DNA of 64,000 nucleotides. Source: Brachybacterium aquaticum. Lineage in GTDB: Bacteria; Actinomycetota; Actinomycetes; Actinomycetales; Dermabacteraceae. Where the stretch lies: assembly GCF_014204755.1 (NCBI RefSeq), contig NZ_JACHLZ010000001.1, positions 744,001 through 808,000 of the forward strand, in the 5' to 3' direction. Positions 1 to 64,000 of the stretch are shown piece by piece. Each line of letters begins with the position of its first letter. Within the stretch, counting starts at the first letter, position 1. The notes beneath the pieces are model-generated. The model was not told where the DNA came from. It worked only from the letters and a program-made list of their open reading frames with translations, and ran no database searches. The position numbers were made by a program, and so were the translations under genes.

Positions 1-93
1 CCGGCGCCTGCGCCGCGCGGCTCTCCCAGGAGGAGCGCACCTCACGCATGGCGGGCCGCTCTGCGGCGTCCCGCCCCGACGACCAGGAGAGTC

Positions 94-1101
94 ATGCCGT
101 CCACGCTGCCGGGCGTCCCCGACATCGACGACGAGCTCGCGACTAGCATCGTCGAGCGCCTCGGCACCATCGAGGGCCGGCTGCGCGACTCCGTCGCGAC
201 CTCCGACGACATGGTCCGCTGGACTGCCCGCCACCTCATGGATGCCGGCGGCAAGCGCGTGCGCCCCATGCTGGTGCTGCTCGCCGCCTCCCTCGGTGAC
301 ATCGACGCCGAGGGCGTCGTGGACGCCGCGGTGCTCGTCGAGCTGACGCACCTCGCCAGTCTCTACCACGACGACGTCATGGACTCCGCGCCGACCAGGC
401 GCGGCACCGAGAGTGCCCACTCCTTGTGGGGAAACAACGTCGCGATCCTGACCGGTGACTTCCTCTTCGCCCGTGCGAGCGCGCTCAGCGCCAGCATCAG
501 CGTCGACGCGGTGCGTCTGCACTCGGAGACGTTCGAGCGGCTCTGCCTCGGTCAGCTGCACGAGACCGTTGGCCCCACCGAGTCCGACGACCGCTTCGAG
601 CACTACATCTCCGTCCTGTCGGACAAGACGGCCTCCCTCCTCGCCCTCGCCGGTGAGCTCGGTGCCTCTCTGTCGGGCGCGCCCGAGGGCACTGCCGACA
701 TCATGCGCCGCTACGGGGAGAAGGTCGGCGTGGCCTTCCAGCTCGCCGACGACGTCCTCGACCTCGAGAGCGACGCCGCGACGAGCGGCAAGACCCCCGG
801 CATCGACCTGCGCGAGGGCGTGCCCACCATGCCCACCCTCCTCGTGCGCCGCCGTGCGGCCGAGGAGAAGGACGAGCGGAGCCTCGACATCGTGCGCCGT
901 CTCGAGGGGGACCTCTCCGACGACGACGTCCTCGCCGAGGTCGTCGAGCTGCTCCGTGCAGATCCTGCGCTGGAAGAGACGCGGGCCCTCGCACAGCGCA
1001 CCGCCGACGAAGCGGTCGCGGTGCTCGAGGAGCTCCCCGCCGGCTCCGTGAGGGACGCCCTCATCGGGTTCACCCGCTCCCTGGTGCAGCGCCGACGCTG
1101 A
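94..1101 (+). CDS. Polyprenyl diphosphate synthase (long-chain trans-prenyltransferase)
   Basis: Predicted to condense isopentenyl diphosphate onto an allylic diphosphate to build the isoprenoid tail of menaquinone. The 335-aa protein has the family's usual length and both aspartate-rich motifs: YHDDVMD with the following TRRG near residues 90-100, and LADDVLDLES near 217-226. The ATG at 94 follows an AGGAGA ribosome-binding site. The residues before the first motif are small (ASLYHDD), which favours a medium- or long-chain product; the exact chain length cannot be read. Bases 1-93 are open in several frames and may include the tail of an upstream gene, which I cannot assign. Geranylgeranyl-type products remain possible. 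Confidence 0.9.
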   Translation: MPSTLPGVPDIDDELATSIVERLGTIEGRLRDSVATSDDMVRWTARHLMDAGGKRVRPMLVLLAASLGDIDAEGVVDAAVLVELTHLASLYHDDVMDSAPTRRGTESAHSLWGNNVAILTGDFLFARASALSASISVDAVRLHSETFERLCLGQLHETVGPTESDDRFEHYISVLSDKTASLLALAGELGASLSGAPEGTADIMRRYGEKVGVAFQLADDVLDLESDAATSGKTPGIDLREGVPTMPTLLVRRRAAEEKDERSLDIVRRLEGDLSDDDVLAEVVELLRADPALEETRALAQRTADEAVAVLEELPAGSVRDALIGFTRSLVQRRR

Positions 1102-1240
1102 ACGCCTTCTCGGGAGGCGACGGTCCATCGGCGCCCGCAGCGTCGGTGCGCCGGTATCCGTCGAGATGAACGTGCGGTGACATCCTCCCGGGCAAGAGGC
1201 CCGTGAACTGCGGCGTCACCATTGCGTGACCCGCGACTCG

Positions 1241-1279
1241 TGGTGACGCGCGCGACGGGACGGTACCCTGACACGTGTC
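1241..1279 (+). promoter_or_regulatory. Predicted promoter of the PFNA-like operon, with a palindrome at the start site
   Basis: Within the 281-bp gap before the giant fibronectin gene, TGGTGA (1241-1246) and TACCCT (1264-1269) are separated by 17 bp. The perfect palindrome GACACGTGTC (1270-1279) lies where transcription would begin and could be an operator. Read by eye only. The remainder of the gap shows nothing else I can name. Confidence 0.45.
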
Positions 1280-1382
1280 GCGCACGCGGCCGGATCGACC
1301 TCGGGGGTCATCCCCGTCCGGGATGCAGCAGGTCCACCAGCGCGAGCGCGAAGAAGCTGCTCGACACCCCGGGGGTACCACT

Positions 1383-4300
1383 ATGTCTGTCCCGTCCCGA
1401 CCGAAGCGACGCCGACGCAGTCGCGCCACGGTCGTCACGACGGCCGTGCTCTCCGTGGTCGCGCTCGTCCTGACGGGCTTCGCCGTGAACTACGAGGGCC
1501 TGGACTCCTCGGACATCGACGTCTCCAACGGCGGCGTCTGGGTGAGCAGCGCCGAGGATTCGATGATTGGCCGCCTCAACGTCGACGCCGGGGAGCTGGA
1601 CGCACGCCTGTCCTCCACGGGCCAGGACCTCGACATCATCCAGTCCGGGTACCACGTCTTCGAGACCGGCCCCCGCGGCATGACTCCGATCAACACCGCG
1701 TCGATCACCCGCAACGGCCTGGTCGAGCTGCCGCCGGACTCCCGCGTCGCCATCGGTGGTGACCGTGTCGCGATCGCGTCCCCGGACGGCAAGGTCTGGG
1801 TCCTCTCCCCGGAGGAGGCCGCCGCATTCAGCCCCTCCGCGGTGGAGCCGAACGTCGAGACGGGCAACGGCATCGCCCCCATCGCCGTGAGCCCGACCGG
1901 CACCGTCTTCGTCCTCGAGGACAGCTCGCTGCACACCCTCAGGCGCCAGGTGGACAGCCGCAAAACCACCGTCGATCGGACGGTCGAGATCGCGGGCCTG
2001 TCCACCGACGACGAGCAGGTGCAGCTCACCGCCGTCGGCGACTCTCCGGTGATCCTGGACCGGGAGAACCGCATGCTGCGGCTCGGCACCGACGGCAGGG
2101 ACTACCCGCTGGAGGAGTACGGGATCTCCACCCTCGAAGGCGCCCAGGTGCAGCAGTCCGGCCCGTCCTCGGACAGGGTCGTCCTCGCCACCGCCGACAC
2201 GATGTTGCTGGTGCCCCTCGACGGCGGCACCGCGCAGACCATCGCCGCCGAGGGCACCGGCACCCAGATCGCCCAGCCGGCGCAGGTCCAGGGTTGCGCC
2301 TACGGTGCCTGGTCCGGGTCGATGAAGTTCGTGCGGGCCTGCGAGGGGCAGGACCCGGTCGTCGGCACCATCCCGCAGGCGGATCCCGCCTCGGACCTCA
2401 CCCTGCGTCAGAACCGCGACCTCGTGGTCCTCAACGACCAGGAGTTCGGGCTGTCCTGGGAGATCATGGACTCGATGGAGGTCGTCGACGCCTGGAAGAT
2501 CATGCAGGAGATCCAGACCGACGACTCCGAGACCGAGGAGGAGGAGACCCTCACCACCACGATCGAGAACCTGGCGGTCGAACGGAGCGAGAAGAACCGT
2601 CCTCCCGTGGCCAACGACGACACGTTCGGCGTGCGCCCCGGCGCGAGCGTCGTGCTGCCGGTGACCCGCAACGACGTGGACCCCGACGGGGACGTGCTCA
2701 CCGTGCGCGTCCAGGGCGACCAGCCGGGCATCGGCCGGGTCACCCCGATCCGCGGCGGCACCCAGCTGCAGGTCGAGGTCGACGAGGACGCCGCCACCAA
2801 CGCCGCGTTCACCTATGTCACCGACGACGGACGCGGCGGCACCGACACCGCCACCGTTACCCTCGAGGTCCGCGGCGAGATCGAGAACAGCGCGCCGCAG
2901 GCCGCGCAGGGCGGCATGACCAAGGTGCTGGTCCGCTCCGGCCAGGAGGTCAGCTTCAACCTCCTCCCGTATTGGGAGGACCCCGACGGGGACGCCTTCT
3001 ACCTCGCCAACGCGACCGTCGAGCCCGAGGACCTCGTCACCTTCCGTCCCGACGGGCAGGTGACCTTTAACGACGCGGGCCTGTCGCCCGGGACGAAGCA
3101 GGTCACCCTCACCTTCCGCGACGAGTTCGGGGAGACGGGGGAGGGGACCATCGAGGTCGAGTCCGTCACCGAGACCGATCTCGCGCCGATCACCACCGCT
3201 GACCACGTCAGCATCGTCGCGGGCCGCAACACGACGCTGAAGCCTCTGGCCAACGACCTGAACCCCAACGGCGGCAGCCTCGAGCTCATCAGCGTCGGCG
3301 CGGTCGAAGGCCTCGAGGTCGATCCCATCCTCGAATCGGGGACCGTGAACGTCGTCGGCGCCGCGGCGGGGACCTACTACCTCGAGTACACCGTCGGCGC
3401 GAGCGGGTCCAGCAGCACCTCCCTCGGCCTGATGCGCGTGGACGTCGTCGAGCCGAACGCCCAGAATCTCGAGCCGGTCGCCGTGGACGACATGGGCAAC
3501 GTCACCACCGGCGCCGACACCCTCGTGGACCCGCTCGAGAACGACGTGGACCCCACCGGCGGTGTGCTCGTCGTGAACTCCCTCGTGGTGCCCGCGAACA
3601 CCGGACTGAAGGCCACGGTCGTCGACCATCACCTGGTGCGCGTCGAGGCGGAGCCCGGCGCGACCGTCTCGCAGGAGCCGGTCCCGATCACCTACGAGGT
3701 CTCCAACTCCGCCGGCACCTCCACCGGCACCATCCGAATGATGGTCGTCAGCACCGACACCCAGTTCGCAACCCCGGAGGCCGTCCCCGACCGCGCAGTC
3801 GTGCGCGCCGGTGACATGGTGAACATCGACGTCACCGCCAACGACATCTCGCCCACCGGCTCCGAGCTCCACCTCGGCCAAGGCATGAACACCGATCGCT
3901 CCGAGGCGCTCGGCCATGCCGAGCCGAACCAGGACTACCTGCGCTTCCGCGCGAACGACGACGCCTCGGGCGAGGCCGTCGTGCGGTACAAGGTCGTCGA
4001 CGAGACCGGACGCACCGGTGCCGCTCTCGCGCACATCACGATCATCCCGAGGGACGCCGCGAACAACCCGCCGCGACCCGAGAACCTCACCGGCCGCGCC
4101 GTCGCCGGCACCCCGGTGCGCATCCCGGTGAGCACCACCGGCATCGACCCCGACGGCGACTCGGTGATGCTCACCGGCATCACCAGCCCGATGCCCACCC
4201 TCGGCGAGGTCGTCAGCGCCAACGGCGAGTGGATCGAGTACCTGCCCTATGAGGGCTCCGTCGGCACCGACCGCTTCCGCTATCAGATGATGGACCGCGA

Positions 4301-7300
4301 CGGTGCGATCGGCACCGCGGAGGTCCTCGTCGGCATCTCCGCACCCACCGACCGCAATCAGGCGCCTTTCGCCGTCGCCGACACCATCGAGGTGCGTCCC
4401 GACCGCGAGGTGCAGATCCCGGTCCTCACCAACGACACCGACCCCGAGGGCGACCCGCTCGCCGTCGTGCGCGAGGACGTCGAGGCGATGACCGAGATCG
4501 AGGTCGTCCCACCGGCCGGCGACGCCGAGGACGGCTTCGTCACCGTCACCACCTCCGCCGAGGAGGGCACCCACACCGTGCTCTACGCGGCGACCGACGG
4601 TCAGCTCAAGAGCAGCGCCTCCGCCACCGTGAAGGTCGCGGAGAACGCGCCGCCGCGCGCACCCGTCGCCCGCGACGACTTCGTCGCGATCGAGGACGTC
4701 CTCGACCCGGAGGCGGAGTACATCGACGTCGACGTGCTCGCCAACGACACCGACCCCGACGGCAGCACCAATGACCTCCAGGTCACCCTCAACGGCTCTT
4801 TCGACGGGGCGCAGCTCACCGGCGACCGGGTCCTTCGCATCACCCCGCAGGAGGAGCAGCAGCGCATCCGCTACATCATCCGGGACCAGGACGACCTCAC
4901 GTCTGCCGGGTACGTGTGGGTGCCGGGCACCGCCAAGCAGGCGCCCGTGTGGGTAGGGGAGACCCTCCAGGTCCAGGCCGGCGCCGAGGTCGAGATCGAC
5001 CTCGCCGACTCGGCCAATGTGCGCGTGCGCCCCGGCGGCCAGCCCGCGAAGATCACCGACACCTCCAAGGTGTCCTCCACCCACGGCGACGGCAGCGACC
5101 TGGTCCGCAACGAGACCACCCTCGTGTACCGCCCGGCCGCCGACTACTCCGGCGCCGACACCGTCACGGTCGAGGTCACGGACGGCGAGGTGGGCGACAC
5201 CAGCGCCGCGGTCGCGACGCTCGCCATCCCCGTCGAGGTGGCGGCCGAGGACACCAACCTCCCGCCGACGCTGCAGGGCGCGCTGCTCCAGGTCGAGCAG
5301 GGCGCTCCGCAAGCGAGCCTCGACCTCTCCGTCGGCGCCGAGGACCCCGAGGGCGACGAGCTGACCTACGCGCTCGGCACCTTCGACGCCCCCGCAGAGA
5401 TCGACGTGTCCCTGGACGACTCGATCCTGCTGGCGAGCGCGACCACCCAGGCGACCAAGGGACAGATCATCGACGTGCCCGTCACAGTCACCGACGGCAC
5501 CAACGACCCGGTCCCTGCCTCCGTGCAGCTCACGGTCGTCGGCTCGCAGCGCCCGCTGCTCACCACCGTCCGCGACGACGCGGTGATCAACGCGGGCGAG
5601 TCGCAGGCGATCCCGGTGCTCGAGAACGACTCCAACCCCTTCCCGGGCGGGAACCGCGAGCTGACCGACGCCTCGCTCATCTCGGGCGAGGGGAGCATCG
5701 AGCTCCAGGGCGACAACGTCGTGGTCACCCCCGCCGCGGACTACAAGGGCATCCTCACGGCCCAGTACGGGGTCCTGGACGACACCGGCGACCCCGACCG
5801 CAAGGTGACCGGCGAGATCCGGGTCGAGGTGCGCGGCTATCCCGATCCGCCGTCCGCTCCGCGCATCGGTGAGATCGGCGACGGCTTCGTGGAGCTGACC
5901 TTCAACGCCGGGAACGACAACGGCGCCCCCATCACCGGGTACACGGTCTCCGCCGCCTCCGGCGGCGCCGTCTCCCAGCAGTGCGCCTCGACCTCCTGCA
6001 TCATCACCGGGCTCACCAACGACACCGAGTACACCTTCCAGGTGGTGGCGACCAACGAGGTCGGCGACTCCGAGCCGTCGGCCCCGTCGGCCGCCGCCCG
6101 GCCCGACGTGCGCCCGAAGCGCCCCGGCGCCCCACAGGCCGAGCGCGGCGACCAGCAGCTGACCGTCGCGTGGAGCGCTCCGGTCAACCGCGGCTCGGCG
6201 ATCCAGAGCTACCTCGTGCAGATGCAGGACACCGCCGGTCAGGGAATCAGCACGCAGGAGGTCGCCGGCGGCTCGACCCAGACCGTGTTCTCGGGCCTGA
6301 CCAACGGCCGCGACTACCGTTTCCGCGTGCAGGCCTCGAACCTGGCCGACGAGCCCTCGGAGTGGTCGGACTGGTCCGTGGCGGAGCATCCCGCCGGCGT
6401 GCCCAAGGCGCCCAGCGGCACCGCCACGGCCGAGCGCATCAACGACCCGGTCGGCGGCGGCATCACCGTCACCTGGCCCGCGATGACCGCTGAGGAGGCC
6501 AACGGCGAGCCGATCACCCAGTACATCGTCACCGCCTCCTCGGGAGCGAGCCAGACCCTCGACGCGGGCACCCGCTCGACGACCTTCCGCGGGCTGGACG
6601 CGGACATCGAGCACACCTTCACCTACACCGGCGTGAACTCGGTGGGTCGGGGCACCGGCTCCTCGCGCCCCTCGAACGCCGTGACCCCGTGGGCCGAGCC
6701 CTCTGCGCCGACCGGCGTGACAGCCTCGATGCCCGACGAGGGCACCGGCAGCGGCCCCAACGGGCGGGCGAACGTCAGCTGGAACGCCGCGAACGGCAAC
6801 GGCACCTCCGTCACGAAGTATGTGGTGCGCTGGAACGGCGGATCGAAGACGGTGAATGCTCCGGCCACCTCGGTCGCCGTCGACGGTCTGCGCAACGGCA
6901 CCTCCTACCGGTTCACCGTCGAGGCCCGCAACGGCTTCGAGGCCGACGGCGGCGTCAGCAGGCAGTCCGATCCGTCCAACGCCGTCACCCCGTACACGAA
7001 ACCTGCGAATCCGTCGATCGCGAGCTCGAACGCGACCTGCGCGGATGCGAACGGCTGCCCCGTCACCCTGCGCGCCTCCGCACCCGGCGGCGACGGCGGG
7101 GCCGGCGGCAAGACCCTCCAGGTCCGCATCGACGGCGGCAGCTGGCAGGACTCCGGCACCTCGTTCAGCCGGACCCTCCAGGCGAAGTCCGGGGCGACGC
7201 ACCGGATCGAGGCCCGCGTGAAGAACGGCAAGGGCCTGGTCAGCGGCACCGTCACGGAGACGCGCAGGGCGCAGACCTACACGCCCCCTCCGCCTCCGCC

Positions 7301-7718
7301 GCCGCCCACGACGCAGCCGCCCACGACGCAGCCGCCGACCACGCAGCCGCCGACGACGCGGCCGCCGACCACTCAGCCGCCGACGACGCCGCCTCCCGCG
7401 CCGTCCTCGAACGCCGTCTTCGGTGCACAGGCGAACAACGACGTCTGCCAGTCGAACTACTGCCGAGTCGTGGACATCCGCGTCTCCAACCTCGAGCCGG
7501 GGATGACGTACGACATGTCGGTCTACACGAACGCCTCGCCGGCTTTCGCCGGTGGTCCGTGGACGGTGAACGGCTCCACGACCATCAAGATCACGGCCGA
7601 CGGAAGCGGCAACTACTCCACCTCCGGAGCGGGCTACCGATTCCTGTACGGGTACCCGGAGAACACCTTCACCGTGTCGATCAAGGGCAAGGCCGCGGGC
7701 ACCCACTCCTACCCGTGA
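1383..7718 (+). CDS. Giant membrane-anchored surface protein with propeller-like, Ig-like and fibronectin III domains
   Basis: Predicted extracellular structural or adhesive protein of 2111 aa. After an Arg/Lys-rich start, one hydrophobic segment (about 16-35) should anchor it with the rest outside. Residues 40-380 are beta-rich with repeating strand motifs and may form a beta-propeller. From about 410 to 1485 there are about ten Ig/cadherin-like repeats marked by ND-x-DPDGD-type signatures. Four fibronectin III domains follow (about 1490-1870), then another beta domain, a PPTTQ linker (about 1975-2004) and a C-terminal domain with paired Cys. No LPXTG motif or C-terminal anchor is seen. The ATG at 1383 is preferred because it places the basic stretch directly before the membrane segment; an in-frame ATG at 1275 would add 36 unlikely residues. 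It heads the operon, equivalent to fn3 of the bifidobacterial PFNA cluster. The ligand is unknown. Confidence 0.85.
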   Translation: MSVPSRPKRRRRSRATVVTTAVLSVVALVLTGFAVNYEGLDSSDIDVSNGGVWVSSAEDSMIGRLNVDAGELDARLSSTGQDLDIIQSGYHVFETGPRGMTPINTASITRNGLVELPPDSRVAIGGDRVAIASPDGKVWVLSPEEAAAFSPSAVEPNVETGNGIAPIAVSPTGTVFVLEDSSLHTLRRQVDSRKTTVDRTVEIAGLSTDDEQVQLTAVGDSPVILDRENRMLRLGTDGRDYPLEEYGISTLEGAQVQQSGPSSDRVVLATADTMLLVPLDGGTAQTIAAEGTGTQIAQPAQVQGCAYGAWSGSMKFVRACEGQDPVVGTIPQADPASDLTLRQNRDLVVLNDQEFGLSWEIMDSMEVVDAWKIMQEIQTDDSETEEEETLTTTIENLAVERSEKNRPPVANDDTFGVRPGASVVLPVTRNDVDPDGDVLTVRVQGDQPGIGRVTPIRGGTQLQVEVDEDAATNAAFTYVTDDGRGGTDTATVTLEVRGEIENSAPQAAQGGMTKVLVRSGQEVSFNLLPYWEDPDGDAFYLANATVEPEDLVTFRPDGQVTFNDAGLSPGTKQVTLTFRDEFGETGEGTIEVESVTETDLAPITTADHVSIVAGRNTTLKPLANDLNPNGGSLELISVGAVEGLEVDPILESGTVNVVGAAAGTYYLEYTVGASGSSSTSLGLMRVDVVEPNAQNLEPVAVDDMGNVTTGADTLVDPLENDVDPTGGVLVVNSLVVPANTGLKATVVDHHLVRVEAEPGATVSQEPVPITYEVSNSAGTSTGTIRMMVVSTDTQFATPEAVPDRAVVRAGDMVNIDVTANDISPTGSELHLGQGMNTDRSEALGHAEPNQDYLRFRANDDASGEAVVRYKVVDETGRTGAALAHITIIPRDAANNPPRPENLTGRAVAGTPVRIPVSTTGIDPDGDSVMLTGITSPMPTLGEVVSANGEWIEYLPYEGSVGTDRFRYQMMDRDGAIGTAEVLVGISAPTDRNQAPFAVADTIEVRPDREVQIPVLTNDTDPEGDPLAVVREDVEAMTEIEVVPPAGDAEDGFVTVTTSAEEGTHTVLYAATDGQLKSSASATVKVAENAPPRAPVARDDFVAIEDVLDPEAEYIDVDVLANDTDPDGSTNDLQVTLNGSFDGAQLTGDRVLRITPQEEQQRIRYIIRDQDDLTSAGYVWVPGTAKQAPVWVGETLQVQAGAEVEIDLADSANVRVRPGGQPAKITDTSKVSSTHGDGSDLVRNETTLVYRPAADYSGADTVTVEVTDGEVGDTSAAVATLAIPVEVAAEDTNLPPTLQGALLQVEQGAPQASLDLSVGAEDPEGDELTYALGTFDAPAEIDVSLDDSILLASATTQATKGQIIDVPVTVTDGTNDPVPASVQLTVVGSQRPLLTTVRDDAVINAGESQAIPVLENDSNPFPGGNRELTDASLISGEGSIELQGDNVVVTPAADYKGILTAQYGVLDDTGDPDRKVTGEIRVEVRGYPDPPSAPRIGEIGDGFVELTFNAGNDNGAPITGYTVSAASGGAVSQQCASTSCIITGLTNDTEYTFQVVATNEVGDSEPSAPSAAARPDVRPKRPGAPQAERGDQQLTVAWSAPVNRGSAIQSYLVQMQDTAGQGISTQEVAGGSTQTVFSGLTNGRDYRFRVQASNLADEPSEWSDWSVAEHPAGVPKAPSGTATAERINDPVGGGITVTWPAMTAEEANGEPITQYIVTASSGASQTLDAGTRSTTFRGLDADIEHTFTYTGVNSVGRGTGSSRPSNAVTPWAEPSAPTGVTASMPDEGTGSGPNGRANVSWNAANGNGTSVTKYVVRWNGGSKTVNAPATSVAVDGLRNGTSYRFTVEARNGFEADGGVSRQSDPSNAVTPYTKPANPSIASSNATCADANGCPVTLRASAPGGDGGAGGKTLQVRIDGGSWQDSGTSFSRTLQAKSGATHRIEARVKNGKGLVSGTVTETRRAQTYTPPPPPPPPTTQPPTTQPPTTQPPTTRPPTTQPPTTPPPAPSSNAVFGAQANNDVCQSNYCRVVDIRVSNLEPGMTYDMSVYTNASPAFAGGPWTVNGSTTIKITADGSGNYSTSGAGYRFLYGYPENTFTVSIKGKAAGTHSYP
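7305..7394 (+). repeat. Six 15-bp tandem repeats encoding PPTTQ
   Basis: Six consecutive 15-bp units, each encoding Pro-Pro-Thr-Thr-Gln or a close variant (the fourth has Arg, the last Pro). They form the flexible linker before the C-terminal domain of the fibronectin protein and could vary in copy number by slippage. Confidence 0.85.
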
Positions 7719-7767
7719 CCGGCCTCCCCACCCGTCTCCTCCTCACCCAGAAAGCAGATCCCGCCCC

Positions 7768-8742
7768 ATGAGCATGACCCCCGAACAGGCCCGCTGGTTC
7801 GCCGAGACCTTCGACAAGCTCGTCCAGAGCGTCGGGCAGGCCGTCCTCGGCAAGAACGAGGTGGTCCGTCTGGTGCTGACCGCGATGATGGCGCCCGGGC
7901 ACGTGCTGCTCGAGGACGCGCCCGGCACCGGCAAGACCTCGCTGGCCCGTTCGATCGCGGCGACCGTGCAGGGCACGAGCACCCGCATCCAGTTCACCCC
8001 GGACCTGCTGCCCTCGGACGTCACGGGCGTGACGATCTACGACCAGAACACGAAGTCCTTCGAGTTCCACAAGGGCCCGGTCTTCGCCAACGTCGTCCTC
8101 GCGGACGAGATCAACCGCGCCTCGCCCAAGACCCAGTCCGCCATGCTCGAGGTGATGGAGGAGGGGCGGGTCACCGTCGACGGCGTCACCCACGAGGTGG
8201 GCAACCCGTTCATGGTGATCGCGACCCAGAACCCGATCGAGCAGGCCGGCACCTACCGGCTCCCGGAGGCGCAGCTGGACCGCTTCCTGATGAAGACCTC
8301 CATCGGCTACCCCGACCACGCCTCCGCCGTGCAGATCCTCCAGGGCTCCGCGCTGCGCGACCGGTCCAAGCAGCTCACCCCGCGCATCTCCCTCCAGGCC
8401 GTCAACGACATGACCCAGCTCGCCTCCACCGTGCACGTGGACCCTGCGGTGCTGGAGTACGTCTCGCGTCTGATGGAGGAGACCCGTCTGGCCCCCGAGG
8501 TGCGGGTCGGCGTGTCCATCCGCGGCGCCCTCGCGCTCATGCGCGCGGTCAAGGTGTGGGCCGCCGTCAACGGCCGCCACTACGTCATCCCGGACGACGT
8601 CAAGGCACTGGTCGAGCCGGTGTGGCTGCACCGCTTCGTGCTCGACCCCGAGGCCGAGTTCGCGGGCACCACCGCGAAGTCCGTGATGACCAAGATCCTC
8701 AGCGAGGTGGCGCCTCCGCAGGCGCGCCAGCAGTCGGCATGA
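7768..8742 (+). CDS. MoxR-family AAA+ ATPase
   Basis: Cytoplasmic AAA+ chaperone-type ATPase of 324 aa, the normal MoxR length. Walker A is APGTGKTSLA with Lys56; Walker B is VLADEINR with Asp113-Glu114, followed by the family's SPKTQSAMLEVMEE segment and the sensor-1 stretch ATQNPIEQ. The gene lies 49 bp after the fibronectin gene and just before a DUF58 gene, the classic MoxR-DUF58-transglutaminase order. MoxR proteins usually act in maturation or assembly of partner proteins; here the partners are likely the adjacent membrane proteins. An in-frame ATG six bases downstream could also be used. The family call is secure; the client is inference. Confidence 0.95.
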   Translation: MSMTPEQARWFAETFDKLVQSVGQAVLGKNEVVRLVLTAMMAPGHVLLEDAPGTGKTSLARSIAATVQGTSTRIQFTPDLLPSDVTGVTIYDQNTKSFEFHKGPVFANVVLADEINRASPKTQSAMLEVMEEGRVTVDGVTHEVGNPFMVIATQNPIEQAGTYRLPEAQLDRFLMKTSIGYPDHASAVQILQGSALRDRSKQLTPRISLQAVNDMTQLASTVHVDPAVLEYVSRLMEETRLAPEVRVGVSIRGALALMRAVKVWAAVNGRHYVIPDDVKALVEPVWLHRFVLDPEAEFAGTTAKSVMTKILSEVAPPQARQQSA

Positions 8743-8790
8743 GCGTGAGGGTCGACCTGCAGCGAGGGACAAGCGGGAGGAGGGGAAACG

Positions 8791-10206
8791 ATGAGCGATG
8801 ACAGCTCCCTCCCCACCGATACCGCGGACGCGCGCTCCTCGAAGGCCCGGGCGAAGAAGCGCCGACGGGCCGTTGCGGCCGAGGAGCGCGCCCGGTCCCG
8901 GCGCGAGCGTCGCCGGACACGGTCCGCGAAGCGTCGCGAGCGCGAGGGCGCCTCGCCCGCCGAGGAGACGACGCAGCAGGGCGCACCCGCGGCGAGCACC
9001 GGACTGCGCGGCGTGCGCGACCGGATCGTCGAGCTGTGGCTGCGCCGCATCCACCCGGTGCTCGACGTGGTCTCGCCGATCGGCTGGGCCGTGGCCGCCG
9101 CCGCGGCGGTCTGCTGGTTCCTCGGCATCTCCCTGCGCGTGACCGAGCTGAACGTCATCGCCCTCGCCCTGACCGTGCCGCTCGTCCTCGCGGCACTGTT
9201 CGTGCTGGGCAGGGCGAACTACCGGGTCTCCCTGGACCTGCAGACCCACCGCGTCGTCGTCGGCACCCGCGCCGTCGGCCGCGTCGAGGTCGCCAACCCC
9301 ACCCAGCGGGACATCCTGCCCTCCCGCATCGAGCTCGCCGTGGGCAAGGCGACCGCCCAGTTCCTCGTGCCGCGACTCGCGGCCGGCGCGGAGCACGAGG
9401 AGCTCTTCGCCGTGCCCACCAGGCGCCGCTCGGTGCTGACCGTCGGCCCCGTCCGCTCCGTGCGCGACGACCCGCTCTCGCTGATGCGCCGCCAGGTCAC
9501 CTGGGCGAAGGCCCAGGAGCTGTACGTCCATCCGCGCACCGTCCGCCTGGACGAGGCCGCCAGCGGCTTCCTCCGCGACCTCGAGGGCACCCCCTCCTCG
9601 GACCTCTCCAGCTCCGACATCGCCTTCCACGCTCTGCGCGACTACACGCCCGGCGACGACCGTCGCCACGTGCACTGGCGCACCACCGCCCGCACGGGCA
9701 AGCTCATGGTCCGCCAGTTCGAGGAGACCCGCCGCTCCCACGTGGTGGTGGCGCTGGACAACCTCGCCGAGCACTACGCGAGCGAGGACGAGTTCGAGCT
9801 GGCCGTCTCCGCCGCGGCCTCCCTCTCCGCCCAGACCTTCCGGGAGGAGAAGGAGCTGACCCCCTTCACCTTCGACGCGCGCCAGCGCACCGCCGGGATC
9901 CGACCGATGATGGACGACTACACCCTCGTCGAGCAGCTGCGCGAGCGCATCTCCTTCCACGAGCTCGGGCAGAAGGCTGCCGACCTGGCACCCAACGCCT
10001 CCGCAGTGATGATGGTGGTCGGCTCGCATACCACGGCGCGGGAGCTGAACTCCGCCGCGAACCAGCTGCCGATCGGCGTGCTCGCCGTCGCGATCCGCTG
10101 CGTCGAGGAGGCCGAGGTGCGACGCTCCGCGATCGGGTCGCTGGACGTGGTGACCGTCGGCTCGCTGGACACCCTCGCCCGCGCCCTGAGGGCGGTGGGC
10201 CGATGA
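8791..10206 (+). CDS. DUF58 domain membrane protein
   Basis: Membrane protein of 471 aa, partner of MoxR ATPases. A long Arg/Lys-rich cytoplasmic head (residues 1-70) precedes two adjacent transmembrane segments (about 95-136). The conserved DUF58 signature YTPGDDRRHVHWRTTAR lies at about residues 284-300, ahead of a vWA-like fold. A GGGAGGAGGGG ribosome-binding site lies just before the ATG at 8791. The stop overlaps the next start by four bases (ATGA), so the two proteins are probably made in fixed ratio. The molecular function of DUF58 is not established. Confidence 0.93.
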   Translation: MSDDSSLPTDTADARSSKARAKKRRRAVAAEERARSRRERRRTRSAKRREREGASPAEETTQQGAPAASTGLRGVRDRIVELWLRRIHPVLDVVSPIGWAVAAAAAVCWFLGISLRVTELNVIALALTVPLVLAALFVLGRANYRVSLDLQTHRVVVGTRAVGRVEVANPTQRDILPSRIELAVGKATAQFLVPRLAAGAEHEELFAVPTRRRSVLTVGPVRSVRDDPLSLMRRQVTWAKAQELYVHPRTVRLDEAASGFLRDLEGTPSSDLSSSDIAFHALRDYTPGDDRRHVHWRTTARTGKLMVRQFEETRRSHVVVALDNLAEHYASEDEFELAVSAAASLSAQTFREEKELTPFTFDARQRTAGIRPMMDDYTLVEQLRERISFHELGQKAADLAPNASAVMMVVGSHTTARELNSAANQLPIGVLAVAIRCVEEAEVRRSAIGSLDVVTVGSLDTLARALRAVGR

Positions 10207-12713
10207 GCGCCGCGAGCCGCGGGACCCCGGCCCGTCGGCCCAGCTACTTCTCGGGGGTGCGCACCTCACGGCGCATCGTGGACATCGCCGTGCTCGGCGC
10301 GCTGTTCCTCCTGGCGCTGCTGGGGTTCCAGCACGTCTACGGAACACCCCAGTACTTGCTCACCGGCGTCATGGCGCTCGTGCTGGGCACGCTGACCGCC
10401 CTGGTCGGCGCCCGCTTCCGCTGGGGCCCGCTGCGCCTCACGGCGCTGCTGCTCGGGGTGTACTTCCTGTTCGGCCCGATGTTCGCCGCGCCCACCCGCG
10501 CCCTGTTCGGCATCATCCCCACTCCCGGCTCCCTGCTCGAGCTGCTGCGGGCCCCGGTGACCACCTGGAAGTCCGTGCTCACGGTCGCGCCGCCGGTGGG
10601 AGTCGCCCAGGGCGTGCTGGGCGTGGTGTGGATCAGCATGCTGCTGCTGTCGCTGCTGGCGATGAGCGTGGTGCTGCGCTCCCGCTTCTACGTATTGGCG
10701 TGGCTGTTCCCGCTCGTGCTCGTCGCCGTGTCCGTGGTCTTCGGCACCGATCAGGCGTTCTGGCCGGTGGTGCGGGGCGTGCTGTACGCCGTGCTCTCGG
10801 TGGGCTGGCTGACCTGGCGCTTCGAGAGCGACCGGCTGGCCGGCGCCGAGTCCACGATCATCTCGGACACGGTGCGCCCGGGGTCCTGGCAGAACCCGGT
10901 CCTGCGCCGCCGCGTCATCGGCGGTGCGGTGATCATGGCGATCGCGGCGGGAGGCGCCTTCGCCGCGAGCCCGCTGCTGGATCCGCCCGAGGGCACGATC
11001 CGCTACGCCGCGCGCGACAACATCGTCCCGCCGTTCGATCCGCGAGAGTACGTCTCCCCGCTCACCGAGTTCCGCGGCTACCTCAAGAACCAGCGCAAGG
11101 AGGAGCTGTTCTCCGTCACCGGCGTGCGCGCCGGGGAGTACATCCGCCTGGCCACCATGGACCAGTACGACCTGCAGGTGTACAACGTCGCCTCGAGCCG
11201 GCAGAAGGATAGCCCCTCGGGCATGTTCCTGCGCACCGCGCCCGGCGTGGACCTGGTCCCGGACACCGGCCGCGAGCAGACCTCGACCGTCACCATCGGC
11301 GGGTACTCGGGCGTGTGGATGCCGACGGTCGGCGCGCACACCCAACGCATCGACCTGGACGACATGGACGACCAGCGCTCCGGGGTGACGGCGGAGAACC
11401 TTTACCTCAACCAGGCGTCCCAGACCGCGGTCAACTCCCGTGGCGTCCGCCCGGGCGACACCTACGAGCTGACCTATGAGCCGTACACCGCGCCCACCGC
11501 GGAGGAGCAGAGCTCCATGCGCTTCGCGGACATCCCCCTGCCCGAGAACGCGCCCATCGACCAGCTGGCGGTCGTCGCGGAGGAGTGGGCCGGCGAGTCC
11601 GAGTCCGACTTCGATCGTTTCCAGAACCTCTCGCGCGCGATGAAGGAGGACGCCTACTACACCCACGGGCTCGAGGGGGACAGCGCCTCCTTGTCCGGGC
11701 ACGGGGTCAGCCGCCTGCTCGCCATGATGGAGAAGGTGGGCCTGGACCGGAACGCCCCCGACGCCCAGCCGACGGGCAAGCTCGGCGACGAGGAGCAGTT
11801 CGCGGTGCTGCTCGCCGTGATGGCCCGGACCCAGGGCATGCCCGCTCGCGTGGTCATGGGCTTCAAGGTGCCCGACGGCACCGAGGGCACCGCGTCGATC
11901 ACCGGCGAGGACGTCACCGCCTGGGTCGAGGTCGCGTTCGAGGACGTCGGCTGGGTGCGCTTCGACCCTTCGCCCGACACGGAGGACACCCCGACCCAGT
12001 CCACCCCCACGACAGTGGACGAGCCCCTGCCGCAGGTGGCGCAGCCGCCGCCCCCGCCGGCGGAGCCGCCGAACCCGCCGCCGGGCGCGATGAGCGAGGA
12101 GACCGACGACGAGGAGGACGAGTCCGAACCCACCTCCTCGTGGCTCGTGTACCTCGGACTGGGCCTGCTGCCGGTGGCACTGGTCCTGCTGGCCGCGCTC
12201 GCCGTCGTCATCGCCAAGACCGTGCGCCGGCGCCGACGCCGCAGCCGCGGCACGCTCCCGGACCGGGTGGACGGCGGCTGGCAGGAGATCCTGGACCTCC
12301 TCACGGACCTGGGTCGCGCCCCGAACTCCGTGATGACCCGCGCGGAGATCGCCGCCCAGCTCGACGGCGACGTGCCCGCAGCGGGTGCTGCCGTGCTCGC
12401 GGCCCGCGCTGACCGTGCCGTGTTCGGCCCGGACGACCTCCCCGAGGAGGCCGCGGGGGAGTATTGGGACCAGGTGACCGAGGCGCGGCGTAGCATGACC
12501 GCGGCGGTGCCCTGGCACCGACGCCTGAGGGCGGCCGTGTCGCTGCGCTCGTTCCGCCGCCGTCGGGCGGAGCGCCGAGCGGAGAACCGGCGCACGCGGA
12601 GGAACGCGCGCGCCCGGGCGAAGGCGCTGCGCCGCTCCGAGGCGATGCGCCGACGGCGCTCCTCGCTGCGCGTCACCCCGAAGAAGTCCATGTGGAGGAA
12701 GGGCCGACCCTGA
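10203..12713 (+). CDS. TgpA-like membrane transglutaminase homologue, predicted catalytically inactive
   Basis: Multi-pass membrane protein of 836 aa: an N-terminal bundle of hydrophobic helices (about 20-255), an extracellular transglutaminase-core domain, a Pro-rich stretch (about 605-625), a further membrane helix (about 648-672) and a strongly basic cytoplasmic tail. In active relatives the core reads G-Y-C-E-Q-F and later H-A-W-V-E-V. Here it reads GDEEQF (residues 528-533, with Glu530 at the Cys position) and TAWVEV (Thr572 at the His position); only the Asp of FDPSP (Asp588) remains. It should therefore bind rather than cross-link. The ATG at 10203 overlaps the DUF58 stop, and no other start fits the membrane helices. 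It corresponds to tgm of PFNA clusters. Confidence 0.88.
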   Translation: MSAASRGTPARRPSYFSGVRTSRRIVDIAVLGALFLLALLGFQHVYGTPQYLLTGVMALVLGTLTALVGARFRWGPLRLTALLLGVYFLFGPMFAAPTRALFGIIPTPGSLLELLRAPVTTWKSVLTVAPPVGVAQGVLGVVWISMLLLSLLAMSVVLRSRFYVLAWLFPLVLVAVSVVFGTDQAFWPVVRGVLYAVLSVGWLTWRFESDRLAGAESTIISDTVRPGSWQNPVLRRRVIGGAVIMAIAAGGAFAASPLLDPPEGTIRYAARDNIVPPFDPREYVSPLTEFRGYLKNQRKEELFSVTGVRAGEYIRLATMDQYDLQVYNVASSRQKDSPSGMFLRTAPGVDLVPDTGREQTSTVTIGGYSGVWMPTVGAHTQRIDLDDMDDQRSGVTAENLYLNQASQTAVNSRGVRPGDTYELTYEPYTAPTAEEQSSMRFADIPLPENAPIDQLAVVAEEWAGESESDFDRFQNLSRAMKEDAYYTHGLEGDSASLSGHGVSRLLAMMEKVGLDRNAPDAQPTGKLGDEEQFAVLLAVMARTQGMPARVVMGFKVPDGTEGTASITGEDVTAWVEVAFEDVGWVRFDPSPDTEDTPTQSTPTTVDEPLPQVAQPPPPPAEPPNPPPGAMSEETDDEEDESEPTSSWLVYLGLGLLPVALVLLAALAVVIAKTVRRRRRRSRGTLPDRVDGGWQEILDLLTDLGRAPNSVMTRAEIAAQLDGDVPAAGAAVLAARADRAVFGPDDLPEEAAGEYWDQVTEARRSMTAAVPWHRRLRAAVSLRSFRRRRAERRAENRRTRRNARARAKALRRSEAMRRRRSSLRVTPKKSMWRKGRP

Positions 12714-14815
12714 TGAGCCAGACCCGATACTGCAGCACCTGCGGGGCGCTGCTTCCCGAGGGCGCCGCGATCTGCGGGGAGTGCGGGGCTCGCTACCAGG
12801 CCTCTCCCTACGAGAAGCGCGCCACGGAGGCGCCGGGAGCATGGTCCCAGGCGCCGCGTCCGCGCTCCCGCGACCTGGGCGCCCAGGGCCAGAGGGCGGA
12901 GGAGGCCGACGAGGGCATCGAGCTGATCAGCCCTGAGTCCCTCACGCCGAAGGAGCCCGGGGCGACGGCGTTGCGTTCCGAGGACCAGTACGATCGGATG
13001 ATGGTCACCCAGGCTCCGATGCACCAGCCCGGTCCGACCCCCGGCATGCCCGGCGGCCCGGGCTCTCCGGCGCCCGCCCCGGCCGAGCCCTCGGCCGCGT
13101 CGTCGCAGGCTCCCGCCACGGGTGCCGCGATGGAGCCCCCGCTGGACGGCTGCGCTCCGGCCACGCCGCTGAAGCGGTTCCTCGCGGCGCTGGTCGACTC
13201 GGTCATCGCCTCGCTGGTGATGGTGCCGTTCGTCATCGGCCTGACGCTCATCCTCAGCCAGCTGAACGACCCGCAGTCGCCCCCGGGCCTGCTCCCGCAG
13301 ATCCTCATCGGGGTCGGCGCGGCGCTGCCGGCCGCCTATCACGTCCTGATGATCTGGCTCGTCGGTGCCAAGGGCTTCACCCTCGGCAAGCTGATCCTCG
13401 GCCTGCGCGTGACCCGCGGCAGTCAGGGCGGCCAGCTCGGCTTCGTGCGCGCGCTGGGTCGTTGGTTCCTCTACGGCCTGATCCCGCTGATCATGGCCCT
13501 GTCGATCTTCCTCGACCCGAAGAAGCACCTGCGCGGTTTCCACGATCGTGCGGTCGACTCCGTGGTCGTCGACGTCAAGGCGGGTCGCGACCCGCTGAAG
13601 CCCCGGCCCGACGACTTCGAGCGCGCCGGCGCCGAGCACTACCTCGGCGCGTCCTCCGTCCCGGTCGCCGCCCACCAGAACCTCCTGGCCACCCCGGGAG
13701 CGGCCTGGTCCGGTCAGCAGACCTCCGGGCAGGACGCCGCCGCACAGCCGTCGGCGGGCAGCGCCGCCGAGCAGATCGCCCCGAGCCCCTATGCGCCGCC
13801 GGCGCCGAGCGGCCCGTCAGCCTCTGCGGATCCCTTCTCCGCTGCCTCTGCGACGGACGCACCAGCCCCGGCCTCGTCGGACGGAACCGGTTGGGCCTCG
13901 TCGGACGGAACCGGCTGGGGCTCGCCCTCGGTGTCGTCCGCGTCCTCCGCGCAGACGTCCGATCAGTTCGGTGCGGCCGACGGGGGCTGGGCGCCGCCGT
14001 CCACCGACCCGGTGCCCGCCGCTCCCGAGGAGCAGGCGCCCTCGTGGGGCCAGCCTGCCCCGGAGCAGCAGAGCTGGTATCAGCCTGCCCCTCAGGAGCA
14101 GCAGTGGGGTCAGCCGGCCCCGGAGCAGCAGTGGGGCCAGCCCGCACCGCAGGAGCAGAGCTGGGACCAGCTGGCCCCGCAGGAGCAGCAGTGGAACCAG
14201 CCTGCCCAGGAGCAGCAGTGGAACCAGCCGGCGCCGCACGACTCCGCCCCGGCGGCCTGGGGCCCGCCGCCCGTCACCCCGGAGCAGCAGGTCTCGGAGC
14301 AACAGGCTCCGCAGGAGCCCGTCGGCTCCCCGTGGACCGGTGGCCCGACGAGCGAGATCACCGGGGACGCCTGGGACGGCGGCGCCGACCCGGCGGACGA
14401 CGCGGTGGACGAGCAGACCCGCATGTCCGCCCCGGCCGACCTGGGTGACCTCGAGGCCACCCGCATCTCGCCGATGCGCTTGCCGGCCGTGAAGAAGACG
14501 CGCCTGACCGCGGACGACGGCACCGAGCGGATCGTCGAGAAGGCCGTGGTCATCGGCCGAAACCCCTCCTCGCAGGACGGTGAGGTGCTCTTCGTGCTGA
14601 AGGACGACTCCCGCTCCGTCTCCAAGACCCACCTGCGCCTGGACGGCACCGGCGACGAGGTGACCGTGACCGACCTCGGCTCCACCAACGGCTCGACGAT
14701 CCTGCGCGAGGACGGCTCGCGGGAGAACCTCGTGCCGGGCGCGCCGACCGTGCTGCCCACCGGTGCACAGCTCACCCTGGGGGACCGGACCCTGTCCGTG
14801 GAGAGGGAGCAGTGA
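12713..14815 (+). CDS. Zinc-ribbon, RDD membrane and FHA domain protein
   Basis: Composite protein of 700 aa. An N-terminal zinc ribbon (Cys7, Cys10, Cys21, Cys24) is followed by a linker, an RDD membrane domain (about 150-296, with KRFLAALVDS and the late GFHDRAVDS motif), a long Pro/Gln/Ser low-complexity region with QQW repeats, and a C-terminal FHA domain (about 596-699, with VVIGR, SVSKTHLRL and LGSTNGS). FHA domains bind phosphothreonine, so it is a likely target of the kinase encoded six kilobases downstream, bringing phospho-signalling to the membrane. The ATG at 12713 shares one base with the previous stop and has GAGGAAGGG upstream. I know of no characterised protein with this exact architecture. 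Confidence 0.85.
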   Translation: MSQTRYCSTCGALLPEGAAICGECGARYQASPYEKRATEAPGAWSQAPRPRSRDLGAQGQRAEEADEGIELISPESLTPKEPGATALRSEDQYDRMMVTQAPMHQPGPTPGMPGGPGSPAPAPAEPSAASSQAPATGAAMEPPLDGCAPATPLKRFLAALVDSVIASLVMVPFVIGLTLILSQLNDPQSPPGLLPQILIGVGAALPAAYHVLMIWLVGAKGFTLGKLILGLRVTRGSQGGQLGFVRALGRWFLYGLIPLIMALSIFLDPKKHLRGFHDRAVDSVVVDVKAGRDPLKPRPDDFERAGAEHYLGASSVPVAAHQNLLATPGAAWSGQQTSGQDAAAQPSAGSAAEQIAPSPYAPPAPSGPSASADPFSAASATDAPAPASSDGTGWASSDGTGWGSPSVSSASSAQTSDQFGAADGGWAPPSTDPVPAAPEEQAPSWGQPAPEQQSWYQPAPQEQQWGQPAPEQQWGQPAPQEQSWDQLAPQEQQWNQPAQEQQWNQPAPHDSAPAAWGPPPVTPEQQVSEQQAPQEPVGSPWTGGPTSEITGDAWDGGADPADDAVDEQTRMSAPADLGDLEATRISPMRLPAVKKTRLTADDGTERIVEKAVVIGRNPSSQDGEVLFVLKDDSRSVSKTHLRLDGTGDEVTVTDLGSTNGSTILREDGSRENLVPGAPTVLPTGAQLTLGDRTLSVEREQ
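14042..14240 (+). repeat. Imperfect ~30-bp repeats encoding W-x-Q-PAPQEQQ
   Basis: Six or so degenerate units encode Trp-x-Gln followed by Pro-Ala-Pro and Gln/Glu runs in the cytoplasmic linker of the RDD/FHA protein. A separate 24-bp doublet encoding SSDGTGW lies at about 13876-13923. Confidence 0.75.
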
Positions 14816-15684
14816 CCGACCGCTCCCTGTCGGACCCGGATCTCGAGGGCACCATCCGGGTCGTCTCCGCCGCGGCCACCCACGTCGGCCATGTGCGCGC
14901 CACCAACGAGGACAGCATCCTCGATGCCACGCCGATCCACCTGGTCGCCGACGGGATGGGCGGGCACAACGCCGGCGAGGTCGCCAGCGCGATCGCGGTG
15001 GAGGAGTTCGAGAAGCTCACCATCCAGGAGAACGTCACCGTCGAGCAGCTGGGGGAGGCGCTGGCCTCCGCGTCCCGGCGCATCGGGGAGCTCGGCGGCG
15101 AGTCGACCCTCGGCGCGGGGACCACGGTCGCCCTGGTCGCGACCATGGTGCTGGACGACGTGGGCTACTGGGTCGTGCTCAACCTCGGTGACTCCCGCGT
15201 GTACCGGCTGTCCGGGGAGATCTTCGAGCAGGTGAGCGTGGACCACTCGGTGGTCCAGGAGCTGATGGACCGCGGGGAGCTGACCGCCGAGCAGGCGCGG
15301 GTCCACCCGTACCGGCACATGGTCACCCGCGCCCTGGGCGCCGGCCCCGAGTCGGACCCCGACTACTGGCTGATCCCCGCCGAGGTGGGGGACCGGATGC
15401 TCGTCTGCTCCGACGGGCTGACCGGCGAGGTGGACGACGCGGCGATCGAGCGCATGCTGCGCCGGCCCGTGGACGTGCGCACCATCGCGCAGGACCTCGT
15501 GAGCAGTGCGCTGGACGCTGGCGGACACGACAACGTCTCGGTCGTGATCGTCGAGGCGGTCGAGGTGGTGGGTCAGGCCCTCGCCACCGAGGACACCGCC
15601 GGCGGTGCCACCCCGGACGAGGACGACGTCGACGAGGACACCCTGCCGCGCGGCGTGAACGATGCCGGGGACCGAGGTCGATGA
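14812..15684 (+). CDS. PP2C-type Ser/Thr protein phosphatase
   Basis: Soluble metal-dependent phosphatase of 290 aa, expected to reverse the kinase in the same operon. The PP2C motifs are present in order: RATNEDS, VADGMGGHNAGE, LGAGTTVALV, LGDSRVYRL, CSDGLTGE and GGHDNVSVVIV, carrying the metal-binding Asp and Gly residues. There is no membrane segment. The GTG at 14812 overlaps the preceding TGA by four bases, so translation is coupled; no other start preserves the N-terminal strand. It is the prpC member of the PFNA-like arrangement. Confidence 0.95.
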   Translation: MTDRSLSDPDLEGTIRVVSAAATHVGHVRATNEDSILDATPIHLVADGMGGHNAGEVASAIAVEEFEKLTIQENVTVEQLGEALASASRRIGELGGESTLGAGTTVALVATMVLDDVGYWVVLNLGDSRVYRLSGEIFEQVSVDHSVVQELMDRGELTAEQARVHPYRHMVTRALGAGPESDPDYWLIPAEVGDRMLVCSDGLTGEVDDAAIERMLRRPVDVRTIAQDLVSSALDAGGHDNVSVVIVEAVEVVGQALATEDTAGGATPDEDDVDEDTLPRGVNDAGDRGR

Positions 15685-18662
15685 GCGAGGACACGGCCTC
15701 GGCGGCCGAGCTCCTCGGCCCGGGCACCTGGACCCGCCAGGGCCCCGCCACACTGGTGCTGCGCGAGAACTCCTGGATGGTGCTGGTCCCCGGACTGCGC
15801 AAGCAGGTCACCGAGGCGGCCTGGGGGGTGCTGGGCCGTCGCCCCGCCCCCGAGGAGGTGCTCGACCAGCTCGTCGAGGCCGGTGAGCTGGAGAGCGCGG
15901 ACAAGCTCACCGCGCTGCTGTTCGGCGTCCACGACGGGGAGCGCGTCAGCGTGGGGGTCAAGGGCACCACCCCGATCGCGGTGTACACGGCCGATGGGGC
16001 GCAGCAGGTCGTGGGCTCCGAGGAGGAGCCCTTCGTGCTGCGCAGCTTCGAGGGGGTCCGACGCATCGCCTTCGGCGACCTCCCGCCGGAGGACCACGTC
16101 GGCGCCCACCGCCTGGGCTCCGGCATCACCCCCGTGCGCGGCTTCGTGCACGTCACCGTCGACCCCGCCTCCCTCGACGACGAGGCGCGCGCCGCGCTCG
16201 CCGACCAGGTGGAGCAGGACGGCCGATCCATCGAGACCCCCGAGGCCAAGAAGCGCAGGGCCGAGCGCCCCGTCCCGGCGCCCCGACCCGCGAGCACGTC
16301 GACCAGCACCACGAGCAGCTCCTCGTCGAGCAGCTCCTCCTCGGTGCGGCGACCGATGACGGCGACGCGGAAGTCGGGGGAGATGCCGCCGTCGCTGTCT
16401 CGAGGCGGTGCGAGCTCGTCGTCCCGGCCTGCCGCGGCCGAGCCGGAGCCCTCGGGCCCGAACCTCTTCGCCGGACTGTTCGGCGGGAGTGCGCCTGCCG
16501 CGTCGGATGCCGCGCCTGCCGCCGAGGCGCCCACGCCTGATGCACCCGCATCGGCACCGGCGGCCGCCTCGGCACCGGCTGCGGAGCCGTCGCCCGTTGC
16601 TGCACCGGCACCTGCCCCCGAGCCGGCGGCGCCCTCGCCGGTCGCTGCGGCACCGACACCCGTCGCCTCGGAGCCGTCCCCCGCTGCTCCGAAGGCCGCC
16701 CCTGCTGCGGCGACACCGGACGCTGCCGCGCAGTCGGCACCTGCCCCCGCCACAGCCGAGAGCGCAGCCCCCGCCGTGAGCGCAGCACCCGGCGCGAGCG
16801 CAGCACCCGCGACGGAGGAACCCGCCGCCGCGCCCAAGCGGCGCCTGGTGAGCTCCTCCCTGTTCGATCGCCGCCGCCGCGCCGCATCCGAGGACCAGCC
16901 GGACGCCGGGGAGAGGACCGCCGCTCGCGAAGCACCCGCAGCCGAGCCGACTCCTGCGGCCGAGCTGGCTCCCGCAGCCGAGCCGACTCCTGCGGCCGAG
17001 CTGGCTCCCGCGGCCGCGCCGGCTCCCGTGCCCGAGCCGGCTCCCGTGCCCCAGGTGGCGCCGGCACCGCAGGCCGTTCCCGCCCAGACCGCACCTCCCG
17101 CCGCGGCAGCGCCGTCCGCCGCCGCACCGGCGGTGGCCCCGGCCCCGGCTCCCAGTGTCTCCGTGCCGACCCCGTTGCCGCCGGACGACGACGAGTTCGA
17201 GTCGCCCCCCACTCTGATCGCCCCGATCGACGACGGGGAGGGCCCCGAGGAGGACGCCGCCCCTGCTCCTGTCGCTGCAGCGGCTGCCGCTCCCGTCGCA
17301 CCAGCGGGTGCAGCGGCTCCGTCCTTCGGCGCTCCGGCCCCGGAGCGCAGCGTGCCCGCCCCGGCGGCGACGGGGACCGCCGCGACGAGCGCTTCCGGCG
17401 GCGACCTCGAGAACACGGGCGCCTACGACGACCTCTTCGGCAAGACCGTGTTCCGGCGCATCGAGGACGCCGCCGTGCGCCGCAGCGAGGAGGACGAGCA
17501 CGTCGAGGAGCGGACGACCGCGGGTGCGCCCGCGGCGGGGCCCGGCGCCGGCTTCCCCGCCGAGACCCGGGCGCCGTCCGCCGACTCCCCGGTCGAGCCC
17601 GAGGAGGAGCCTGCAGCGGCGCCGAGCGCAGGGCCGGCCGGAGCGTCCGGCGGCGGCGACTTCATCGACTGGGTGCCCGGCATGGGGCGCCCCGCCCCGG
17701 AGATCGCGCAGACCGCGGCGCGCCGCGCGACCGAGCCCAGCGACCCCACGCCGGCATACCCGCAGGTCCACCTCGCGGAGCGCCCGTCGGCGCCGCACAC
17801 CGGCCCGCGCCCGGGCGCGACCTCGTCGGCCGCCCCCCACCGGACGCCCGGCGCCTCCGACCCGTACGGCGCGCCCAGTCCGTACGCCGCTCCCAGTCCG
17901 TACGGTGAGCCCAGCCCCTACGGCGCTCCGAACCCTTACGGTGTCCCGTCGGCCCCGGCCCGGCCCGGCACCGGGCCGGCTCCCGGCGCGCTCCACGGCC
18001 GCCATGCCGGGGCGCCCCATCCGGTCGCGCCCGTCGGACCTGCCGCGGGGGCGCCGCAGGCACCGTCCGCCGCGGGACGCGCCCCGTCGGTCCCGAGCGC
18101 CGGATCCGCGCCGCACCCGACCACCGGAGCTCCGCAGCGACCGGCCCCGAGCGCCGGTGCTCCGCAGCGCCCGGCAGCCGGCCGACCCGGGCCCGCCCCC
18201 GGCGGGGTCACACTCCCGGGACTGGTGTGCCCCGTCGGCCACGCGAACCCGCCGGAGCTGTCCGTGTGCCGGGCATGCGGCGCGCCGCTGTCCGGGCCCA
18301 CCCGCGCCGTGACCCGCCCGCCGCTCGGTGCGATCGACATCAGCACCGGGGAGCGCTTCGTGCTGGATCGCACCGCGATCGTCGGCCGGCGCCCCCGCGC
18401 CTCCCGGGTCAGCGGCACCGACATGCCCCAGCTGATCACCGTGCCCAGCCCCCAGCAGGACATCTCGCGCTCCCACGTCGAGCTGCGCCTCGAGGGCTGG
18501 TACGTGGTCGCACTGGATCTCGGCACCACCAACGGCACCACCCTGCACCGGGAGGGATACGAGCCGCTGCGCCTGCGGCCGCGCGAGGGCATGGTCCTCC
18601 ACGCCGGGGATCTGCTCGACCTCGGCGACGACGTGCATCTGACCTATCGGGAGAGGCCATGA
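15681..18662 (+). CDS. FHA-domain scaffold protein with long Ala/Pro-rich linker
   Basis: A 993-aa protein. Residues 1-185 form a globular domain that I do not recognise. A very long Ala/Pro/Ser/Glu linker (about 200-850) holds recent internal repeats. It is followed by a small zinc-knuckle-like motif (CPVGHANPPELSVCRACG, about 852-869) and a C-terminal FHA domain (about 880-993, with AIVGRRPR, DISRSHVEL and LGTTNGTTL). No membrane helix is seen. Its place between the phosphatase and the kinase, with overlapping starts and stops on both sides, suggests a phospho-dependent adaptor. The low-complexity middle could keep the two ends far apart. The start at 15681 overlaps the phosphatase stop. 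Confidence 0.85.
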   Translation: MSEDTASAAELLGPGTWTRQGPATLVLRENSWMVLVPGLRKQVTEAAWGVLGRRPAPEEVLDQLVEAGELESADKLTALLFGVHDGERVSVGVKGTTPIAVYTADGAQQVVGSEEEPFVLRSFEGVRRIAFGDLPPEDHVGAHRLGSGITPVRGFVHVTVDPASLDDEARAALADQVEQDGRSIETPEAKKRRAERPVPAPRPASTSTSTTSSSSSSSSSSVRRPMTATRKSGEMPPSLSRGGASSSSRPAAAEPEPSGPNLFAGLFGGSAPAASDAAPAAEAPTPDAPASAPAAASAPAAEPSPVAAPAPAPEPAAPSPVAAAPTPVASEPSPAAPKAAPAAATPDAAAQSAPAPATAESAAPAVSAAPGASAAPATEEPAAAPKRRLVSSSLFDRRRRAASEDQPDAGERTAAREAPAAEPTPAAELAPAAEPTPAAELAPAAAPAPVPEPAPVPQVAPAPQAVPAQTAPPAAAAPSAAAPAVAPAPAPSVSVPTPLPPDDDEFESPPTLIAPIDDGEGPEEDAAPAPVAAAAAAPVAPAGAAAPSFGAPAPERSVPAPAATGTAATSASGGDLENTGAYDDLFGKTVFRRIEDAAVRRSEEDEHVEERTTAGAPAAGPGAGFPAETRAPSADSPVEPEEEPAAAPSAGPAGASGGGDFIDWVPGMGRPAPEIAQTAARRATEPSDPTPAYPQVHLAERPSAPHTGPRPGATSSAAPHRTPGASDPYGAPSPYAAPSPYGEPSPYGAPNPYGVPSAPARPGTGPAPGALHGRHAGAPHPVAPVGPAAGAPQAPSAAGRAPSVPSAGSAPHPTTGAPQRPAPSAGAPQRPAAGRPGPAPGGVTLPGLVCPVGHANPPELSVCRACGAPLSGPTRAVTRPPLGAIDISTGERFVLDRTAIVGRRPRASRVSGTDMPQLITVPSPQQDISRSHVELRLEGWYVVALDLGTTNGTTLHREGYEPLRLRPREGMVLHAGDLLDLGDDVHLTYRERP
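16938..17009 (+). repeat. Two exact tandem copies of a 36-bp unit
   Basis: Copies at 16938-16973 and 16974-17009 are identical and encode the Ala/Glu/Pro-rich 12-residue unit AAEPTPAAELAP. Exact identity implies a recent slippage duplication in the linker of the FHA scaffold protein. Confidence 0.85.
17862..17951 (+). repeat. Five 18-bp repeats encoding PYGAPS
   Basis: Five successive 18-bp units encode the hexapeptide PYGAPS with small changes (PYAAPS, PYGEPS, PYGAPN, PYGVPS). They lie in the linker of the FHA scaffold protein shortly before its zinc-knuckle and FHA domains. Confidence 0.85.
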
Positions 18663-20341
18663 GCCCCAGACCGCCCTCGGCACCCCCACGGCTCGCCGGC
18701 TACGAGTTCGAGAAGCTGCTCGGCTCCGGCGGATTCGCCGACGTGTTCCTGTACCGCCAGGCCCGCCCGCAGCGGCGCGTGGCGATCAAGGTGTTGCTGT
18801 CCACCGTGCTGGACGAGTCCGTGCGCCGCCAGTTCGACGCCGAGGCCAACGTCATGGCCCAGATGTCCACGCATCCCTCGATCGTGACCATCCACCAGGC
18901 CGAGGTCTCGGGCGACCACCGCCCGTACATCGTCATGGAGTACTGCTCGCGGCCGAACTACGGGGTGCGCTTCCGCAAGGAGCGGATCACCGTGGCGGAG
19001 GCGCTGCGCGTGGGCGTCCAGATCGCGGGCGCCGTGGAGACCGCGCATCGCGCCGGGATCCTCCACCGCGACATCAAGCCCGCGAACATCCTGGTCACCG
19101 ACTACAACCGTCCGGCGCTGACCGACTTCGGCATCTCCATCGTGGCCGGCCAGGGCAACGACGTGGAGGACTCGCAGGGCATGTCGATCCCGTGGTCCCC
19201 GCCGGAGTTCTTCACCGACCCGCCGCGCGCCGACGTGCGCAGCGACGTGTTCTCCCTCGCCGCGACCGTGCACTCGCTGCTCGCGGGGCAGACTCCCTTC
19301 GAGCGGCGCGGCCAGCGCAACACCGCCTCGGACCTCATCCACCGCATCTCCAGCGAGCCGCTGCCGCCGCTGCAGCGCCCGGACGTGCCCGCCGAGCTCA
19401 GCCGCGCCCTGTCGGTCGCGATGGCGAAGGATCCCGCGGGCCGGTACGACACGGCGCTCGCCTTCGGCCGTGCGCTGCAGCAGGTGGAGCTCTCGCTGTC
19501 CTTGCCGGTCACCCAGATGGACGTGCTCGACGAGCGCGGCTCCACCGCGCCTCACCATGGCGAGGACGACGAGCTCGACGCCCACACCCGGATCCGCAAG
19601 GTCGCCACCGTCGACCCCGAGACCGGCACCCGTCCCGGGAGCAAGCGGCGCCTGGACCCGTACGCCGGCGTCGCGCCGGCGCTGGCACCGTCGGCCGGGG
19701 GCTACCAGCCCTCCGCCTCCGCGCCCTCGACCTCGGCGGTCTCCGCAGCGTCCGCCTCTGCCGCCTCTGCCTCTGGCGCGTCCGCCTCGGAGTCGACGCT
19801 GCTGCGGCCCGCCGGGGCCCTGCCCTCGGCCGCCTCCCCGCCTCCCGCCCCCGCCGACGGGGCGGAGGACGAGGAGCGCACCGGCACCCCGGCCTGGCCC
19901 TTCGTGACCCTCGCCGCGGTCCTGGTGATCGTGCTGGGCGTCGGCGCGACCCTCGGCGTGCGGCACTTCCTGATCCCCGAGCCGGAGGAGCGTGCGACCA
20001 CGGACATCAATGTCGTCGCCGATCCCGCCGCCAACCCCGATCCGCCCCGCGATATCGAGCTGCAGGTCATCGCGCCCGACGGCGGCCCCGGGGAGCCGGG
20101 GAAGGTGAGGGTGTCCTGGCAGATCCCGGACACCCTGGGCGAGGACGATTTCTTCCGGGTGCAGTGGGCCGAACTTCCCTCCAACTACCAGGAGTTCGCC
20201 GCACCGAAGGACGTGTACGGGCAGTACTCGACCGTCATCGACATCCCGCCGCAGCAGGCGAAGCTGTGCGTGACGGTGCAGACGCTTAACCGCAACGGCG
20301 GGGCGAGCCAGGTCGTCGAGAAGTGCCTGAACGGGGGGTGA
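18659..20341 (+). CDS. Membrane Ser/Thr protein kinase (Pkn/Pkb2-like)
   Basis: Receptor-like kinase of 560 aa. The cytoplasmic kinase domain (about 15-280) has a Gly-rich loop (GSGGFADV), catalytic Lys44 in VAIK, HRDIKPAN with Asp138 and DFG with Asp156, so it should be active. An acidic, Ala/Ser-rich juxtamembrane region contains several Thr that could be autophosphorylated. One membrane helix (about 412-434) leads to a short extracellular fibronectin-like domain with two late Cys, not PASTA repeats. The ATG at 18659 overlaps the FHA gene stop by four bases; the frame is open upstream but only as a shadow. Likely substrates are the FHA proteins, the EssC-like ATPase and neighbouring membrane proteins. 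Corresponds to pkb2 in PFNA clusters. Confidence 0.93.
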   Translation: MSPRPPSAPPRLAGYEFEKLLGSGGFADVFLYRQARPQRRVAIKVLLSTVLDESVRRQFDAEANVMAQMSTHPSIVTIHQAEVSGDHRPYIVMEYCSRPNYGVRFRKERITVAEALRVGVQIAGAVETAHRAGILHRDIKPANILVTDYNRPALTDFGISIVAGQGNDVEDSQGMSIPWSPPEFFTDPPRADVRSDVFSLAATVHSLLAGQTPFERRGQRNTASDLIHRISSEPLPPLQRPDVPAELSRALSVAMAKDPAGRYDTALAFGRALQQVELSLSLPVTQMDVLDERGSTAPHHGEDDELDAHTRIRKVATVDPETGTRPGSKRRLDPYAGVAPALAPSAGGYQPSASAPSTSAVSAASASAASASGASASESTLLRPAGALPSAASPPPAPADGAEDEERTGTPAWPFVTLAAVLVIVLGVGATLGVRHFLIPEPEERATTDINVVADPAANPDPPRDIELQVIAPDGGPGEPGKVRVSWQIPDTLGEDDFFRVQWAELPSNYQEFAAPKDVYGQYSTVIDIPPQQAKLCVTVQTLNRNGGASQVVEKCLNGG

Positions 20342-20453
20342 GACGGCATGGGACGACGGGGCATGAGACGACGGGGGCATGACTTGATGAGCGCGATGGA
20401 CGACGACATGACGAGGGCGCGCGGGAGTGCCGAGGACGAAGGGGGACGCTGAG

Positions 20454-21164
20454 ATGGCATCGACGATCTCGGTCGAGTTCTGCGGGGAGTGGTACCGCGT
20501 CGAGGACGGCCAGGAGCTGACGATCGGGCGGGAGGCGGACCTCACGATCGACGAGGACAACCCGTTCCTCCACCGCCGCTTCCTGACGATCGTGCAGGTC
20601 GAGTCGATGTGGTGGCTGGTGAACATCGGCGCGCGGCTGTCCGCGACGATCACCGACGGCACCGGCTCGATGCAGGCCTGGCTCGCCCCCGGTGCCCGGA
20701 TCCCGCTCGTCTTCGACGTGACCAAGGTGGTGTTCACCGCCGGACCCACCACCTACGACTTGTCCGTGCACGCGGAGTCGCCGGAGTTCGCGAGGATCGC
20801 CGGACCGGACGACCCCGCGGGGGAGACCACCGTCGGCTCCGTCCAGCTCACCCCGAGCCAGAAGCTGCTCATCCTCGCGCTCGCCGAGCCGATGCTGACC
20901 CGCGAGGGCTCGGGAATGAGCTCGGTCCCGACCTCGGCGCAGGCGGCGAAGCGCCTGGGATGGCAGCTGACCAAGTTCAACCGCAAGCTCGACAACGTGT
21001 GCGACAAGCTCGACCGGCTCGGCGTGCGCGGCCTGCGCGGCGGCCCCGGCAAGCTCGCCTCCAACCGTCGTGCCCGCCTCGTCGAGCACGCGGTCTTCTC
21101 CCGGCTGGTCACGAGCGAGGACCTGCCGCTGCTGGACCAGGCACAGGACGCCGACGACGACTGA
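20454..21164 (+). CDS. FHA-like and winged-helix-like domain protein, possible regulator
   Basis: Small soluble protein of 236 aa. The N-terminal 115 residues look FHA-like (LTIGREADLTI, then NPFLHRRFLTIV), although the usual SxxH is changed. The C-terminal part (about 135-215) is helical and basic, with a segment resembling a winged helix (TSAQAAKRLGW, then KFNRKLDNVCDKLDRLGV). It could bind DNA in a phosphorylation-dependent way and is the best candidate in the window for controlling the WXG100 promoters; this is inference. ATG 20454 follows AAGGGGG; an in-frame GTG at 20427 is possible. The 112 bp before it contain a 34-codon reading frame with repeated GAGACGACGGG words, which I do not call as a gene. 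Confidence 0.75.
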   Translation: MASTISVEFCGEWYRVEDGQELTIGREADLTIDEDNPFLHRRFLTIVQVESMWWLVNIGARLSATITDGTGSMQAWLAPGARIPLVFDVTKVVFTAGPTTYDLSVHAESPEFARIAGPDDPAGETTVGSVQLTPSQKLLILALAEPMLTREGSGMSSVPTSAQAAKRLGWQLTKFNRKLDNVCDKLDRLGVRGLRGGPGKLASNRRARLVEHAVFSRLVTSEDLPLLDQAQDADDD

Positions 21165-21277
21165 CCACGACGATCGACACAGCACCCCGTCGCGCGGTGC
21201 TTTAGGAACATCCCGGGGCGCGCCGCACGGCGCGCTCCGGCCGACGGGGGAGAGCCCCGCCAGGGGGAGGAGAGACC

Positions 21278-24200
21278 ATGCGCATCAAGCTCACGCTGCG
21301 CAGGCCCGAGGACCGGCTGACCGATCTCGAGGTCACCGCTGACGCGACCGCGACCGTCGCCGACGTCGCGAACGCCCTGTACCTCGCGGATCCGCTGCGC
21401 GGGGAGACCGAGGCGCCGGAGGGGCTGACCCTGCAGGTCCAGGACCCCGGCGCGGGCCCGGGCGCCACGGGGGTGCGCTCGCTGGACCGGTCGATCGACC
21501 TGATCCAGGCCGGTCTGCGCTCCGGCAGCGTGGTCTCCATCGCCCGCTCCTCCACCGAGTACGCGACCCGGCAGGAGTCCCGCGGTGCGGCGGTGGCGCT
21601 GATGCGCGTGCTGTCCGGCCCCGAGGCGGGGCGGGAGTTCCCCCTGCCCTCGGGCTCCAGCGTGATCGGCCGGGCGGGCGACCTGGACATCCGCATCGCC
21701 GACCCGATGCTGTCCAAGCGCCACGCCCGCATCAACGTCGGCGACTCGATCGAGATCGTCGATCTGCATTCCTCCAACGGCGTGGTGATCGGCGGGGAGC
21801 AGGTCCAGCGCGCCGTGATCGGCCCCGCGGACACCGTCCTCATCGGCGGCACCACCTTCTCGGTCATCGCCCTCCATCGCCTGGGCGGGACCGCGCCGAG
21901 CTCGCCGGTGGTCGAGTTCAACCGCTCCCCGCGCGTGGTGCCGCGCTTCCCCTACCGGCCCCTGAAGGCACCCACCCCGCCCAGGGAGCCCGCCCCGCAG
22001 TTTTTCCCGATCTTCATGATGTTCGCCCCGATCCTCATGGGCGGCTTCATGTTCTCGATGACCCGCAGTCCCTTCTCGCTCATGTTCGTGTTCATGATGC
22101 CGATGATGGCCACGGCGGGATACCTGAACCGCAAGTTCCAGCAGAAGAAGGTGCTCGAGCGGCAGATCCAGAACTTCGAGGAGGGGCTCGCCTCCCTGAA
22201 GCGCCGTGTCACCGCCGCGCAGGACCTCGAGCGGGCGGTGCGCCTGGTGGAGGCGCCGTCCGCGGCGGACACCGTCGATGCCGCCTTCCGCCTGGGGCGT
22301 CTGCTGTGGACCCATCGGCCCGAGCACAACGCCTTCGGCACGGTCCGCCTTGGCCTCGGGATCGCCGAGTCGCGGGTGGGGATCGAGATGCCCGGGGAGA
22401 ACGACGCGATCCCCACGTACTACGACATGCTCGACGACATGCACGAGGAGTACAGGATGATCGCCGGCGTGCCGGTGGTCGCCGAGCTCCGGTACGCGGG
22501 CAACCTCGGCGTGGCCGGGGGAGGGGACGAGGCCGACGGGGTCGCCCGCGGCATCGTCACCCAGATCTTCGCGCTGCATTCGCCGGCGGAGGTCGCGATC
22601 GCCGCGATCACCTCCCGCTCCAGCCGTGACATGTGGCAGTGGCTGAAGTGGCTGCCACACACCTCCAGCCCGCACTCCCCGCTGCCGGGCGACCACCTGG
22701 CCGACACCCCCGGGCGGTGCACCTCCCTGCTCTCGCGGATCGAGGAGCTCATCGAGCAGCGCGCCGGGGACGCCGCCCCGCAGCTGCGCACGCCGATGAC
22801 GGTCGACGTCACCCAGGAGACCCCGATCCCGCCGGAGCCGGTCACCCCGAACCTGGTGGTGATCATCGAGGACGACGCCCCCGTGGACCGTGCGCGCCTG
22901 GTCCGCATCGCCGAGCGGGGCCCCGACGTGGGCGTGCACGTCATCTGGTGCGCCTCCAACGTCGCCGCGCTGCCCGCCGCCTGCCGCACTTACGTGTCCG
23001 TGGACGAGTCGGTCGAGGGGGCGAGCGCCGGTCACGTGCGGGTGGGGGAGCGGTACTACCCCGTCGCGGTGGAGACGGTCTCGGTCGAGGTCGCCTCGGG
23101 CGTGGCCCGCCACCTCTCCCCGGTCGTTGACGCCGGCGTCCCGATCGACGACGACTCCGACCTGCCCCGCGCGATCTCCTACCTCAAGCTCGGGGGCATG
23201 GCCATGGCCGAGGACCCCGACCACATCATCGAGCGGTGGAAGGAGAACAACTCCCTCACCCCGCGCGACGGCTCCGAACCGCAGCGGCGCAAGCACGACG
23301 CGAACCTGCGCGGCCTCATCGGCCACAACGGCCAGGACGCCTTCCACCTCGACCTGCGCACCAACGGCCCCCACGCCCTCGTGGGCGGCACCACCGGCGC
23401 CGGCAAGTCCGAGTTCCTGCAGGCCTGGGTGATGGGCATGGCCACCGCCCACAGCCCCGACCGGGTCACCTTCCTGTTCGTGGACTACAAGGGCGGCGCC
23501 GCCTTCGCCGACGCGGTCGAGCTGCCCCACGCGGTGGGCCTGGTCACCGACCTTTCGCAGCACCTGGTGCGCCGCGCGCTGACCTCGCTGCGGGCCGAGC
23601 TCCACTACCGCGAGCACCTGCTGAACCGGAAGAAGGCCAAGGACCTCGTCTCCCTGGAGCGCACCGGTGACCCCGAGGCGCCGCCGAGCCTGATCATCAT
23701 CGTGGACGAGTTCGCGGCCCTGGCCAAGGAGATCCCCGAGTTCGTCGACGGCGTCGTGGACGTCGCCGCGCGAGGCCGCTCGCTGGGCCTGCACCTGATC
23801 CTGGCGACCCAGCGCCCCGCGGGCGTCATCAAGGACAACCTGCGCGCCAACACCAACCTGCGCATCGCGCTGCGCATGGCCGACGAGGCCGACTCCAAGG
23901 ACATCCTCGGCGACAAGATGGCCGCCCACTTCGACCCGGGCATCCCCGGTCGCGCAGCGGCCAAGACCGGTCCCGGCCGCATCGCCACCTTCCAGACCGG
24001 GTACGCGGGCGGCTGGACCACCGACGAGCCCGAGCGGGCCCGTATCGACATCGTCGAGAAGGACTTCGGCACCGGCGAGCAGTGGGACATCCCCTCCCCG
24101 CCCACCAAGGAGGTCAAGGACCCCGGCCCCAACGACATCTCCCGCATCGTCGCGACCGTGAAGGCCGCCGCCGAGCGGGCCGGGGTGCCGGCCCCGCGCA

Positions 24201-25744
24201 AGCCCTGGCTGTCCGAGCTCGCCGACGCCTACGACCTCTCCCGCCTGCCCACGCGCCGCACCGACGAGGAGCTGCTGCTGGGCGTCATGGACGTCCCCGA
24301 GGACCAGGCCCAGCCCACCATCTCCTACTACCCCGACCGCGACGGCAACATGGCCGTCTGCGGCACCGGCGGCTCGGGCAAGTCCACGACCCTGCGCACC
24401 CTGGCGATCTCCGCGGCCTCGACCGTGCGCGGCGGGCCGGTGCACGTGTACGGCCTGGACTTCGGCGCCTCGGGCCTGTCGATGCTCGAGGAGCTCCCGC
24501 ATGTCGGCTCGATCGTGCCGGGCGATGACGAGGAGCGGGTGATCCGCCTGCTGCGCACCCTGCGCCAGCTGATCGACGACCGCGCGAAGGAGTTCTCCCG
24601 CGTGCGCGCCGGGTCGGTGGCCGAGTACCGCGACCTCGCCGGGAAGCCGGACACCCCGCGCGTGCTGCTGCTCGTGGACGGCATGGCCGCGTTCCGCGAG
24701 GCGTACGACTACTCCAACCTCACCAAGTGGTTCACCACCTTCGTGCAGATCGCGACCGACGGCCGCCAGGTGGGTGTGCACGTGATCGTCACCGGCGACC
24801 GCCCGAACGCCATCCCCACCTCGCTCGGCTCCTCCATCCAGCGCCGCCTGATCCACCGCATGGCCAGCGACGACGACTATGCGAACTTCGGCGAGCCGCG
24901 CGACGTGCTGGACGGCTCCTCGCCCCCCGGCCGCGCGATCCTCGACGGTCACGAGGTGCAGGTCGCGGTGCACGGCGGCGACTCGAACGTCGCCATCCAG
25001 TCCCGTGAGGTCACCAAGCTCGCCCAGGCCATGCGCCGTGCCGGCGTGCCCGAGGCGCCTGCGATCGAGCGCCTGCCCGAGCGGGTCGAGTTCGAGACAC
25101 TCCGCCCCGTCGTCGGCGGCCGCCCGGTGCTGGGCCTGGCCGACGAGACCCTCGCCGAGATCACCTACGAGCCGCGGGGTGCCTTCATGGTCACCGGCCC
25201 CATGGGCTCGGGCCGCACCACGGCGATGCTCACCATCGCCACGGGTCTGAAGGCGATGGACGACCCGATGCGTCTGGTGCGCTTCTCCGCCCGCCGCACC
25301 CCGCTGACCGGGCTGCCGATCTGGGACGTGGAGGCCTCCGACCCGGACACCGTGCGCGACCTCGCCGCCCAGCTGCGCCAGACCATCGACTCCGGTGCCG
25401 TGGGGGAGGGCAAGCTCGCCCTGTTCATCGATGGGGTCGCCGACTTCACCGGCTCCGGGATCGAGAACGACCTGGACAAGCTGATCCGCGCCTCCACCCG
25501 TGAGGGGCAGTTCGTGGTGGGCGAGAACGAGTCCGCGTCCTGGTCGCAGGCCTACGTCCTCGCCCAGCCCTTCAAGGCCGGGCGTCGCGGCCTGCTGCTG
25601 CAGCCCTCCGACATGGACGGCGATTCGCTGCTCGGCACTGGATTGGGGAGGATCCGTCGAGCCGACTTCCCGGCCGGGCGCGGCTTCCTGGTCTACAGAG
25701 GCCAGGCGATGAAGCTGCAGGTCGCGCAGATCACCACGGGCTGA
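21278..25744 (+). CDS. EssC-like type VII secretion ATPase (FHA and FtsK/SpoIIIE domains)
   Basis: Membrane motor of 1488 aa expected to drive export of WXG100 proteins. An N-terminal 80 residues of possible beta-grasp fold precede an FHA domain (about 108-205, with VIGRAGDLDI, LSKRHARI and HSSNG) and two membrane helices (about 243-282). Three P-loop domains follow. The first has Walker A Lys710 (GTTGAGKSEF) and a full Walker B, IIIVDEF. The second has Lys1035 (GTGGSGKST) but VDG. The third has Arg1313 in place of Lys (GPMGSGRTT) and IDG. Only the first domain looks catalytically complete. The FHA-then-helices order resembles firmicute EssC more than mycobacterial EccC. A strong GGGGGAGGAGAG site precedes ATG 21278. 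No EccB/D/E, mycosin or EsaA/EssA/EssB gene is nearby. Confidence 0.92.
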   Translation: MRIKLTLRRPEDRLTDLEVTADATATVADVANALYLADPLRGETEAPEGLTLQVQDPGAGPGATGVRSLDRSIDLIQAGLRSGSVVSIARSSTEYATRQESRGAAVALMRVLSGPEAGREFPLPSGSSVIGRAGDLDIRIADPMLSKRHARINVGDSIEIVDLHSSNGVVIGGEQVQRAVIGPADTVLIGGTTFSVIALHRLGGTAPSSPVVEFNRSPRVVPRFPYRPLKAPTPPREPAPQFFPIFMMFAPILMGGFMFSMTRSPFSLMFVFMMPMMATAGYLNRKFQQKKVLERQIQNFEEGLASLKRRVTAAQDLERAVRLVEAPSAADTVDAAFRLGRLLWTHRPEHNAFGTVRLGLGIAESRVGIEMPGENDAIPTYYDMLDDMHEEYRMIAGVPVVAELRYAGNLGVAGGGDEADGVARGIVTQIFALHSPAEVAIAAITSRSSRDMWQWLKWLPHTSSPHSPLPGDHLADTPGRCTSLLSRIEELIEQRAGDAAPQLRTPMTVDVTQETPIPPEPVTPNLVVIIEDDAPVDRARLVRIAERGPDVGVHVIWCASNVAALPAACRTYVSVDESVEGASAGHVRVGERYYPVAVETVSVEVASGVARHLSPVVDAGVPIDDDSDLPRAISYLKLGGMAMAEDPDHIIERWKENNSLTPRDGSEPQRRKHDANLRGLIGHNGQDAFHLDLRTNGPHALVGGTTGAGKSEFLQAWVMGMATAHSPDRVTFLFVDYKGGAAFADAVELPHAVGLVTDLSQHLVRRALTSLRAELHYREHLLNRKKAKDLVSLERTGDPEAPPSLIIIVDEFAALAKEIPEFVDGVVDVAARGRSLGLHLILATQRPAGVIKDNLRANTNLRIALRMADEADSKDILGDKMAAHFDPGIPGRAAAKTGPGRIATFQTGYAGGWTTDEPERARIDIVEKDFGTGEQWDIPSPPTKEVKDPGPNDISRIVATVKAAAERAGVPAPRKPWLSELADAYDLSRLPTRRTDEELLLGVMDVPEDQAQPTISYYPDRDGNMAVCGTGGSGKSTTLRTLAISAASTVRGGPVHVYGLDFGASGLSMLEELPHVGSIVPGDDEERVIRLLRTLRQLIDDRAKEFSRVRAGSVAEYRDLAGKPDTPRVLLLVDGMAAFREAYDYSNLTKWFTTFVQIATDGRQVGVHVIVTGDRPNAIPTSLGSSIQRRLIHRMASDDDYANFGEPRDVLDGSSPPGRAILDGHEVQVAVHGGDSNVAIQSREVTKLAQAMRRAGVPEAPAIERLPERVEFETLRPVVGGRPVLGLADETLAEITYEPRGAFMVTGPMGSGRTTAMLTIATGLKAMDDPMRLVRFSARRTPLTGLPIWDVEASDPDTVRDLAAQLRQTIDSGAVGEGKLALFIDGVADFTGSGIENDLDKLIRASTREGQFVVGENESASWSQAYVLAQPFKAGRRGLLLQPSDMDGDSLLGTGLGRIRRADFPAGRGFLVYRGQAMKLQVAQITTG

Positions 25745-25867
25745 CCTGCGGTTCGGGCCGACGGAGCCCGCGTGTGTAGAGGTCCGTGCGCGGGCTCCGG
25801 TCCGTCCGACGGCGGTCGGCGGTGCGGGCCCGATCGGTGGATGATCCGTCGGCCGACGGGGGCTCCG

Positions 25868-25918
25868 TCCCCATGGGGACTCCTCCCCATGGTCGCCCTG
25901 CGGCGATCGCCCTACAGT
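25868..25918 (+). promoter_or_regulatory. Promoter and palindromic operator of the first WXG100 gene
   Basis: The palindrome TGGGGA-CTCC-TCCCCA (25874-25889) directly precedes TGGTCG (25890-25895, possible -35), with a 17-bp spacer and TACAGT (25913-25918, -10). An extra half-site TCCCCA (25868-25873) touches the palindrome on its left. The same palindrome at the same distance from the -10 box occurs before both copies of the downstream WXG100 pair. Its centre falls near -43, suiting an activator or a repressor that covers the -35. Confidence 0.6.
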
Positions 25919-26000
25919 GAGACCTGTTGAGCACGGAGACGGCCCGGTGCACCGCTTCGGGGGGCGCAGGCGCCGGCGAACAGGAAAGGGGACCCGGATC

Positions 26001-26270
26001 GTGAACGCCACGAAGGGTATGAACATCGAAGAGGTCCGACGGATGTCGGTCCAGCTGCACGACGCGGCCGAGGAGATCACCCGCATCGAGCAGGAGCTGA
26101 CCTCCGGCCTCGAGGGCGTGGACTGGACCGGTCCCGACGCGGACCGCTTCCGCGGCCAGTGGTCCGGGGAGATGGTCCCTGCGCTGCAGCAGATCATGAA
26201 CGCGGTCAACGAGCTGGGCGAGACCGCCAGCCGCAACGCCGACGAGCAGGAGACGACCTCCAACAACTGA
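26001..26270 (+). CDS. WXG100 family secreted protein (first, unpaired copy)
   Basis: ESAT-6-like helical-hairpin protein of 89 aa, a probable substrate of the EssC-like ATPase 257 bp upstream. The central WxG turn is VDWTGPDADRF; both flanks are amphipathic helices and there is no signal peptide. The GTG at 26001 is chosen because AGGAAAGGGGA lies at the right distance; the in-frame ATG at 26019 would remove only six residues. It diverges clearly from the other four WXG100 proteins but shares the KGM-N/T start and the Asn/Gln/Ser-rich tail (TTSNN). It has its own promoter and a very strong terminator, so it is a single-gene unit. Confidence 0.9.
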   Translation: MNATKGMNIEEVRRMSVQLHDAAEEITRIEQELTSGLEGVDWTGPDADRFRGQWSGEMVPALQQIMNAVNELGETASRNADEQETTSNN

Positions 26271-26290
26271 GGTCGGAGCGTCGTCGACGG

Positions 26291-26334
26291 CAGGGCGGCG
26301 GCCCGAGCGGATCACCGCTCGGGCCGCCGCCCTG
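26291..26334 (+). terminator. Strong intrinsic terminator after the first WXG100 gene
   Basis: A perfect 20-bp inverted repeat with a four-base ATCA loop begins 21 bp after the stop codon. There is no T tract, as is common in high-GC actinobacteria. Confidence 0.85.
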
Positions 26335-26384
26335 CACTGGTATGTTGGTCGCCGTAGCGAGCGGGGACGAACGGAGAACCATCC

Positions 26385-26864
26385 ATGGCGAAGAGCATCG
26401 CGTACCCGAGCCCGGACTTCCCGGGCCCTCCGCGAGTTCGCATCGATGTTCCCGAGGACTGGGAGCCGCTCACCGTCCCCGGCGTCCAGCTCGCCGTCGC
26501 TCAGCCCCGTGTGGAGGGGCGCTTCCGCGCCAACGTGGTGATCACGGTGCAGCGGTTCGGCCCGGACTTCACCCTCGACGCCGCCCGTGCCGGGCTCGAG
26601 CAGCGCAAGGCCGCGCTGCCCCAGCTGGAGGAGCTCGGGAGCGGAGAGATCGAGGTGGAGGGGACCACCTGGATCGCCAGCGAGTACGGCTACACCCAGC
26701 CCGGCCGGCCCACCGTCGTCCAGGCCGCGCGCTACGCGGTGATCGACCGCGGCGTCGCCAAGGACGTGCTTGAGGTCGTGGGCAGCTGCGGCGCCGAGGG
26801 CGCCGAAGAGGAGATCGAGACGGTCCGCACCATCCAGGACTCGGTGCGACTCGACGTCCACTGA
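26385..26864 (+). CDS. LpqN/LpqT-like (Mog1/PsbP-fold) small protein
   Basis: Protein of 159 aa with the pattern of the LpqN/DUF1795 family: a VPEDWEPL segment (about 21-28), central ANVVITVQRF, and a late helix-strand ending in TIQDSVRLDV. It lacks a signal peptide or lipobox, unlike mycobacterial LpqN, so it is probably cytoplasmic or exported by another route. A -10-like TATGTT (26341-26346) and a GGAGAA ribosome-binding site precede the ATG at 26385, and terminators lie on both sides, so it is its own unit. Its place between WXG100 genes suggests a chaperone or accessory role in their export. Family assignment is by eye. Confidence 0.7.
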   Translation: MAKSIAYPSPDFPGPPRVRIDVPEDWEPLTVPGVQLAVAQPRVEGRFRANVVITVQRFGPDFTLDAARAGLEQRKAALPQLEELGSGEIEVEGTTWIASEYGYTQPGRPTVVQAARYAVIDRGVAKDVLEVVGSCGAEGAEEEIETVRTIQDSVRLDVH

Positions 26865-26887
26865 CCCCCGCTCCATACCCCACGAAG

Positions 26888-26917
26888 AGGACCCCGGCCA
26901 CTGCGGCGCGGGGTCCT
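26888..26917 (+). terminator. Intrinsic terminator after the LpqN-like gene
   Basis: AGGACCCCG pairs with CGGGGTCCT across a 12-base loop, followed by the pyrimidine-rich TCCTCGTT. It lies 24 bp after the stop codon. Confidence 0.7.
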
Positions 26918-26968
26918 TCCTCGTTCCCGCGCGCCCTCCGACGGGACGGCTCCACGGGGAGCGCTGCC

Positions 26969-27013
26969 TGGGGAGTTGTCCCCATCCCGAAGTGGTGGTG
27001 GGGGTTCTAGGGT
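26969..27013 (+). promoter_or_regulatory. Promoter and palindromic operator of WXG100 pair, copy 1
   Basis: The palindrome TGGGGA-GTTG-TCCCCA (26969-26984) is followed at once by TCCCGA (26985-26990, -35 position), 17 bp, and TAGGGT (27008-27013, -10). The geometry matches the promoter at 25874-25918 base for base in spacing. A 5' untranslated region of roughly 98 bases follows. Confidence 0.6.
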
Positions 27014-27117
27014 GGTGTCATCACCTGGGGGACAGGGATCGAGGATGTGGCCTGGAGGTCGCGGAGGTCCGGTTCGGTGGGTGGGGACCAAGTACTGGAT
27101 ACGACGTGGAGGACACC

Positions 27118-27378
27118 ATGAAGAAGGGCATGACCCCCGAGGCTGTGGAGCAGATGGGGACCCAGATCACCGAGGCCGGCGAGCAGGTTCAGCAGATCTT
27201 CACTGCTGTGCAGGGTCGCGTGACCGAGTTCGACTGGACCGGTGAGGACCGTGACCGCTACATCCAGGAGTTCGAGTCGACCGTGGGTCAGCTCGTGCAG
27301 CAGGTGCAGCAGCAGGCGCAGGAGTTCGGTGATCGTGCGCGGAACAACGCCAACCAGCAGCGTGACGCGTCGGCCTGA
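27118..27378 (+). CDS. WXG100 protein, first of pair, copy 1
   Basis: Secreted helical-hairpin protein of 86 aa with the turn FDWTGEDRDRY at its centre and a Gln-rich second helix (QQVQQQAQEF). No signal peptide is seen. GTGGAGG precedes the ATG at 27118. With the next gene it forms an EsxA/EsxB-like pair, expected to leave the cell as a heterodimer through the EssC-like ATPase. Many codons end in T or G rather than C, unlike the surrounding genes, which may reflect strong expression or foreign origin. The protein is identical to that encoded at 28040-28300. Confidence 0.93.
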   Translation: MKKGMTPEAVEQMGTQITEAGEQVQQIFTAVQGRVTEFDWTGEDRDRYIQEFESTVGQLVQQVQQQAQEFGDRARNNANQQRDASA

Positions 27379-27455
27379 TCGGTCGGTAGTTTCTCTTCCT
27401 TCTCTTCTTTTTCTGCAGTTCTTCGGCTCCTGGGTAGGGGCGAAAGGGGTTTGTG

Positions 27456-27725
27456 ATGGCTTTCAAGGGTATGAATCCGGATCAGGGGCGCGAGGTCGCG
27501 ACCGGGATCAACGATGCGGTGGGTCAGATTCTCGACGCGATCGATGCGGTGACGAACGTGGTCAACTCGGTCGAGTGGGTCGGCCCGGACTACGACGCGT
27601 ACCGCGATGACTGGAACGGTTTCGTCTCCGGTGCGGTGAACCAGCTCGTGGAGGGTATGAAGACCAAGGCGGATGAGCTGAACCAGCACGCCGAGGAGCA
27701 GGACTCCACCTCGAACCAGCAGTGA
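27456..27725 (+). CDS. WXG100 protein, second of pair, copy 1
   Basis: Protein of 89 aa beginning MAFKGMNPDQG, with the turn VEWVGPDYDAY near residue 42 and an acidic Glu/Gln/Asn/Ser tail (EEQDSTSNQQ) that may carry the export signal. The ATG at 27456 is preceded by AAAGGGG; a GTG immediately before it is less likely. It is co-transcribed with the 86-aa partner across a 77-bp gap that contains a striking pyrimidine tract. It differs from the copy at 28378 only by Val for Ala at about residue 22. Closest in the window to the unpaired 89-aa protein. Confidence 0.93.
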   Translation: MAFKGMNPDQGREVATGINDAVGQILDAIDAVTNVVNSVEWVGPDYDAYRDDWNGFVSGAVNQLVEGMKTKADELNQHAEEQDSTSNQQ

Positions 27726-27754
27726 GGTAGGTGCGGGCTTCGGTCCGTGGCGTG

Positions 27755-27793
27755 GAAGGGCCCCGTTCCCTTTCGTGGGGGGCGGGGCCCTTC
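27755..27793 (+). terminator. Intrinsic terminator of WXG100 pair, copy 1
   Basis: GAAGGGCCCCG (27755-27765) pairs perfectly with CGGGGCCCTTC (27783-27793) across a 17-base loop. The duplicated unit ends exactly at the last base of this stem. Confidence 0.85.
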
Positions 27794-27890
27794 GGCGTGC
27801 TCACGGGATGCGGCTGGCTGTCCACAGTGCTCCGACGGTCCGTAATTTTCTGACCTGCGGCGATGCTCTCCAAAGGGATGGGGAGGAGCA

Positions 27891-27935
27891 TGGGGAGTTG
27901 TCCCCATCGCGAAGTGGTGGTGGGGGTTCTAGGGT
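27891..27935 (+). promoter_or_regulatory. Promoter and palindromic operator of WXG100 pair, copy 2
   Basis: Same as copy 1 except that the -35 position reads TCGCGA instead of TCCCGA. That is the only non-coding difference between the two units, so the copies may differ in promoter strength. Confidence 0.6.
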
Positions 27936-28039
27936 GGTGTCATCACCTGGGGGACAGGGATCGAGGATGTGGCCTGGAGGTCGCGGAGGTCCGGTTCGGT
28001 GGGTGGGGACCAAGTACTGGATACGACGTGGAGGACACC

Positions 28040-28300
28040 ATGAAGAAGGGCATGACCCCCGAGGCTGTGGAGCAGATGGGGACCCAGATCACCGAGGCCG
28101 GCGAGCAGGTTCAGCAGATCTTCACTGCTGTGCAGGGTCGCGTGACCGAGTTCGACTGGACCGGTGAGGACCGTGACCGCTACATCCAGGAGTTCGAGTC
28201 GACCGTGGGTCAGCTCGTGCAGCAGGTGCAGCAGCAGGCGCAGGAGTTCGGTGATCGTGCGCGGAACAACGCCAACCAGCAGCGTGACGCGTCGGCCTGA
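28040..28300 (+). CDS. WXG100 protein, first of pair, copy 2
   Basis: Encodes the same 86-aa WXG100 protein as 27118-27378, with no nucleotide difference in the coding region. It keeps the same ribosome-binding site and 5' leader. It should double the dose of this partner or allow it to be made under slightly different promoter strength. Confidence 0.93.
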   Translation: MKKGMTPEAVEQMGTQITEAGEQVQQIFTAVQGRVTEFDWTGEDRDRYIQEFESTVGQLVQQVQQQAQEFGDRARNNANQQRDASA

Positions 28301-28377
28301 TCGGTCGGTAGTTTCTCTTCCTTCTCTTCTTTTTCTGCAGTTCTTCGGCTCCTGGGTAGGGGCGAAAGGGGTTTGTG

Positions 28378-28647
28378 ATGGCTTTCAAGGGTATGAATCC
28401 GGATCAGGGGCGCGAGGTCGCGACCGGGATCAACGATGCGGCGGGTCAGATTCTCGACGCGATCGATGCGGTGACGAACGTGGTCAACTCGGTCGAGTGG
28501 GTCGGCCCGGACTACGACGCGTACCGCGATGACTGGAACGGTTTCGTCTCCGGTGCGGTGAACCAGCTCGTGGAGGGTATGAAGACCAAGGCGGATGAGC
28601 TGAACCAGCACGCCGAGGAGCAGGACTCCACCTCGAACCAGCAGTGA
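28378..28647 (+). CDS. WXG100 protein, second of pair, copy 2
   Basis: An 89-aa WXG100 protein identical to the product of 27456-27725 except for Ala at about residue 22 in the first helix (codon GCG for GTG). The WVG turn and the acidic, polar tail are unchanged. Expected to pair with the 86-aa protein encoded just upstream. Confidence 0.93.
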   Translation: MAFKGMNPDQGREVATGINDAAGQILDAIDAVTNVVNSVEWVGPDYDAYRDDWNGFVSGAVNQLVEGMKTKADELNQHAEEQDSTSNQQ

Positions 28648-28676
28648 GGTAGGTGCGGGCTTCGGTCCGTGGCGTG

Positions 28677-28715
28677 GAAGGGCCCCGTTCCCTTTCGTGG
28701 GGGGCGGGGCCCTTC
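28677..28715 (+). terminator. Intrinsic terminator of WXG100 pair, copy 2
   Basis: Identical stem to 27755-27793. The duplicated segment ends with it. Confidence 0.85.
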
Positions 28716-28817
28716 TCCATGCCTGCGCAACGTCAGCAGCAGGCGATGATCACCGGCAGGTGCAGCTCCGCTGCAGGTACGGATCGGCAGTGGGTGTGGA
28801 TCAGCAGGCGCTGAGGA

Positions 28818-29306
28818 TCAGCGGTAGTTGATGAACTGGAGCGCCACGTCGAGGTCCTTGCCCTTCAGCAACGCGATCACGGCCTGGAGGTCGTCGCGGC
28901 TCTTGGAGGAGACGCGCAGCTCGTCGCCCTGGATCTGCGCCTTGACGCCCTTGGGGCCCTCGTCGCGGATCAGCTTGGAGATCTTCTTGGCGTCCTCGGT
29001 GCTGATGCCCTCCTTGAGGCCGGCCGCCAGGCGCACCTCCTTGCCGGACTGCTTCGGGTCGCCCACCTCCAGCGCCTTCAGGGAGATCCCGCGGCGGATG
29101 AGCTTGGACTGCAGCACATCCAGCACGGCGAGCACCCGCTCCTCCGCATTCGCGGACATGACGATCTCGTCGCCGCTGAGCGTGATCGAGGCACCGGTGT
29201 TGCGGAAGTCGTAGCGCTGACCCACCTCCTTCACGGCCTGGTTCACGGCGTTGTCGACCTCCTGGCGGTCGAGCTTGCTGACGATGTCGAACGACGAATC
29301 GGCCAT
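28818..29306 (-). CDS. yajQ: YajQ family nucleotide-binding protein
   Basis: Cytoplasmic protein of 162 aa, the usual length of the UPF0234/YajQ family. It starts [21 protein letters not shown] and carries the typical [11 protein letters not shown] segment, SGDEIVMSA, and the C-terminal LQFINYR. Family members bind nucleotides, and some are reported cyclic-di-GMP effectors. It faces the WXG100 cluster across a short gap and has its own upstream region before the tRNA genes, so I see no functional link to secretion. Confidence 0.95.
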
Positions 29307-29631
29307 CGGGTCCCTCCTCCGGACGGCGACGTCGAGGTCGCCGTCCTGTCATGTGCGGTCGGTGATGTGCGGAGCGGATGCGCGACGCGAGGGTGCGCGC
29401 TGCGCGGCCCGCGGGATCGTGGCACCCATTGTGGTCCGCCGGGCACCTCCGCGGGGCGATCCGGGCGCCCTGTCGGCGAGTGCGCCGGCGGGCCCGAACG
29501 GGCTGTGACGCCTCTCATGCCTGATCGGGGCCCTCTGGGTTCGCACCGCGGCCAGGTCCCCGCTATGCTGTTCCGAGTCCGCTTCCGGCGGCCGCGGGAC
29601 GAGAGTCCGGCGGGTGACGGAAGAGGGTCGC
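29307..29631. other. 325-bp non-coding stretch between yajQ and the tRNA genes
   Basis: It should hold the yajQ promoter (minus strand) and the tRNA promoter (plus strand). A good -10, TATGCT (29564-29569), with TTCGCA (29540-29545) as a possible -35, would start transcription about 56 bases before tRNA-Tyr. Nothing else is recognised. Confidence 0.5.
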
Positions 29632-29713
29632 GGCAGATTACCCGAGCGGCCAAAGGGAGCTGACTGTAAATCAGCTGGCATTGCCTACGGGGGTTCGAAT
29701 CCCTCATCTGCCA
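29632..29713 (+). tRNA. tRNA-Tyr (GTA)
   Basis: The acceptor arm GGCAGAT pairs with ATCTGCC. The anticodon loop CTGTAAA reads GTA, and the long variable arm is typical of tRNA-Tyr. Length 82 nt; the CCA end is not encoded. Confidence 0.95.
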
Positions 29714-29797
29714 CGCGGAGGATCCTTGTGATCCGAAGCACGGGGACCGCCCCTCGAATTGCCTCCGGGCAAGGAGGCGGGTAAGGTTCACCGGGTT

Positions 29798-29870
29798 GCC
29801 CTGATAGCTCAGTCGGCAGAGCATCTCCATGGTAAGGAGAAGGTCAAGGGTTCGATTCCCTTTCAGGGCT
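29798..29870 (+). tRNA. tRNA-Thr (GGT)
   Basis: Acceptor GCCCTGA pairs with TCAGGGC; the anticodon stem TCTCC/GGAGA encloses the loop ATGGTAA, giving anticodon GGT. Length 73 nt; no encoded CCA. Confidence 0.95.
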
Positions 29871-29924
29871 CTGATGGATGCGGCGGCCCGGTCTCATTCG
29901 AGATCGGGCCGCTTCATCGGTCAC

Positions 29925-29998
29925 GCCGGGGTAGCTCAGACGGTTAGAGCGCACGACTCATAATCGTGAGGTCGCGGGTTCGATCCCCGCCCTCGGTA
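29925..29998 (+). tRNA. tRNA-Met (CAT)
   Basis: The anticodon loop CTCATAA reads CAT. The first pair is G-T and the acceptor stem is complete, which fits elongator rather than initiator tRNA. CCA is encoded immediately after, up to 30001. Confidence 0.9.
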
Positions 29999-30098
29999 CC
30001 ACACCGGTTCCCACCGGAGTGCAGAATCCACATCCCCCGAGTACGGGGACCCACGAGGTGCGCCGCCGGGCGCGCCACCCGGACGAAAGAGGCGAACC

Positions 30099-30269
30099 GT
30101 GGCGAGCAAGAGCTCTGACGTGCGTCCCAAGATCACCATGGCGTGTGTCGACTGCAAGGCGCGCAACTACATCACCAAGAAGAACCGTCGCAACACCCCG
30201 GATCGGCTCGAGCTCTCGAAGTTCTGCCCGACCTGCGGCAAGCAGACGGTGCACCGCGAGACCCGCTGA
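30099..30269 (+). CDS. rpmG: 50S ribosomal protein L33 (bL33)
   Basis: Protein of 56 aa starting at GTG 30099. It carries the bL33 signatures [20 protein letters not shown] and TVHRETR, with two zinc-binding CxxC motifs (CVDC and CPTC), so it is the zinc-containing form. It lies 98 bp after tRNA-Met and ahead of two dehydratase-like genes, the order found in mycobacteria (rpmG2-hadA-hadB). The GTG has a purine-rich AAAGAGGCGAA upstream. Confidence 0.95.
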
Positions 30270-30289
30270 TCGCGCGCTCCGCGCACTTC

Positions 30290-30326
30290 CACGAAGGCCA
30301 CCCGGCATCGCCGGGTGGCCTTCGTG
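30290..30326 (+). terminator. Intrinsic terminator after rpmG
   Basis: A perfect 17-bp stem (CACGAAGGCCACCCGGC with its complement) closes a three-base ATC loop 20 bp after the rpmG stop. Confidence 0.85.
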
Positions 30327-30498
30327 CATCCCGGAGGAGATCCGTGCGCCTCCCGCCGCAACCCGCAGCGCCCCCGTCTGCCGAACCCCGCCGGCGGAAC
30401 CCTGTCGGCCGCGCCCGTCGGCCGGGACCGTGCGGCGGTGAGATGATCGTGGGGTCCGCGCCCCCGTCGGCCCCGGCCGACCCGACCCCGGAGATCCC

Positions 30499-30948
30499 AT
30501 GAGCCCCACCCCCGATCCCGCCTTCGCCGGCCGCACCTACCCGCCCGGCCCCGTGCACACCGTCTCGGCCGCGAAGATCGGAGAGTTCGCGCGCGCCACG
30601 GGCGCGACGAGCCCCCTGCACACGGATCCGGAGGCCGCGCGTGCGGCCGGTCACGCGGACGTGGTCGCCCCGCCCACCTTCCTCGTGTCCCTCGCCCAGG
30701 AGACCGAGGCGCAGTACATCGAGGACCCGGAGGCCGGGATCGACTTCTCCCGCGTCGTCCACGGCGAGGAGGGCTTCACCCTGCACCGCCCGGTCGTCGC
30801 CGGGGACCGCCTCGTGCCCACCCTCACCGTCGAATCCGTGCGCGCCGCCGGCGGCAATGCGATGGTCGCCACCCGCGTCGACCTCGCCGACGAGGCCGGC
30901 GCCGAGGTCGCCTCCGTGCGCTCCATGCTCGTCGTCCGCGGCGACTGA
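30499..30948 (+). CDS. MaoC-like N-terminal dehydratase domain protein (HadA-like)
   Basis: Hot-dog-fold protein of 149 aa of the FAS1-type dehydratase N-domain group. It shows the SPLHTDPEAARAAGHADVVAPPTF region and a later VVHGEEGFTLHRPVVAGD segment typical of the non-catalytic partner of two-subunit (R)-hydroxyacyl dehydratases. The next gene supplies the catalytic-type partner. In mycobacteria the equivalent HadAB acts in mycolic acid elongation. This organism shows no mycolate genes here, so the substrate is unknown. The ATG at 30499 follows the purine-rich GGAGATCCC. Confidence 0.85.
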   Translation: MSPTPDPAFAGRTYPPGPVHTVSAAKIGEFARATGATSPLHTDPEAARAAGHADVVAPPTFLVSLAQETEAQYIEDPEAGIDFSRVVHGEEGFTLHRPVVAGDRLVPTLTVESVRAAGGNAMVATRVDLADEAGAEVASVRSMLVVRGD

Positions 30949-31010
30949 GCCCCGCGCCCCGATCCACCGCGTCCCCCGACCACTGCGTCCCTCGACCACC
31001 AGGAGCGACC

Positions 31011-31508
31011 ATGACCGCCCTCACCCTTGCCGACCTCGCCGTCGGCCAGGAGCTCTCCCGCACCACCCACACCCTCACCCGTGACACGCTCGTGCGCTAC
31101 GCGGGCGCCTCCGGCGACTTCAACCCCATCCACTACAACGACACCGTCGCGACCGAGGCCGGGCTGCCCGGCGTCATCGCCCACGGCATGCTCACCATGG
31201 GCACCGCCATCACCGGCCTCGTCGACGCGCTCGGCGACCCGACCGCCGTCCGCGCCTACTCCACCCGCTTCACCGGCATGGTCCCCGTCCCGGCCACCGG
31301 CGAGGTCGCCCTCGAGGTCGTCGCGACCGTCGGCGCGATCGACGCCAAGGCGGGCACCGCCCGCGTGGACCTCACCGCCGAGGTCGAGGGCCAGAAGGTG
31401 CTCGGCCGCTCCCGCGCCACCATCGCGCTGCCCGCCGGCGGGGATGCAGCCAGTGAGCACGCAGCCGACGAGGACGCAGCCGACGAGGACGGGACGGCGA
31501 CCGCGTGA
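31011..31508 (+). CDS. MaoC-like (R)-hydratase/dehydratase (HadB-like)
   Basis: Protein of 165 aa with the catalytic hydratase-2 motif (YAGASGDFNPIHYND, about 25-39; Asp and His), followed by AHGMLTMG. It is presumably the active subunit paired with the upstream HadA-like protein, dehydrating or hydrating acyl thioesters. The last 25 residues are an Ala/Asp/Glu-rich tail outside the fold. Its TGA overlaps the GTG of murB by four bases, so the dehydratase and a peptidoglycan enzyme are translated together; this linkage recurs in actinobacteria. CAGGAG precedes ATG 31011. Confidence 0.88.
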   Translation: MTALTLADLAVGQELSRTTHTLTRDTLVRYAGASGDFNPIHYNDTVATEAGLPGVIAHGMLTMGTAITGLVDALGDPTAVRAYSTRFTGMVPVPATGEVALEVVATVGAIDAKAGTARVDLTAEVEGQKVLGRSRATIALPAGGDAASEHAADEDAADEDGTATA

Positions 31509-32632
31509 GGCTCTCCGACCTGACCACGCTCCGCATCGGCGGGGAGATCCGCCACCTCGTCGAGGCCCGCACGGCCGACGAGGTCATCGCCGCGGTCTCC
31601 GCGGCCGACGAGGCCGGCGAGCCCCTGCTCGTCCTCGGCGGCGGCTCCAACCTCGTCGCCTCCGACGAACCCTTCGAGGGCACCGTCGTGCTGCTGCGCG
31701 ACCCCGAGGAGCCGCCGCAGCTCGACGCGACCTGCGAGGTCGGCGCCTCCGGCGAGCCCGACGGGATCCCCGTGGACGCCGCCGACCTCACCCCGCTGGA
31801 CCCCACCTGCGGCGGCGCGATCGTCGAGCACTTCGCAGGCGTGAACTGGGACCGGGCTGTGCGCTACGCCGTCGCCCGCGAGATGGTCGGCATCGAGGCG
31901 CTCTCGGGGATCCCCGGCACCGTCGGCGCGACCCCCATCCAGAACGTCGGCGCGTACGGGCAGGAGGTCGCCTCGACCATCTCCCGCGTGCGCACCTGGG
32001 ACCGGGAGAAGGGCGCGGTGCGCACCTTCTTCGCGGCCGACTGCGACTTCGCCTACCGCGACAGCGTCTTCAAGCGCACCCGCTACTCCGGCTCCGTCCC
32101 CTCGGCGACCGGCCGCTATGTGGTGCTGTCGGTGACCTTCCAGCACACCCTCGGCTCGCTGTCCGCGCCGATCCGCTACGCCCAGCTCGCCGAGGCCCTC
32201 GGCGTGGCGGTGGGGGACCGGGTCCCGATGAAGGACGTGCGCGAGGCGGTGCTGCGGATCCGCGGGAGCAAGGGCATGGTCCTGGACGCCGCGGACCACG
32301 ACACCTGGAGCGCCGGCTCCTTCTTCACCAACCCGATCCTGCCCGAGCAGGTCGCCGCCACCCTGCCCGAGGGCGCGCCGCGCTATCCCGCGGGCGACGG
32401 CCTGGTGAAGACCAGCGCCGCCTGGCTGATCAGCAACTCCGGCGTGGAGCGCGGTCACGCGGTGGGGGAGCGGGCCTCCGTCTCCACCAAGCACTCGCTC
32501 GCCCTGACCAACCGCGGCGGGGCCGGCAGCGAGGACCTCGTGGCGCTGGCGAAGGACGTCCAGGGCAGGGTCCAGGAGCGCTTCGGCATCCACCTCGAGC
32601 CCGAGCCGGTGCGCCTCGGGCTCGATCTGTGA
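31505..32632 (+). CDS. murB: UDP-N-acetylenolpyruvoylglucosamine reductase
   Basis: FAD- and NADPH-dependent enzyme that makes UDP-N-acetylmuramate in the cytoplasm. The 375-aa protein has the MurB features: N-terminal TTLRIGG, FAD-binding VLGGGSNLV (about 43-51), [20 protein letters not shown] (about 138-157) and the active-site SAGSFFTNP (about 277-285). GTG 31505 overlaps the previous stop, leaving no room for a longer N-terminus. Confidence 0.96.
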
Positions 32633-32662
32633 ACCCCGTCCCGGCGGCGAGGACCCCCGGCC

Positions 32663-32697
32663 TACTATGGCGGGACGGCCAAGAACGCCGTCCCGCC
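32663..32697 (+). promoter_or_regulatory. glyA promoter -10 box and leader hairpin
   Basis: TACTAT (32663-32668) looks like a -10 box. The inverted repeat GGCGGGACGGC / GCCGTCCCGCC (32669-32679 and 32687-32697, 7-base loop) lies directly after it and just before the AGGAGG ribosome-binding site. It could end murB transcripts or modulate glyA. No known riboswitch architecture fits. Confidence 0.45.
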
Positions 32698-32717
32698 CCG
32701 TCGCCGCAGGAGGCTCT

Positions 32718-33986
32718 GTGAACGTCCTCGACCAGTCCGTCGCCGATCTCGACCCGGAGATCGCCCAGGTGCTCGACCGCGAGCTGGCCCGACAGCAGGG
32801 CACGCTCGAGATGATCGCCTCCGAGAACTTCGTGCCCCGCTCGGTCATGCAGGTCCAGGGCTCCGTGCTCACCAACAAGTACGCCGAGGGCTACCCCGGC
32901 AAGCGCTACTACGGCGGCTGCGAGGAGGTGGACGTCGCCGAGCAGATCGCGATCGACCGCGCCAAGGCCCTGTTCGGCGCCGACCACGCCAATGTGCAGC
33001 CCCACTCGGGCGCCACCGCCAACGCCGCGGTCATGCACGCCCTCGCCCGCCCGGGCGACAAGCTGATGGGCCTCTCGCTCGCCCACGGCGGCCACCTCAC
33101 CCACGGCATGAAGATCAACTTCTCCGGCCGTCTCTACGACATCGTCGCGTACGAGACCGAGCCGGGCACGGGTCTGATCGACATGGACAAGGTCCGCGAG
33201 CTGGCCCTGGCGGAGAAGCCGAAGGTCATCGTCGCCGGCTGGTCCGCCTACACCCGCCAGCTCGACTTCCCCGCCTTCCGCGCGATCGCCGACGAGGTCG
33301 GCGCGGCGCTGTGGGTGGACATGGCCCACTTCGCGGGCCTCGTCGCCGCGGGCCTGCACCCGAGCCCCGTCCCCTACGCGGACGTCGTCTCCACCACCAT
33401 CCACAAGACCATCGGCGGCCCCCGCTCCGGCATGATCCTGTGCAAGGAGGAGTGGGCCAAGAAGATCGACTCCGCCGTGTTCCCGGGCCAGCAGGGCGGC
33501 CCGCTCATGCACGTGGTCGCCGCGAAGGCCGTCGCCCTGAAGATCGCCGCCTCGGACGACTTCAAGGACCGCCAGAAGCGCACCCTCGAGGGCGCGCAGA
33601 TCATCGCCGACCGCCTCCAGCAGGAGGACACGAAGGCCGCGGGCGTCAAGGTCATCTCCGGCGGCACCGACGTGCATCTGGTGCTCGTGGACCTCGTCGA
33701 CTCCGAGCTCGACGGCCAGCAGGCCGAGGACCGCCTCCACGAGGCCGGCATCACCGTGAACCGCAACGCCGTCCCCAACGACCCCCGCCCGCCGCGGGTC
33801 ACCTCCGGACTGCGCATCGGCACCCCGGCGCTGGCCACCCGCGGCTTCGGCACGGAGGAGTTCACCGAGGTCGCCGACGTCATCGCGCAGGCGCTGACCG
33901 GCGGTGAGGACATCGAGTCCCTCCGCGCCCGCACCCGGGCGCTCGCGGAGAAGAAGCCTCTGTACGCCGACCTCCAGCAGTACTGA
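32718..33986 (+). CDS. glyA: Serine hydroxymethyltransferase
   Basis: PLP enzyme interconverting serine and glycine while charging tetrahydrofolate with a one-carbon unit. The 422-aa protein has [26 protein letters not shown], and the PLP-lysine motif [13 protein letters not shown] with Lys230. GTG 32718 is chosen because GCAGGAGG lies just upstream; a longer start would add 17 unconserved residues. folD follows, making a one-carbon metabolism pair, though each has its own leader. Confidence 0.97.
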
Positions 33987-33993
33987 GCAGGCC

Positions 33994-34021
33994 GCGGGGC
34001 CCGGCGAACGCCGGGCCCCGC
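33994..34021 (+). terminator. Intrinsic terminator after glyA
   Basis: A perfect 13-bp GC stem (GCGGGGCCCGGCG with its complement) around AA begins 8 bp after the glyA stop. Confidence 0.8.
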
Positions 34022-34111
34022 CCCTGTCCCGGGCGGCCGCACCGGCGCGGCCCCGCCACTCCGCACGACCCCGTGCTCGACCTCGTGCCCGACCCCCAGG
34101 AGCCCAGCGCC

Positions 34112-35005
34112 ATGACTGCACAGATCCTCGACGGCAAGGCCACCGCCGCCGCCATCAAGGCCGATCTCACCGAGCGCGTCCAGCGCCTCGTCGACGCCGG
34201 CCACCCCCGCCCCGGACTCGCGACCGTGCTGGTCGGCGACGACCCGGGCAGCGCCGCCTACGTGCGCGGCAAGCACCGCGACAGCGAGAAGGTGGGCCTT
34301 CAGTCCATCCAGAAGCACCTCCCGGCCGACGCGACCCAGGAGGACGTGGAGGCGGTCGTCGACGAGCTGAACGCCGACCCCGACTGCACCGGCTACATCG
34401 TCCAGCTCCCGCTGCCGAAGCACATCGACACCGACGCGATCCTCGAGCGCGTCGACCCCGCCAAGGACGCCGACGGCCTGCACCCGATGAACCTCGGTCG
34501 GCTCGTGCTGAACGCCAACAAGCCCATCCACACCCCGCTGCCCTGCACCCCCCGCGCCGTCATCGAGCTGCTCGAGCACCACGACGTGGACCTCAAGGGC
34601 AAGGACGTGGTCGTCATCGGCCGCGGCGTCACCGTCGGCCGCTCCATCGGCGCGCTCATGACTCGCCGCGCCATCAACGCGACCGTCACCCTCACCCACA
34701 CCGGCACCACCGACCTGCCCGCGCACCTGCGCCGCGCCGACGTGATCGTCGCCGCCGCGGGCGTGGCCCATCTCGTGCGTCCGGAGGACGTCAAGCCCGG
34801 CGCGATCGTGCTGGACGTGGGCGTCTCCCGCCAGGAGGACCCGGACGGCGGCAAGGCCACCCTGGTCGGTGACGTGGACCCGACCGTCGGCGAGGTCGCC
34901 TCCTGGATCAGCCCCAACCCCGGCGGCGTCGGCCCCATGACCCGTGCCCTGCTGCTGAAGAACGTCGTCGAGGCCGCCGAGCGCGCTGCCGTCCTCGACG
35001 GCTGA
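34112..35005 (+). CDS. folD: Methylenetetrahydrofolate dehydrogenase/cyclohydrolase
   Basis: Bifunctional cytoplasmic enzyme converting methylene-THF to formyl-THF, directly using the product of glyA. The 297-aa protein has [16 protein letters not shown] (catalytic Tyr/Lys), [31 protein letters not shown] and the late [16 protein letters not shown]. The nucleotide-binding turn reads GRGVTVGRS, where the family usually has Ser-x-x-Val-Gly-x-Pro. ATG 34112 has CCAGGAG upstream; an ATG at 34073 would add 13 unconserved residues. Confidence 0.96.
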
Positions 35006-35134
35006 GCGCACGCCCATCCTGGCATCCGCACCGCCCGCCCGTGGTACTCGGACCGCCGGCGGGCGGTCATGCGTCCCGGGGGCCGGAGACTGGCCCGTCG
35101 GCCCCTGTCATGGCTCGCTGACATACTGGTGGGC

Positions 35135-35956
35135 ATGACTTTCACCCTCGCCACCGTCAACGTCAACGGCCTGCGGGCCGCGGCCCGCAAGGGCATGACC
35201 GACTGGCTCGCGCAGACCGCGGCCGACGTCATCACCCTGCAGGAGGTGCGGGCGCCCGACGAGCTGCTCGCCGAGCTCGTGGGGGAGGGCTGGACGATCG
35301 TCGGCGAGGCCTCCGAGCTCAAGGGCCGCAACGGTGTCGCGATCGCCGCACGCACCTCGCTGGCCTCGATCGACCTGGAGGGCGTGCGCCGCGGCCTGCC
35401 CGGCCTCACCGAGCCCACCCACACCGGGCGCTGGCTCGAGGCGGACCTCGAGGACCCGCTCGGCGACGGGAAGCTCCTCACCGTCATCTCCTGCTACATG
35501 CACTCGGGCAACACCGAGAAGCCGCAGACGATGGCCGACAAGTACGAGTTCCTCGACGTCGCCATGGAGCGCCTGGCCCAGCTGCGCGCCGACGGCCGCC
35601 ACGTGGTCCTCACCGGCGACCTCAACATCGCCCACGCCAACAACGACATCAAGAACTGGAAGGGCAACCTGAAGTCCGCCGGCTTCCTGCCCGAGGAGCG
35701 CGCATACCTGGACCGGCTGCTGGTCGAGGGGGACTGGATCGACGTCCAGCGCCGCCTCGCCGGGGACGTGCCCGGCCCGTACACCTGGTGGTCCCAGCGC
35801 GGCAAGGCCTTCGACAACGACTCCGGCTGGCGGATCGACTACCAGCTCACCGACCCGGAGCTGGGGGAGCGGGCCACCTCCGCGCAGGTCGATCGTGCCC
35901 CCAGCTACGACACCCGCTGGTCCGATCACGCACCGCTGGTGGTCACCTACAGCTGA
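35135..35956 (+). CDS. Exonuclease III-family AP endonuclease
   Basis: Metal-dependent DNA repair nuclease of 273 aa in the endonuclease/exonuclease/phosphatase superfamily. Motifs are VNVNGLRAA, ITLQEVRAPDE, the catalytic GDLNIAHANNDIKNWK, and the C-terminal WRIDYQLTD followed by RWSDHAPLVV. The ATG at 35135 has no Shine-Dalgarno sequence, but CATACT lies at 35122-35127, so transcription would begin at the start codon itself (leaderless). The frame is open further upstream without conserved sequence. Confidence 0.9.
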   Translation: MTFTLATVNVNGLRAAARKGMTDWLAQTAADVITLQEVRAPDELLAELVGEGWTIVGEASELKGRNGVAIAARTSLASIDLEGVRRGLPGLTEPTHTGRWLEADLEDPLGDGKLLTVISCYMHSGNTEKPQTMADKYEFLDVAMERLAQLRADGRHVVLTGDLNIAHANNDIKNWKGNLKSAGFLPEERAYLDRLLVEGDWIDVQRRLAGDVPGPYTWWSQRGKAFDNDSGWRIDYQLTDPELGERATSAQVDRAPSYDTRWSDHAPLVVTYS

Positions 35957-36016
35957 GCGCCGTCGACCGCAGGACCTGCACCCCTCCGCAGCATCCCTTC
36001 CAGCACAGGAGCCACC

Positions 36017-36886
36017 ACGGCCGACCGTCGCACGCTCTCCCTGCCCGATGCCGAGATCGCCTTCCACGTCCACGGCCCGCTGCCACCGGCGGACGGTGAA
36101 CCCGTCCTGCTGGTCATCGGCCAGCCGATGACCTCAGAGGGCTTCGACGAGCTCGTCGTCGAGCTGCCGGAGCGCGCCGTGGTCACCTACGACCCGCGCG
36201 GGCTCGGGCAGAGCACCCGCAGCGACGGCAGCGCCGTGAACGATCCGCGCCTCCAGGCGGAGGATCTCCACGCCCTGATCGGCGAGATCGGCGGGCCGGT
36301 GGACGTGTTCGCCAGCAGCGGCGGTGCGGTCACCGGTCTCGCCCTGGTCTCCGCGCACTCCGGTGACGTGCGCACGCTGGTCGCCCATGAGCCGCCGATC
36401 CTCGGCGTGCTGCCCGATGCGGAGGCCGCGGAGCAGGCGAACGCCGCCGTCGGCCGTGCCTACCAGGAGCGGGGCTGGGGCGCGGGCCTCGCGGCCTTCC
36501 TCGGGCTGTCGATGTGGCAGGGCGAGTTCACCGACGAGTACTCCGCCCAGCCCCTGCCGGACCAGGCGCAGTTCGGGCTGCCCACCGAGGACGACGGCAC
36601 GCGGAACGATCCGCTGCTGTCCGGGGCGAGCGCACCCGTCACCGGCTACGAGCCGGACGTCGAGGCTCTGCGGGCATCGACCGCGAGGATCGTCCTCGGC
36701 GTGGGGGAGCGGACCGGCCAGGCGCTCACGGGACGCACCACCCGGGAGCTGGCCGCGCTGCTCGGTCAGGAGCCGGTGGTCTTCCCCGGCGACCACGGCG
36801 GGTTCATGACCGGGAACCCTGCCGAGCCGAACGACCCCGCCGCCTTCGCGGACCGGCTGCGCGAGGTGCTCACGGGCGCGTCCTGA
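36017..36886 (+). CDS. Alpha/beta hydrolase, apparent ACG start
   Basis: Hydrolase of about 289 aa. The oxyanion strand VLLVIGQPM is followed by DPRGLGQS, a nucleophile elbow FASSGGAV (Gly replaced by Ala before the Ser pair) and a late GDHGGF with the catalytic His. The conserved first strands lie upstream of the first in-frame ATG (36128) and are in frame back to 35957 without any ATG, GTG or TTG. An AGGAG site ends five bases before ACG 36017, exactly where a start would be expected. Either ACG is used, or the ATG mutated and the gene is failing, or a shortened protein starts at 36128. The substrate is unknown. Confidence 0.75.
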   Translation, partial: TADRRTLSLPDAEIAFHVHGPLPPADGEPVLLVIGQPMTSEGFDELVVELPERAVVTYDPRGLGQSTRSDGSAVNDPRLQAEDLHALIGEIGGPVDVFASSGGAVTGLALVSAHSGDVRTLVAHEPPILGVLPDAEAAEQANAAVGRAYQERGWGAGLAAFLGLSMWQGEFTDEYSAQPLPDQAQFGLPTEDDGTRNDPLLSGASAPVTGYEPDVEALRASTARIVLGVGERTGQALTGRTTRELAALLGQEPVVFPGDHGGFMTGNPAEPNDPAAFADRLREVLTGAS

Positions 36887-36937
36887 CCGCCATGGACGGC
36901 TCCGGGCGGCGCCGTCCGTCCCTCTGGCCCGCACGAC

Positions 36938-36974
36938 GAACGGGGTCCCTCCGCAGTGCGGAAGGACCCCGTTC
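36938..36974. terminator. Bidirectional terminator between the hydrolase and sdhB
   Basis: GAACGGGGTCC and GGACCCCGTTC, extended by CTCCGC/GCGGAA with one mismatch around an AGT loop, lie between convergent genes. Confidence 0.75.
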
Positions 36975-36995
36975 TCGGTCGGTGGGCGACCGGGC

Positions 36996-37757
36996 TCAGA
37001 CGCGGCCGCGGATCACGGCCTGCTTGACCTCGGCGATCGCCTTGGTCACCTGGATGCCGCGGGGGCATGCCTCGGAGCAGTTGAAGGTGGTGCGGCAGCG
37101 CCACACGCCCTCCTTGGAGTTCAGGATCTCCAGGCGCTGCTCGCCCGCGTCGTCGCGCGAGTCGAAGATGAAGCGGTGCGCGTTCACGATCGCGGCCGGG
37201 CCGAAGTACTGCCCGTCGGTCCAGAACACCGGGCACGACGAGGTGCACGCCGCGCACAGGATGCACTTGGTGGTGTCGTCGAAGCGCTCGCGCTGCTCGG
37301 CGGACTGCAGGCGCTCGCGGCTGGGCTCCTGGCCGGAGGCCACCAGGAACGGCATGACCTCCTTGTAGGAGTCGAAGAACGGCTCCATGTCGACGATCAG
37401 GTCCTTCTCGACCGGCAGGCCCTTGATGGGCTCGACGGTGATCGGCTTGTTGATGTCGAGGTCCTTCAGCAGCGTCTTGCAGGCCAGACGGTTGCGGCCG
37501 TTGATCCGCATCGCGTCCGAGCCGCACACGCCGTGGGCGCAGGAACGGCGGAAGGTCAGCGACCCGTCCAGGTGCCACTTGATCTCGTGCAGGGCGTCCA
37601 GCACACGGTCGGTGCCGTGCATCGTGACGGTGAAGTCCTCCCAGCGGGCCCCCGCATCGGTGTCCGGGTCGAAGCGCGCGATGCGCAGCGTGACCTGGAA
37701 CGAGGGGACCTCCTCGGCACCGGACTCGGCCTGGGGCTTCTCGGCGACGGCAGTCAT
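36996..37757 (-). CDS. sdhB: Succinate dehydrogenase iron-sulfur subunit
   Basis: Electron-transfer subunit of complex II, 253 aa. The [2Fe-2S] ligands are in RRSCAHGVCGSDAM with the later RLAC. The [4Fe-4S] set is CILCAACTSSCP and the [3Fe-4S] set is CRTTFNCSEACPRGI. The order sdhC-sdhD-sdhA-sdhB is complete on the minus strand; the sdhA stop and the sdhB ATG share one base. Probably last in the operon, with a terminator 22 bp beyond the stop. Confidence 0.97.
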   Translation of the reverse strand: MTAVAEKPQAESGAEEVPSFQVTLRIARFDPDTDAGARWEDFTVTMHGTDRVLDALHEIKWHLDGSLTFRRSCAHGVCGSDAMRINGRNRLACKTLLKDLDINKPITVEPIKGLPVEKDLIVDMEPFFDSYKEVMPFLVASGQEPSRERLQSAEQRERFDDTTKCILCAACTSSCPVFWTDGQYFGPAAIVNAHRFIFDSRDDAGEQRLEILNSKEGVWRCRTTFNCSEACPRGIQVTKAIAEVKQAVIRGRV

Positions 37758-39532
37758 CAGAACGTGCGCTCCTTCGGCTCGTAGCGGGTGATCACGACGG
37801 GCTTGGTGCCCAGGCGGATCGAGGTGCCCTCGAGGCCCGACTCACCCGGCAGGGTGCGGTAGGCCATGGTGTGCTCGAGGTAGTTGACGTCATCGCGCTT
37901 GTCGTAGTCCTCGCGGAAGTGACCGCCGCGGGACTCCTTGCGGTTCAGCGCGCCCAGCGCCACGATCTCGGCGAGGTCCAGGAGGAAGCCGAGCTCCACC
38001 GCCTCCATGAGGTCCAGGTTGTAGCGCTGGCCCTTGTCCTGGATGGCGACGGTCTCATAGCGCTTCTTCAGCTCGGCGATGCCCGCGAGCGCCGTGCGGC
38101 AGGTCTCCTCCGTGCGGAACACCTGGACGTTCGCGTCCATGAGCTCCTGGAGCTCGCTACGGATGTTGGCGATGCGGTCCTCGGTGGCGGGACGGTCGCG
38201 CAGGCGCTGCAGCAGCTCCACGGTCGGCTCCTCGACGCCCTCGGGCAGCTCCGGCAGGTCGACCTCGGCGGCGTGCTCCGCGGCGGCGATGCCGGCGCGG
38301 CGGCCGAACACGTTGATGTCCAGCAGCGAGTTGGTGCCCAGGCGGTTGCCGCCGTGCACGGACACGCACGCGGTCTCGCCGGCCGCGTACAGGCCCGGGA
38401 TCACGTCGGTCGCATTGGCGAGGACCTCGCCGCGGATGTTGGTGGGGATGCCGCCCATGCCGTAGTGCGCGGTGGGGAACACCGGCACCGGCTCCGTGTA
38501 CGGCTCCACACCCAGGTAGGTGCGGGCGAACTCGGTGATGTCCGGGAGCTTCGCGTCGATGTGCGCCGGCTCGAGGTGGGTGAGGTCGAGGTAGACGTAG
38601 TCCTTGTTCGGACCGGCGCCGCGACCCTCGCGCACCTCGTTGGCCATCGCACGGGCGACCACGTCACGGGGGGCGAGGTCCTTCAGGGTGGGGGCGTAGC
38701 GCTCCATGAAGCGCTCCATGTCCGCATTGCGCAGGATGCCGCCCTCGCCGCGGGCCGCCTCCGACAGGAGGATGCCCAGGCCCGCCAGGCCCGTCGGATG
38801 GAACTGGAAGAACTCCATGTCCTCCAGCGGGATGCCGCGGCGGAACGCCATCGCCGGGCCGTCGCCGGTGAGGGTGTGCGCGTTGGAGGTGGTCTTGAAG
38901 ATCTTGCCGAAGCCGCCGGAGGCGAACACGACCGACTTCGCGCGGAACACGTGGATCTCGCCGGTGGCCAGCTCGTAGGTGACCACGCCGGAGGCGCGCA
39001 CGCCCTCGTCGGAGCGGGGGTCGCCGGTCATGAGCACGTCGAGCACGTAGTACTCGTTGAAGAACTCCACCTGCTGCTTCACGCAGTTCTGGTAGAGGGT
39101 CTGGAGGATCATGTGGCCGGTGCGGTCCGCGGCGTAGCAGGCGCGGCGGACGGGCGCCTCGCCGTGCTCGCGGGTGTGACCGCCGAAGCGGCGCTGGTCG
39201 ATGCGGCCCTCAGGGGTGCGGTTGAAGGGCAGCCCCATCTTCTCCAGGTCGAGCACCGCGTCGATGGCCTCCTTGGCCATCACCTCGGCGGCGTCCTGGT
39301 CCACCAGGTAGTCACCGCCCTTGACGGTGTCGTAGGTGTGCCACTCCCAGTTGTCCTCCTCGACGTTGGCCAGGGCGGCGCACATGCCGCCCTGCGCCGC
39401 GCCGGTGTGGGAGCGCGTGGGGTAGAGCTTGGTGACGACGGCGGTGCGGGCGCGCTTGGAGGACTCCAGGGCCGCGCGCATGCCGGCGCCACCGGCGCCG
39501 ACGATCACCACGTCGTAGTTATGGGTCTGCAT
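37757..39532 (-). CDS. sdhA: Succinate dehydrogenase flavoprotein subunit
   Basis: Catalytic FAD subunit of 591 aa that oxidises succinate to fumarate. It has the Rossmann motif VVIVGAGGAGMRAAL, the FAD-linking segment TRSHTGAAQGG, the active-site FQFHPTGLAG, and the C-terminal SRGGHFREDY. The start at 39532 (MQTHNYD) is the only one adjacent to the FAD-binding strand; the frame stays open for 149 codons upstream, but that part is a shadow of sdhD. Confidence 0.97.
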   Translation of the reverse strand: MQTHNYDVVIVGAGGAGMRAALESSKRARTAVVTKLYPTRSHTGAAQGGMCAALANVEEDNWEWHTYDTVKGGDYLVDQDAAEVMAKEAIDAVLDLEKMGLPFNRTPEGRIDQRRFGGHTREHGEAPVRRACYAADRTGHMILQTLYQNCVKQQVEFFNEYYVLDVLMTGDPRSDEGVRASGVVTYELATGEIHVFRAKSVVFASGGFGKIFKTTSNAHTLTGDGPAMAFRRGIPLEDMEFFQFHPTGLAGLGILLSEAARGEGGILRNADMERFMERYAPTLKDLAPRDVVARAMANEVREGRGAGPNKDYVYLDLTHLEPAHIDAKLPDITEFARTYLGVEPYTEPVPVFPTAHYGMGGIPTNIRGEVLANATDVIPGLYAAGETACVSVHGGNRLGTNSLLDINVFGRRAGIAAAEHAAEVDLPELPEGVEEPTVELLQRLRDRPATEDRIANIRSELQELMDANVQVFRTEETCRTALAGIAELKKRYETVAIQDKGQRYNLDLMEAVELGFLLDLAEIVALGALNRKESRGGHFREDYDKRDDVNYLEHTMAYRTLPGESGLEGTSIRLGTKPVVITRYEPKERTF

Positions 39533-39609
39533 GTCGGGGGACTGCTCCGTTCCGGGTCGACCGTGTTCGGGAAGTGGGGGAGGGGCGGCCGGGCCGCCCC
39601 CGGGGGGCG

Positions 39610-40065
39610 TCAGCCCTCGCAGAAGGAGGGCAGCAGGCTCGGCTCGGCGCCGACGGGGCACGGATCGAAGGTGAAGATCACCAGGGTGCCCAGCACGATC
39701 GTGATGACCACCGCGAAGTACAGGACGGCCTTCAGCACCATGCGGGTGCGGTCGCCGCGGGCGTAGTCGTTGATGATCGTGCGCACGCCGTTGCCGCCGT
39801 GGATCAGGCCCAGCCACAGCATCAGCAGGTCCCAGACCTGCCAGAAGGGGGAGGCCCACTTGCCGCCCACGAAGGCGAAGTCGATGCCCTTGACGCCCTC
39901 GCCGAGCCACAGGTTCACGAAGAGGTGGCCGAACACGAGGATGACCAGCAGCGCGCCGGAGGCGCGCATGAACAGCCACGAGAGCATCTCGGTGTTCATG
40001 CCGCGCTGGCCGGTGCGGCGGTAGCGCGAGGTGGGATCGGGGATGGAGGTCGCGGAGGTAGGCAT
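39610..40065 (-). CDS. sdhD: Succinate dehydrogenase membrane subunit D
   Basis: Hydrophobic anchor of 151 aa with three membrane helices (about 29-48, 65-85 and 100-125), which helps bind haem and quinone. It follows sdhC by only a few bases. ATG 40065 has GGAG ten bases upstream; a GTG at 40074 overlaps the sdhC stop but lacks spacing from any ribosome-binding site. The helix stretch FMRASGALLVILVFGHLFVN holds a His in the position of the haem ligand. Confidence 0.9.
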   Translation of the reverse strand: MPTSATSIPDPTSRYRRTGQRGMNTEMLSWLFMRASGALLVILVFGHLFVNLWLGEGVKGIDFAFVGGKWASPFWQVWDLLMLWLGLIHGGNGVRTIINDYARGDRTRMVLKAVLYFAVVITIVLGTLVIFTFDPCPVGAEPSLLPSFCEG

Positions 40066-40070
40066 CGAGA

Positions 40071-40448
40071 TCACGCTCCGAACATGTGCATGAGGTGGCG
40101 GGGGGCGAAGCCGGCCATCAGGACGACCCACAGGATCACGACGCCCCAGAACAGGCCGCGCTGGCGCTTGGTGCCCTGGGACCAGAAGTCCACCAGGATG
40201 ATGCGCAGGCCGTTGAGGGCGTGGAAGATGATCGCGGCGACGAGGCCGAGCTCGCCGAGGCCGAACACGACGGTCTTGTAGTGCCCGATCACCTCGTTGT
40301 ACGCCTCGGGGGAGACTCGCACGAGGGCGGTGTCCAGCACGTGCACGAGCAGGAACAGGAAGATGAGCATTCCTGAGATGCGGTGGGCGACCCAGGACCA
40401 CATGCCCTCGCGTCCGCGATAGAGCGTCCCGGATTGGGCGGAAGCCAC
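40071..40448 (-). CDS. sdhC: Succinate dehydrogenase cytochrome b subunit
   Basis: Membrane anchor of 125 aa, first gene of the sdhCDAB operon. It shows WVAHRISGMLIFLFLLVHVLD and IIFHALNGLRIIL, the usual His and Arg positions of SdhC, over three helices. The GTG at 40448 has GGAGGAA five bases upstream. A possible -10 (TACGCT, complement of 40622-40627) lies in the 266-bp gap shared with the divergent manC. Confidence 0.93.
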   Translation of the reverse strand: MASAQSGTLYRGREGMWSWVAHRISGMLIFLFLLVHVLDTALVRVSPEAYNEVIGHYKTVVFGLGELGLVAAIIFHALNGLRIILVDFWSQGTKRQRGLFWGVVILWVVLMAGFAPRHLMHMFGA

Positions 40449-40702
40449 GGAGTTCCTCCAGAAGCGTCGGGATGGCGCCGGGAGCGGGGACGGTGCTCCG
40501 CGGCGCGCGGCGCGGACCCGCCGGGACCGAGGTCCCGGGGCCGTTGCGGCGCTGGGGCCGCCCGAGGGCGCCCGTTTCGCGACACGGCGACATCATCATC
40601 GCCCCCGACAGGGGCGTGGCCAGCGTAGCACCAGGCAGGAGCGGAGGCGGCGCACCCCGGCGCGGTTCGCGGAACGGACCCTGCGAGGCTCCTGAGCGCC
40701 GA

Positions 40703-40708
40703 TAACCT
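40703..40708 (+). promoter_or_regulatory. -10 box of manC (leaderless)
   Basis: TAACCT ends seven bases before the A of the manC ATG, and no ribosome-binding site is present, which suggests that transcription starts at the initiation codon. Confidence 0.5.
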
Positions 40709-40714
40709 GGACGC

Positions 40715-41983
40715 ATGCCCAAGGATCCGTTCGTCCCCGTGGTTCCCGCCGGAGGCTCCGGCACGCGACTGTGGCCTCTCTCACGCCGGGCGCGGCCCAA
40801 GTTCCTCCTCGACCTCACGGGGGAGGGCGCCTCGCTTCTCCAGCGCACCCTCGCGCGCCTCGCCCCGCTCGCCGACCGCGCGCCGATCGTGGTCACCGGG
40901 CGCGCGCACACCGACGAGGTCCGTGCGCAGCTCGGCGCCGGGGACGGCGCTGCCGACGGGGATGCCTCGAGCGCGGCCGACGGAGGCGCCCTGCCCGTCC
41001 GGGTTCTCGCCGAGCCCTCGGCGCGCAACTCCATGCCCGCGATCGCGCTCGCCGCGGCGCTCGTGGAAAAGGAGGAGCCCCGCGCCGTGATCGGCTCCTT
41101 CGCTGCCGACCACCTCATCGAGGACCAGGAGGGCTTCGCCCGCGCCGTCGCCGCCGCCCGCGACGCCGCCGAGCTCGGCTATCTCGTCACCCTCGGGATC
41201 GAGCCCACCTCGCCGTCCACCGGATTCGGGTACATCGAAGCGGCGGGTGAGGAGGCCGTGGGTGAGGAGGCCGCGGAGGAGGGCACCGCGGAGCAGCGCG
41301 CCGCGCAGGCGCTGCGCGACGTCGGCGCCCGGCCCGTGGTCCGCTTCGTCGAGAAGCCCGACCTCGAGACCGCCGAGCGCTTCGTCGCCGCGGGGCTGCG
41401 CTGGAACGCCGGCATGTTCGTGGTGCGCGCCTCGGTGCTGCTGGACGAGCTCGCCGCGCAGATCCCGGGACTCGCCGCCGGGGCGCGGGAGATCGCCGCC
41501 GCCCACGGCACGCCCGCCGAGCAGGAGACCCTCGAGCGCGTCTGGCCGCAGCTCACCGCGATCGCGATCGACCACGCCCTCGCCGAGCCGCTCGCCGCAC
41601 AGGGGAAGGTCGCCATGGTCCCCGCCGCCTTCGACTGGGACGACGTCGGGGACTTCGCGGCGCTCGCCCGTCAGCTGCGGGCGCGAGATGCGCGCGAGGG
41701 CGCGGCGAGCAAGGCGGCGGCCGACGGGCCCGACGAGCCCTCCGGGGGCGGCGGGGCCGACGGCTCCGACGTCCGGGTCGTGGGAAGCGCCACGATCGAT
41801 GCGCTCTCCTCCCGGGCCACGGTGTACGGTGCCACGCACCGCTATATCGCCCTGGTCGGGCTCGAGGGCATCAGCATCGTCGACACCGAGGACGCGCTGC
41901 TGGTGCTCGCCGACGACCGGGCGCAGGAGCTCCAGACCCTCGTCGGCCGCCTCGACGAGAAGGGCCTGGGCCGACTGCGCTGA
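40715..41983 (+). CDS. manC: Mannose-1-phosphate guanylyltransferase
   Basis: Makes GDP-mannose for cell-envelope glycans. The 422-aa protein begins with the nucleotidyltransferase signature VPAGGSGTRLWPLSRRARPKF and has AADHLI, FVEKPDLETAERF, WNAGMFV, and the late FDWDDVGDF. There is no fused isomerase domain. Two Ala/Glu-rich insertions (about 75-85 and 175-195) are longer than usual. It is transcribed away from sdhCDAB and appears leaderless. Confidence 0.92.
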   Translation: MPKDPFVPVVPAGGSGTRLWPLSRRARPKFLLDLTGEGASLLQRTLARLAPLADRAPIVVTGRAHTDEVRAQLGAGDGAADGDASSAADGGALPVRVLAEPSARNSMPAIALAAALVEKEEPRAVIGSFAADHLIEDQEGFARAVAAARDAAELGYLVTLGIEPTSPSTGFGYIEAAGEEAVGEEAAEEGTAEQRAAQALRDVGARPVVRFVEKPDLETAERFVAAGLRWNAGMFVVRASVLLDELAAQIPGLAAGAREIAAAHGTPAEQETLERVWPQLTAIAIDHALAEPLAAQGKVAMVPAAFDWDDVGDFAALARQLRARDAREGAASKAAADGPDEPSGGGGADGSDVRVVGSATIDALSSRATVYGATHRYIALVGLEGISIVDTEDALLVLADDRAQELQTLVGRLDEKGLGRLR

Positions 41984-42058
41984 CGCCGGCCCCCACCGCG
42001 AGCGGCGCAAGCGCCCGCAGGAGCCGGGCCCGGACCAGCAAGGACAGGAAGTACCGTC

Positions 42059-43291
42059 GTGGAGCAGTCGCAGCAGGTGCTGCCGGAGACCTCTCAGCAG
42101 CGGGCGATGCTCGGCCCCGAGGGTCTCATCGCCCGCACCGTCGCCGAGCACCGCGAGGACCTCCGAGACGTGCGGCGACACCTCCATCGCCACCCGGAGC
42201 TGTCCCATCAGGAGCACGCCACCACCGACTTCATCGCCGAGCAGCTCATTGCGCTCGGCCTCTCGCCGAAGCGCATGGCGCACACCGGGCTGATCTGCGA
42301 CATCCCCGGTGCCGACGAGTCGCTGGACCTCATGGCGCTGCGCGCGGACATGGACGCCCTCGGCATCCCCGAGCTCAGCACCGTCCCCTACCGCTCCACC
42401 GTGGACGGCGTCTCCCACGCCTGCGGTCACGACGTGCACATGAGCGCCGTGCTCGGCGCCGCCACCGCCCTGGTCCGCGTCGCCGACGCCGGCGCGCTGC
42501 GCCGCGGGGTGCGCCTGGTCTTCCAGCCCGCCGAGGAGATGCACCCCTGCGGCGCGCTCGAGCTCATCGGCCAGGACGTCCTGGCCGGGGTCGACTCGAT
42601 CCTGGCGCTGCACTGCGACCCGGGCGTGGACGTGGGGCACGTGGGCCTGAAGTCCGGGCCGATCACCTCGGCCACCGACCCGGTCAAGATCCAGGTGCGC
42701 GGCGCGGGCGGGCACACCTCCCGCCCCCACCTCACCCAGGACCTCGTCTACGCGCTCGGCTCGATCGCCACCCAGCTGCCCGCCGCGCTGACCCGTCGCA
42801 TGGACCCCCGCTCCGGCGTGAACCTCACCTGGGGCGCGATCCACGCCGGCTCCACCTTCAACGCGATCCCGTCCTCCGGCACCCTCGAAGGCACGCTGCG
42901 CTGCCTCGACCACGACGCCTGGGACCAGGCCGAGGAGCTGCTCGAGACCGTGCTCGCCGACCTCGTGCGCCCCTGGGGCGTGGAGGCCCGCGTCACCCAC
43001 GACCGCGGCGTGCCGCCCGTGTCCAACTCCCGCGAGACCGTCGAGGTGCTCGCCGCCGCCGTGCGCGGCGTGCTCGGCGCCGACAACCTCGACCCCACCG
43101 CCCAGTCCCTCGGCGGCGAGGACTTCGCCTGGTACCTCGAGAAGGTACCCGGCGCGCTCGCCCGACTCGGCACACGCACCCCCGGCGGGCGCACCTACGA
43201 CCTCCACATGGGCGACCTCATGATCGACGAGCGCGCGATCGGGATCGGCGCCTCCGTGCTCGCCGCCGCCTGCGTCCAGCGCGACCTCTGA
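42059..43291 (+). CDS. M20 family amidohydrolase (IAA-amino acid/hippurate hydrolase type)
   Basis: Zinc-dependent amidohydrolase of 410 aa, probably releasing amino acids from N-acyl conjugates in the cytoplasm. It carries the M20D motifs in order: LHRHPELSHQE, LRADMDALGI, HACGHDVHMSA (metal His), FQPAEEMHPCGA (catalytic Glu pair), and the late LGGEDFAWY. The GTG at 42059 follows ACAGGAAG. It lies 75 bp after manC, possibly co-transcribed. The precise substrate cannot be read. Confidence 0.9.
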   Translation: MEQSQQVLPETSQQRAMLGPEGLIARTVAEHREDLRDVRRHLHRHPELSHQEHATTDFIAEQLIALGLSPKRMAHTGLICDIPGADESLDLMALRADMDALGIPELSTVPYRSTVDGVSHACGHDVHMSAVLGAATALVRVADAGALRRGVRLVFQPAEEMHPCGALELIGQDVLAGVDSILALHCDPGVDVGHVGLKSGPITSATDPVKIQVRGAGGHTSRPHLTQDLVYALGSIATQLPAALTRRMDPRSGVNLTWGAIHAGSTFNAIPSSGTLEGTLRCLDHDAWDQAEELLETVLADLVRPWGVEARVTHDRGVPPVSNSRETVEVLAAAVRGVLGADNLDPTAQSLGGEDFAWYLEKVPGALARLGTRTPGGRTYDLHMGDLMIDERAIGIGASVLAAACVQRDL

Positions 43292-43539
43292 GGCGCGGGC
43301 CCGTCGGCCGACGTCGCTCCCGACCGACGGCCCCGAGCGACGCCCGTGACCTCGTCCGGCCACCCGCCGTTCACGGGGACGTCGCATCCGCGTCGATTTC
43401 ATAACGGTTCATGCACGGTCACGCGACCCGGGCCTTCCGGGGTCTCCGCGGGGCTACGCTCCGATCGCACCACGACAGCGACGTCGTCTCGGATCCTGGG
43501 GCGCACAGGCCCCGCATTTCCCCACCGGAGGAACCACCC

Positions 43540-44655
43540 ATGAAGAGCATCACGCGTGCCCTCGCCCTCGCCGGCGCCGGCGCCCTGACCCTCGCCGCCT
43601 GCGGCTCCGCCCCCGATGAGACCGCCGGCTCCGGCGGCAGCGACGCGGGCGGCGCCTCGAGCGACTACAAGGCCTGCATGGTCTCGGACTCCGGCGGCTG
43701 GGACGACAAGTCCTTCAACGAGTCCAGCTACAACGGCCTCCTGAACGCCGAGAAGAACCTCGGCATCCAGCAGCAGACCGCCGAGTCCACCACCGACTCC
43801 GACTTCGCCCCGAACATCAACAACATGGTCACCGAGGGCTGCGACCTGATCATCACGGTCGGCTTCCTCCTCGCCCCGGCCACCGGCACCGCCGCGCAGG
43901 CCAACGAGGGCACCGACTTCGCGATCGTCGACTCGACCGCCCAGGACGCCGACGGCAACCCGATCGAGCTCGACAACGTCAAGCCCCTCGAGTTCGACAC
44001 CGCCCAGGCCGCGTTCCTCGCCGGCTACCTCGCCGCCGGCATGACCGAGACCGGCAAGGTCGCCACCTACGGCGGCATGGACATCCCCACCGTCACCATC
44101 TTCATGGACGGCTACGCGGACGGCGTCGCGCACTACAACGAGACCCACGGCACCGAGGTCGAGGTGCTCGGCTGGAACAAGGACACCCAGCAGGGCTCCA
44201 TCGTGGGCACCTTCGAGGACCAGTCCAAGGGCAAGGCCGTCACCGACGAGTTCTACAACGCCGGCGCCGACATCGTCATGCCCGTCGCCGGCCCCGTGGG
44301 CGCCGGCACCCTCGCCTCCGCCAAGGAGGGCGAGGGCCGCAAGGTGATCTGGGTCGACGCGGACGGCTACGAGACAAACTCCTCCGATGCCGAGGCGCAG
44401 GCCACGATCCTCACCTCCGTCATGAAGGAGATGACCGTCGCGGTCGAGGACGTCATCACCGGCGCTGCCGGTGGCGAGTTCGACGCCACCCCGTACGTCG
44501 GCACCCTCGAGAACGGCGGCGTCGGCCTGGCGCCGTTCCACGATTTCGAGGATGATGTCCCCGCTGAGCTCGCCCAGGAGCTCGAGACCCTCAAGCAGGA
44601 CATCATCGACGGCAAGGTCGTCGTCGAGTCCGAGGCCTCGCCCGCGGGCGCCTGA
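43540..44655 (+). CDS. BMP-family nucleoside-binding lipoprotein
   Basis: Exported substrate-binding protein of 371 aa: a signal sequence ends in the lipobox LTLAAC with lipidated Cys21, then a Gly/Ser linker and the BMP (basic membrane protein) fold with DSGGWDDKSFNES and GGMDIPTVTIFMDGYADG. BMP proteins of this type bind nucleosides for ABC import. CCGGAGG precedes ATG 43540, at the head of a four-gene transporter cluster. The 248 bp upstream hold a possible -10 TACGCT (43455-43460). Confidence 0.93.
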   Translation: MKSITRALALAGAGALTLAACGSAPDETAGSGGSDAGGASSDYKACMVSDSGGWDDKSFNESSYNGLLNAEKNLGIQQQTAESTTDSDFAPNINNMVTEGCDLIITVGFLLAPATGTAAQANEGTDFAIVDSTAQDADGNPIELDNVKPLEFDTAQAAFLAGYLAAGMTETGKVATYGGMDIPTVTIFMDGYADGVAHYNETHGTEVEVLGWNKDTQQGSIVGTFEDQSKGKAVTDEFYNAGADIVMPVAGPVGAGTLASAKEGEGRKVIWVDADGYETNSSDAEAQATILTSVMKEMTVAVEDVITGAAGGEFDATPYVGTLENGGVGLAPFHDFEDDVPAELAQELETLKQDIIDGKVVVESEASPAGA

Positions 44656-44763
44656 GAGCCGAATGCATGACCGCGGTCCCCGCCCGCCCGGGCGGGGACC
44701 GCGTCCCATGTCCCCACCCCGCACCGCCGAACTGCTCGGTGCGTGCCGACGGAAGCGAGTGCT

Positions 44764-46335
44764 GTGAAGCTCGAACTGCGCGGGATCACGAAGACTTTCG
44801 GGACCTTCGTGGCCAACGACGCCATCGACCTCGTCGTCCAGCCGGGGGAGATCCACTCCCTGCTCGGTGAGAACGGCGCCGGCAAGTCGACCCTGATGAA
44901 CGTGCTGTACGGGCTGTACCGGCCCGACGGCGGCCAGATCCTGCTGGACGACCGGCCGGTCTCCTTCTCCGACCCCGGGGACGCGATGGCCGCCGGGATC
45001 GGCATGGTCCACCAGCACTTCATGCTCGTGCCTGTGTTCACCGTCGCCGAGAACATGGTGCTGGGCAACGAGTGGACCAAGGGCGGCCTGCTCGACCTCG
45101 GCGTCGCGCGGAAGCTCGTGCGCGACATCTCCGCCCGCTTCGGCTTCGACCTCGACCCCGATGCCCTGGTCGAGGACCTCCCCGTCGGCGCGCAGCAGCG
45201 GGTCGAGATCATCAAGGCCCTCAGCCGCCGCGCCGAGATCCTCGTGCTGGACGAGCCCACCGCCGTGCTCACCCCGCACGAGACCGACGAGCTCATGGAG
45301 ATCATGCGCCAGCTGCGCGACGAGGGCACCTCCATCGTGTTCATCACCCACAAGCTGCGCGAGGTCAAGGCGGTCTCCGACCGCATCACCGTCATCCGCC
45401 GCGGCAAGGTGGTCGGCGAGGCCGACCCGTCGGCCGACCAGGCCGAGCTCGCCTCCCTCATGGTAGGCCGCCAGGTCTCCCTCGCCCAGGACAAGGCCCC
45501 CGCCACCCCGGGCGAGGTCGCGCTCGCGGTCGAGGACCTGCGCGTCACCGATGAGGCCGGCACCCGCACCCTGGACGGGGTCACCTTCGACGTGCGCCAC
45601 GGCGAGGTCCTCGCCATCGCCGGCGTGCAGGGCAACGGCCAGACCGAGCTCACCGAGGCGCTGCTGGGCCTTCAGGACACCGTCCACGGCTCCGCGAAGC
45701 TCGAGGGCACCGAGCTCGTGGGCCGCTCCACGAAGAGCATCCTCGACGCGGGCGTGGGCTTCGTCCCCGAGGACCGCACCCACGACGCGCTGGTCGCCGA
45801 CTTCTCCGTCGCCGAGAACCTCGTGCTCGACCAGCACGACCGCCCGCCCTTCGGCAGCTCGGTCGCGATCTCGCTGAAGGCCGTGAAGGAGAATGCCGAG
45901 CGGCTCATCCCCGAGTTCGACATCCGCACCGGCTCGTCCGCGTCCGCCGCGTCCACTCTCTCCGGCGGCAACCAGCAGAAGATCGTCATGGCCCGCGCCC
46001 TGAACCGCGAGCTCGCGCTCTTGATCGCCTCCCAGCCCACCCGCGGCGTGGACGTGGGCTCGATCGAGTTCCTCCACCGCCGCATCCTCGACGAGCGCGA
46101 CAAGGGCACGCCCGTCGTGATCGTGTCCACCGAGCTCGACGAGGTCACCCAGCTCGCCGACCGGATCGCCGTGATGTACCGCGGAAAGATCCTCGGCATC
46201 GTCCCCGGGGACGAGGACCGCGACGTGCTCGGCCTGATGATGGCCGGGTACACCGCCGAGGCCGCCCGCGAGGCCGTCGCCGCCGGCGACCGAACCACCG
46301 ACTCCCAGCTCGCCGACGAAGGAGACATCGCATGA
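44764..46335 (+). CDS. Nucleoside ABC transporter ATPase (two fused nucleotide-binding domains)
   Basis: Cytoplasmic motor of 523 aa with two ABC domains. The first has Walker A GENGAGKST, Walker B ILVLDEPTAVL, and a degenerate signature LPVGAQQRVEI. The second has a relaxed Walker A (GVQGNGQTEL) and a good signature LSGGNQQKIV, the usual asymmetry of BMP-type and sugar importers. The GTG at 44764 has GGAAGCGAG upstream; an in-frame GTG at 44743 would add seven residues. The stop overlaps the permease start by four bases. Confidence 0.93.
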   Translation: MKLELRGITKTFGTFVANDAIDLVVQPGEIHSLLGENGAGKSTLMNVLYGLYRPDGGQILLDDRPVSFSDPGDAMAAGIGMVHQHFMLVPVFTVAENMVLGNEWTKGGLLDLGVARKLVRDISARFGFDLDPDALVEDLPVGAQQRVEIIKALSRRAEILVLDEPTAVLTPHETDELMEIMRQLRDEGTSIVFITHKLREVKAVSDRITVIRRGKVVGEADPSADQAELASLMVGRQVSLAQDKAPATPGEVALAVEDLRVTDEAGTRTLDGVTFDVRHGEVLAIAGVQGNGQTELTEALLGLQDTVHGSAKLEGTELVGRSTKSILDAGVGFVPEDRTHDALVADFSVAENLVLDQHDRPPFGSSVAISLKAVKENAERLIPEFDIRTGSSASAASTLSGGNQQKIVMARALNRELALLIASQPTRGVDVGSIEFLHRRILDERDKGTPVVIVSTELDEVTQLADRIAVMYRGKILGIVPGDEDRDVLGLMMAGYTAEAAREAVAAGDRTTDSQLADEGDIA

Positions 46336-47984
46336 CTTCCCCCGTGGACTCGGCGGCCGGAGGCGCCGCGCCCGGTGTCGGCGCCGGCAGCGCCGACGCC
46401 ACGCCCCCGCCCGAGGAGACGGCCGAGACCGCCCTGGCCAGGAGCTTGCAGCGCTTCGCGCGCAGCGACCTGCTGGTGGTCATCATGGCCTTCGTCTTCG
46501 CCTTCCTCATCGGCTCGATCCTCATCGTGGTCGCCGACGCGGAGGTCCGCGAGACCCTCGGCTACTTCTTCGCCCGCCCCACCGACGCGCTGACCGCCAT
46601 CTGGCAGTCCGTCACCCACGCCTACGGTGCGATGTTCCGCGGCGCGGTCTTCGACGGCACCGGCTTCTCGCGCGCCGCCGAGACGGTGCGCGAGGCCGGC
46701 GGGACCGGCACCTACGTGCTCTTCCCGGCGCTCGCCGCGGGTCTGCGCCCCCTCACCGAGACCCTCACCGTCGCCACCCCGCTGATCATCGCCGCGGCCG
46801 GCATGGCCGTCAGCTTCCGTGCGGGCCTGTTCAACATCGGCGGCACCGGCCAGCTGATCGTCGGCGCGATGGCGGCCGGGTACATCGGCTTCACCTTCGA
46901 GCTGCCGATCGTGCTGCACCTGCTGCTCTCCCTGCTCGCCGGAATCCTCGCCGGTGCGCTGTGGGGCGGCATCGCCGGCTTCCTCAAGGCCCGCTTCGGC
47001 GCCAACGAGGTCATCAGCACGATCATGCTGAACTGGATCGCCACCTACCTGCTGTTCTTCGCCCTGAAGACCGCCGCGTTCACCGGCGCGAACCAGTCCC
47101 AGCCCACCTCCCCGTCCGTCCGCCCCAACGCCCAGCTTCCCCTGCTGCTCGGCGACGGATTCCGTCTCCACGCGGGCCTGTTCATCGCGGCGGGCGCCGC
47201 AGTGCTGCTGTGGTGGCTGATGAGCCGCTCCACGATCGGCTTCCACTTCCGCGCCGTGGGCTCGAACCCGCGCGCCGCCCAGGTCGCCGGCATCTCCCCG
47301 GCCCGCACCGCCTTCCTGGTCCTCGCCGTCGCGGGCGCGCTGGTGGGCCTCGCCGGCGCCGTCCACGTGCTGGGCACCGAGCGGCGCCTCACCGAGGGCG
47401 TCGCCGGCAACATCGGCTTCGACGCGATCACCGTCGCACTGCTCGGCCGCTCCGGACCCGTCGGCATCGTCCTGGCCGGTCTCCTGTTCGCGGCCCTGTC
47501 CACCGGCGGTCGCTTCATGGAGACCAACCAGGGCGTCCCGCTGGACCTCGTGCAGGTCATCCAGGTGCTCGTGGTGCTGTTCATCGCGGCGCCGCCGCTG
47601 GTGCGCACCCTGATCGGCCTGCGCCGCATCGACAACCCCGGTGCCGGGGCGCGCGTGCGCCGCGCCAAGAAGGTCCAGGCCGGGGCCGTCGCGACCCGCG
47701 CCGCCGAGGACTCCTCGGCCGCCCGCGGGGCGCAGGCCGCTGCCGCTTCCGAGGCCCTGTCGGCCGGGTCGTCCGCGACCGTCGGCACCCCGGCGGGGTC
47801 GTCCGACGCGTCCCACCGCGGGGACCCGAGCCCCGACGACGTGCCGGGCGGACCGCCCGGCGCGGCCCCGCCGACCTCGTCGGACGGAGCGAACACCCAC
47901 CGCTCACCCTCGGCGGACCCCGCGGATGAGGATGCCGACGGCAGGATCGACGGACAGACCGACGGACTGGAGGACCCGCGATGA
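46332..47984 (+). CDS. Nucleoside ABC transporter permease 1
   Basis: Inner-membrane channel subunit of 550 aa. After a 40-residue polar head come many membrane helices (about 50-430), with the family segments AGLFNIGGTGQLIVGA and ANEVISTIMLNWIATYLL. The last 110 residues are a charged, Ala/Ser/Pro-rich cytoplasmic tail without predicted structure, longer than usual. The ATG overlaps the ATPase stop, and its own stop overlaps permease 2, so the transporter is translated as a block. Confidence 0.92.
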   Translation: MTSPVDSAAGGAAPGVGAGSADATPPPEETAETALARSLQRFARSDLLVVIMAFVFAFLIGSILIVVADAEVRETLGYFFARPTDALTAIWQSVTHAYGAMFRGAVFDGTGFSRAAETVREAGGTGTYVLFPALAAGLRPLTETLTVATPLIIAAAGMAVSFRAGLFNIGGTGQLIVGAMAAGYIGFTFELPIVLHLLLSLLAGILAGALWGGIAGFLKARFGANEVISTIMLNWIATYLLFFALKTAAFTGANQSQPTSPSVRPNAQLPLLLGDGFRLHAGLFIAAGAAVLLWWLMSRSTIGFHFRAVGSNPRAAQVAGISPARTAFLVLAVAGALVGLAGAVHVLGTERRLTEGVAGNIGFDAITVALLGRSGPVGIVLAGLLFAALSTGGRFMETNQGVPLDLVQVIQVLVVLFIAAPPLVRTLIGLRRIDNPGAGARVRRAKKVQAGAVATRAAEDSSAARGAQAAAASEALSAGSSATVGTPAGSSDASHRGDPSPDDVPGGPPGAAPPTSSDGANTHRSPSADPADEDADGRIDGQTDGLEDPR

Positions 47985-49318
47985 GCACCGCCCCCGCGGT
48001 CGTCACCGACGACTCGATCATCGAGCGGAAGCTGGACGACTCCCGCCCCGGCAACTGGTGGCACCTGCCGATCACCACCACCGTCCTCGGCCTCATCGCG
48101 CTGGTCTTCTTCGGGCTGCGCGGCATCCCGGACGCGACCTCCGCGTTCGTCCTGGCCCGCGAGACGGACCTGAACCCGCTGGGCATCGTGCCCGAGCGCG
48201 TGGAGCTGCCCTCCATGGGCGGCGCGATCGCGCTCGCGGTCATCGCCCTGCTCGCCTCGGCCGGGCTCTGGGTCCTCCAGGCCCGCAGCGCCCGCCCCTC
48301 CCGCAGGGCGAGGATCGCGCTGATCGCCGTGTTCGCCGTGGCGTGGATCATCGCGTTCATGACCTGGGTGATCTCCCAGCGCGCCCTGGACGTGACCACC
48401 CTGCTCCAGGGCACGATCGTGCTCGCCGTGCCGCTCGCCTTCGGCGCCCTCTCGGGTGTGCTCTCCGAGCGGGCCGGCGTCATCAACATCGCCATCGAGG
48501 GCCAGCTGCTCTTCGGCGCCTTCGGTGCGACGCTGGTCGGCTCCCTCACCGGGAACGTGTGGCTGGGCCTGATCGCGGCGCCGCTCGTGGCGCTGCTGAT
48601 GGGTGCGCTGCTGGCGCTGTTCGCGGTCGGCTACCACGTCCAGCAGATCATCGTCGGCGTGGTGCTGAACGTCTTCGCGATCGGCCTGACCTCGTTCTTC
48701 TTCGGCACCGTGATGCGCCAGAACCCCGGGCAGTTCAACGCCCCGCTGCGCCTGCCCACCCTGCGCATCCCGTTGCTGGCGGACATCCCCGTGATCGGCC
48801 GGATGCTGTTCGAGCAGAACGTGCTGGTCTATCTCATGTGGATCATCGTCGCGGTGCTCACCGTGGCCCTGTTCCGCACCCGCTGGGGACTGCGCGTCCG
48901 CGCCGTCGGCGAGCATCCCCGCGCCGCGGACACCGTCGGCATCGCTGTGAACCGCACCCGCTGGACCAACGTGCTGCTCGGCGCGGCCGTCGCCGGGCTC
49001 GGCGGGGCGACCCTCACCATCGGCACGGGCGTCGCCTTCGGCGAGGAGATGAGCGCCGGCAAGGGCTACATCGCGCTCGCCGCGATGATCCTGGGCCGCT
49101 ACCACCCCGTCGGGGCGCTGCTGGCGGCGCTCACCTTCGCCTTCGCCGACTCCCTGCAGCTGCGGCTCGGCACGATGTCCGCCGCGGCCGACGGGGTCTC
49201 CATCCCCGGCGACTTCCTGCTCATGCTCCCGTACGTGGTCGCGCTGTTCGCGGTCGCGGGAGTGGTGGGACGCGTGCGCGTCCCCGCCGCCGACGGCGAG
49301 CCGTACAAGAAGCAGTGA
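47981..49318 (+). CDS. Nucleoside ABC transporter permease 2
   Basis: Second channel subunit, 445 aa, with roughly ten membrane helices. The conserved GVINIAIEGQLLFGAFGA segment pairs with the corresponding motif of permease 1, and GLRVRAVGEHPRAADTVGI is a typical cytoplasmic loop of this family. It begins with a four-base overlap and ends the cluster; a hairpin terminator follows. Confidence 0.93.
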   Translation: MSTAPAVVTDDSIIERKLDDSRPGNWWHLPITTTVLGLIALVFFGLRGIPDATSAFVLARETDLNPLGIVPERVELPSMGGAIALAVIALLASAGLWVLQARSARPSRRARIALIAVFAVAWIIAFMTWVISQRALDVTTLLQGTIVLAVPLAFGALSGVLSERAGVINIAIEGQLLFGAFGATLVGSLTGNVWLGLIAAPLVALLMGALLALFAVGYHVQQIIVGVVLNVFAIGLTSFFFGTVMRQNPGQFNAPLRLPTLRIPLLADIPVIGRMLFEQNVLVYLMWIIVAVLTVALFRTRWGLRVRAVGEHPRAADTVGIAVNRTRWTNVLLGAAVAGLGGATLTIGTGVAFGEEMSAGKGYIALAAMILGRYHPVGALLAALTFAFADSLQLRLGTMSAAADGVSIPGDFLLMLPYVVALFAVAGVVGRVRVPAADGEPYKKQ

Positions 49319-49348
49319 CCTCCCGCCGCCCCCGTCGGCGGCACACCG

Positions 49349-49382
49349 CGCGCCGCGTCCCGGAGCTCCGGGGCGCGGCGCG
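49349..49382 (+). terminator. Intrinsic terminator after the nucleoside transporter
   Basis: A 15-bp stem with one T-G pair around AGCT (left arm 49349-49363, right arm 49368-49382), followed by TTCGTCC. Confidence 0.7.
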
Positions 49383-49423
49383 TTCGTCCCCACGACCCCT
49401 CCCGCAGTGAGAGCATCGAGCAC

Positions 49424-49870
49424 ATGACCCCGAGCGACCGGGCGCCGCAGGCGCCGACCGTCCCCGCCGAGTTCCGGACCCTGCTGGCCGAGGCCCGCGA
49501 GATCGCCGAGCGGGCCTACACCCCCTACTCGCACTTCCGCGTCGGTGCCGCGGCCCTCACCGCGGACGGCCGTCTGGTGCGCGGCTGCAACGTCGAGAAC
49601 GCCGGCTACGGCGTGACCCTGTGCGCCGAGTGCGGACTGATCAGCGAGCTGATCGCCGGCGGCGGCGGGAAGCTCTCCCGCTTCGTGTGCGTGGGCGGCG
49701 ACGAGCACCTCTCCCGCGACGCGCGCGACGTGGTCATGCCCTGCGGCCGCTGCCGCCAGCTGCTCTCCGAGCACGCCGGGGAGGGCTTCGTGATCCTCAC
49801 CCCCGAGGGGCCGCGCAGCATGGACGAGGTCCTCCCGCAGGCCTTCGGACCGGCCGACCTCGCCCTCTGA
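49424..49870 (+). CDS. cdd: Cytidine deaminase
   Basis: Converts cytidine and deoxycytidine to uridine forms in the cytoplasm, the first step after import. The 148-aa protein has NVENAGYGVTLCAEC, with the catalytic Glu and a zinc Cys, and PCGRCRQ with the other zinc Cys pair. The CAEC variant is common in actinobacteria. It is followed by thymidine phosphorylase, which acts next in the pathway. Confidence 0.96.
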   Translation: MTPSDRAPQAPTVPAEFRTLLAEAREIAERAYTPYSHFRVGAAALTADGRLVRGCNVENAGYGVTLCAECGLISELIAGGGGKLSRFVCVGGDEHLSRDARDVVMPCGRCRQLLSEHAGEGFVILTPEGPRSMDEVLPQAFGPADLAL

Positions 49871-49971
49871 GCGCGATCCCCGCCAGTCCGTCGCTCCGCC
49901 GCACGCCGCCCGGCTCCCGACTGTCCGAATCTCGACCGTCCGACTCCCAGCCCCTGACCCGAGGAGCCCCG

Positions 49972-51294
49972 ATGACCTCCGCAGACCAGACCGCACCCGC
50001 CTCCGCCGTCGAGCCCTTCGACGCCGTCGACGTGATCCGCACCAAGCGCGACCGCCAGCGGCTCAGCCCCGAGCAGATCGACTGGGTGATCGACGCGTAC
50101 ACCCGCGGCGTCGTCGCCGAGGAGCAGATGGCCGCGCTCGCCATGGCCGTGTTCCTCAACGGCATGGAGCGCGAGGAGATCGCCCGCTGGACCGCCGCCA
50201 TGATCGCCAGCGGCGAGCGGATGGACTTCCAGGCCCTCTCCAAGCCCACCACCGACAAGCACTCCACCGGCGGCGTCGGTGACAAGATCACCCTGCCCCT
50301 CGCATCCCTGGTCGCCTCCTTCGGCGTGGCCGTGCCGCAGCTGTCCGGCCGCGGGCTCGGCCACACCGGCGGCACCCTCGACAAGCTCGAGGCGATCCCC
50401 GGCTGGCGCGCCTCGCTCACGAACGACGAGATGATGCGCCAGCTCGACGAGGTCGGTGCCGTGATCTGCGCGGCCGGCTCGGGCCTGGCCCCCGCGGACA
50501 AGAAGCTCTACGCCCTGCGCGACGTCACCGGTACCGTCGAGGCGATCCCGCTGATCGCCTCCTCGATCATGTCCAAGAAGATCGCCGAGGGCACCGCCGC
50601 GCTCACGCTGGACGTGAAGACCGGCGCGGGCGCCTTCATGAAGGACGAGGCCGACGCCCGCGAGCTCGCCCGCACCATGGTCGACCTCGGCACCGACGCC
50701 GGGGTGCGCACCGTCGCCCTGCTCACCGACATGTCCGCGCCGCTCGGCCGCACCGCCGGCAACGGCCTCGAGGTGCGCGAGTCCCTCGAGGTCCTCGCCG
50801 GCGGCGGCCCCGCCGACGTCGTCGAGCTCACCGTGGCGCTCGCCCGCGAGATGCTCGAGGCCGCCGGGGTGCGCGACGCCGACGTGGAGGCCGCACTCAA
50901 GGACGGCCGCGCCATGGACACCTGGCGCGCCATGATCGCCGCGCAGGGCGGCGACGCGGACGCCCCGCTGCCGGTCGCGAAGCACGTCGAGGAGCTGCGC
51001 GCCACCGAGGACGGCGTGGTGACGGGCCTGGACGCCATGGGCGTGGGCGTGGCCGCCTGGCGCCTCGGCGCGGGCCGCTCCCGCCCCGGCGAGGCCGTGC
51101 AGGCCGCCGCCGGCGTCGAGATCGAGAAGCACCTCGGCGACGAGGTGAAGGCCGGGGACGTCCTCGCCCGCCTCCACACCGACACCCCCGAGCGCGTCGG
51201 CCGCGCCCTCGAGGCGATCGAGGGCTCCTGGACGCTCGCCGCACCGGGCACGGAGCTGCCCGAGCGGCGGATCGTGCTGGACCGCATCGCCTGA
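49972..51294 (+). CDS. deoA: Thymidine/pyrimidine-nucleoside phosphorylase
   Basis: Cleaves thymidine or uridine with phosphate to base plus (deoxy)ribose-1-phosphate. The 440-aa protein shows the signature KHSTGGVGDKITLPLA, then SGRGLGHTGGTLDKLEAIPG and LDVKTGAGAFM, and a C-terminal barrel-sandwich domain. ATG 49972 is preceded by GAGGAG. Its sugar phosphate product would feed the mutase (58318-60036) and aldolase (56262-56927) in this window. Confidence 0.96.
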   Translation: MTSADQTAPASAVEPFDAVDVIRTKRDRQRLSPEQIDWVIDAYTRGVVAEEQMAALAMAVFLNGMEREEIARWTAAMIASGERMDFQALSKPTTDKHSTGGVGDKITLPLASLVASFGVAVPQLSGRGLGHTGGTLDKLEAIPGWRASLTNDEMMRQLDEVGAVICAAGSGLAPADKKLYALRDVTGTVEAIPLIASSIMSKKIAEGTAALTLDVKTGAGAFMKDEADARELARTMVDLGTDAGVRTVALLTDMSAPLGRTAGNGLEVRESLEVLAGGGPADVVELTVALAREMLEAAGVRDADVEAALKDGRAMDTWRAMIAAQGGDADAPLPVAKHVEELRATEDGVVTGLDAMGVGVAAWRLGAGRSRPGEAVQAAAGVEIEKHLGDEVKAGDVLARLHTDTPERVGRALEAIEGSWTLAAPGTELPERRIVLDRIA

Positions 51295-51314
51295 GCGGCG
51301 GCAGTCCAGGAGAG

Positions 51315-51365
51315 AGGGCCCGAGCGGCTGCGCAATGCGCTGCTCGGCCCTGCTCGCTGCTCGGG
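51315..51365. terminator. Imperfect hairpins between the convergent deoA and NUDIX genes
   Basis: AGGGCC(C)GAGC pairs with GCTCGGCCCT with bulges, and an alternative CCCGAGC/GCTCGGG pairing spans the same stretch. Probably a shared terminator. Confidence 0.4.
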
Positions 51366-51386
51366 CCGCAGTCCTCCCTGGGAGTG

Positions 51387-52466
51387 TCAGCCTCGACGCA
51401 GGGTCGGCATGATGTGCTCGGTCATCAGCGGCGCGAGCCGCGCAGAGCCCCCGGAGCCAGCAGCTCCGGTGGGGCCGTCCAGCGGGATCCAGCGATGCTC
51501 GGCGAGCTCGGCCCGCACCTCGAGCGGTTCGGGCAGGGCGGCGGCGCAGCGGAACACGGTCGAGCGCACCCGGGTACCGGGCTCGTTCGCCGCGACCGCC
51601 TCGAACTCGCCGAGCGGCTCGAGGTCCGACTCCTCGAGGGTCACGCCGATCTCCTCGGCCACCTCCCGCAGCGCCGCCTCCCGGGCGCTCTCACCGGGCT
51701 CGAGCTTCCCGCCGACCTGCATGTAGGAGCCGGTGCCGCGCTTGCGCACGGCGAGCAGCTCGGTTCCGGCCGCGCCCTCGCGCACGAAGGCGACCGCGGT
51801 GATCTCCAGCACCGAGGCCGGAGATCCCGGACGGTGGTGGTGACGCTCCGCGGCGGCGAGGCACGTCAGCCGCTGCAGCAGCGCGGTGCCCTGGTGCAGG
51901 CCGACGGGGCGCATGCCCGCCTCCAGCCAGCGCCGGATGTCGCCCTTCTGCTCCCCGGCCAGCGCCCAGCCGCGGCGCAGCAGGGTCAGCGGTGCCTTCC
52001 GGCCCTCGCGCAGGTCCCGCGCGAGGCGCAGGGAGAACACCACCGGCACCGGGCGCTGCAGCACGATCGCGTCGGCCATCAGCCCGAGCCGGGCGAGCGG
52101 GGCGATCAGCTCGGCGGCGAAGATCCCCTCGGCGATGATCAGGTCCGCGTCCGACGCATCCAGGGTCGTGGTGCCGAGCCGCCGGGACTCGGGGATCGAG
52201 TAGACGGGCACCTCGGCCACGCCGTCGTGCGCGAGGGCGACCAGGGCCTCGAGCGCCGCGCCACCGTTCCAGGAGGCGGTGTCGTCCCAGTCCACGATCC
52301 CGAAGCGGTGGGGGAGCGAGGGGTCGTCGTGATCGCGGTAGAACTCGTCCAGCGGCACCGTCGGCAGCCCGGACCGCCGCGACATCACGCCCTTGCCGCT
52401 GCCGGACGGCCCGGCCACCAGTACGATCCGGCGCGGCGGGCGGGGACGGTCAGCAGGTGCGGTCAT
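51387..52466 (-). CDS. Uridine kinase-like P-loop protein fused to a NUDIX hydrolase
   Basis: A 359-aa two-domain protein. Residues 1-215 resemble uridine kinase: P-loop GPSGSGKG (19-26), then VPLDEFYRDHDDPSLP, and RRGWALAGEQKGDIRRWL near the end. The residue after the P-loop Lys is Gly instead of Ser or Thr, so phosphotransfer may be weak or lost. Residues 225-359 are a NUDIX domain with a complete box, GKLEPGESAREAALREVAEE plus IGV. The NUDIX half would hydrolyse nucleoside diphosphate derivatives. The fusion next to nucleoside salvage genes suggests a joint role, perhaps clearing damaged nucleotides. ATG 52466 directly precedes the P-loop strand. Confidence 0.85.
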   Translation of the reverse strand: MTAPADRPRPPRRIVLVAGPSGSGKGVMSRRSGLPTVPLDEFYRDHDDPSLPHRFGIVDWDDTASWNGGAALEALVALAHDGVAEVPVYSIPESRRLGTTTLDASDADLIIAEGIFAAELIAPLARLGLMADAIVLQRPVPVVFSLRLARDLREGRKAPLTLLRRGWALAGEQKGDIRRWLEAGMRPVGLHQGTALLQRLTCLAAAERHHHRPGSPASVLEITAVAFVREGAAGTELLAVRKRGTGSYMQVGGKLEPGESAREAALREVAEEIGVTLEESDLEPLGEFEAVAANEPGTRVRSTVFRCAAALPEPLEVRAELAEHRWIPLDGPTGAAGSGGSARLAPLMTEHIMPTLRRG

Positions 52467-52536
52467 GGACCACGAGTCTAGGCGAGCGGGCAGTCCGTCC
52501 CGGACGCCGACGGCCCCGTCGCTCATGCGGAGGGCC

Positions 52537-52569
52537 CCCGTCCCCGGGCTCCGTGGAACCCGGAACGGG
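52537..52569 (-). terminator. Possible terminator after the idonate dehydrogenase-like gene
   Basis: CCCGT-CC-CCGGG and CCCGG-AACGGG form an imperfect hairpin 44 bp beyond the stop of the minus-strand dehydrogenase gene. Confidence 0.4.
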
Positions 52570-52612
52570 CGCCGTCCGTGGCGCGCCCGTCCGGAGGCGC
52601 ACCGAGGCCTGC

Positions 52613-53617
52613 TCAGAAGGTGAGCACGACCTTGCTGCTGCCGCGGCCGGCGGCCGCCTCGAAGGCGGCGGTCGCATCGTCCAGCGGGAACTCGTCGCTG
52701 ATGACCTGCTCGGCCACGTCGCTCGAGGCCAGCAGCGCCACCGCGTCCTCGATCTCGGTGACGAAGCGGTACGTGCCGCGGTAGTCGATCTCCTTGGACA
52801 CGATCGGGCCCAGGGCCACGCTGACCGGGGTGGGCGGCAGGTTGCCGACCTGCACCACGGTGGAGGCGCGCGAGATGTTGCGCAGGATCCCGTCGAGCGA
52901 GGCGGGGGCGCCGGAGGCCTCGAAGGCGACGGTGATCTGCTCGTCCATGCCGTCGGTGGTGTCGGTGGCGACGTCCGCGTCGAGGGCCAGGGCGCGCTCG
53001 CGCGCGGTCTCGGCGAGGTCCACGGCGGTGATGCGGGCGGCGCTCGCGGCGCGGGCCGCGAGGACCACCAACAGGCCGACGGGGCCGCAGCCGCTGACCA
53101 GCACGTGCTTGCCGGCCACGTCGCCCGCGCGGTGCACGGCGTGCATCGCCACGGCCAACGGCTCGGCGAGCACGGCGCGACGGGTGGAGAGCCCCTCGGG
53201 CAGGATGACGACCTGGTCGGCGTCCACGGTGATCGACTCGGAGAACGCCCCGTCGGTGTGGGGGTCCTGCGCGGCGGAGCCGAAGTAGGTCAGATGCGGG
53301 TGGAGGTTCTCGCGGCCGACGAGGCGCTCGGGCAGCTCGCCCTGGGTGCGGGCCGGGTGGACGGTGACGCCCTGACCGACGGCGAGGCCGGTGACGCCCT
53401 CGCCGAGCTCCTCGATGCGGCCGGAGATCTCGTGGCCGAGCACGAAGGGGCGCTTCATGACGGCGGTGCCGGAGATGCCCTTCTTCCAGTACCCGAGGTC
53501 GGAGCCGCAGATGCCGCCGTACTCGACGGCGATGCGCACCTGCCCGGCGCCGGGGAAGGTCACCTCCTTCTCGACGAGTCGGAGGTCCATGGGGGCGTTG
53601 ATCTCGAGGGAGCGCAT
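52613..53617 (-). CDS. L-idonate 5-dehydrogenase-like zinc alcohol dehydrogenase
   Basis: Medium-chain dehydrogenase of 334 aa oxidising a polyol or sugar acid with NAD(P). The catalytic zinc site is GGICGSD and GHEISG; the Rossmann turn is SGCGPVGLL. The YFGSAAQDPHTDGAFSE segment matches IdnD of enterobacteria closely. The four Cys of the structural zinc loop are absent (GELPERLVGRENLHPH), unlike IdnD. The start at 53617 has AAAGGA upstream. It lies 41 bp beyond a GntR regulator gene and a transporter gene, forming a three-gene catabolic group. The substrate is inferred only. Confidence 0.85.
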   Translation of the reverse strand: MRSLEINAPMDLRLVEKEVTFPGAGQVRIAVEYGGICGSDLGYWKKGISGTAVMKRPFVLGHEISGRIEELGEGVTGLAVGQGVTVHPARTQGELPERLVGRENLHPHLTYFGSAAQDPHTDGAFSESITVDADQVVILPEGLSTRRAVLAEPLAVAMHAVHRAGDVAGKHVLVSGCGPVGLLVVLAARAASAARITAVDLAETARERALALDADVATDTTDGMDEQITVAFEASGAPASLDGILRNISRASTVVQVGNLPPTPVSVALGPIVSKEIDYRGTYRFVTEIEDAVALLASSDVAEQVISDEFPLDDATAAFEAAAGRGSSKVVLTF

Positions 53618-53658
53618 GACGCGCGTCCTTTCTGCGGACCGGGTCCGCGATCGGGTGG

Positions 53659-54663
53659 TCAGGAGAGGTCGGGGGAGGCGACGGCGGGGTCCGTGGTGCT
53701 GGTGCGGTCCGTGGTGCCGGAGCGGTTCGTGGTCCCAACATCGTCGAAGGCTTCGACCGCCGCCATGTGCTCGGCCATCGCGGCGGCGGCCGCCTCGGCG
53801 TCACCGGCGAGGATCGCCTCGACGATGCGCGTGTGCTCGGTGTGCTCGACGCCCACGAGTCCGCGGGCCTCGCGGGTCACGCGCAGCTCGCGCATCGCGC
53901 GGAACAGCGGCACGCTCACCGCGTCCAGCACGCCCTGCAGGGCGGGGCTGGCCGAGAGCCGGGCGATCGTCGCATGGAGCTGCAGGTCCAGGCGCGGGTA
54001 CTCCTCGGAGTCCCCGAGCGCCTCGCCCATCCGCGCCAGCAGCGCGGTGAGCTCGGCGCGCTCGGCCTCGATCCCGTCGGCCGGCACGACTGCGTCGGCC
54101 GGCCCGAGCCCGTCGGACCCGCCGTCGGTCCCCGCCCCGTCGGCCGACGGGGCCCCACCGCGACCCAATCGGGTCGCGGCGAGCGCGGCGGCGCGCACCT
54201 CGAGCGGGGAGCGCAGGTCCATCAGGGTCGAGAAGCCCTCCCCGGGGGCGCCGCGCAGCGCCCGGGAGAGGTAGAAGCGCACCAGCGCCGTGTCCGGCGG
54301 GCGCACCCGCGCGGCACGGCCGTTGGCGATCTCGATGATCCCCAGCGCGCCGAGGGCGCTGAGCGCCTCGCGCACCACGGCCTTCGAGCAGCCGAAGCGC
54401 TCGGAGAGCGCGCCGACCGAGGGAAGGGCGTCCCCGGCCTCGAGCCCGTCGGCGTCGATGAGGTCCAGCACCGCCTGGCGGGCCTGGCCCACCAGGGTGT
54501 CCCGGCTGAGCGCCGAGGAGTCCGCGGCGGTCGGAGCGGTGAGATAGCGCCACGCCGTGTCGCCGAGGCCCGGCGCGGCGCCGGTCGGCACCGCGCCGGC
54601 CGGGGCGGGCCCGTCGGCCGACGGGCCCCTCCCCGCGCCGGAGGGGACGGGATCAGAAGGCAT
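53659..54663 (-). CDS. GntR-family (FadR/FCD type) transcription regulator
   Basis: DNA-binding regulator of 334 aa. After an unstructured Ala/Pro head (1-50) the winged helix (about 60-125) reads GDALPSVGALSERFGCSKAVVREALSALGALGI, classic GntR. The C-terminal FCD-like ligand domain has LDLQLHATIARLSASPALQ and EHTRIVEAI with metal-binding His. It carries a Gly/Asp-rich insertion (about 195-220) and an unusual Thr/Ser/Asp tail. The start at 54663 overlaps the transporter stop by 11 bases. It probably represses its own operon in the absence of a sugar acid. Confidence 0.88.
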   Translation of the reverse strand: MPSDPVPSGAGRGPSADGPAPAGAVPTGAAPGLGDTAWRYLTAPTAADSSALSRDTLVGQARQAVLDLIDADGLEAGDALPSVGALSERFGCSKAVVREALSALGALGIIEIANGRAARVRPPDTALVRFYLSRALRGAPGEGFSTLMDLRSPLEVRAAALAATRLGRGGAPSADGAGTDGGSDGLGPADAVVPADGIEAERAELTALLARMGEALGDSEEYPRLDLQLHATIARLSASPALQGVLDAVSVPLFRAMRELRVTREARGLVGVEHTEHTRIVEAILAGDAEAAAAAMAEHMAAVEAFDDVGTTNRSGTTDRTSTTDPAVASPDLS

Positions 54664-56122
54664 TGACCAGTCCGATGACGCCCACCGCGGTGATCGCCGC
54701 GGCGGAGATCCACAGCATGACCTCGGTGGGTCGGCCGTCGCGGATCCGCGGATCGGTCTGCGTGCGGGCGAGGTACACCGTCGCGATCGCCGCACCGATG
54801 AGGTACACGGCATTGAGGATGCCGGCGATGATCACCAGCAGCAGCGGCGAGGAGGCGATGGTGCCCAGCAGGCCCCAGCCCACCGGCAGCACGATCATGA
54901 TCACGCGCTGCCAGCGGTCACGGGCGACCTGGTCCTTCCAGTCGTAGGCTCCGAAGACGGCGAGGGTCTGGCCGGTGATGCGGCCGAGGCTCGGGACGTT
55001 GGCGAGGATCGTCTTGAACAGCGCCAGGCCCGCGCCGAGCAGGAACAGCACGCCGCCCCAGGTGCCCACGGCCGAGTCGAAGATCGAGGAGATCGTCACC
55101 ATCACGTCGTTGCCCTTGGGGATCAGGCCCTGGGGGTGCAGCACGGCGGCGCCGAGGATGTAGAACGCGGCGGTAGAGGCGATGTAGACGATCCAGGAGA
55201 CCCAGGCGTCGACCTTCATCACGGAGATCCAGCCGCGGGCGCGGGAGACCCACGACTCGGAACCGTCGTTCGGGCCGGTCCAGGCGGCGTAGCCCTTCTC
55301 CACGACCCAGTAGGTGTAAGCGGTGGTCTCGCCCGCGCCGACGCCGGTCATGCCGAACATCGCGATCGCGACGCCGATGGAGCCTGCCGCGATCTGGAAG
55401 CGCATGCCGTCGCCGAGGTCGCCGAGGGTCCAGGCGAAGTCGGTGCCCTGCAGCAGGAACACCATGACGATCGCGAACAGGGTCACCAGCAGCACGAGCA
55501 CGGTGGAGATGCGCTCCACGACCGCGTAGCGGTTGAAGGAGTGGATGGCGATCGCGACGACCACGAGGATCGCGACCCAGGTGCCGATCGAGAGCAGCGA
55601 GTACGGCTCCGGCCCGATCGGGAACAGCGAGGAGAAGGCGAAGGCGGAGGCGCTGATGACACCGGCCTGGCCGATGAAGAACTGCAGGAACATCAGCAGC
55701 TGCAGCCAGGAGATCCAGCCGCGCTTCCCGATCCGCGGGGGCACGTCGTCGTAGCCGTCCACGGCCGTGCGGCCGGTGGAGATCGACCAGCGGGCCAGCT
55801 CGATCTGGACCCACACCTTGAGGAAGGTGGAGACCAGCACGAGCCACAGCAGCATGAAGCCGACGGTCGCGCCGAGGGTGGTGGCGGTGAGCAGCTCGCC
55901 GGAGCCGACCACGGCCGCGGAGGTGATCATGCCGGGGCCGAGGAACTTCAGCTTGCCGCGCAGGGTGGTGGGCGGCTCGGCGATCTGGGAGCCGTCGACC
56001 AGGTAGGGGTCCACGCCCTTGGCGATGATCGTGCCGGTGGGGGTGTCGGGGGTGTGCTCGGCGGGGGTGTGCCCGGCGGCGCGGGCGGATCCGCTCGGCG
56101 TCGAGCTGTGGGACGTCGTCAT
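54653..56122 (-). CDS. Nramp-related membrane transporter lacking the metal-binding motifs
   Basis: Integral membrane protein of 489 aa with about eleven helices of the Nramp/APC fold. The first helix reads GPGMITSAAVVGSGELL where metal-carrying Nramps have Asp-Pro-Gly-Asn, and helix six has FGMTGVGAGE in place of Met-Pro-His. Metal transport is therefore doubtful; co-transcription with a dehydrogenase and a GntR regulator points to an organic solute such as a sugar acid. GGAGAA precedes ATG 56122. First gene of the minus-strand trio, divergent from deoC. Confidence 0.85.
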   Translation of the reverse strand: MTTSHSSTPSGSARAAGHTPAEHTPDTPTGTIIAKGVDPYLVDGSQIAEPPTTLRGKLKFLGPGMITSAAVVGSGELLTATTLGATVGFMLLWLVLVSTFLKVWVQIELARWSISTGRTAVDGYDDVPPRIGKRGWISWLQLLMFLQFFIGQAGVISASAFAFSSLFPIGPEPYSLLSIGTWVAILVVVAIAIHSFNRYAVVERISTVLVLLVTLFAIVMVFLLQGTDFAWTLGDLGDGMRFQIAAGSIGVAIAMFGMTGVGAGETTAYTYWVVEKGYAAWTGPNDGSESWVSRARGWISVMKVDAWVSWIVYIASTAAFYILGAAVLHPQGLIPKGNDVMVTISSIFDSAVGTWGGVLFLLGAGLALFKTILANVPSLGRITGQTLAVFGAYDWKDQVARDRWQRVIMIVLPVGWGLLGTIASSPLLLVIIAGILNAVYLIGAAIATVYLARTQTDPRIRDGRPTEVMLWISAAAITAVGVIGLVNAF

Positions 56123-56261
56123 CGACGCGTTCTCCTTCTCACGGTCGGGGCGCGAGAAGCGGGGGAGCCGCGTCGCGCCGGATGCCGAGCAACCGATCAG
56201 ATAGGTGGAGAGGTGCGCGTGCGGTGTCCGTCACGCCCACGCTCGTGGGAGGATTCCGGTC

Positions 56262-56927
56262 ATGACCGCACTCGAGAACGCCCAGCTCGCTAAGCTCATC
56301 GACCACACCCTGCTCAAGCCCGAGGCCACCCGCGCCGACGTGGACGCCCTGGCCCGCGAGGCCGAGGCTCTCGGCACCTACTCCATCTGCGTCTCGCCCT
56401 CGATGCTGCCGGTGGAGACGACCGTCAAGGTCGCCACCGTCTGCGGCTTCCCCTCCGGGCAGCACGCCCCGTCGATCAAGGCCGCCGAGGCCGCCGACTC
56501 GGTCGCCAAGGGCGCCGACGAGGTCGACATGGTCATCAACGTCGGCCTCGCCCGCGCCGGAGAGTTCGGCGCCGTGCAGGACGAGATCCGTGCCGTGCGC
56601 GAGGCCGCTCCGGCCCCCGTGGTGCTGAAGGTGATCATCGAGTCCGCGGCCTTGAACGACGAGCAGATCGTGGGCGTGTGCCGCGCCGCCGCCGAGGCGG
56701 GTGCCGACTTCGTGAAGACCTCCACGGGCTTCCACCCCGCCGGCGGCGCCTCCGAGCACGCCGTGGCGCTCATGCGCGAGACCGTCGACGACCGCCTCGG
56801 CGTCAAGGCCTCCGGCGGGATCCGCACCCGCGAGGCGGCCGAGGCCATGGTCGCCGCGGGCGCGAGTCGGCTGGGCCTGTCCTCCTCCAAGGCCATCCTC
56901 GAGGGCGGCACCGGCAGCGGGTACTGA
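56262..56927 (+). CDS. deoC: Deoxyribose-phosphate aldolase
   Basis: Splits deoxyribose-5-phosphate into glyceraldehyde-3-phosphate and acetaldehyde, the last step of deoxynucleoside breakdown. The 221-aa TIM barrel shows [28 protein letters not shown], the Schiff-base lysine in FVKTSTGF, and [16 protein letters not shown] precedes ATG 56262; an earlier in-frame start would add 19 unconserved residues. Confidence 0.97.
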
Positions 56928-57044
56928 GCAGCCGGCTCCGAGCCGGATCCGGGCCGGCGAGCGGGCGGGCGTCCGCCGACCGGCCCGGGAGCATGACCTG
57001 CGCGTCGTGAGGGCGCGCGGGAGGGGACCACGAGGGGGATCGTG

Positions 57045-58214
57045 ATGAACGACGACCGACGACTGCTCGATGCTCTGGGGCGGGGCCGACGGCGGCTCCT
57101 CGCCGTTGCGCTGACGGGGATGCTCGTGCTCGCCCAGCTCCTGCTGGGCGCCGCGAACCCGGCCGGGGCCTGCGCCTGCGGGGCGTTCTTCGACCCCGTC
57201 GACCAGCGCACCGACGCCGGTGTGCTGCGGGAGACGGCGATCCTGTCCCTGGACGACGGGGTCGAGACGATCATCATGGGCCTGGCCCTGGACGGCACGC
57301 GCACCGGGTCGACCCTGCTGATGCCCACCCCGTCCGTGCCGGAGGTGAGCGCCGCCTCCTCCGGGACGCTGCGCGAGATGCAGACGGCGACCGCGCCGCG
57401 CGAGGAGGTCGAGTACGACCTGTGGGGCGACAATCCCTTCCTCGCTGGGTCCGGGGCGCCGGGGGGCAGCGCGCCGACGGGAGGCACGGGCGTCACAGTG
57501 CATGAGCAGTCCCGGGTGGGGGACTACGACGTCGCCGTGCTCGAGGGCGGCGCCGACTCGGTGCGGACCTGGCTCGCCGAGAACGGCTACGAGCTGACCG
57601 ACTCCGTCTCCGTGCTGCTGGACCCGTACGCCGAGGAGGGCTGGGTGTTCACCGCGGTGCGCTACGCCGCCGACGCCGAGCTCGGCGGCGAGATGGAGCC
57701 GCTCCGGATCGACTTCCCGAGCGACGAGCTCGTCTACCCGATGCGCTTCTCCCAGGCCGCGACGCAGCGCCAGAGCCTCTCGCTGTTCGTGCTCTCCGAC
57801 CAGCCGATGCGGCGCACCGACGGCTCCGTCGACGGGCAGCGCGTCCAGCGGCCGTGGATCGCCGACCCGACCCTTTGGGACTGGGACTGGAGCGATCCGA
57901 CGCTGCGCGAGCTGACCGGCACCGCGGCAGCAGAGGCCGCGGACGGCATCGAGGACGAGACCCGCCATCGGATCGTCACCGAGTTCGACATCTCCGGCGA
58001 GCCTGGATCCTTCAGCGAGGACTTCACCTTCGGCCCGGACCCGGAGGCGGACCACGTCGTGCCCACCTACACGGTCACCGAGATCGTCACCTTCGCGGGC
58101 TTCCCCGTCGGCTGGCTGCTGGTGGCCGCGGGCGTCGTCACTGCGCTCGCCCTGATCGTCGCGGCCGCCTCCCTGGCCTCCGCCCGCAGGGCACGGCGGC
58201 GCGCACGGGGCTGA
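57045..58214 (+). CDS. DUF2330 membrane-anchored extracellular protein
   Basis: Protein of 389 aa with an N-terminal signal segment (about 18-40) cut or retained before GACACGAFF, a Cys-rich start typical of DUF2330. A beta-rich outer domain (about 45-350) follows, with a C-terminal membrane helix (about 357-383) and a short basic tail. It is thus displayed outside and anchored at the C-terminus. Function is unknown. ATG 57045 has GAGGGGG upstream; a GTG directly before it is also possible. No operon partner is evident. Confidence 0.85.
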   Translation: MNDDRRLLDALGRGRRRLLAVALTGMLVLAQLLLGAANPAGACACGAFFDPVDQRTDAGVLRETAILSLDDGVETIIMGLALDGTRTGSTLLMPTPSVPEVSAASSGTLREMQTATAPREEVEYDLWGDNPFLAGSGAPGGSAPTGGTGVTVHEQSRVGDYDVAVLEGGADSVRTWLAENGYELTDSVSVLLDPYAEEGWVFTAVRYAADAELGGEMEPLRIDFPSDELVYPMRFSQAATQRQSLSLFVLSDQPMRRTDGSVDGQRVQRPWIADPTLWDWDWSDPTLRELTGTAAAEAADGIEDETRHRIVTEFDISGEPGSFSEDFTFGPDPEADHVVPTYTVTEIVTFAGFPVGWLLVAAGVVTALALIVAAASLASARRARRRARG

Positions 58215-58317
58215 GCCGCATCGGGCGGACCGCTCGGACGCCGGGCCGGTCGGGCGCTGCACCGCTCCTGCGCGGAGCCGCGTCCGCCCCGTCCTCCGGG
58301 GCGGACGCGAGGCAGGC

Positions 58318-60036
58318 TCAGGCTCCGGTGAGCGCGCGGCGCATGTCCTCAGTGATCTGCTCGAGGTGCGCCGAGGCCGCACGGCGCACCTCGCCCAGCG
58401 CCGCCTCGTCGGCCCCGGCGGGGACCTCCTCGCGCACCTCGATGTAGCACTTGAGCTTGGGCTCCGTGCCGGAGGGGCGGACGATCACGCGCGCGTCGTC
58501 GGCGGCGGCGAGCTGCACCCCGTCGGTCGCCGGCAGGCCGGTGGTCTCCGCCGAGCCCTCGGCGAGGTCCTGCACCGTGGTGACCTCGGCGCCCGCGAGT
58601 GCCGCGGGCGGCTCGGCGCGCAGCCGCGCCATCATCACGTCCCGCTCGGCGAGCTCCGTGACCCGCAGCGAGAGCTGCGAGGTCGCGAACAGGCCGTGCT
58701 CACGGGCGAGCTCGTCCAGGCGTCCGACCAGGGTGGTGCCCTCGGCGCGGGCGAGCGCCGCCATCTCGGCGACCATGAGCGCCGCGGACAGGCCGTCCTT
58801 GTCGCGGACCACCTCCGGCAGCACGCAGTAGCCGATCGCCTCCTCGTAGCCGAACACGATCCCGGGCGCACGGGCGATCCACTTGAAGCCGGTGAGCGTC
58901 GTCGCGGCCTCGAGCCCCGCTGCCTGCGCGATCCGTCCCAGCCAGCGGCTCGAGACGACTGAGTTCGCGACCGTCCCCGCATAGCCGTGGCGACGGATCA
59001 GGTGATCGCCCAGCAGCACCCCGAGCTCGTCGCCAGTCAGCATCCGCCAGTCGCCGAGGTGCGGGTCGAGCACCGCGGCGGCGCAGCGATCCGCATCAGG
59101 ATCGTTCGCGATGACCACGTCGGCCTCGAGGGTGCGGGCGAGCTCGAGCGCGAGGTCGATCGCGCCGGGCTCCTCCGGGTTCGGGAAGGCGACGGTGGGG
59201 AAGTCGGGGTCGGGGTCGGCCTGCTTGGCGACGGGGTGCACCTCGGCGAAGCCGGTGCGGTGCAGGGCCGCGAGCGCGGTCTCGGTGCCCACGCCGTGCA
59301 TGGCGGTGTGCACTATCCGCACGTCGCGCGGCCCGTCCAGGTCCGGCAGCGCGCAGATCGCGGCGAGGTAGTCCTCGCGCAGCTGCTCGCCGAGGGTCTC
59401 CCAGCCCGACTCCGCCCGCTCGATCCCGCGCACGGGGCCGACGGCGGCGATGCGCGCCGCGATCTGTGCGTCCGACGGGGGCACGATCTGCACGCCCTGG
59501 CCGTCCCGCGCGGAGGCGCGACCGCCGAGGTAGACCTTGTAGCCGTTGTCCGCGGGCGGGTTGTGCGAGGCGGTCACGACGATGCCGGCGTCCGCGCCGA
59601 GGTGCCGGACCGCGAAGGCGATCAGCGGGGTAGGGCCGTGGCGCTCCAGCAGGTGCACCCGGCATCCGGCCGCCGTCATGATCTCGGCGGAGGCGTGGGC
59701 GAAGTCGGCGGAGTGGTGGCGGGCGTCGAAGCCGATCACCACCAGGGGCTCCTCGAGCCCGAGGTCGCCGGTGAGGTGGTCGGCGAGGCCGCGGGCGGCG
59801 CGGGAGACCACCGCGAGGTTCATGCGGTTCGGTCCCGGGGCCATGCGACCGCGCAGCCCGGCGGTGCCGAACTCGAGGTCCCCGGCGAAGGCGTCGCGGA
59901 TCTCCTCGACAGCGGGAGCGCTGCCGGCGTCGGCCTGCTCGAGCAGGCTCTCGAGCGCGGCGCGGGTGGCGAGGTCGGGATCGTCGGCGATCCACTCCTC
60001 GACCCGGGCGCGCAGGGCCGCATCGAGGCAGCTCAT
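58318..60036 (-). CDS. Phosphohexomutase-family enzyme, probable phosphopentomutase
   Basis: Alpha-D-phosphohexomutase of 572 aa. It carries the phospho-serine loop TASHNPPADNGYKVY, metal-binding DPDADRC, sugar-binding GYEEAIGY and phosphate-binding RPSGTEPKLKCY. Annotated relatives are called phosphomannomutase or phosphoglucomutase. Here the gene overlaps purine nucleoside phosphorylase by four bases, so the substrate is more likely (deoxy)ribose-1-phosphate, giving the 5-phosphate for deoC. No classical deoB is seen in the window. Assignment of specificity is inference. Confidence 0.88.
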   Translation of the reverse strand: MSCLDAALRARVEEWIADDPDLATRAALESLLEQADAGSAPAVEEIRDAFAGDLEFGTAGLRGRMAPGPNRMNLAVVSRAARGLADHLTGDLGLEEPLVVIGFDARHHSADFAHASAEIMTAAGCRVHLLERHGPTPLIAFAVRHLGADAGIVVTASHNPPADNGYKVYLGGRASARDGQGVQIVPPSDAQIAARIAAVGPVRGIERAESGWETLGEQLREDYLAAICALPDLDGPRDVRIVHTAMHGVGTETALAALHRTGFAEVHPVAKQADPDPDFPTVAFPNPEEPGAIDLALELARTLEADVVIANDPDADRCAAAVLDPHLGDWRMLTGDELGVLLGDHLIRRHGYAGTVANSVVSSRWLGRIAQAAGLEAATTLTGFKWIARAPGIVFGYEEAIGYCVLPEVVRDKDGLSAALMVAEMAALARAEGTTLVGRLDELAREHGLFATSQLSLRVTELAERDVMMARLRAEPPAALAGAEVTTVQDLAEGSAETTGLPATDGVQLAAADDARVIVRPSGTEPKLKCYIEVREEVPAGADEAALGEVRRAASAHLEQITEDMRRALTGA

Positions 60037-60875
60037 GCCGCGCCCCCGTCGGCCGCGCCGGCGGTGATGCGACGCACCGTCTCGGCGAGCAGGCGGGAGA
60101 TGCGCGGCCCGGCCTCGCGCCCGGCCTCGAGGACCTCCTCGTGGCTGAGGGCGTCGCCGCTGATGCCGGCGGCGAGGTTGGTGACCAGCGAGATGCCCAG
60201 CACATCCATGCCGGCCTCACGGGCGGCGATCGCCTCGAGCGCGGTGGACATGCCCACCAGGTGCGCGCCGACGGCCTTGGCCATCTGCACCTCGGCCGGG
60301 GTCTCGTAGGTGGGGCCGGAGAACTGCATGTACACACCCTCGTCGAGGCTCGGGTCGACCTCGTGGGCGATCTGCCGCAGCGCCGGGGTGTACAGGTCGG
60401 TGAGGTCCACGAAGTTCGCGCCCACCAGCGGGGTGGCGCCGGTGAAGTTGATCTGGTCGCGGATCAGCACCGGGGTGCCGGGCGTCCAGGACGGGTCGAT
60501 GCCGCCGCAGCCGTTGGTCAGCACCATGGTGCGGGCACCGGTCGCGGCGGCGGTGCGCACGCCGTGCACGACCGCCTGCACGCCCGCGCCCTCGTAGAAG
60601 TGGGTGCGCGCGCCGAGCACCAGGGCGCTCGCGCCCGAGCCCTCGATGCGAATCGAGCGCAGGGTGCCCACGTGCCCGGCGACGGCGGGCGGGCGGAAGC
60701 CGGGGATGGAGGTCGCGTCGGCCTGCCACACGGTCTCGCCGAGCAGGTCCGCGGCGCCGGACCAGCCGGAGCCGAGCACGAGGGCGAGATCGTGGGAGGC
60801 GACGCCGCTGGCCTCGGCGATCGCGGCGGCGGCGTCGCGGGCGAGCTGGTACGGGTCGGTGGCGTGAGAAGTCAT
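60033..60875 (-). CDS. Purine-nucleoside phosphorylase (trimeric type)
   Basis: Cleaves purine nucleosides with phosphate. The 280-aa protein has the LVLGSGWSG phosphate loop, ARTHFYEGAG, TNGCGGIDPSW and FSGPTYETPAEVQM, typical of the trimeric low-molecular-mass class. The stop overlaps the mutase start by four bases. The start at 60875 lacks a ribosome-binding site but lies seven bases from a minus-strand TACCTT (complement of 60882-60887), so it is probably leaderless. Confidence 0.93.
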   Translation of the reverse strand: MTSHATDPYQLARDAAAAIAEASGVASHDLALVLGSGWSGAADLLGETVWQADATSIPGFRPPAVAGHVGTLRSIRIEGSGASALVLGARTHFYEGAGVQAVVHGVRTAAATGARTMVLTNGCGGIDPSWTPGTPVLIRDQINFTGATPLVGANFVDLTDLYTPALRQIAHEVDPSLDEGVYMQFSGPTYETPAEVQMAKAVGAHLVGMSTALEAIAAREAGMDVLGISLVTNLAAGISGDALSHEEVLEAGREAGPRISRLLAETVRRITAGAADGGAA

Positions 60876-60881
60876 GGGGTG

Positions 60882-60969
60882 AAGGTAGCGCAGACGCGCC
60901 CTCGGCACACCCGGACGGGGCGGAGTTCCCCCGGAAAAGGTCCCCCGTCACCTCGGGTTTTGCCACAAT
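60882..60969. promoter_or_regulatory. Divergent promoter region of PNP and lpdA
   Basis: TACCTT on the minus strand (60882-60887) and CACAAT on the plus strand (60964-60969) each lie about seven bases from a start codon. The two leaderless transcripts would begin 100 bp apart, facing outward. No palindrome is obvious between them. Confidence 0.45.
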
Positions 60970-60976
60970 GGGCCGG

Positions 60977-62443
60977 GTGAGCGATCCGACCACCGCACTG
61001 CCGCGCGACTCCCGACGCGTGCCCATCACCGGCGATCATTCGAGGGTGGTGATCATGGGCGGCGGCCCCGGAGGGTACGAGGCAGCGCTGACGGCGGCCC
61101 GGCACGGCGCCGAGACCGTGCTCATCGAGGACCGCGGCGTGGGCGGCGCGGCCGTGCTCACCGACGTGGTCCCCTCCAAGACCCTCATCGCCACCGCCGA
61201 GGTGCTCGACCAGGTCGCCGGGTCCCAGCGCCTCGGGATCCGCGACGCGGACACCGGCGCCGCCCCCACCGCCGAGACCCTGGACGTCGACCTCTCCGCG
61301 GTCAACGCCCGCGTGCAGAGCCTCGCCGCCGCGCAGTCCGAGGACATCCGCGCGAGCCTCCTGGCGGAGGGGGTGGAGGTCGTCCACGGGCGCGGCCGGC
61401 TGGACGGTCCCGACCGGGTCGAGGTGCTCGACGACGAGGGGCGCAGCGTGCGGGTCCTGGAGGCCGACGTGATCCTGCTGGCCGTCGGCGCCCGTCCCCG
61501 CGAGCTCGCCGACGCCCCCTGCGACGGGGAGCGGATCTTGAACTGGACCCAGCTGTATGCGCTGGAGTCCCTGCCCGAGCACCTGATCGTGGTCGGGTCG
61601 GGCGTCACCGGTGCCGAGTTCGCCAGCGCCTACCGCTCCCTCGGCAGCGAGGTCACCCTCGTCTCCTCCCGCGACAAGGTGCTGCCCGGCACCGACGCCG
61701 ACGCCGCCGACGTGCTCGAGGACGCCTTCGCCCGCCGCGGCGTCACCGTGCGCTCGCGCTCCCGCGCCGCGGCCGCCCGCCGCAGCGAGGACGGTGTGGT
61801 CGTCACCCTCACCACCGGCGAGGAGATCACCGGCAGTCACGTCCTCATGGCGCTCGGGGGGATTCCGAACACCGCGGACCTGGGTCTGTTCACCGCGGGG
61901 GTGCGGGTGCGCGAGAGCGGCCACATCGAGACCGACCGGGTCTCGCGCACCTCCGTGCGCGGCATCTACGCCGCCGGGGACTGCACCGGCGTGTACCCGC
62001 TCGCGTCCGTCGCGGCGATGCAGGGGCGGATCGCGATGCACCACGCGCTCGGGGACGCGGTGAACCCGCTGATCACCTCCCACATCTCCTCCGCCATCTT
62101 CACCAGTCCCGAGATCGCGGTGGTGGGCGTGAGCGAGGAGGACGTGCGTGCAGGCGACGTGAACGCCGAGGTGCTCGTGCTGGGCCTGGACACCAACCCG
62201 CGCGCCAAGATGCAGGGCATCACGGAGGGGTTCGTGAAGCTGTTCGTGCGCCCCGACTCCCACACCGTGCTCGGCGCGGTGGTGGTCGCCCCGCGCGCGA
62301 GCGAGCTGATCCTGCCGCTCACCCTCGCCGTCACCCACCGGCTCACGGCCGAGCAGGTCGCCGGCACGTTCACCGTCTACCCCTCGCTCACCGGCTCCCT
62401 CGCCGAGGTGGCCCGTCGCCAGGTGCTCTCGCAGGAGGGGTGA
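60977..62443 (+). CDS. lpdA: LpdA-like NAD(P)H quinone reductase (flavoprotein disulfide reductase family)
   Basis: FAD enzyme of 488 aa resembling mycobacterial LpdA, which reduces quinones. It has the FAD motif VVIMGGGPGGYEAAL, the NAD motif LIVVGSGVTGAEFA and AAGDCTGVYPLASVAAMQG. The usual redox-Cys segment reads GGAAVLTDVVPSK, so both Cys are missing, and the C-terminal catalytic His is Tyr (VYPSLTGSL), excluding dihydrolipoyl dehydrogenase activity. GTG 60977 fits a leaderless start; ATG 60968 is the alternative but overlaps the -10 box. Confidence 0.88.
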   Translation: MSDPTTALPRDSRRVPITGDHSRVVIMGGGPGGYEAALTAARHGAETVLIEDRGVGGAAVLTDVVPSKTLIATAEVLDQVAGSQRLGIRDADTGAAPTAETLDVDLSAVNARVQSLAAAQSEDIRASLLAEGVEVVHGRGRLDGPDRVEVLDDEGRSVRVLEADVILLAVGARPRELADAPCDGERILNWTQLYALESLPEHLIVVGSGVTGAEFASAYRSLGSEVTLVSSRDKVLPGTDADAADVLEDAFARRGVTVRSRSRAAAARRSEDGVVVTLTTGEEITGSHVLMALGGIPNTADLGLFTAGVRVRESGHIETDRVSRTSVRGIYAAGDCTGVYPLASVAAMQGRIAMHHALGDAVNPLITSHISSAIFTSPEIAVVGVSEEDVRAGDVNAEVLVLGLDTNPRAKMQGITEGFVKLFVRPDSHTVLGAVVVAPRASELILPLTLAVTHRLTAEQVAGTFTVYPSLTGSLAEVARRQVLSQEG

Positions 62444-62461
62444 GGGCGGGGCGCCCCGCCC
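62444..62461. terminator. Convergent terminator between lpdA and the carboxylase gene
   Basis: The perfect palindrome GGGCGGGGC-GCCCCGCCC fills the gap between the two stop codons. Confidence 0.6.
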
Positions 62462-62465
62462 CGGG

Positions 62466-64000
62466 TCAGTCCTCGATCGAGCAGAGCACGGCGCCCGCGG
62501 AGACGGTCGCGCCGATCTCGGCGTTCAGGCCCTTGACCACGCCCGAGCGGGGCGCGGTGATGGGCTGCTCCATCTTCATCGCCTCGAGCACCACGAGCAG
62601 GTCGCCGTCGGCGACGTGCTGGCCATCCTCGGCGACGACCTTCACGATCGTGCCCTGCATGGGGGCGGCCACGCTGTTGCCGCTCGCGACCACGTCGCCG
62701 CCGCGGTGCTGGCGCTTGCGGCGCTGGCGCACGGCGGCCTGCGGGGCGCGCAGGGAGGCGGGCAGGCTGATCTCGACCCGTCGGCCGTCGACCTCGACGA
62801 CCACCGACTCGCGGTCCTCGGGCTCCTCCGGCTGGGCCGGCAGCGGCGCGGCCGGCAGGTCGCCGGCGAAGTCGGTCTCGATCCAGCGGGTGTGGACCTC
62901 GAAGGGCTCCTCGGGATCGGCCGGGGCGAAGGCCGGGTCCTCGACCACCACGCGATGGAACGGCAGCACGGTCGGGATCCCGTCGATGCGGAACTCGGCC
63001 AGCGCCCGGCGGGAGCGCTCGAGCGCCTCCTGGCGGGTCGCGCCGGTGACCACGAGCTTGGCGAGCATCGAGTCGAAGGCGCCGGAGACCTCGTCGCCCG
63101 CGCGGACGCCGGACTCGACGCGCACGCCCGGGCCGGAGGGCACGTCGTAGCGGGTGATGCGGCCCGGGGCGGGCATGAAGCCGCGGCCGGGATCCTCGCC
63201 GTTGATGCGGAACTCGAAGGAGTGCCCGCGGGTGACGGGGTCCTCGCTGGAGATGCGCTCGCCGGCGGCGATGCGCAGCTGCTCGCGCACCAGGTCCACG
63301 CCCGCGACCTCCTCGGTCACGGGGTGCTCGACCTGGAGGCGGGTGTTGACCTCGAGGAAGGAGATGGTGCCGTCCTTGCCCACGAGGAACTCGCAGGTGC
63401 CGGCACCCACGTACCCGGCCTCGCGCAGGATCGCCTTGGAGGAGGAGACCAGCTGCGCGTTCTGCTGGGAGGTGAGGAAGGGCGCGGGGGCCTCCTCGAC
63501 GAGCTTCTGGTGGCGGCGCTGCAGGGAGCAGTCGCGGGTGGAGACGACCTGCACGTTGCCGTACTGGTCGGCCAGGCACTGGGTCTCCACGTGGCGGGGC
63601 GCGTCCAGGTAGCGCTCCACGAAGCACTCGCCGCGACCGAAGGCGGCGGTCGCCTCGCGCACGGCGGAGTCGAACAGCTCGCGGACCTCGCCCTCCTCGC
63701 GCGCGACCTTCAGGCCGCGGCCGCCGCCGCCGAAGGCGGCCTTGATCGCGATGGGCAGGCCGTGCTCGCGGGCGAAGTCGACGACCTCGTCGGAGCTCTT
63801 GACCGGGTCCTTGGTGCCGGCGACCAGGGGCGCGCCGGCCTTCTGGGCGATGTGGCGGGCGGAGACCTTGTCGCCGAGCTTCTCGATCGCCTCGGGCGGC
63901 GGCCCGATCCAGGTCAGGCCCGCGTCGATGACGGCCTGGGCGAAGTCGGCGCGCTCGGAGAGGAAGCCGTAGCCGGGATGGACCGCATCCGCCCCGGAGC
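62466..64000 (-). CDS. Acyl-CoA carboxylase alpha subunit (biotin carboxylase plus BCCP), 5' end missing
   Basis: At least 511 aa; the gene runs off the window at 64000. It begins within the biotin carboxylase domain ([18 protein letters not shown]), has the ATP-grasp glycine loop [10 protein letters not shown], then [16 protein letters not shown] and the C-domain. It ends in a biotin carboxyl carrier domain with the biotin lysine in EAMKMEQ. Such fused AccA3-type subunits serve acetyl- or propionyl-CoA carboxylases in actinobacteria. An acidic linker and an Arg/Lys/His-rich patch ([11 protein letters not shown]) precede the carrier domain. Confidence 0.95.

Follow-up and report, generated by a model that had tools for sequence, protein, structure and literature searches.

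A PFNA-type kinase and FHA gene cluster adjoining EssC and WXG100 genes in Brachybacterium aquaticum suggests a variant of type VII secretion

The window analysed here is a stretch of 64,000 nucleotides from Brachybacterium aquaticum. Between positions 1383 and 28647 it harbours, all on the + strand, every gene named in an initial annotation, namely, nine adjacent genes followed by an EssC-type ATPase and five WXG100 genes (Pfam/NCBIfam). That list nevertheless missed a weakly DcrB-like gene between the first two WXG100 genes. The features are as follows.

1383..7718, +, giant envelope protein of 2111 aa, TsdI-like/bifidobacterial FN3-like (Pfam/NCBIfam, hydrophobic segments)
7768..8742, +, MoxR AAA+ ATPase (AAA_3, 212 bits)
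8791..10206, +, DUF58 membrane protein, two hydrophobic segments (Pfam/NCBIfam)
10203..12713, +, TgpA-like pseudo-transglutaminase, eight hydrophobic segments (TgpA_N and Transglut_core)
12713..14815, +, RDD-FHA protein with a weak Zn-ribbon, an RDD membrane domain and a C-terminal FHA domain (Pfam/NCBIfam)
14812..15684, +, PP2C phosphatase (Pfam/NCBIfam, catalytic residues)
15681..18662, +, FHA scaffold with an N-terminal domain, a low-complexity linker and a C-terminal FHA domain (Pfam/NCBIfam, alignment)
18659..20341, +, membrane Ser/Thr kinase with one hydrophobic segment and an extracellular tail (Pkinase, catalytic residues)
20427..21164, +, FHA-like protein, FHA2 (alignment; no Pfam match)
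21278..25744, +, EssC-type motor (FHA, FtsK_SpoIIIE, TIGR03928, predicted structure)
26001..26270, +, WXG100 protein 1, WXG1 (mid-protein W-x-G, below cut-offs)
26271..26345, +, strong terminator-like hairpin 3' of WXG1, lacking a T run (folding z-score −7.6)
26385..26864, +, small weakly DcrB-like protein, possible accessory (DcrB, E 0.04)
27118..27378, +, WXG100 protein 2, WXG2 (mid-protein W-x-G, below cut-offs)
27456..27725, +, WXG100 protein 3, WXG3 (mid-protein W-x-G, below cut-offs)
28040..28300, +, WXG100 protein 4, WXG4, copy of WXG2 (mid-protein W-x-G, below cut-offs)
28378..28647, +, WXG100 protein 5, WXG5, copy of WXG3 (mid-protein W-x-G, below cut-offs)

Overlaps of 1-4 bp join the six genes from DUF58 through the kinase, and gaps of 85, 113 and 256 bp precede FHA2, EssC and WXG1, respectively. 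Hairpins follow WXG1, WXG3 and WXG5 (z −7.6, −5.2 and −5.3), and the WXG100 genes are therefore probably separate transcription units; the first of these hairpins is absent from the listing of a consensus terminator scan. WXG4/5 represent a tandem copy of WXG2/3 (752 bp, one mismatch, offset 922).

Conservation was assessed at named loci whose upstream stretch measures about 9.5 kb or more; 70 of the 80 best among 541 confirmed relatives qualified, the other ten being left out because of short contigs. The TgpA-like, PP2C, FHA scaffold, kinase and FHA2 genes are present at all 70 loci and RDD-FHA at 69, and a single gene order is shared by 65. The catalytic residues tested in the Ser/Thr kinase, and the Asp/Gly residues tested in PP2C, are intact in 98 of 98 aligned rows each, which upholds the kinase-phosphatase pair of the initial annotation. 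Its proposal that this pair acts through four FHA proteins, the motor included, would fit the binding residues of three of them: canonical phosphothreonine residues are found in the FHA domains of RDD-FHA, the scaffold and EssC, whereas the Ser/His/Asn binding positions of FHA2 hold other residues, invariant in 102 of 102 rows.

With regard to the envelope proteins, the giant comprises a hydrophobic segment (residues 13-37), a domain of about 400 aa, nine Big_9 Ig-like stretches, three fn3 stretches and a Pro/Thr linker. A surface filament had been envisaged, of which this single N-terminal segment and the repeats gave no sign; carrying its own membrane segment, the giant is probably Sec-targeted. 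The supposed transglutaminase homologue does possess TgpA_N and Transglut_core, but its catalytic Cys is replaced, by Glu530 here, and is missing from all 105 aligned rows, three from a family, f4, considered below among them (94/94 including that of the window and 11/11 further ones). A paralogue at 111 kb in the same genome retains it (GYCEQFA).

EssC is confirmed as an EssC-type ATPase by FtsK_SpoIIIE (175.6 bits) and TIGR03928 (542 bits, under its cut-off of 778), the TIGR03924/3925 matches likewise lying under cut-off; its closest solved chains are 4nh0, YukB and EccC5. The chain is organised as a predicted ubiquitin-like domain (1-95), an FHA domain (about 105-200), a transmembrane region, with segment 241-261 over the hydrophobicity threshold and a second one likely by eye, and the FtsK/SpoIIIE ATPase domains. 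The FHA domain had been recognised before, but not the apparent ubiquitin-like domain that the motor carries in the AF2 model. In this prediction, compared with PDB structures, residues 1-95 adopt a beta-grasp fold, and they are predicted to be a fused counterpart of the YukD/EccD ubiquitin-like domain. Weighing against this assignment are the middling Z of the model, at which many other ubiquitin-fold proteins tie, and the lack of any significant PDB match to the EssC N-terminus in a sequence-profile search (best E 0.067); the YukD profile PF08817 also misses the domain.

Membrane partners of the standard systems were sought throughout the genome, and their reported lack at the locus extends that far for the three examined. 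EssB/YukC (PF10140) gave no match at E<=1 and a separate YukD/EsaB (PF08817) none that was significant (best E 0.37), each profile finding one control genome over its cut-off; EccB (PF05108) likewise gave no match at E<=1, although the 14 control genomes also had none over cut-off and the search is hence without a positive control. EssC is single in the genome, where no second type VII ATPase was found.

The five WXG100 genes beside EssC were recovered, each product carrying a mid-protein W-x-G though scoring under Pfam/NCBIfam cut-offs (e.g. 33.9 vs 44.85 bits). A profile built partly from these five proteins (A4) detects 13 WXG100 proteins of this type in the genome, and eight other long proteins carry such a domain at their N-terminus. 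A C-terminal motif used to check WXG100 proteins is YxxxD/E; by eye, none of those in the window has it. The main cargo might instead be the giant, or wall assembly the main task, the WXG100 proteins then being no more than small accessory or toxin chaperones. No gene of the locus is larger than that of the giant, MoxR, DUF58 and TgpA are assembly-type proteins, and 30 of 72 named loci, all from Arthrobacter, Pseudarthrobacter or Paenarthrobacter, show no WXG100-like frame within 5 kb of EssC; five genomes with EssC entirely lack WXG100 proteins of this type. However, all 11 genomes of family f6 with this EssC have them, some solely at a distance from EssC, and the giant's own membrane segment points to another route, so that we regard this alternative as very improbable.

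How firmly the two halves belong together was surveyed in 297 genomes of the order, FHA2 serving as the PFNA marker. EssC and marker co-occur in 73 of them, within 30 kb of each other in 61, and are apart in 12 (five distant on one contig, seven on different contigs). This EssC clade occurs without the marker in 14 of 87 genomes and the marker without the clade in 51 of 124, at least seven of the 51 having a divergent EssC within about 30 kb. The earlier description of the locus as one machine is thus too strong in its wording: the halves are linked, in several arrangements across the phylum, but separable.

These exceptions are what would be expected of two independent systems sharing a locus, the PFNA genes encoding a kinase-controlled surface adhesin or sensor, as proposed for bifidobacteria, and EssC, RDD-FHA and WXG100 a minimal type VII exporter, their proximity reflecting co-regulation only. 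In G083, G054 and G119, EssC is distant from the PFNA genes and RDD-FHA is the sole cluster gene adjoining it (RDD-FHA also adjoins EssC in G132); in G240, the stretch read contains PFNA genes but no EssC. Three genomes of family f4 have PFNA-type genes, and the 20 kb read there contain no EssC: L214 carries the full kinase-Ig-MoxR-DUF58-TG-PP2C-FHA set, and L213 and L215 are of the same type with one gene uncalled each. Against such independence, the two halves have stayed or come together again in more than one arrangement, also with divergent EssCs: of the 124 marker genomes, at least 68 have some EssC within about 30 kb. In G500, from another class, Ig-MoxR-DUF58-TgpA directly adjoins EssC; G205 and G270 retain an Ig-repeat giant, MoxR, TG and a weakly RDD-like protein beside it, kinase and FHA2 not being seen there, although it is through its repeats that the giant matches, its N-terminal domain being matched elsewhere in the genome instead. 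G211/G255 count against a single machine: RDD, PP2C, FHA2, EssC and WXG100 are kept there, while Ig, MoxR, TG and kinase were not seen in the stretch read. On balance, two independent systems appear unlikely, though this is the strongest competitor of the reading as a type VII variant.

The resemblance to the bifidobacterial PFNA operon is borne out by profiles from the locus for kinase, Fn3 giant, MoxR, DUF58 and TGM, which match 5/5 in L214 and 4/5 each in L213 and L215. Since L214 has the complete published PFNA order, f4 is probably Bifidobacteriaceae. PP2C and FHA are common to both as well. The published operon starts with the kinase gene, was called unique to bifidobacteria, and its TGM was presumed a cysteine protease (PMC8430577); here the kinase comes eighth, the cluster has EssC, WXG100 and RDD-FHA in addition, clusters of this kind occur widely across the order, and every TgpA-like row, f4 included, lacks the Cys.

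Among secretion systems, the initial annotation noted that type VIIa and VIIb partners are missing, with which the searches for EccB, EssB/YukC and YukD agree, but overlooked T7SSd. This system of Actinomycetota (TsdA/C/D/H/I) comprises WXG100, an FHA-EssC, a membrane kinase, TsdH and the Ig giant TsdI, the latter with an N-terminal signal and a C-terminal TM; reportedly, no ubiquitin-like protein belongs to it (Garrett, Higginson and Palmer 2024; PMC11217815). WXG100, FHA-EssC with a conserved phosphothreonine motif, membrane Ser/Thr kinase and Ig giant all have counterparts here, as if the locus were T7SSd in another gene order and only its host range new. We consider this improbable: PP2C, FHA scaffold, FHA2, RDD-FHA, MoxR, DUF58 and TgpA are seven further conserved genes, segment 13-37 alone of the giant is hydrophobic at the threshold used, with no C-terminal TM, and a ubiquitin-like domain is apparently fused to EssC. 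Furthermore, this EssC falls outside the group with the T7SSd-like EssC of G082 (SH-aLRT 99), which is a long branch; the N-terminus of the latter is similar by eye, a likeness that is unproven (hhalign 15%). T7SSb shares an EssC with an N-terminal FHA region, membrane anchor and tandem ATPases, but its two FHA domains lack the binding site (PMC11217815) and its kinase is a pseudokinase, whereas one intact FHA domain behind a ubiquitin-like domain and an active-looking kinase are found here, with no EssB/YukC or significant YukD match in the genome. T7SSa/ESX (EccB-E, MycP) likewise has an EccC-type ATPase and a ubiquitin-like domain, although on the polytopic EccD and not on the motor; EccB is unmatched here, and YxxxD/E not seen.

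We therefore read the locus as a new type VII secretion variant with a larger gene set than T7SSd, its closest published system, and its content suggests a little-studied, phosphorylation-controlled form of the export machine. We infer that the PFNA proteins would be machine parts and that EssC would act as the ATP-driven motor, exporting WXG100 proteins and longer proteins starting with a WXG100 domain. Its N-terminus would unite in a single polypeptide two regulatory domains found on different proteins, or not at all, in other type VII systems, one resembling YukD/EsaB or the cytosolic domain of EccD, the other binding phosphothreonine. The place of EccB/EssB could be taken by RDD-FHA, by DUF58 together with the multi-pass pseudo-transglutaminase, and by the wall-spanning giant, with MoxR remodelling or loading these envelope parts. 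The kinase would phosphorylate threonines on machine parts, after which the FHA domains of RDD-FHA, scaffold and EssC would keep the complex assembled, and PP2C would reset it. We put the variant, including this mechanism as a whole, at a probability of roughly 60%. Weighing against one mechanism are the halves found apart or alone (12/73, 14/87, G240), the reduced G211/G255, the 30/72 loci and five genomes lacking WXG100, and the apparently separate transcription of the WXG100 genes.

If true, this would define a type VII system of actinobacteria whose non-canonical membrane partners can be put to the test, and would tie kinase/phosphatase/FHA control to type VII export in environmental bacteria. 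It would also offer an explanation of why T7SSd was reported to be without a ubiquitin-like protein. More tentatively, and with the odds somewhat against it as a whole, the entire PFNA operon, bifidobacterial copies included, may form that half of an ancient type VII machine of actinobacteria which provides envelope and control. The motor of this machine would carry ubiquitin-like and FHA domains of its own, the dead transglutaminase, DUF58 and RDD-FHA would stand in for EccB/D/E or EssA/B/EsaA, and the giant would be a wall conduit; the bifidobacterial clusters, studied as host-immune sensors, would be copies parted from the motor, and the "missing" protein of T7SSd the N-terminus of its EssC. 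The bifidobacterial operon is also to be read differently, relatives of its "transglutaminase/cysteine protease" lacking the catalytic Cys and often lying beside secretion motors. The small DcrB-like protein (26385-26864), which we take to be PsbP-like, has a homologue at 23 of the 70 loci.

The host genome comprises a single contig of 3.45 Mb, in which the window covers bases 744001-808000, and the closest named relatives of the window EssC are mostly Brachybacterium among the matches listed. The gene cluster is laid out as follows.

1383-28647, + strand: gene cluster with, in order, Ig/Fn3 giant, MoxR, DUF58, TgpA-like protein, RDD-FHA, PP2C, FHA scaffold, membrane Ser/Thr kinase and FHA-like protein
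up to 28647, + strand: continuation of the cluster with EssC, WXG100-1, a gene weakly resembling DcrB and further WXG100 genes in two tandem pairs
26385-26864, + strand: small protein with a weak DcrB match, sitting between WXG100 genes

All genes named in the initial annotation are present, but the WXG100 genes, listed there as part of the same run, are probably transcribed separately, since a gap of 256 bp separates EssC from WXG1 and hairpins (z -7.6 to -5.2) are found 3' of WXG1, WXG3 and WXG5. Overlaps of 1-4 bp join the six genes from DUF58 through the kinase. The WXG100 pair is tandemly duplicated (27006-27757 / 27928-28679; 752 bp, 1 mismatch, offset 922), and is likewise present twice in three other Brachybacterium loci (L105, L106 and L110). 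The DcrB-like small protein, which presumably resembles PsbP, has homologues at 23 of 70 related loci and is a possible chaperone. Downstream of the cluster, three tRNA genes (Tyr, Thr, Met) were observed at window 29632-30001.

The association of the PFNA genes with EssC was surveyed in an order sample of 297 genomes, a clade EssC being defined by about 1040 bits or more, or by clear fragments. At least 87 genomes harbour a clade EssC, 124 the FHA-like marker (not counting six weak matches from a single family) and at least 73 both. The N-terminal domain of the Ig giant, of about 400 residues, is found in 149 genomes; it accompanies EssC in 74 of the 87 genomes listed and the marker in 111 of 124, and the pairwise associations among EssC, marker and Ig N-terminal domain are strong (Fisher p < 1e-14 each, kinship ignored). 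The possibility that the two halves are routinely unlinked in relatives, which would speak against a single machine, is thus answered in two ways: linkage is strong, with 61 of the 73 listed genomes carrying both no more than 30 kb apart, but the halves can live apart, as in the 12 remaining genomes (five with both far apart on one contig, seven on different contigs). A count of 51/124 for PFNA without EssC was set aside, because it was based on one EssC clade only and overstates independence: divergent EssCs lie about 30 kb or less from PFNA in seven genomes (G255, G211, G038, G260, G249, G099 and G280), the other 44 of the 51 having been inspected only in minor part, and PFNA clusters adjoin them in G038, G260, G099 and G280. 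Some EssC is found within about 30 kb in at least 68 of the 124 marker genomes.

Among 20 neighbourhoods read, ten display the canonical order, with RDD otherwise placed in genome G145; two are rearranged, in one the PFNA genes are displaced by about 9 kb, and one has no kinase domain. EssC stands without an adjoining PFNA set in six, four of which retain RDD-FHA and one PP2C. From conservation, we infer that EssC and the PFNA proteins would be physically coupled. In G090 (L043, L063), of the same genus, the kinase domain and Ig/Fn3 repeats were not seen in the 20 kb upstream, but near EssC the giant is still represented by its N-terminal domain and the kinase by its extracellular tail; this genome is perhaps a natural kinase-less version. 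In Luteimicrobium xylanilyticum, a single locus (L119) has a second EssC gene, from another branch, about 9 kb from the first, and the interval contains WXG100 and DcrB-like genes.

The initial annotation had read the locus as one machine, a reading that a complete conventional type VII locus elsewhere in the genome would contradict, and none was found with the FtsK_SpoIIIE, EccB, YukC and YukD models. FtsK_SpoIIIE matched an FtsK-like protein at 2089 kb, the window EssC (two domains) and a 480-residue frame at 412 kb (412124-412393, L005); the latter belongs to an FtsK/SpoIIIE-type protein of 479 aa, perhaps from an integrative element, and not to an EssC. The EccB profile gave no match in the genome, and none of 14 control genomes exceeded its cut-off, so that it has no positive control; the YukC profile did not match the genome either, and YukD (PF08817) gave nothing significant across it, EssC included.

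With regard to the partner proteins, all tested residues of the kinase and of PP2C are kept in 98/98 rows each, and the FHA site is intact in at least 95 of 97 rows for RDD-FHA and at least 98 of 99 for the FHA scaffold. In the fourth FHA-like protein (FHA2, the marker), which has no Pfam match, the Arg is retained but the Ser/His/Asn positions are otherwise occupied, invariant in 102 rows. Identity of the FHA scaffold with TseJ (DUF6382-FHA) was rejected, as no DUF6382 match was obtained. With reference to the canonical TgpA motif, the catalytic Cys of the TgpA-like protein is replaced by Asp, Glu or Gln in 94/94 rows (those above the bit threshold, many of them near-copies); a further 11 rows, three of them from family f4, all have Asp or Ser there. 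The catalytic His is retained in 71 of the 94. A paralogue at 111 kb in the same genome retains both Cys and His, and the motif pattern applied matched neither of two further transglutaminase-core proteins of this genome. The bifidobacterial homologue TGM is described in PMC8430577 as presumably a cysteine protease, a role against which the Cys-less f4 sequences argue.

The five WXG100 proteins of the cluster are recognised by a profile, A4, built from 20 WXG100 proteins, with invariant positions including W42, G44, Q83 and S87 (WXG1 numbering); YxxxD/E is an export motif. This profile gives 13 matches in the genome, the five in the window and eight in longer proteins encoded outside it, which begin with the WXG100 domain:

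391.8, 722, 1085, 1814.7, 1816, 2164, 2752 and 3274 kb: eight proteins with a WXG100 N-terminus (L206-L212)

These proteins, of 222-647 residues after trimming, are candidate cargo; their C-termini are glycine-rich, hydrophobic or alpha/beta-hydrolase-like, none passing a Pfam cut-off, with a lipase-like GHSQGG motif in one and hydrophobic or glycine-rich C-termini in three. In a genome-wide check of a chosen set, A4-type WXG100 proteins are present in 21 of 36 genomes. Within family f6, they accompany the clade EssC in 11/11 genomes and occur in 0/4 without it, two of these four (G099, G280) bearing a divergent EssC and the other two (G240, G261) having no EssC in the 20 kb fetched. They were detected in none of six f7 genomes, and are absent genome-wide from five genomes with a clade EssC (G083, G205, G119, G225 and G067); in G205, other small WXG-like frames adjoin EssC. 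Near EssC, no WXG100 was found at 33 of 70 loci with narrow custom profiles, or at 30 of 72 with a filter on W-x-G motif, length and base composition, either of which may miss genes.

The N-terminus of EssC is predicted to be ubiquitin-like, a call carried by fold comparison, in which we take certain Foldseek labels to denote ubiquitin folds. As a fold search with residues 1-215 gave FHA rows, domain 1-95 was modelled separately. The sequence gives weak matches: the 1-95 profile returned six weak rows from PDB sequences, the top one being a redesigned ubiquitin (E 0.067), followed by three SAMP1 rows near E 0.9 with two unrelated proteins between. Profile comparison with the EssC N-terminus of the T7SSd-like genome G082 gave a probability of 15%, and a fused ubiquitin domain common to T7SSd EssC is therefore kept as a hypothesis.

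As regards known systems, the locus shares WXG100, FHA-EssC, kinase and Ig giant with T7SSd (PMC11217815), and kinase, Fn3 giant, MoxR, DUF58 and TGM with the PFNA operon (PMC8430577). We infer a mode of action resembling that of type VII systems, under kinase control, with no assignment to T7SSa, b or d. Among the open-licence papers listed, none was recognised as a description of the Micrococcales cluster, of a ubiquitin domain fused to EssC or of the loss of the Cys; such loci may be included in the supplements of PMC11217815.

An EssC/EccC-like match (E<=1e-80) occurs in 45 of 296 genomes of a phylum sample. In G500, outside the class of the window, Ig-MoxR-DUF58-TgpA leads directly into EssC; in G512, of another class, Ig, MoxR, DUF58, TgpA and a kinase are near a divergent EssC. 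Ig, MoxR and TgpA are present in G463 (the window's class), and in G427 an FHA2-kinase-scaffold set lies about 7 kb away; other phylum stretches read, such as those of G385 and G481, contained no PFNA-type genes. In family f4, one cluster, L214, has its genes in the order published for the PFNA operon of bifidobacteria. Three f4 genomes showed no EssC within the 20 kb read around PFNA, and in three others of the family (G082, G138 and G259) some 24-26 kb separate an EssC from the PFNA Ig gene. The G082 locus (L198) is T7SSd-like in appearance, with WXG100, kinase, Big_13 giant, EssC and FHA, and G138 (L220) carries part of this gene set. In a quick tree of 56 EssCs, the window EssC falls in a group of 44 rows, split from a group of 12 that holds the T7SSd-like G082 (SH-aLRT 99; long branches). 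Locus L161 (NZ_JADHDY010000023.1), labelled Sporosarcina (Bacillota), yet with an EssC cluster that the tree places within Micrococcaceae, is probably a contaminated or mislabelled assembly.
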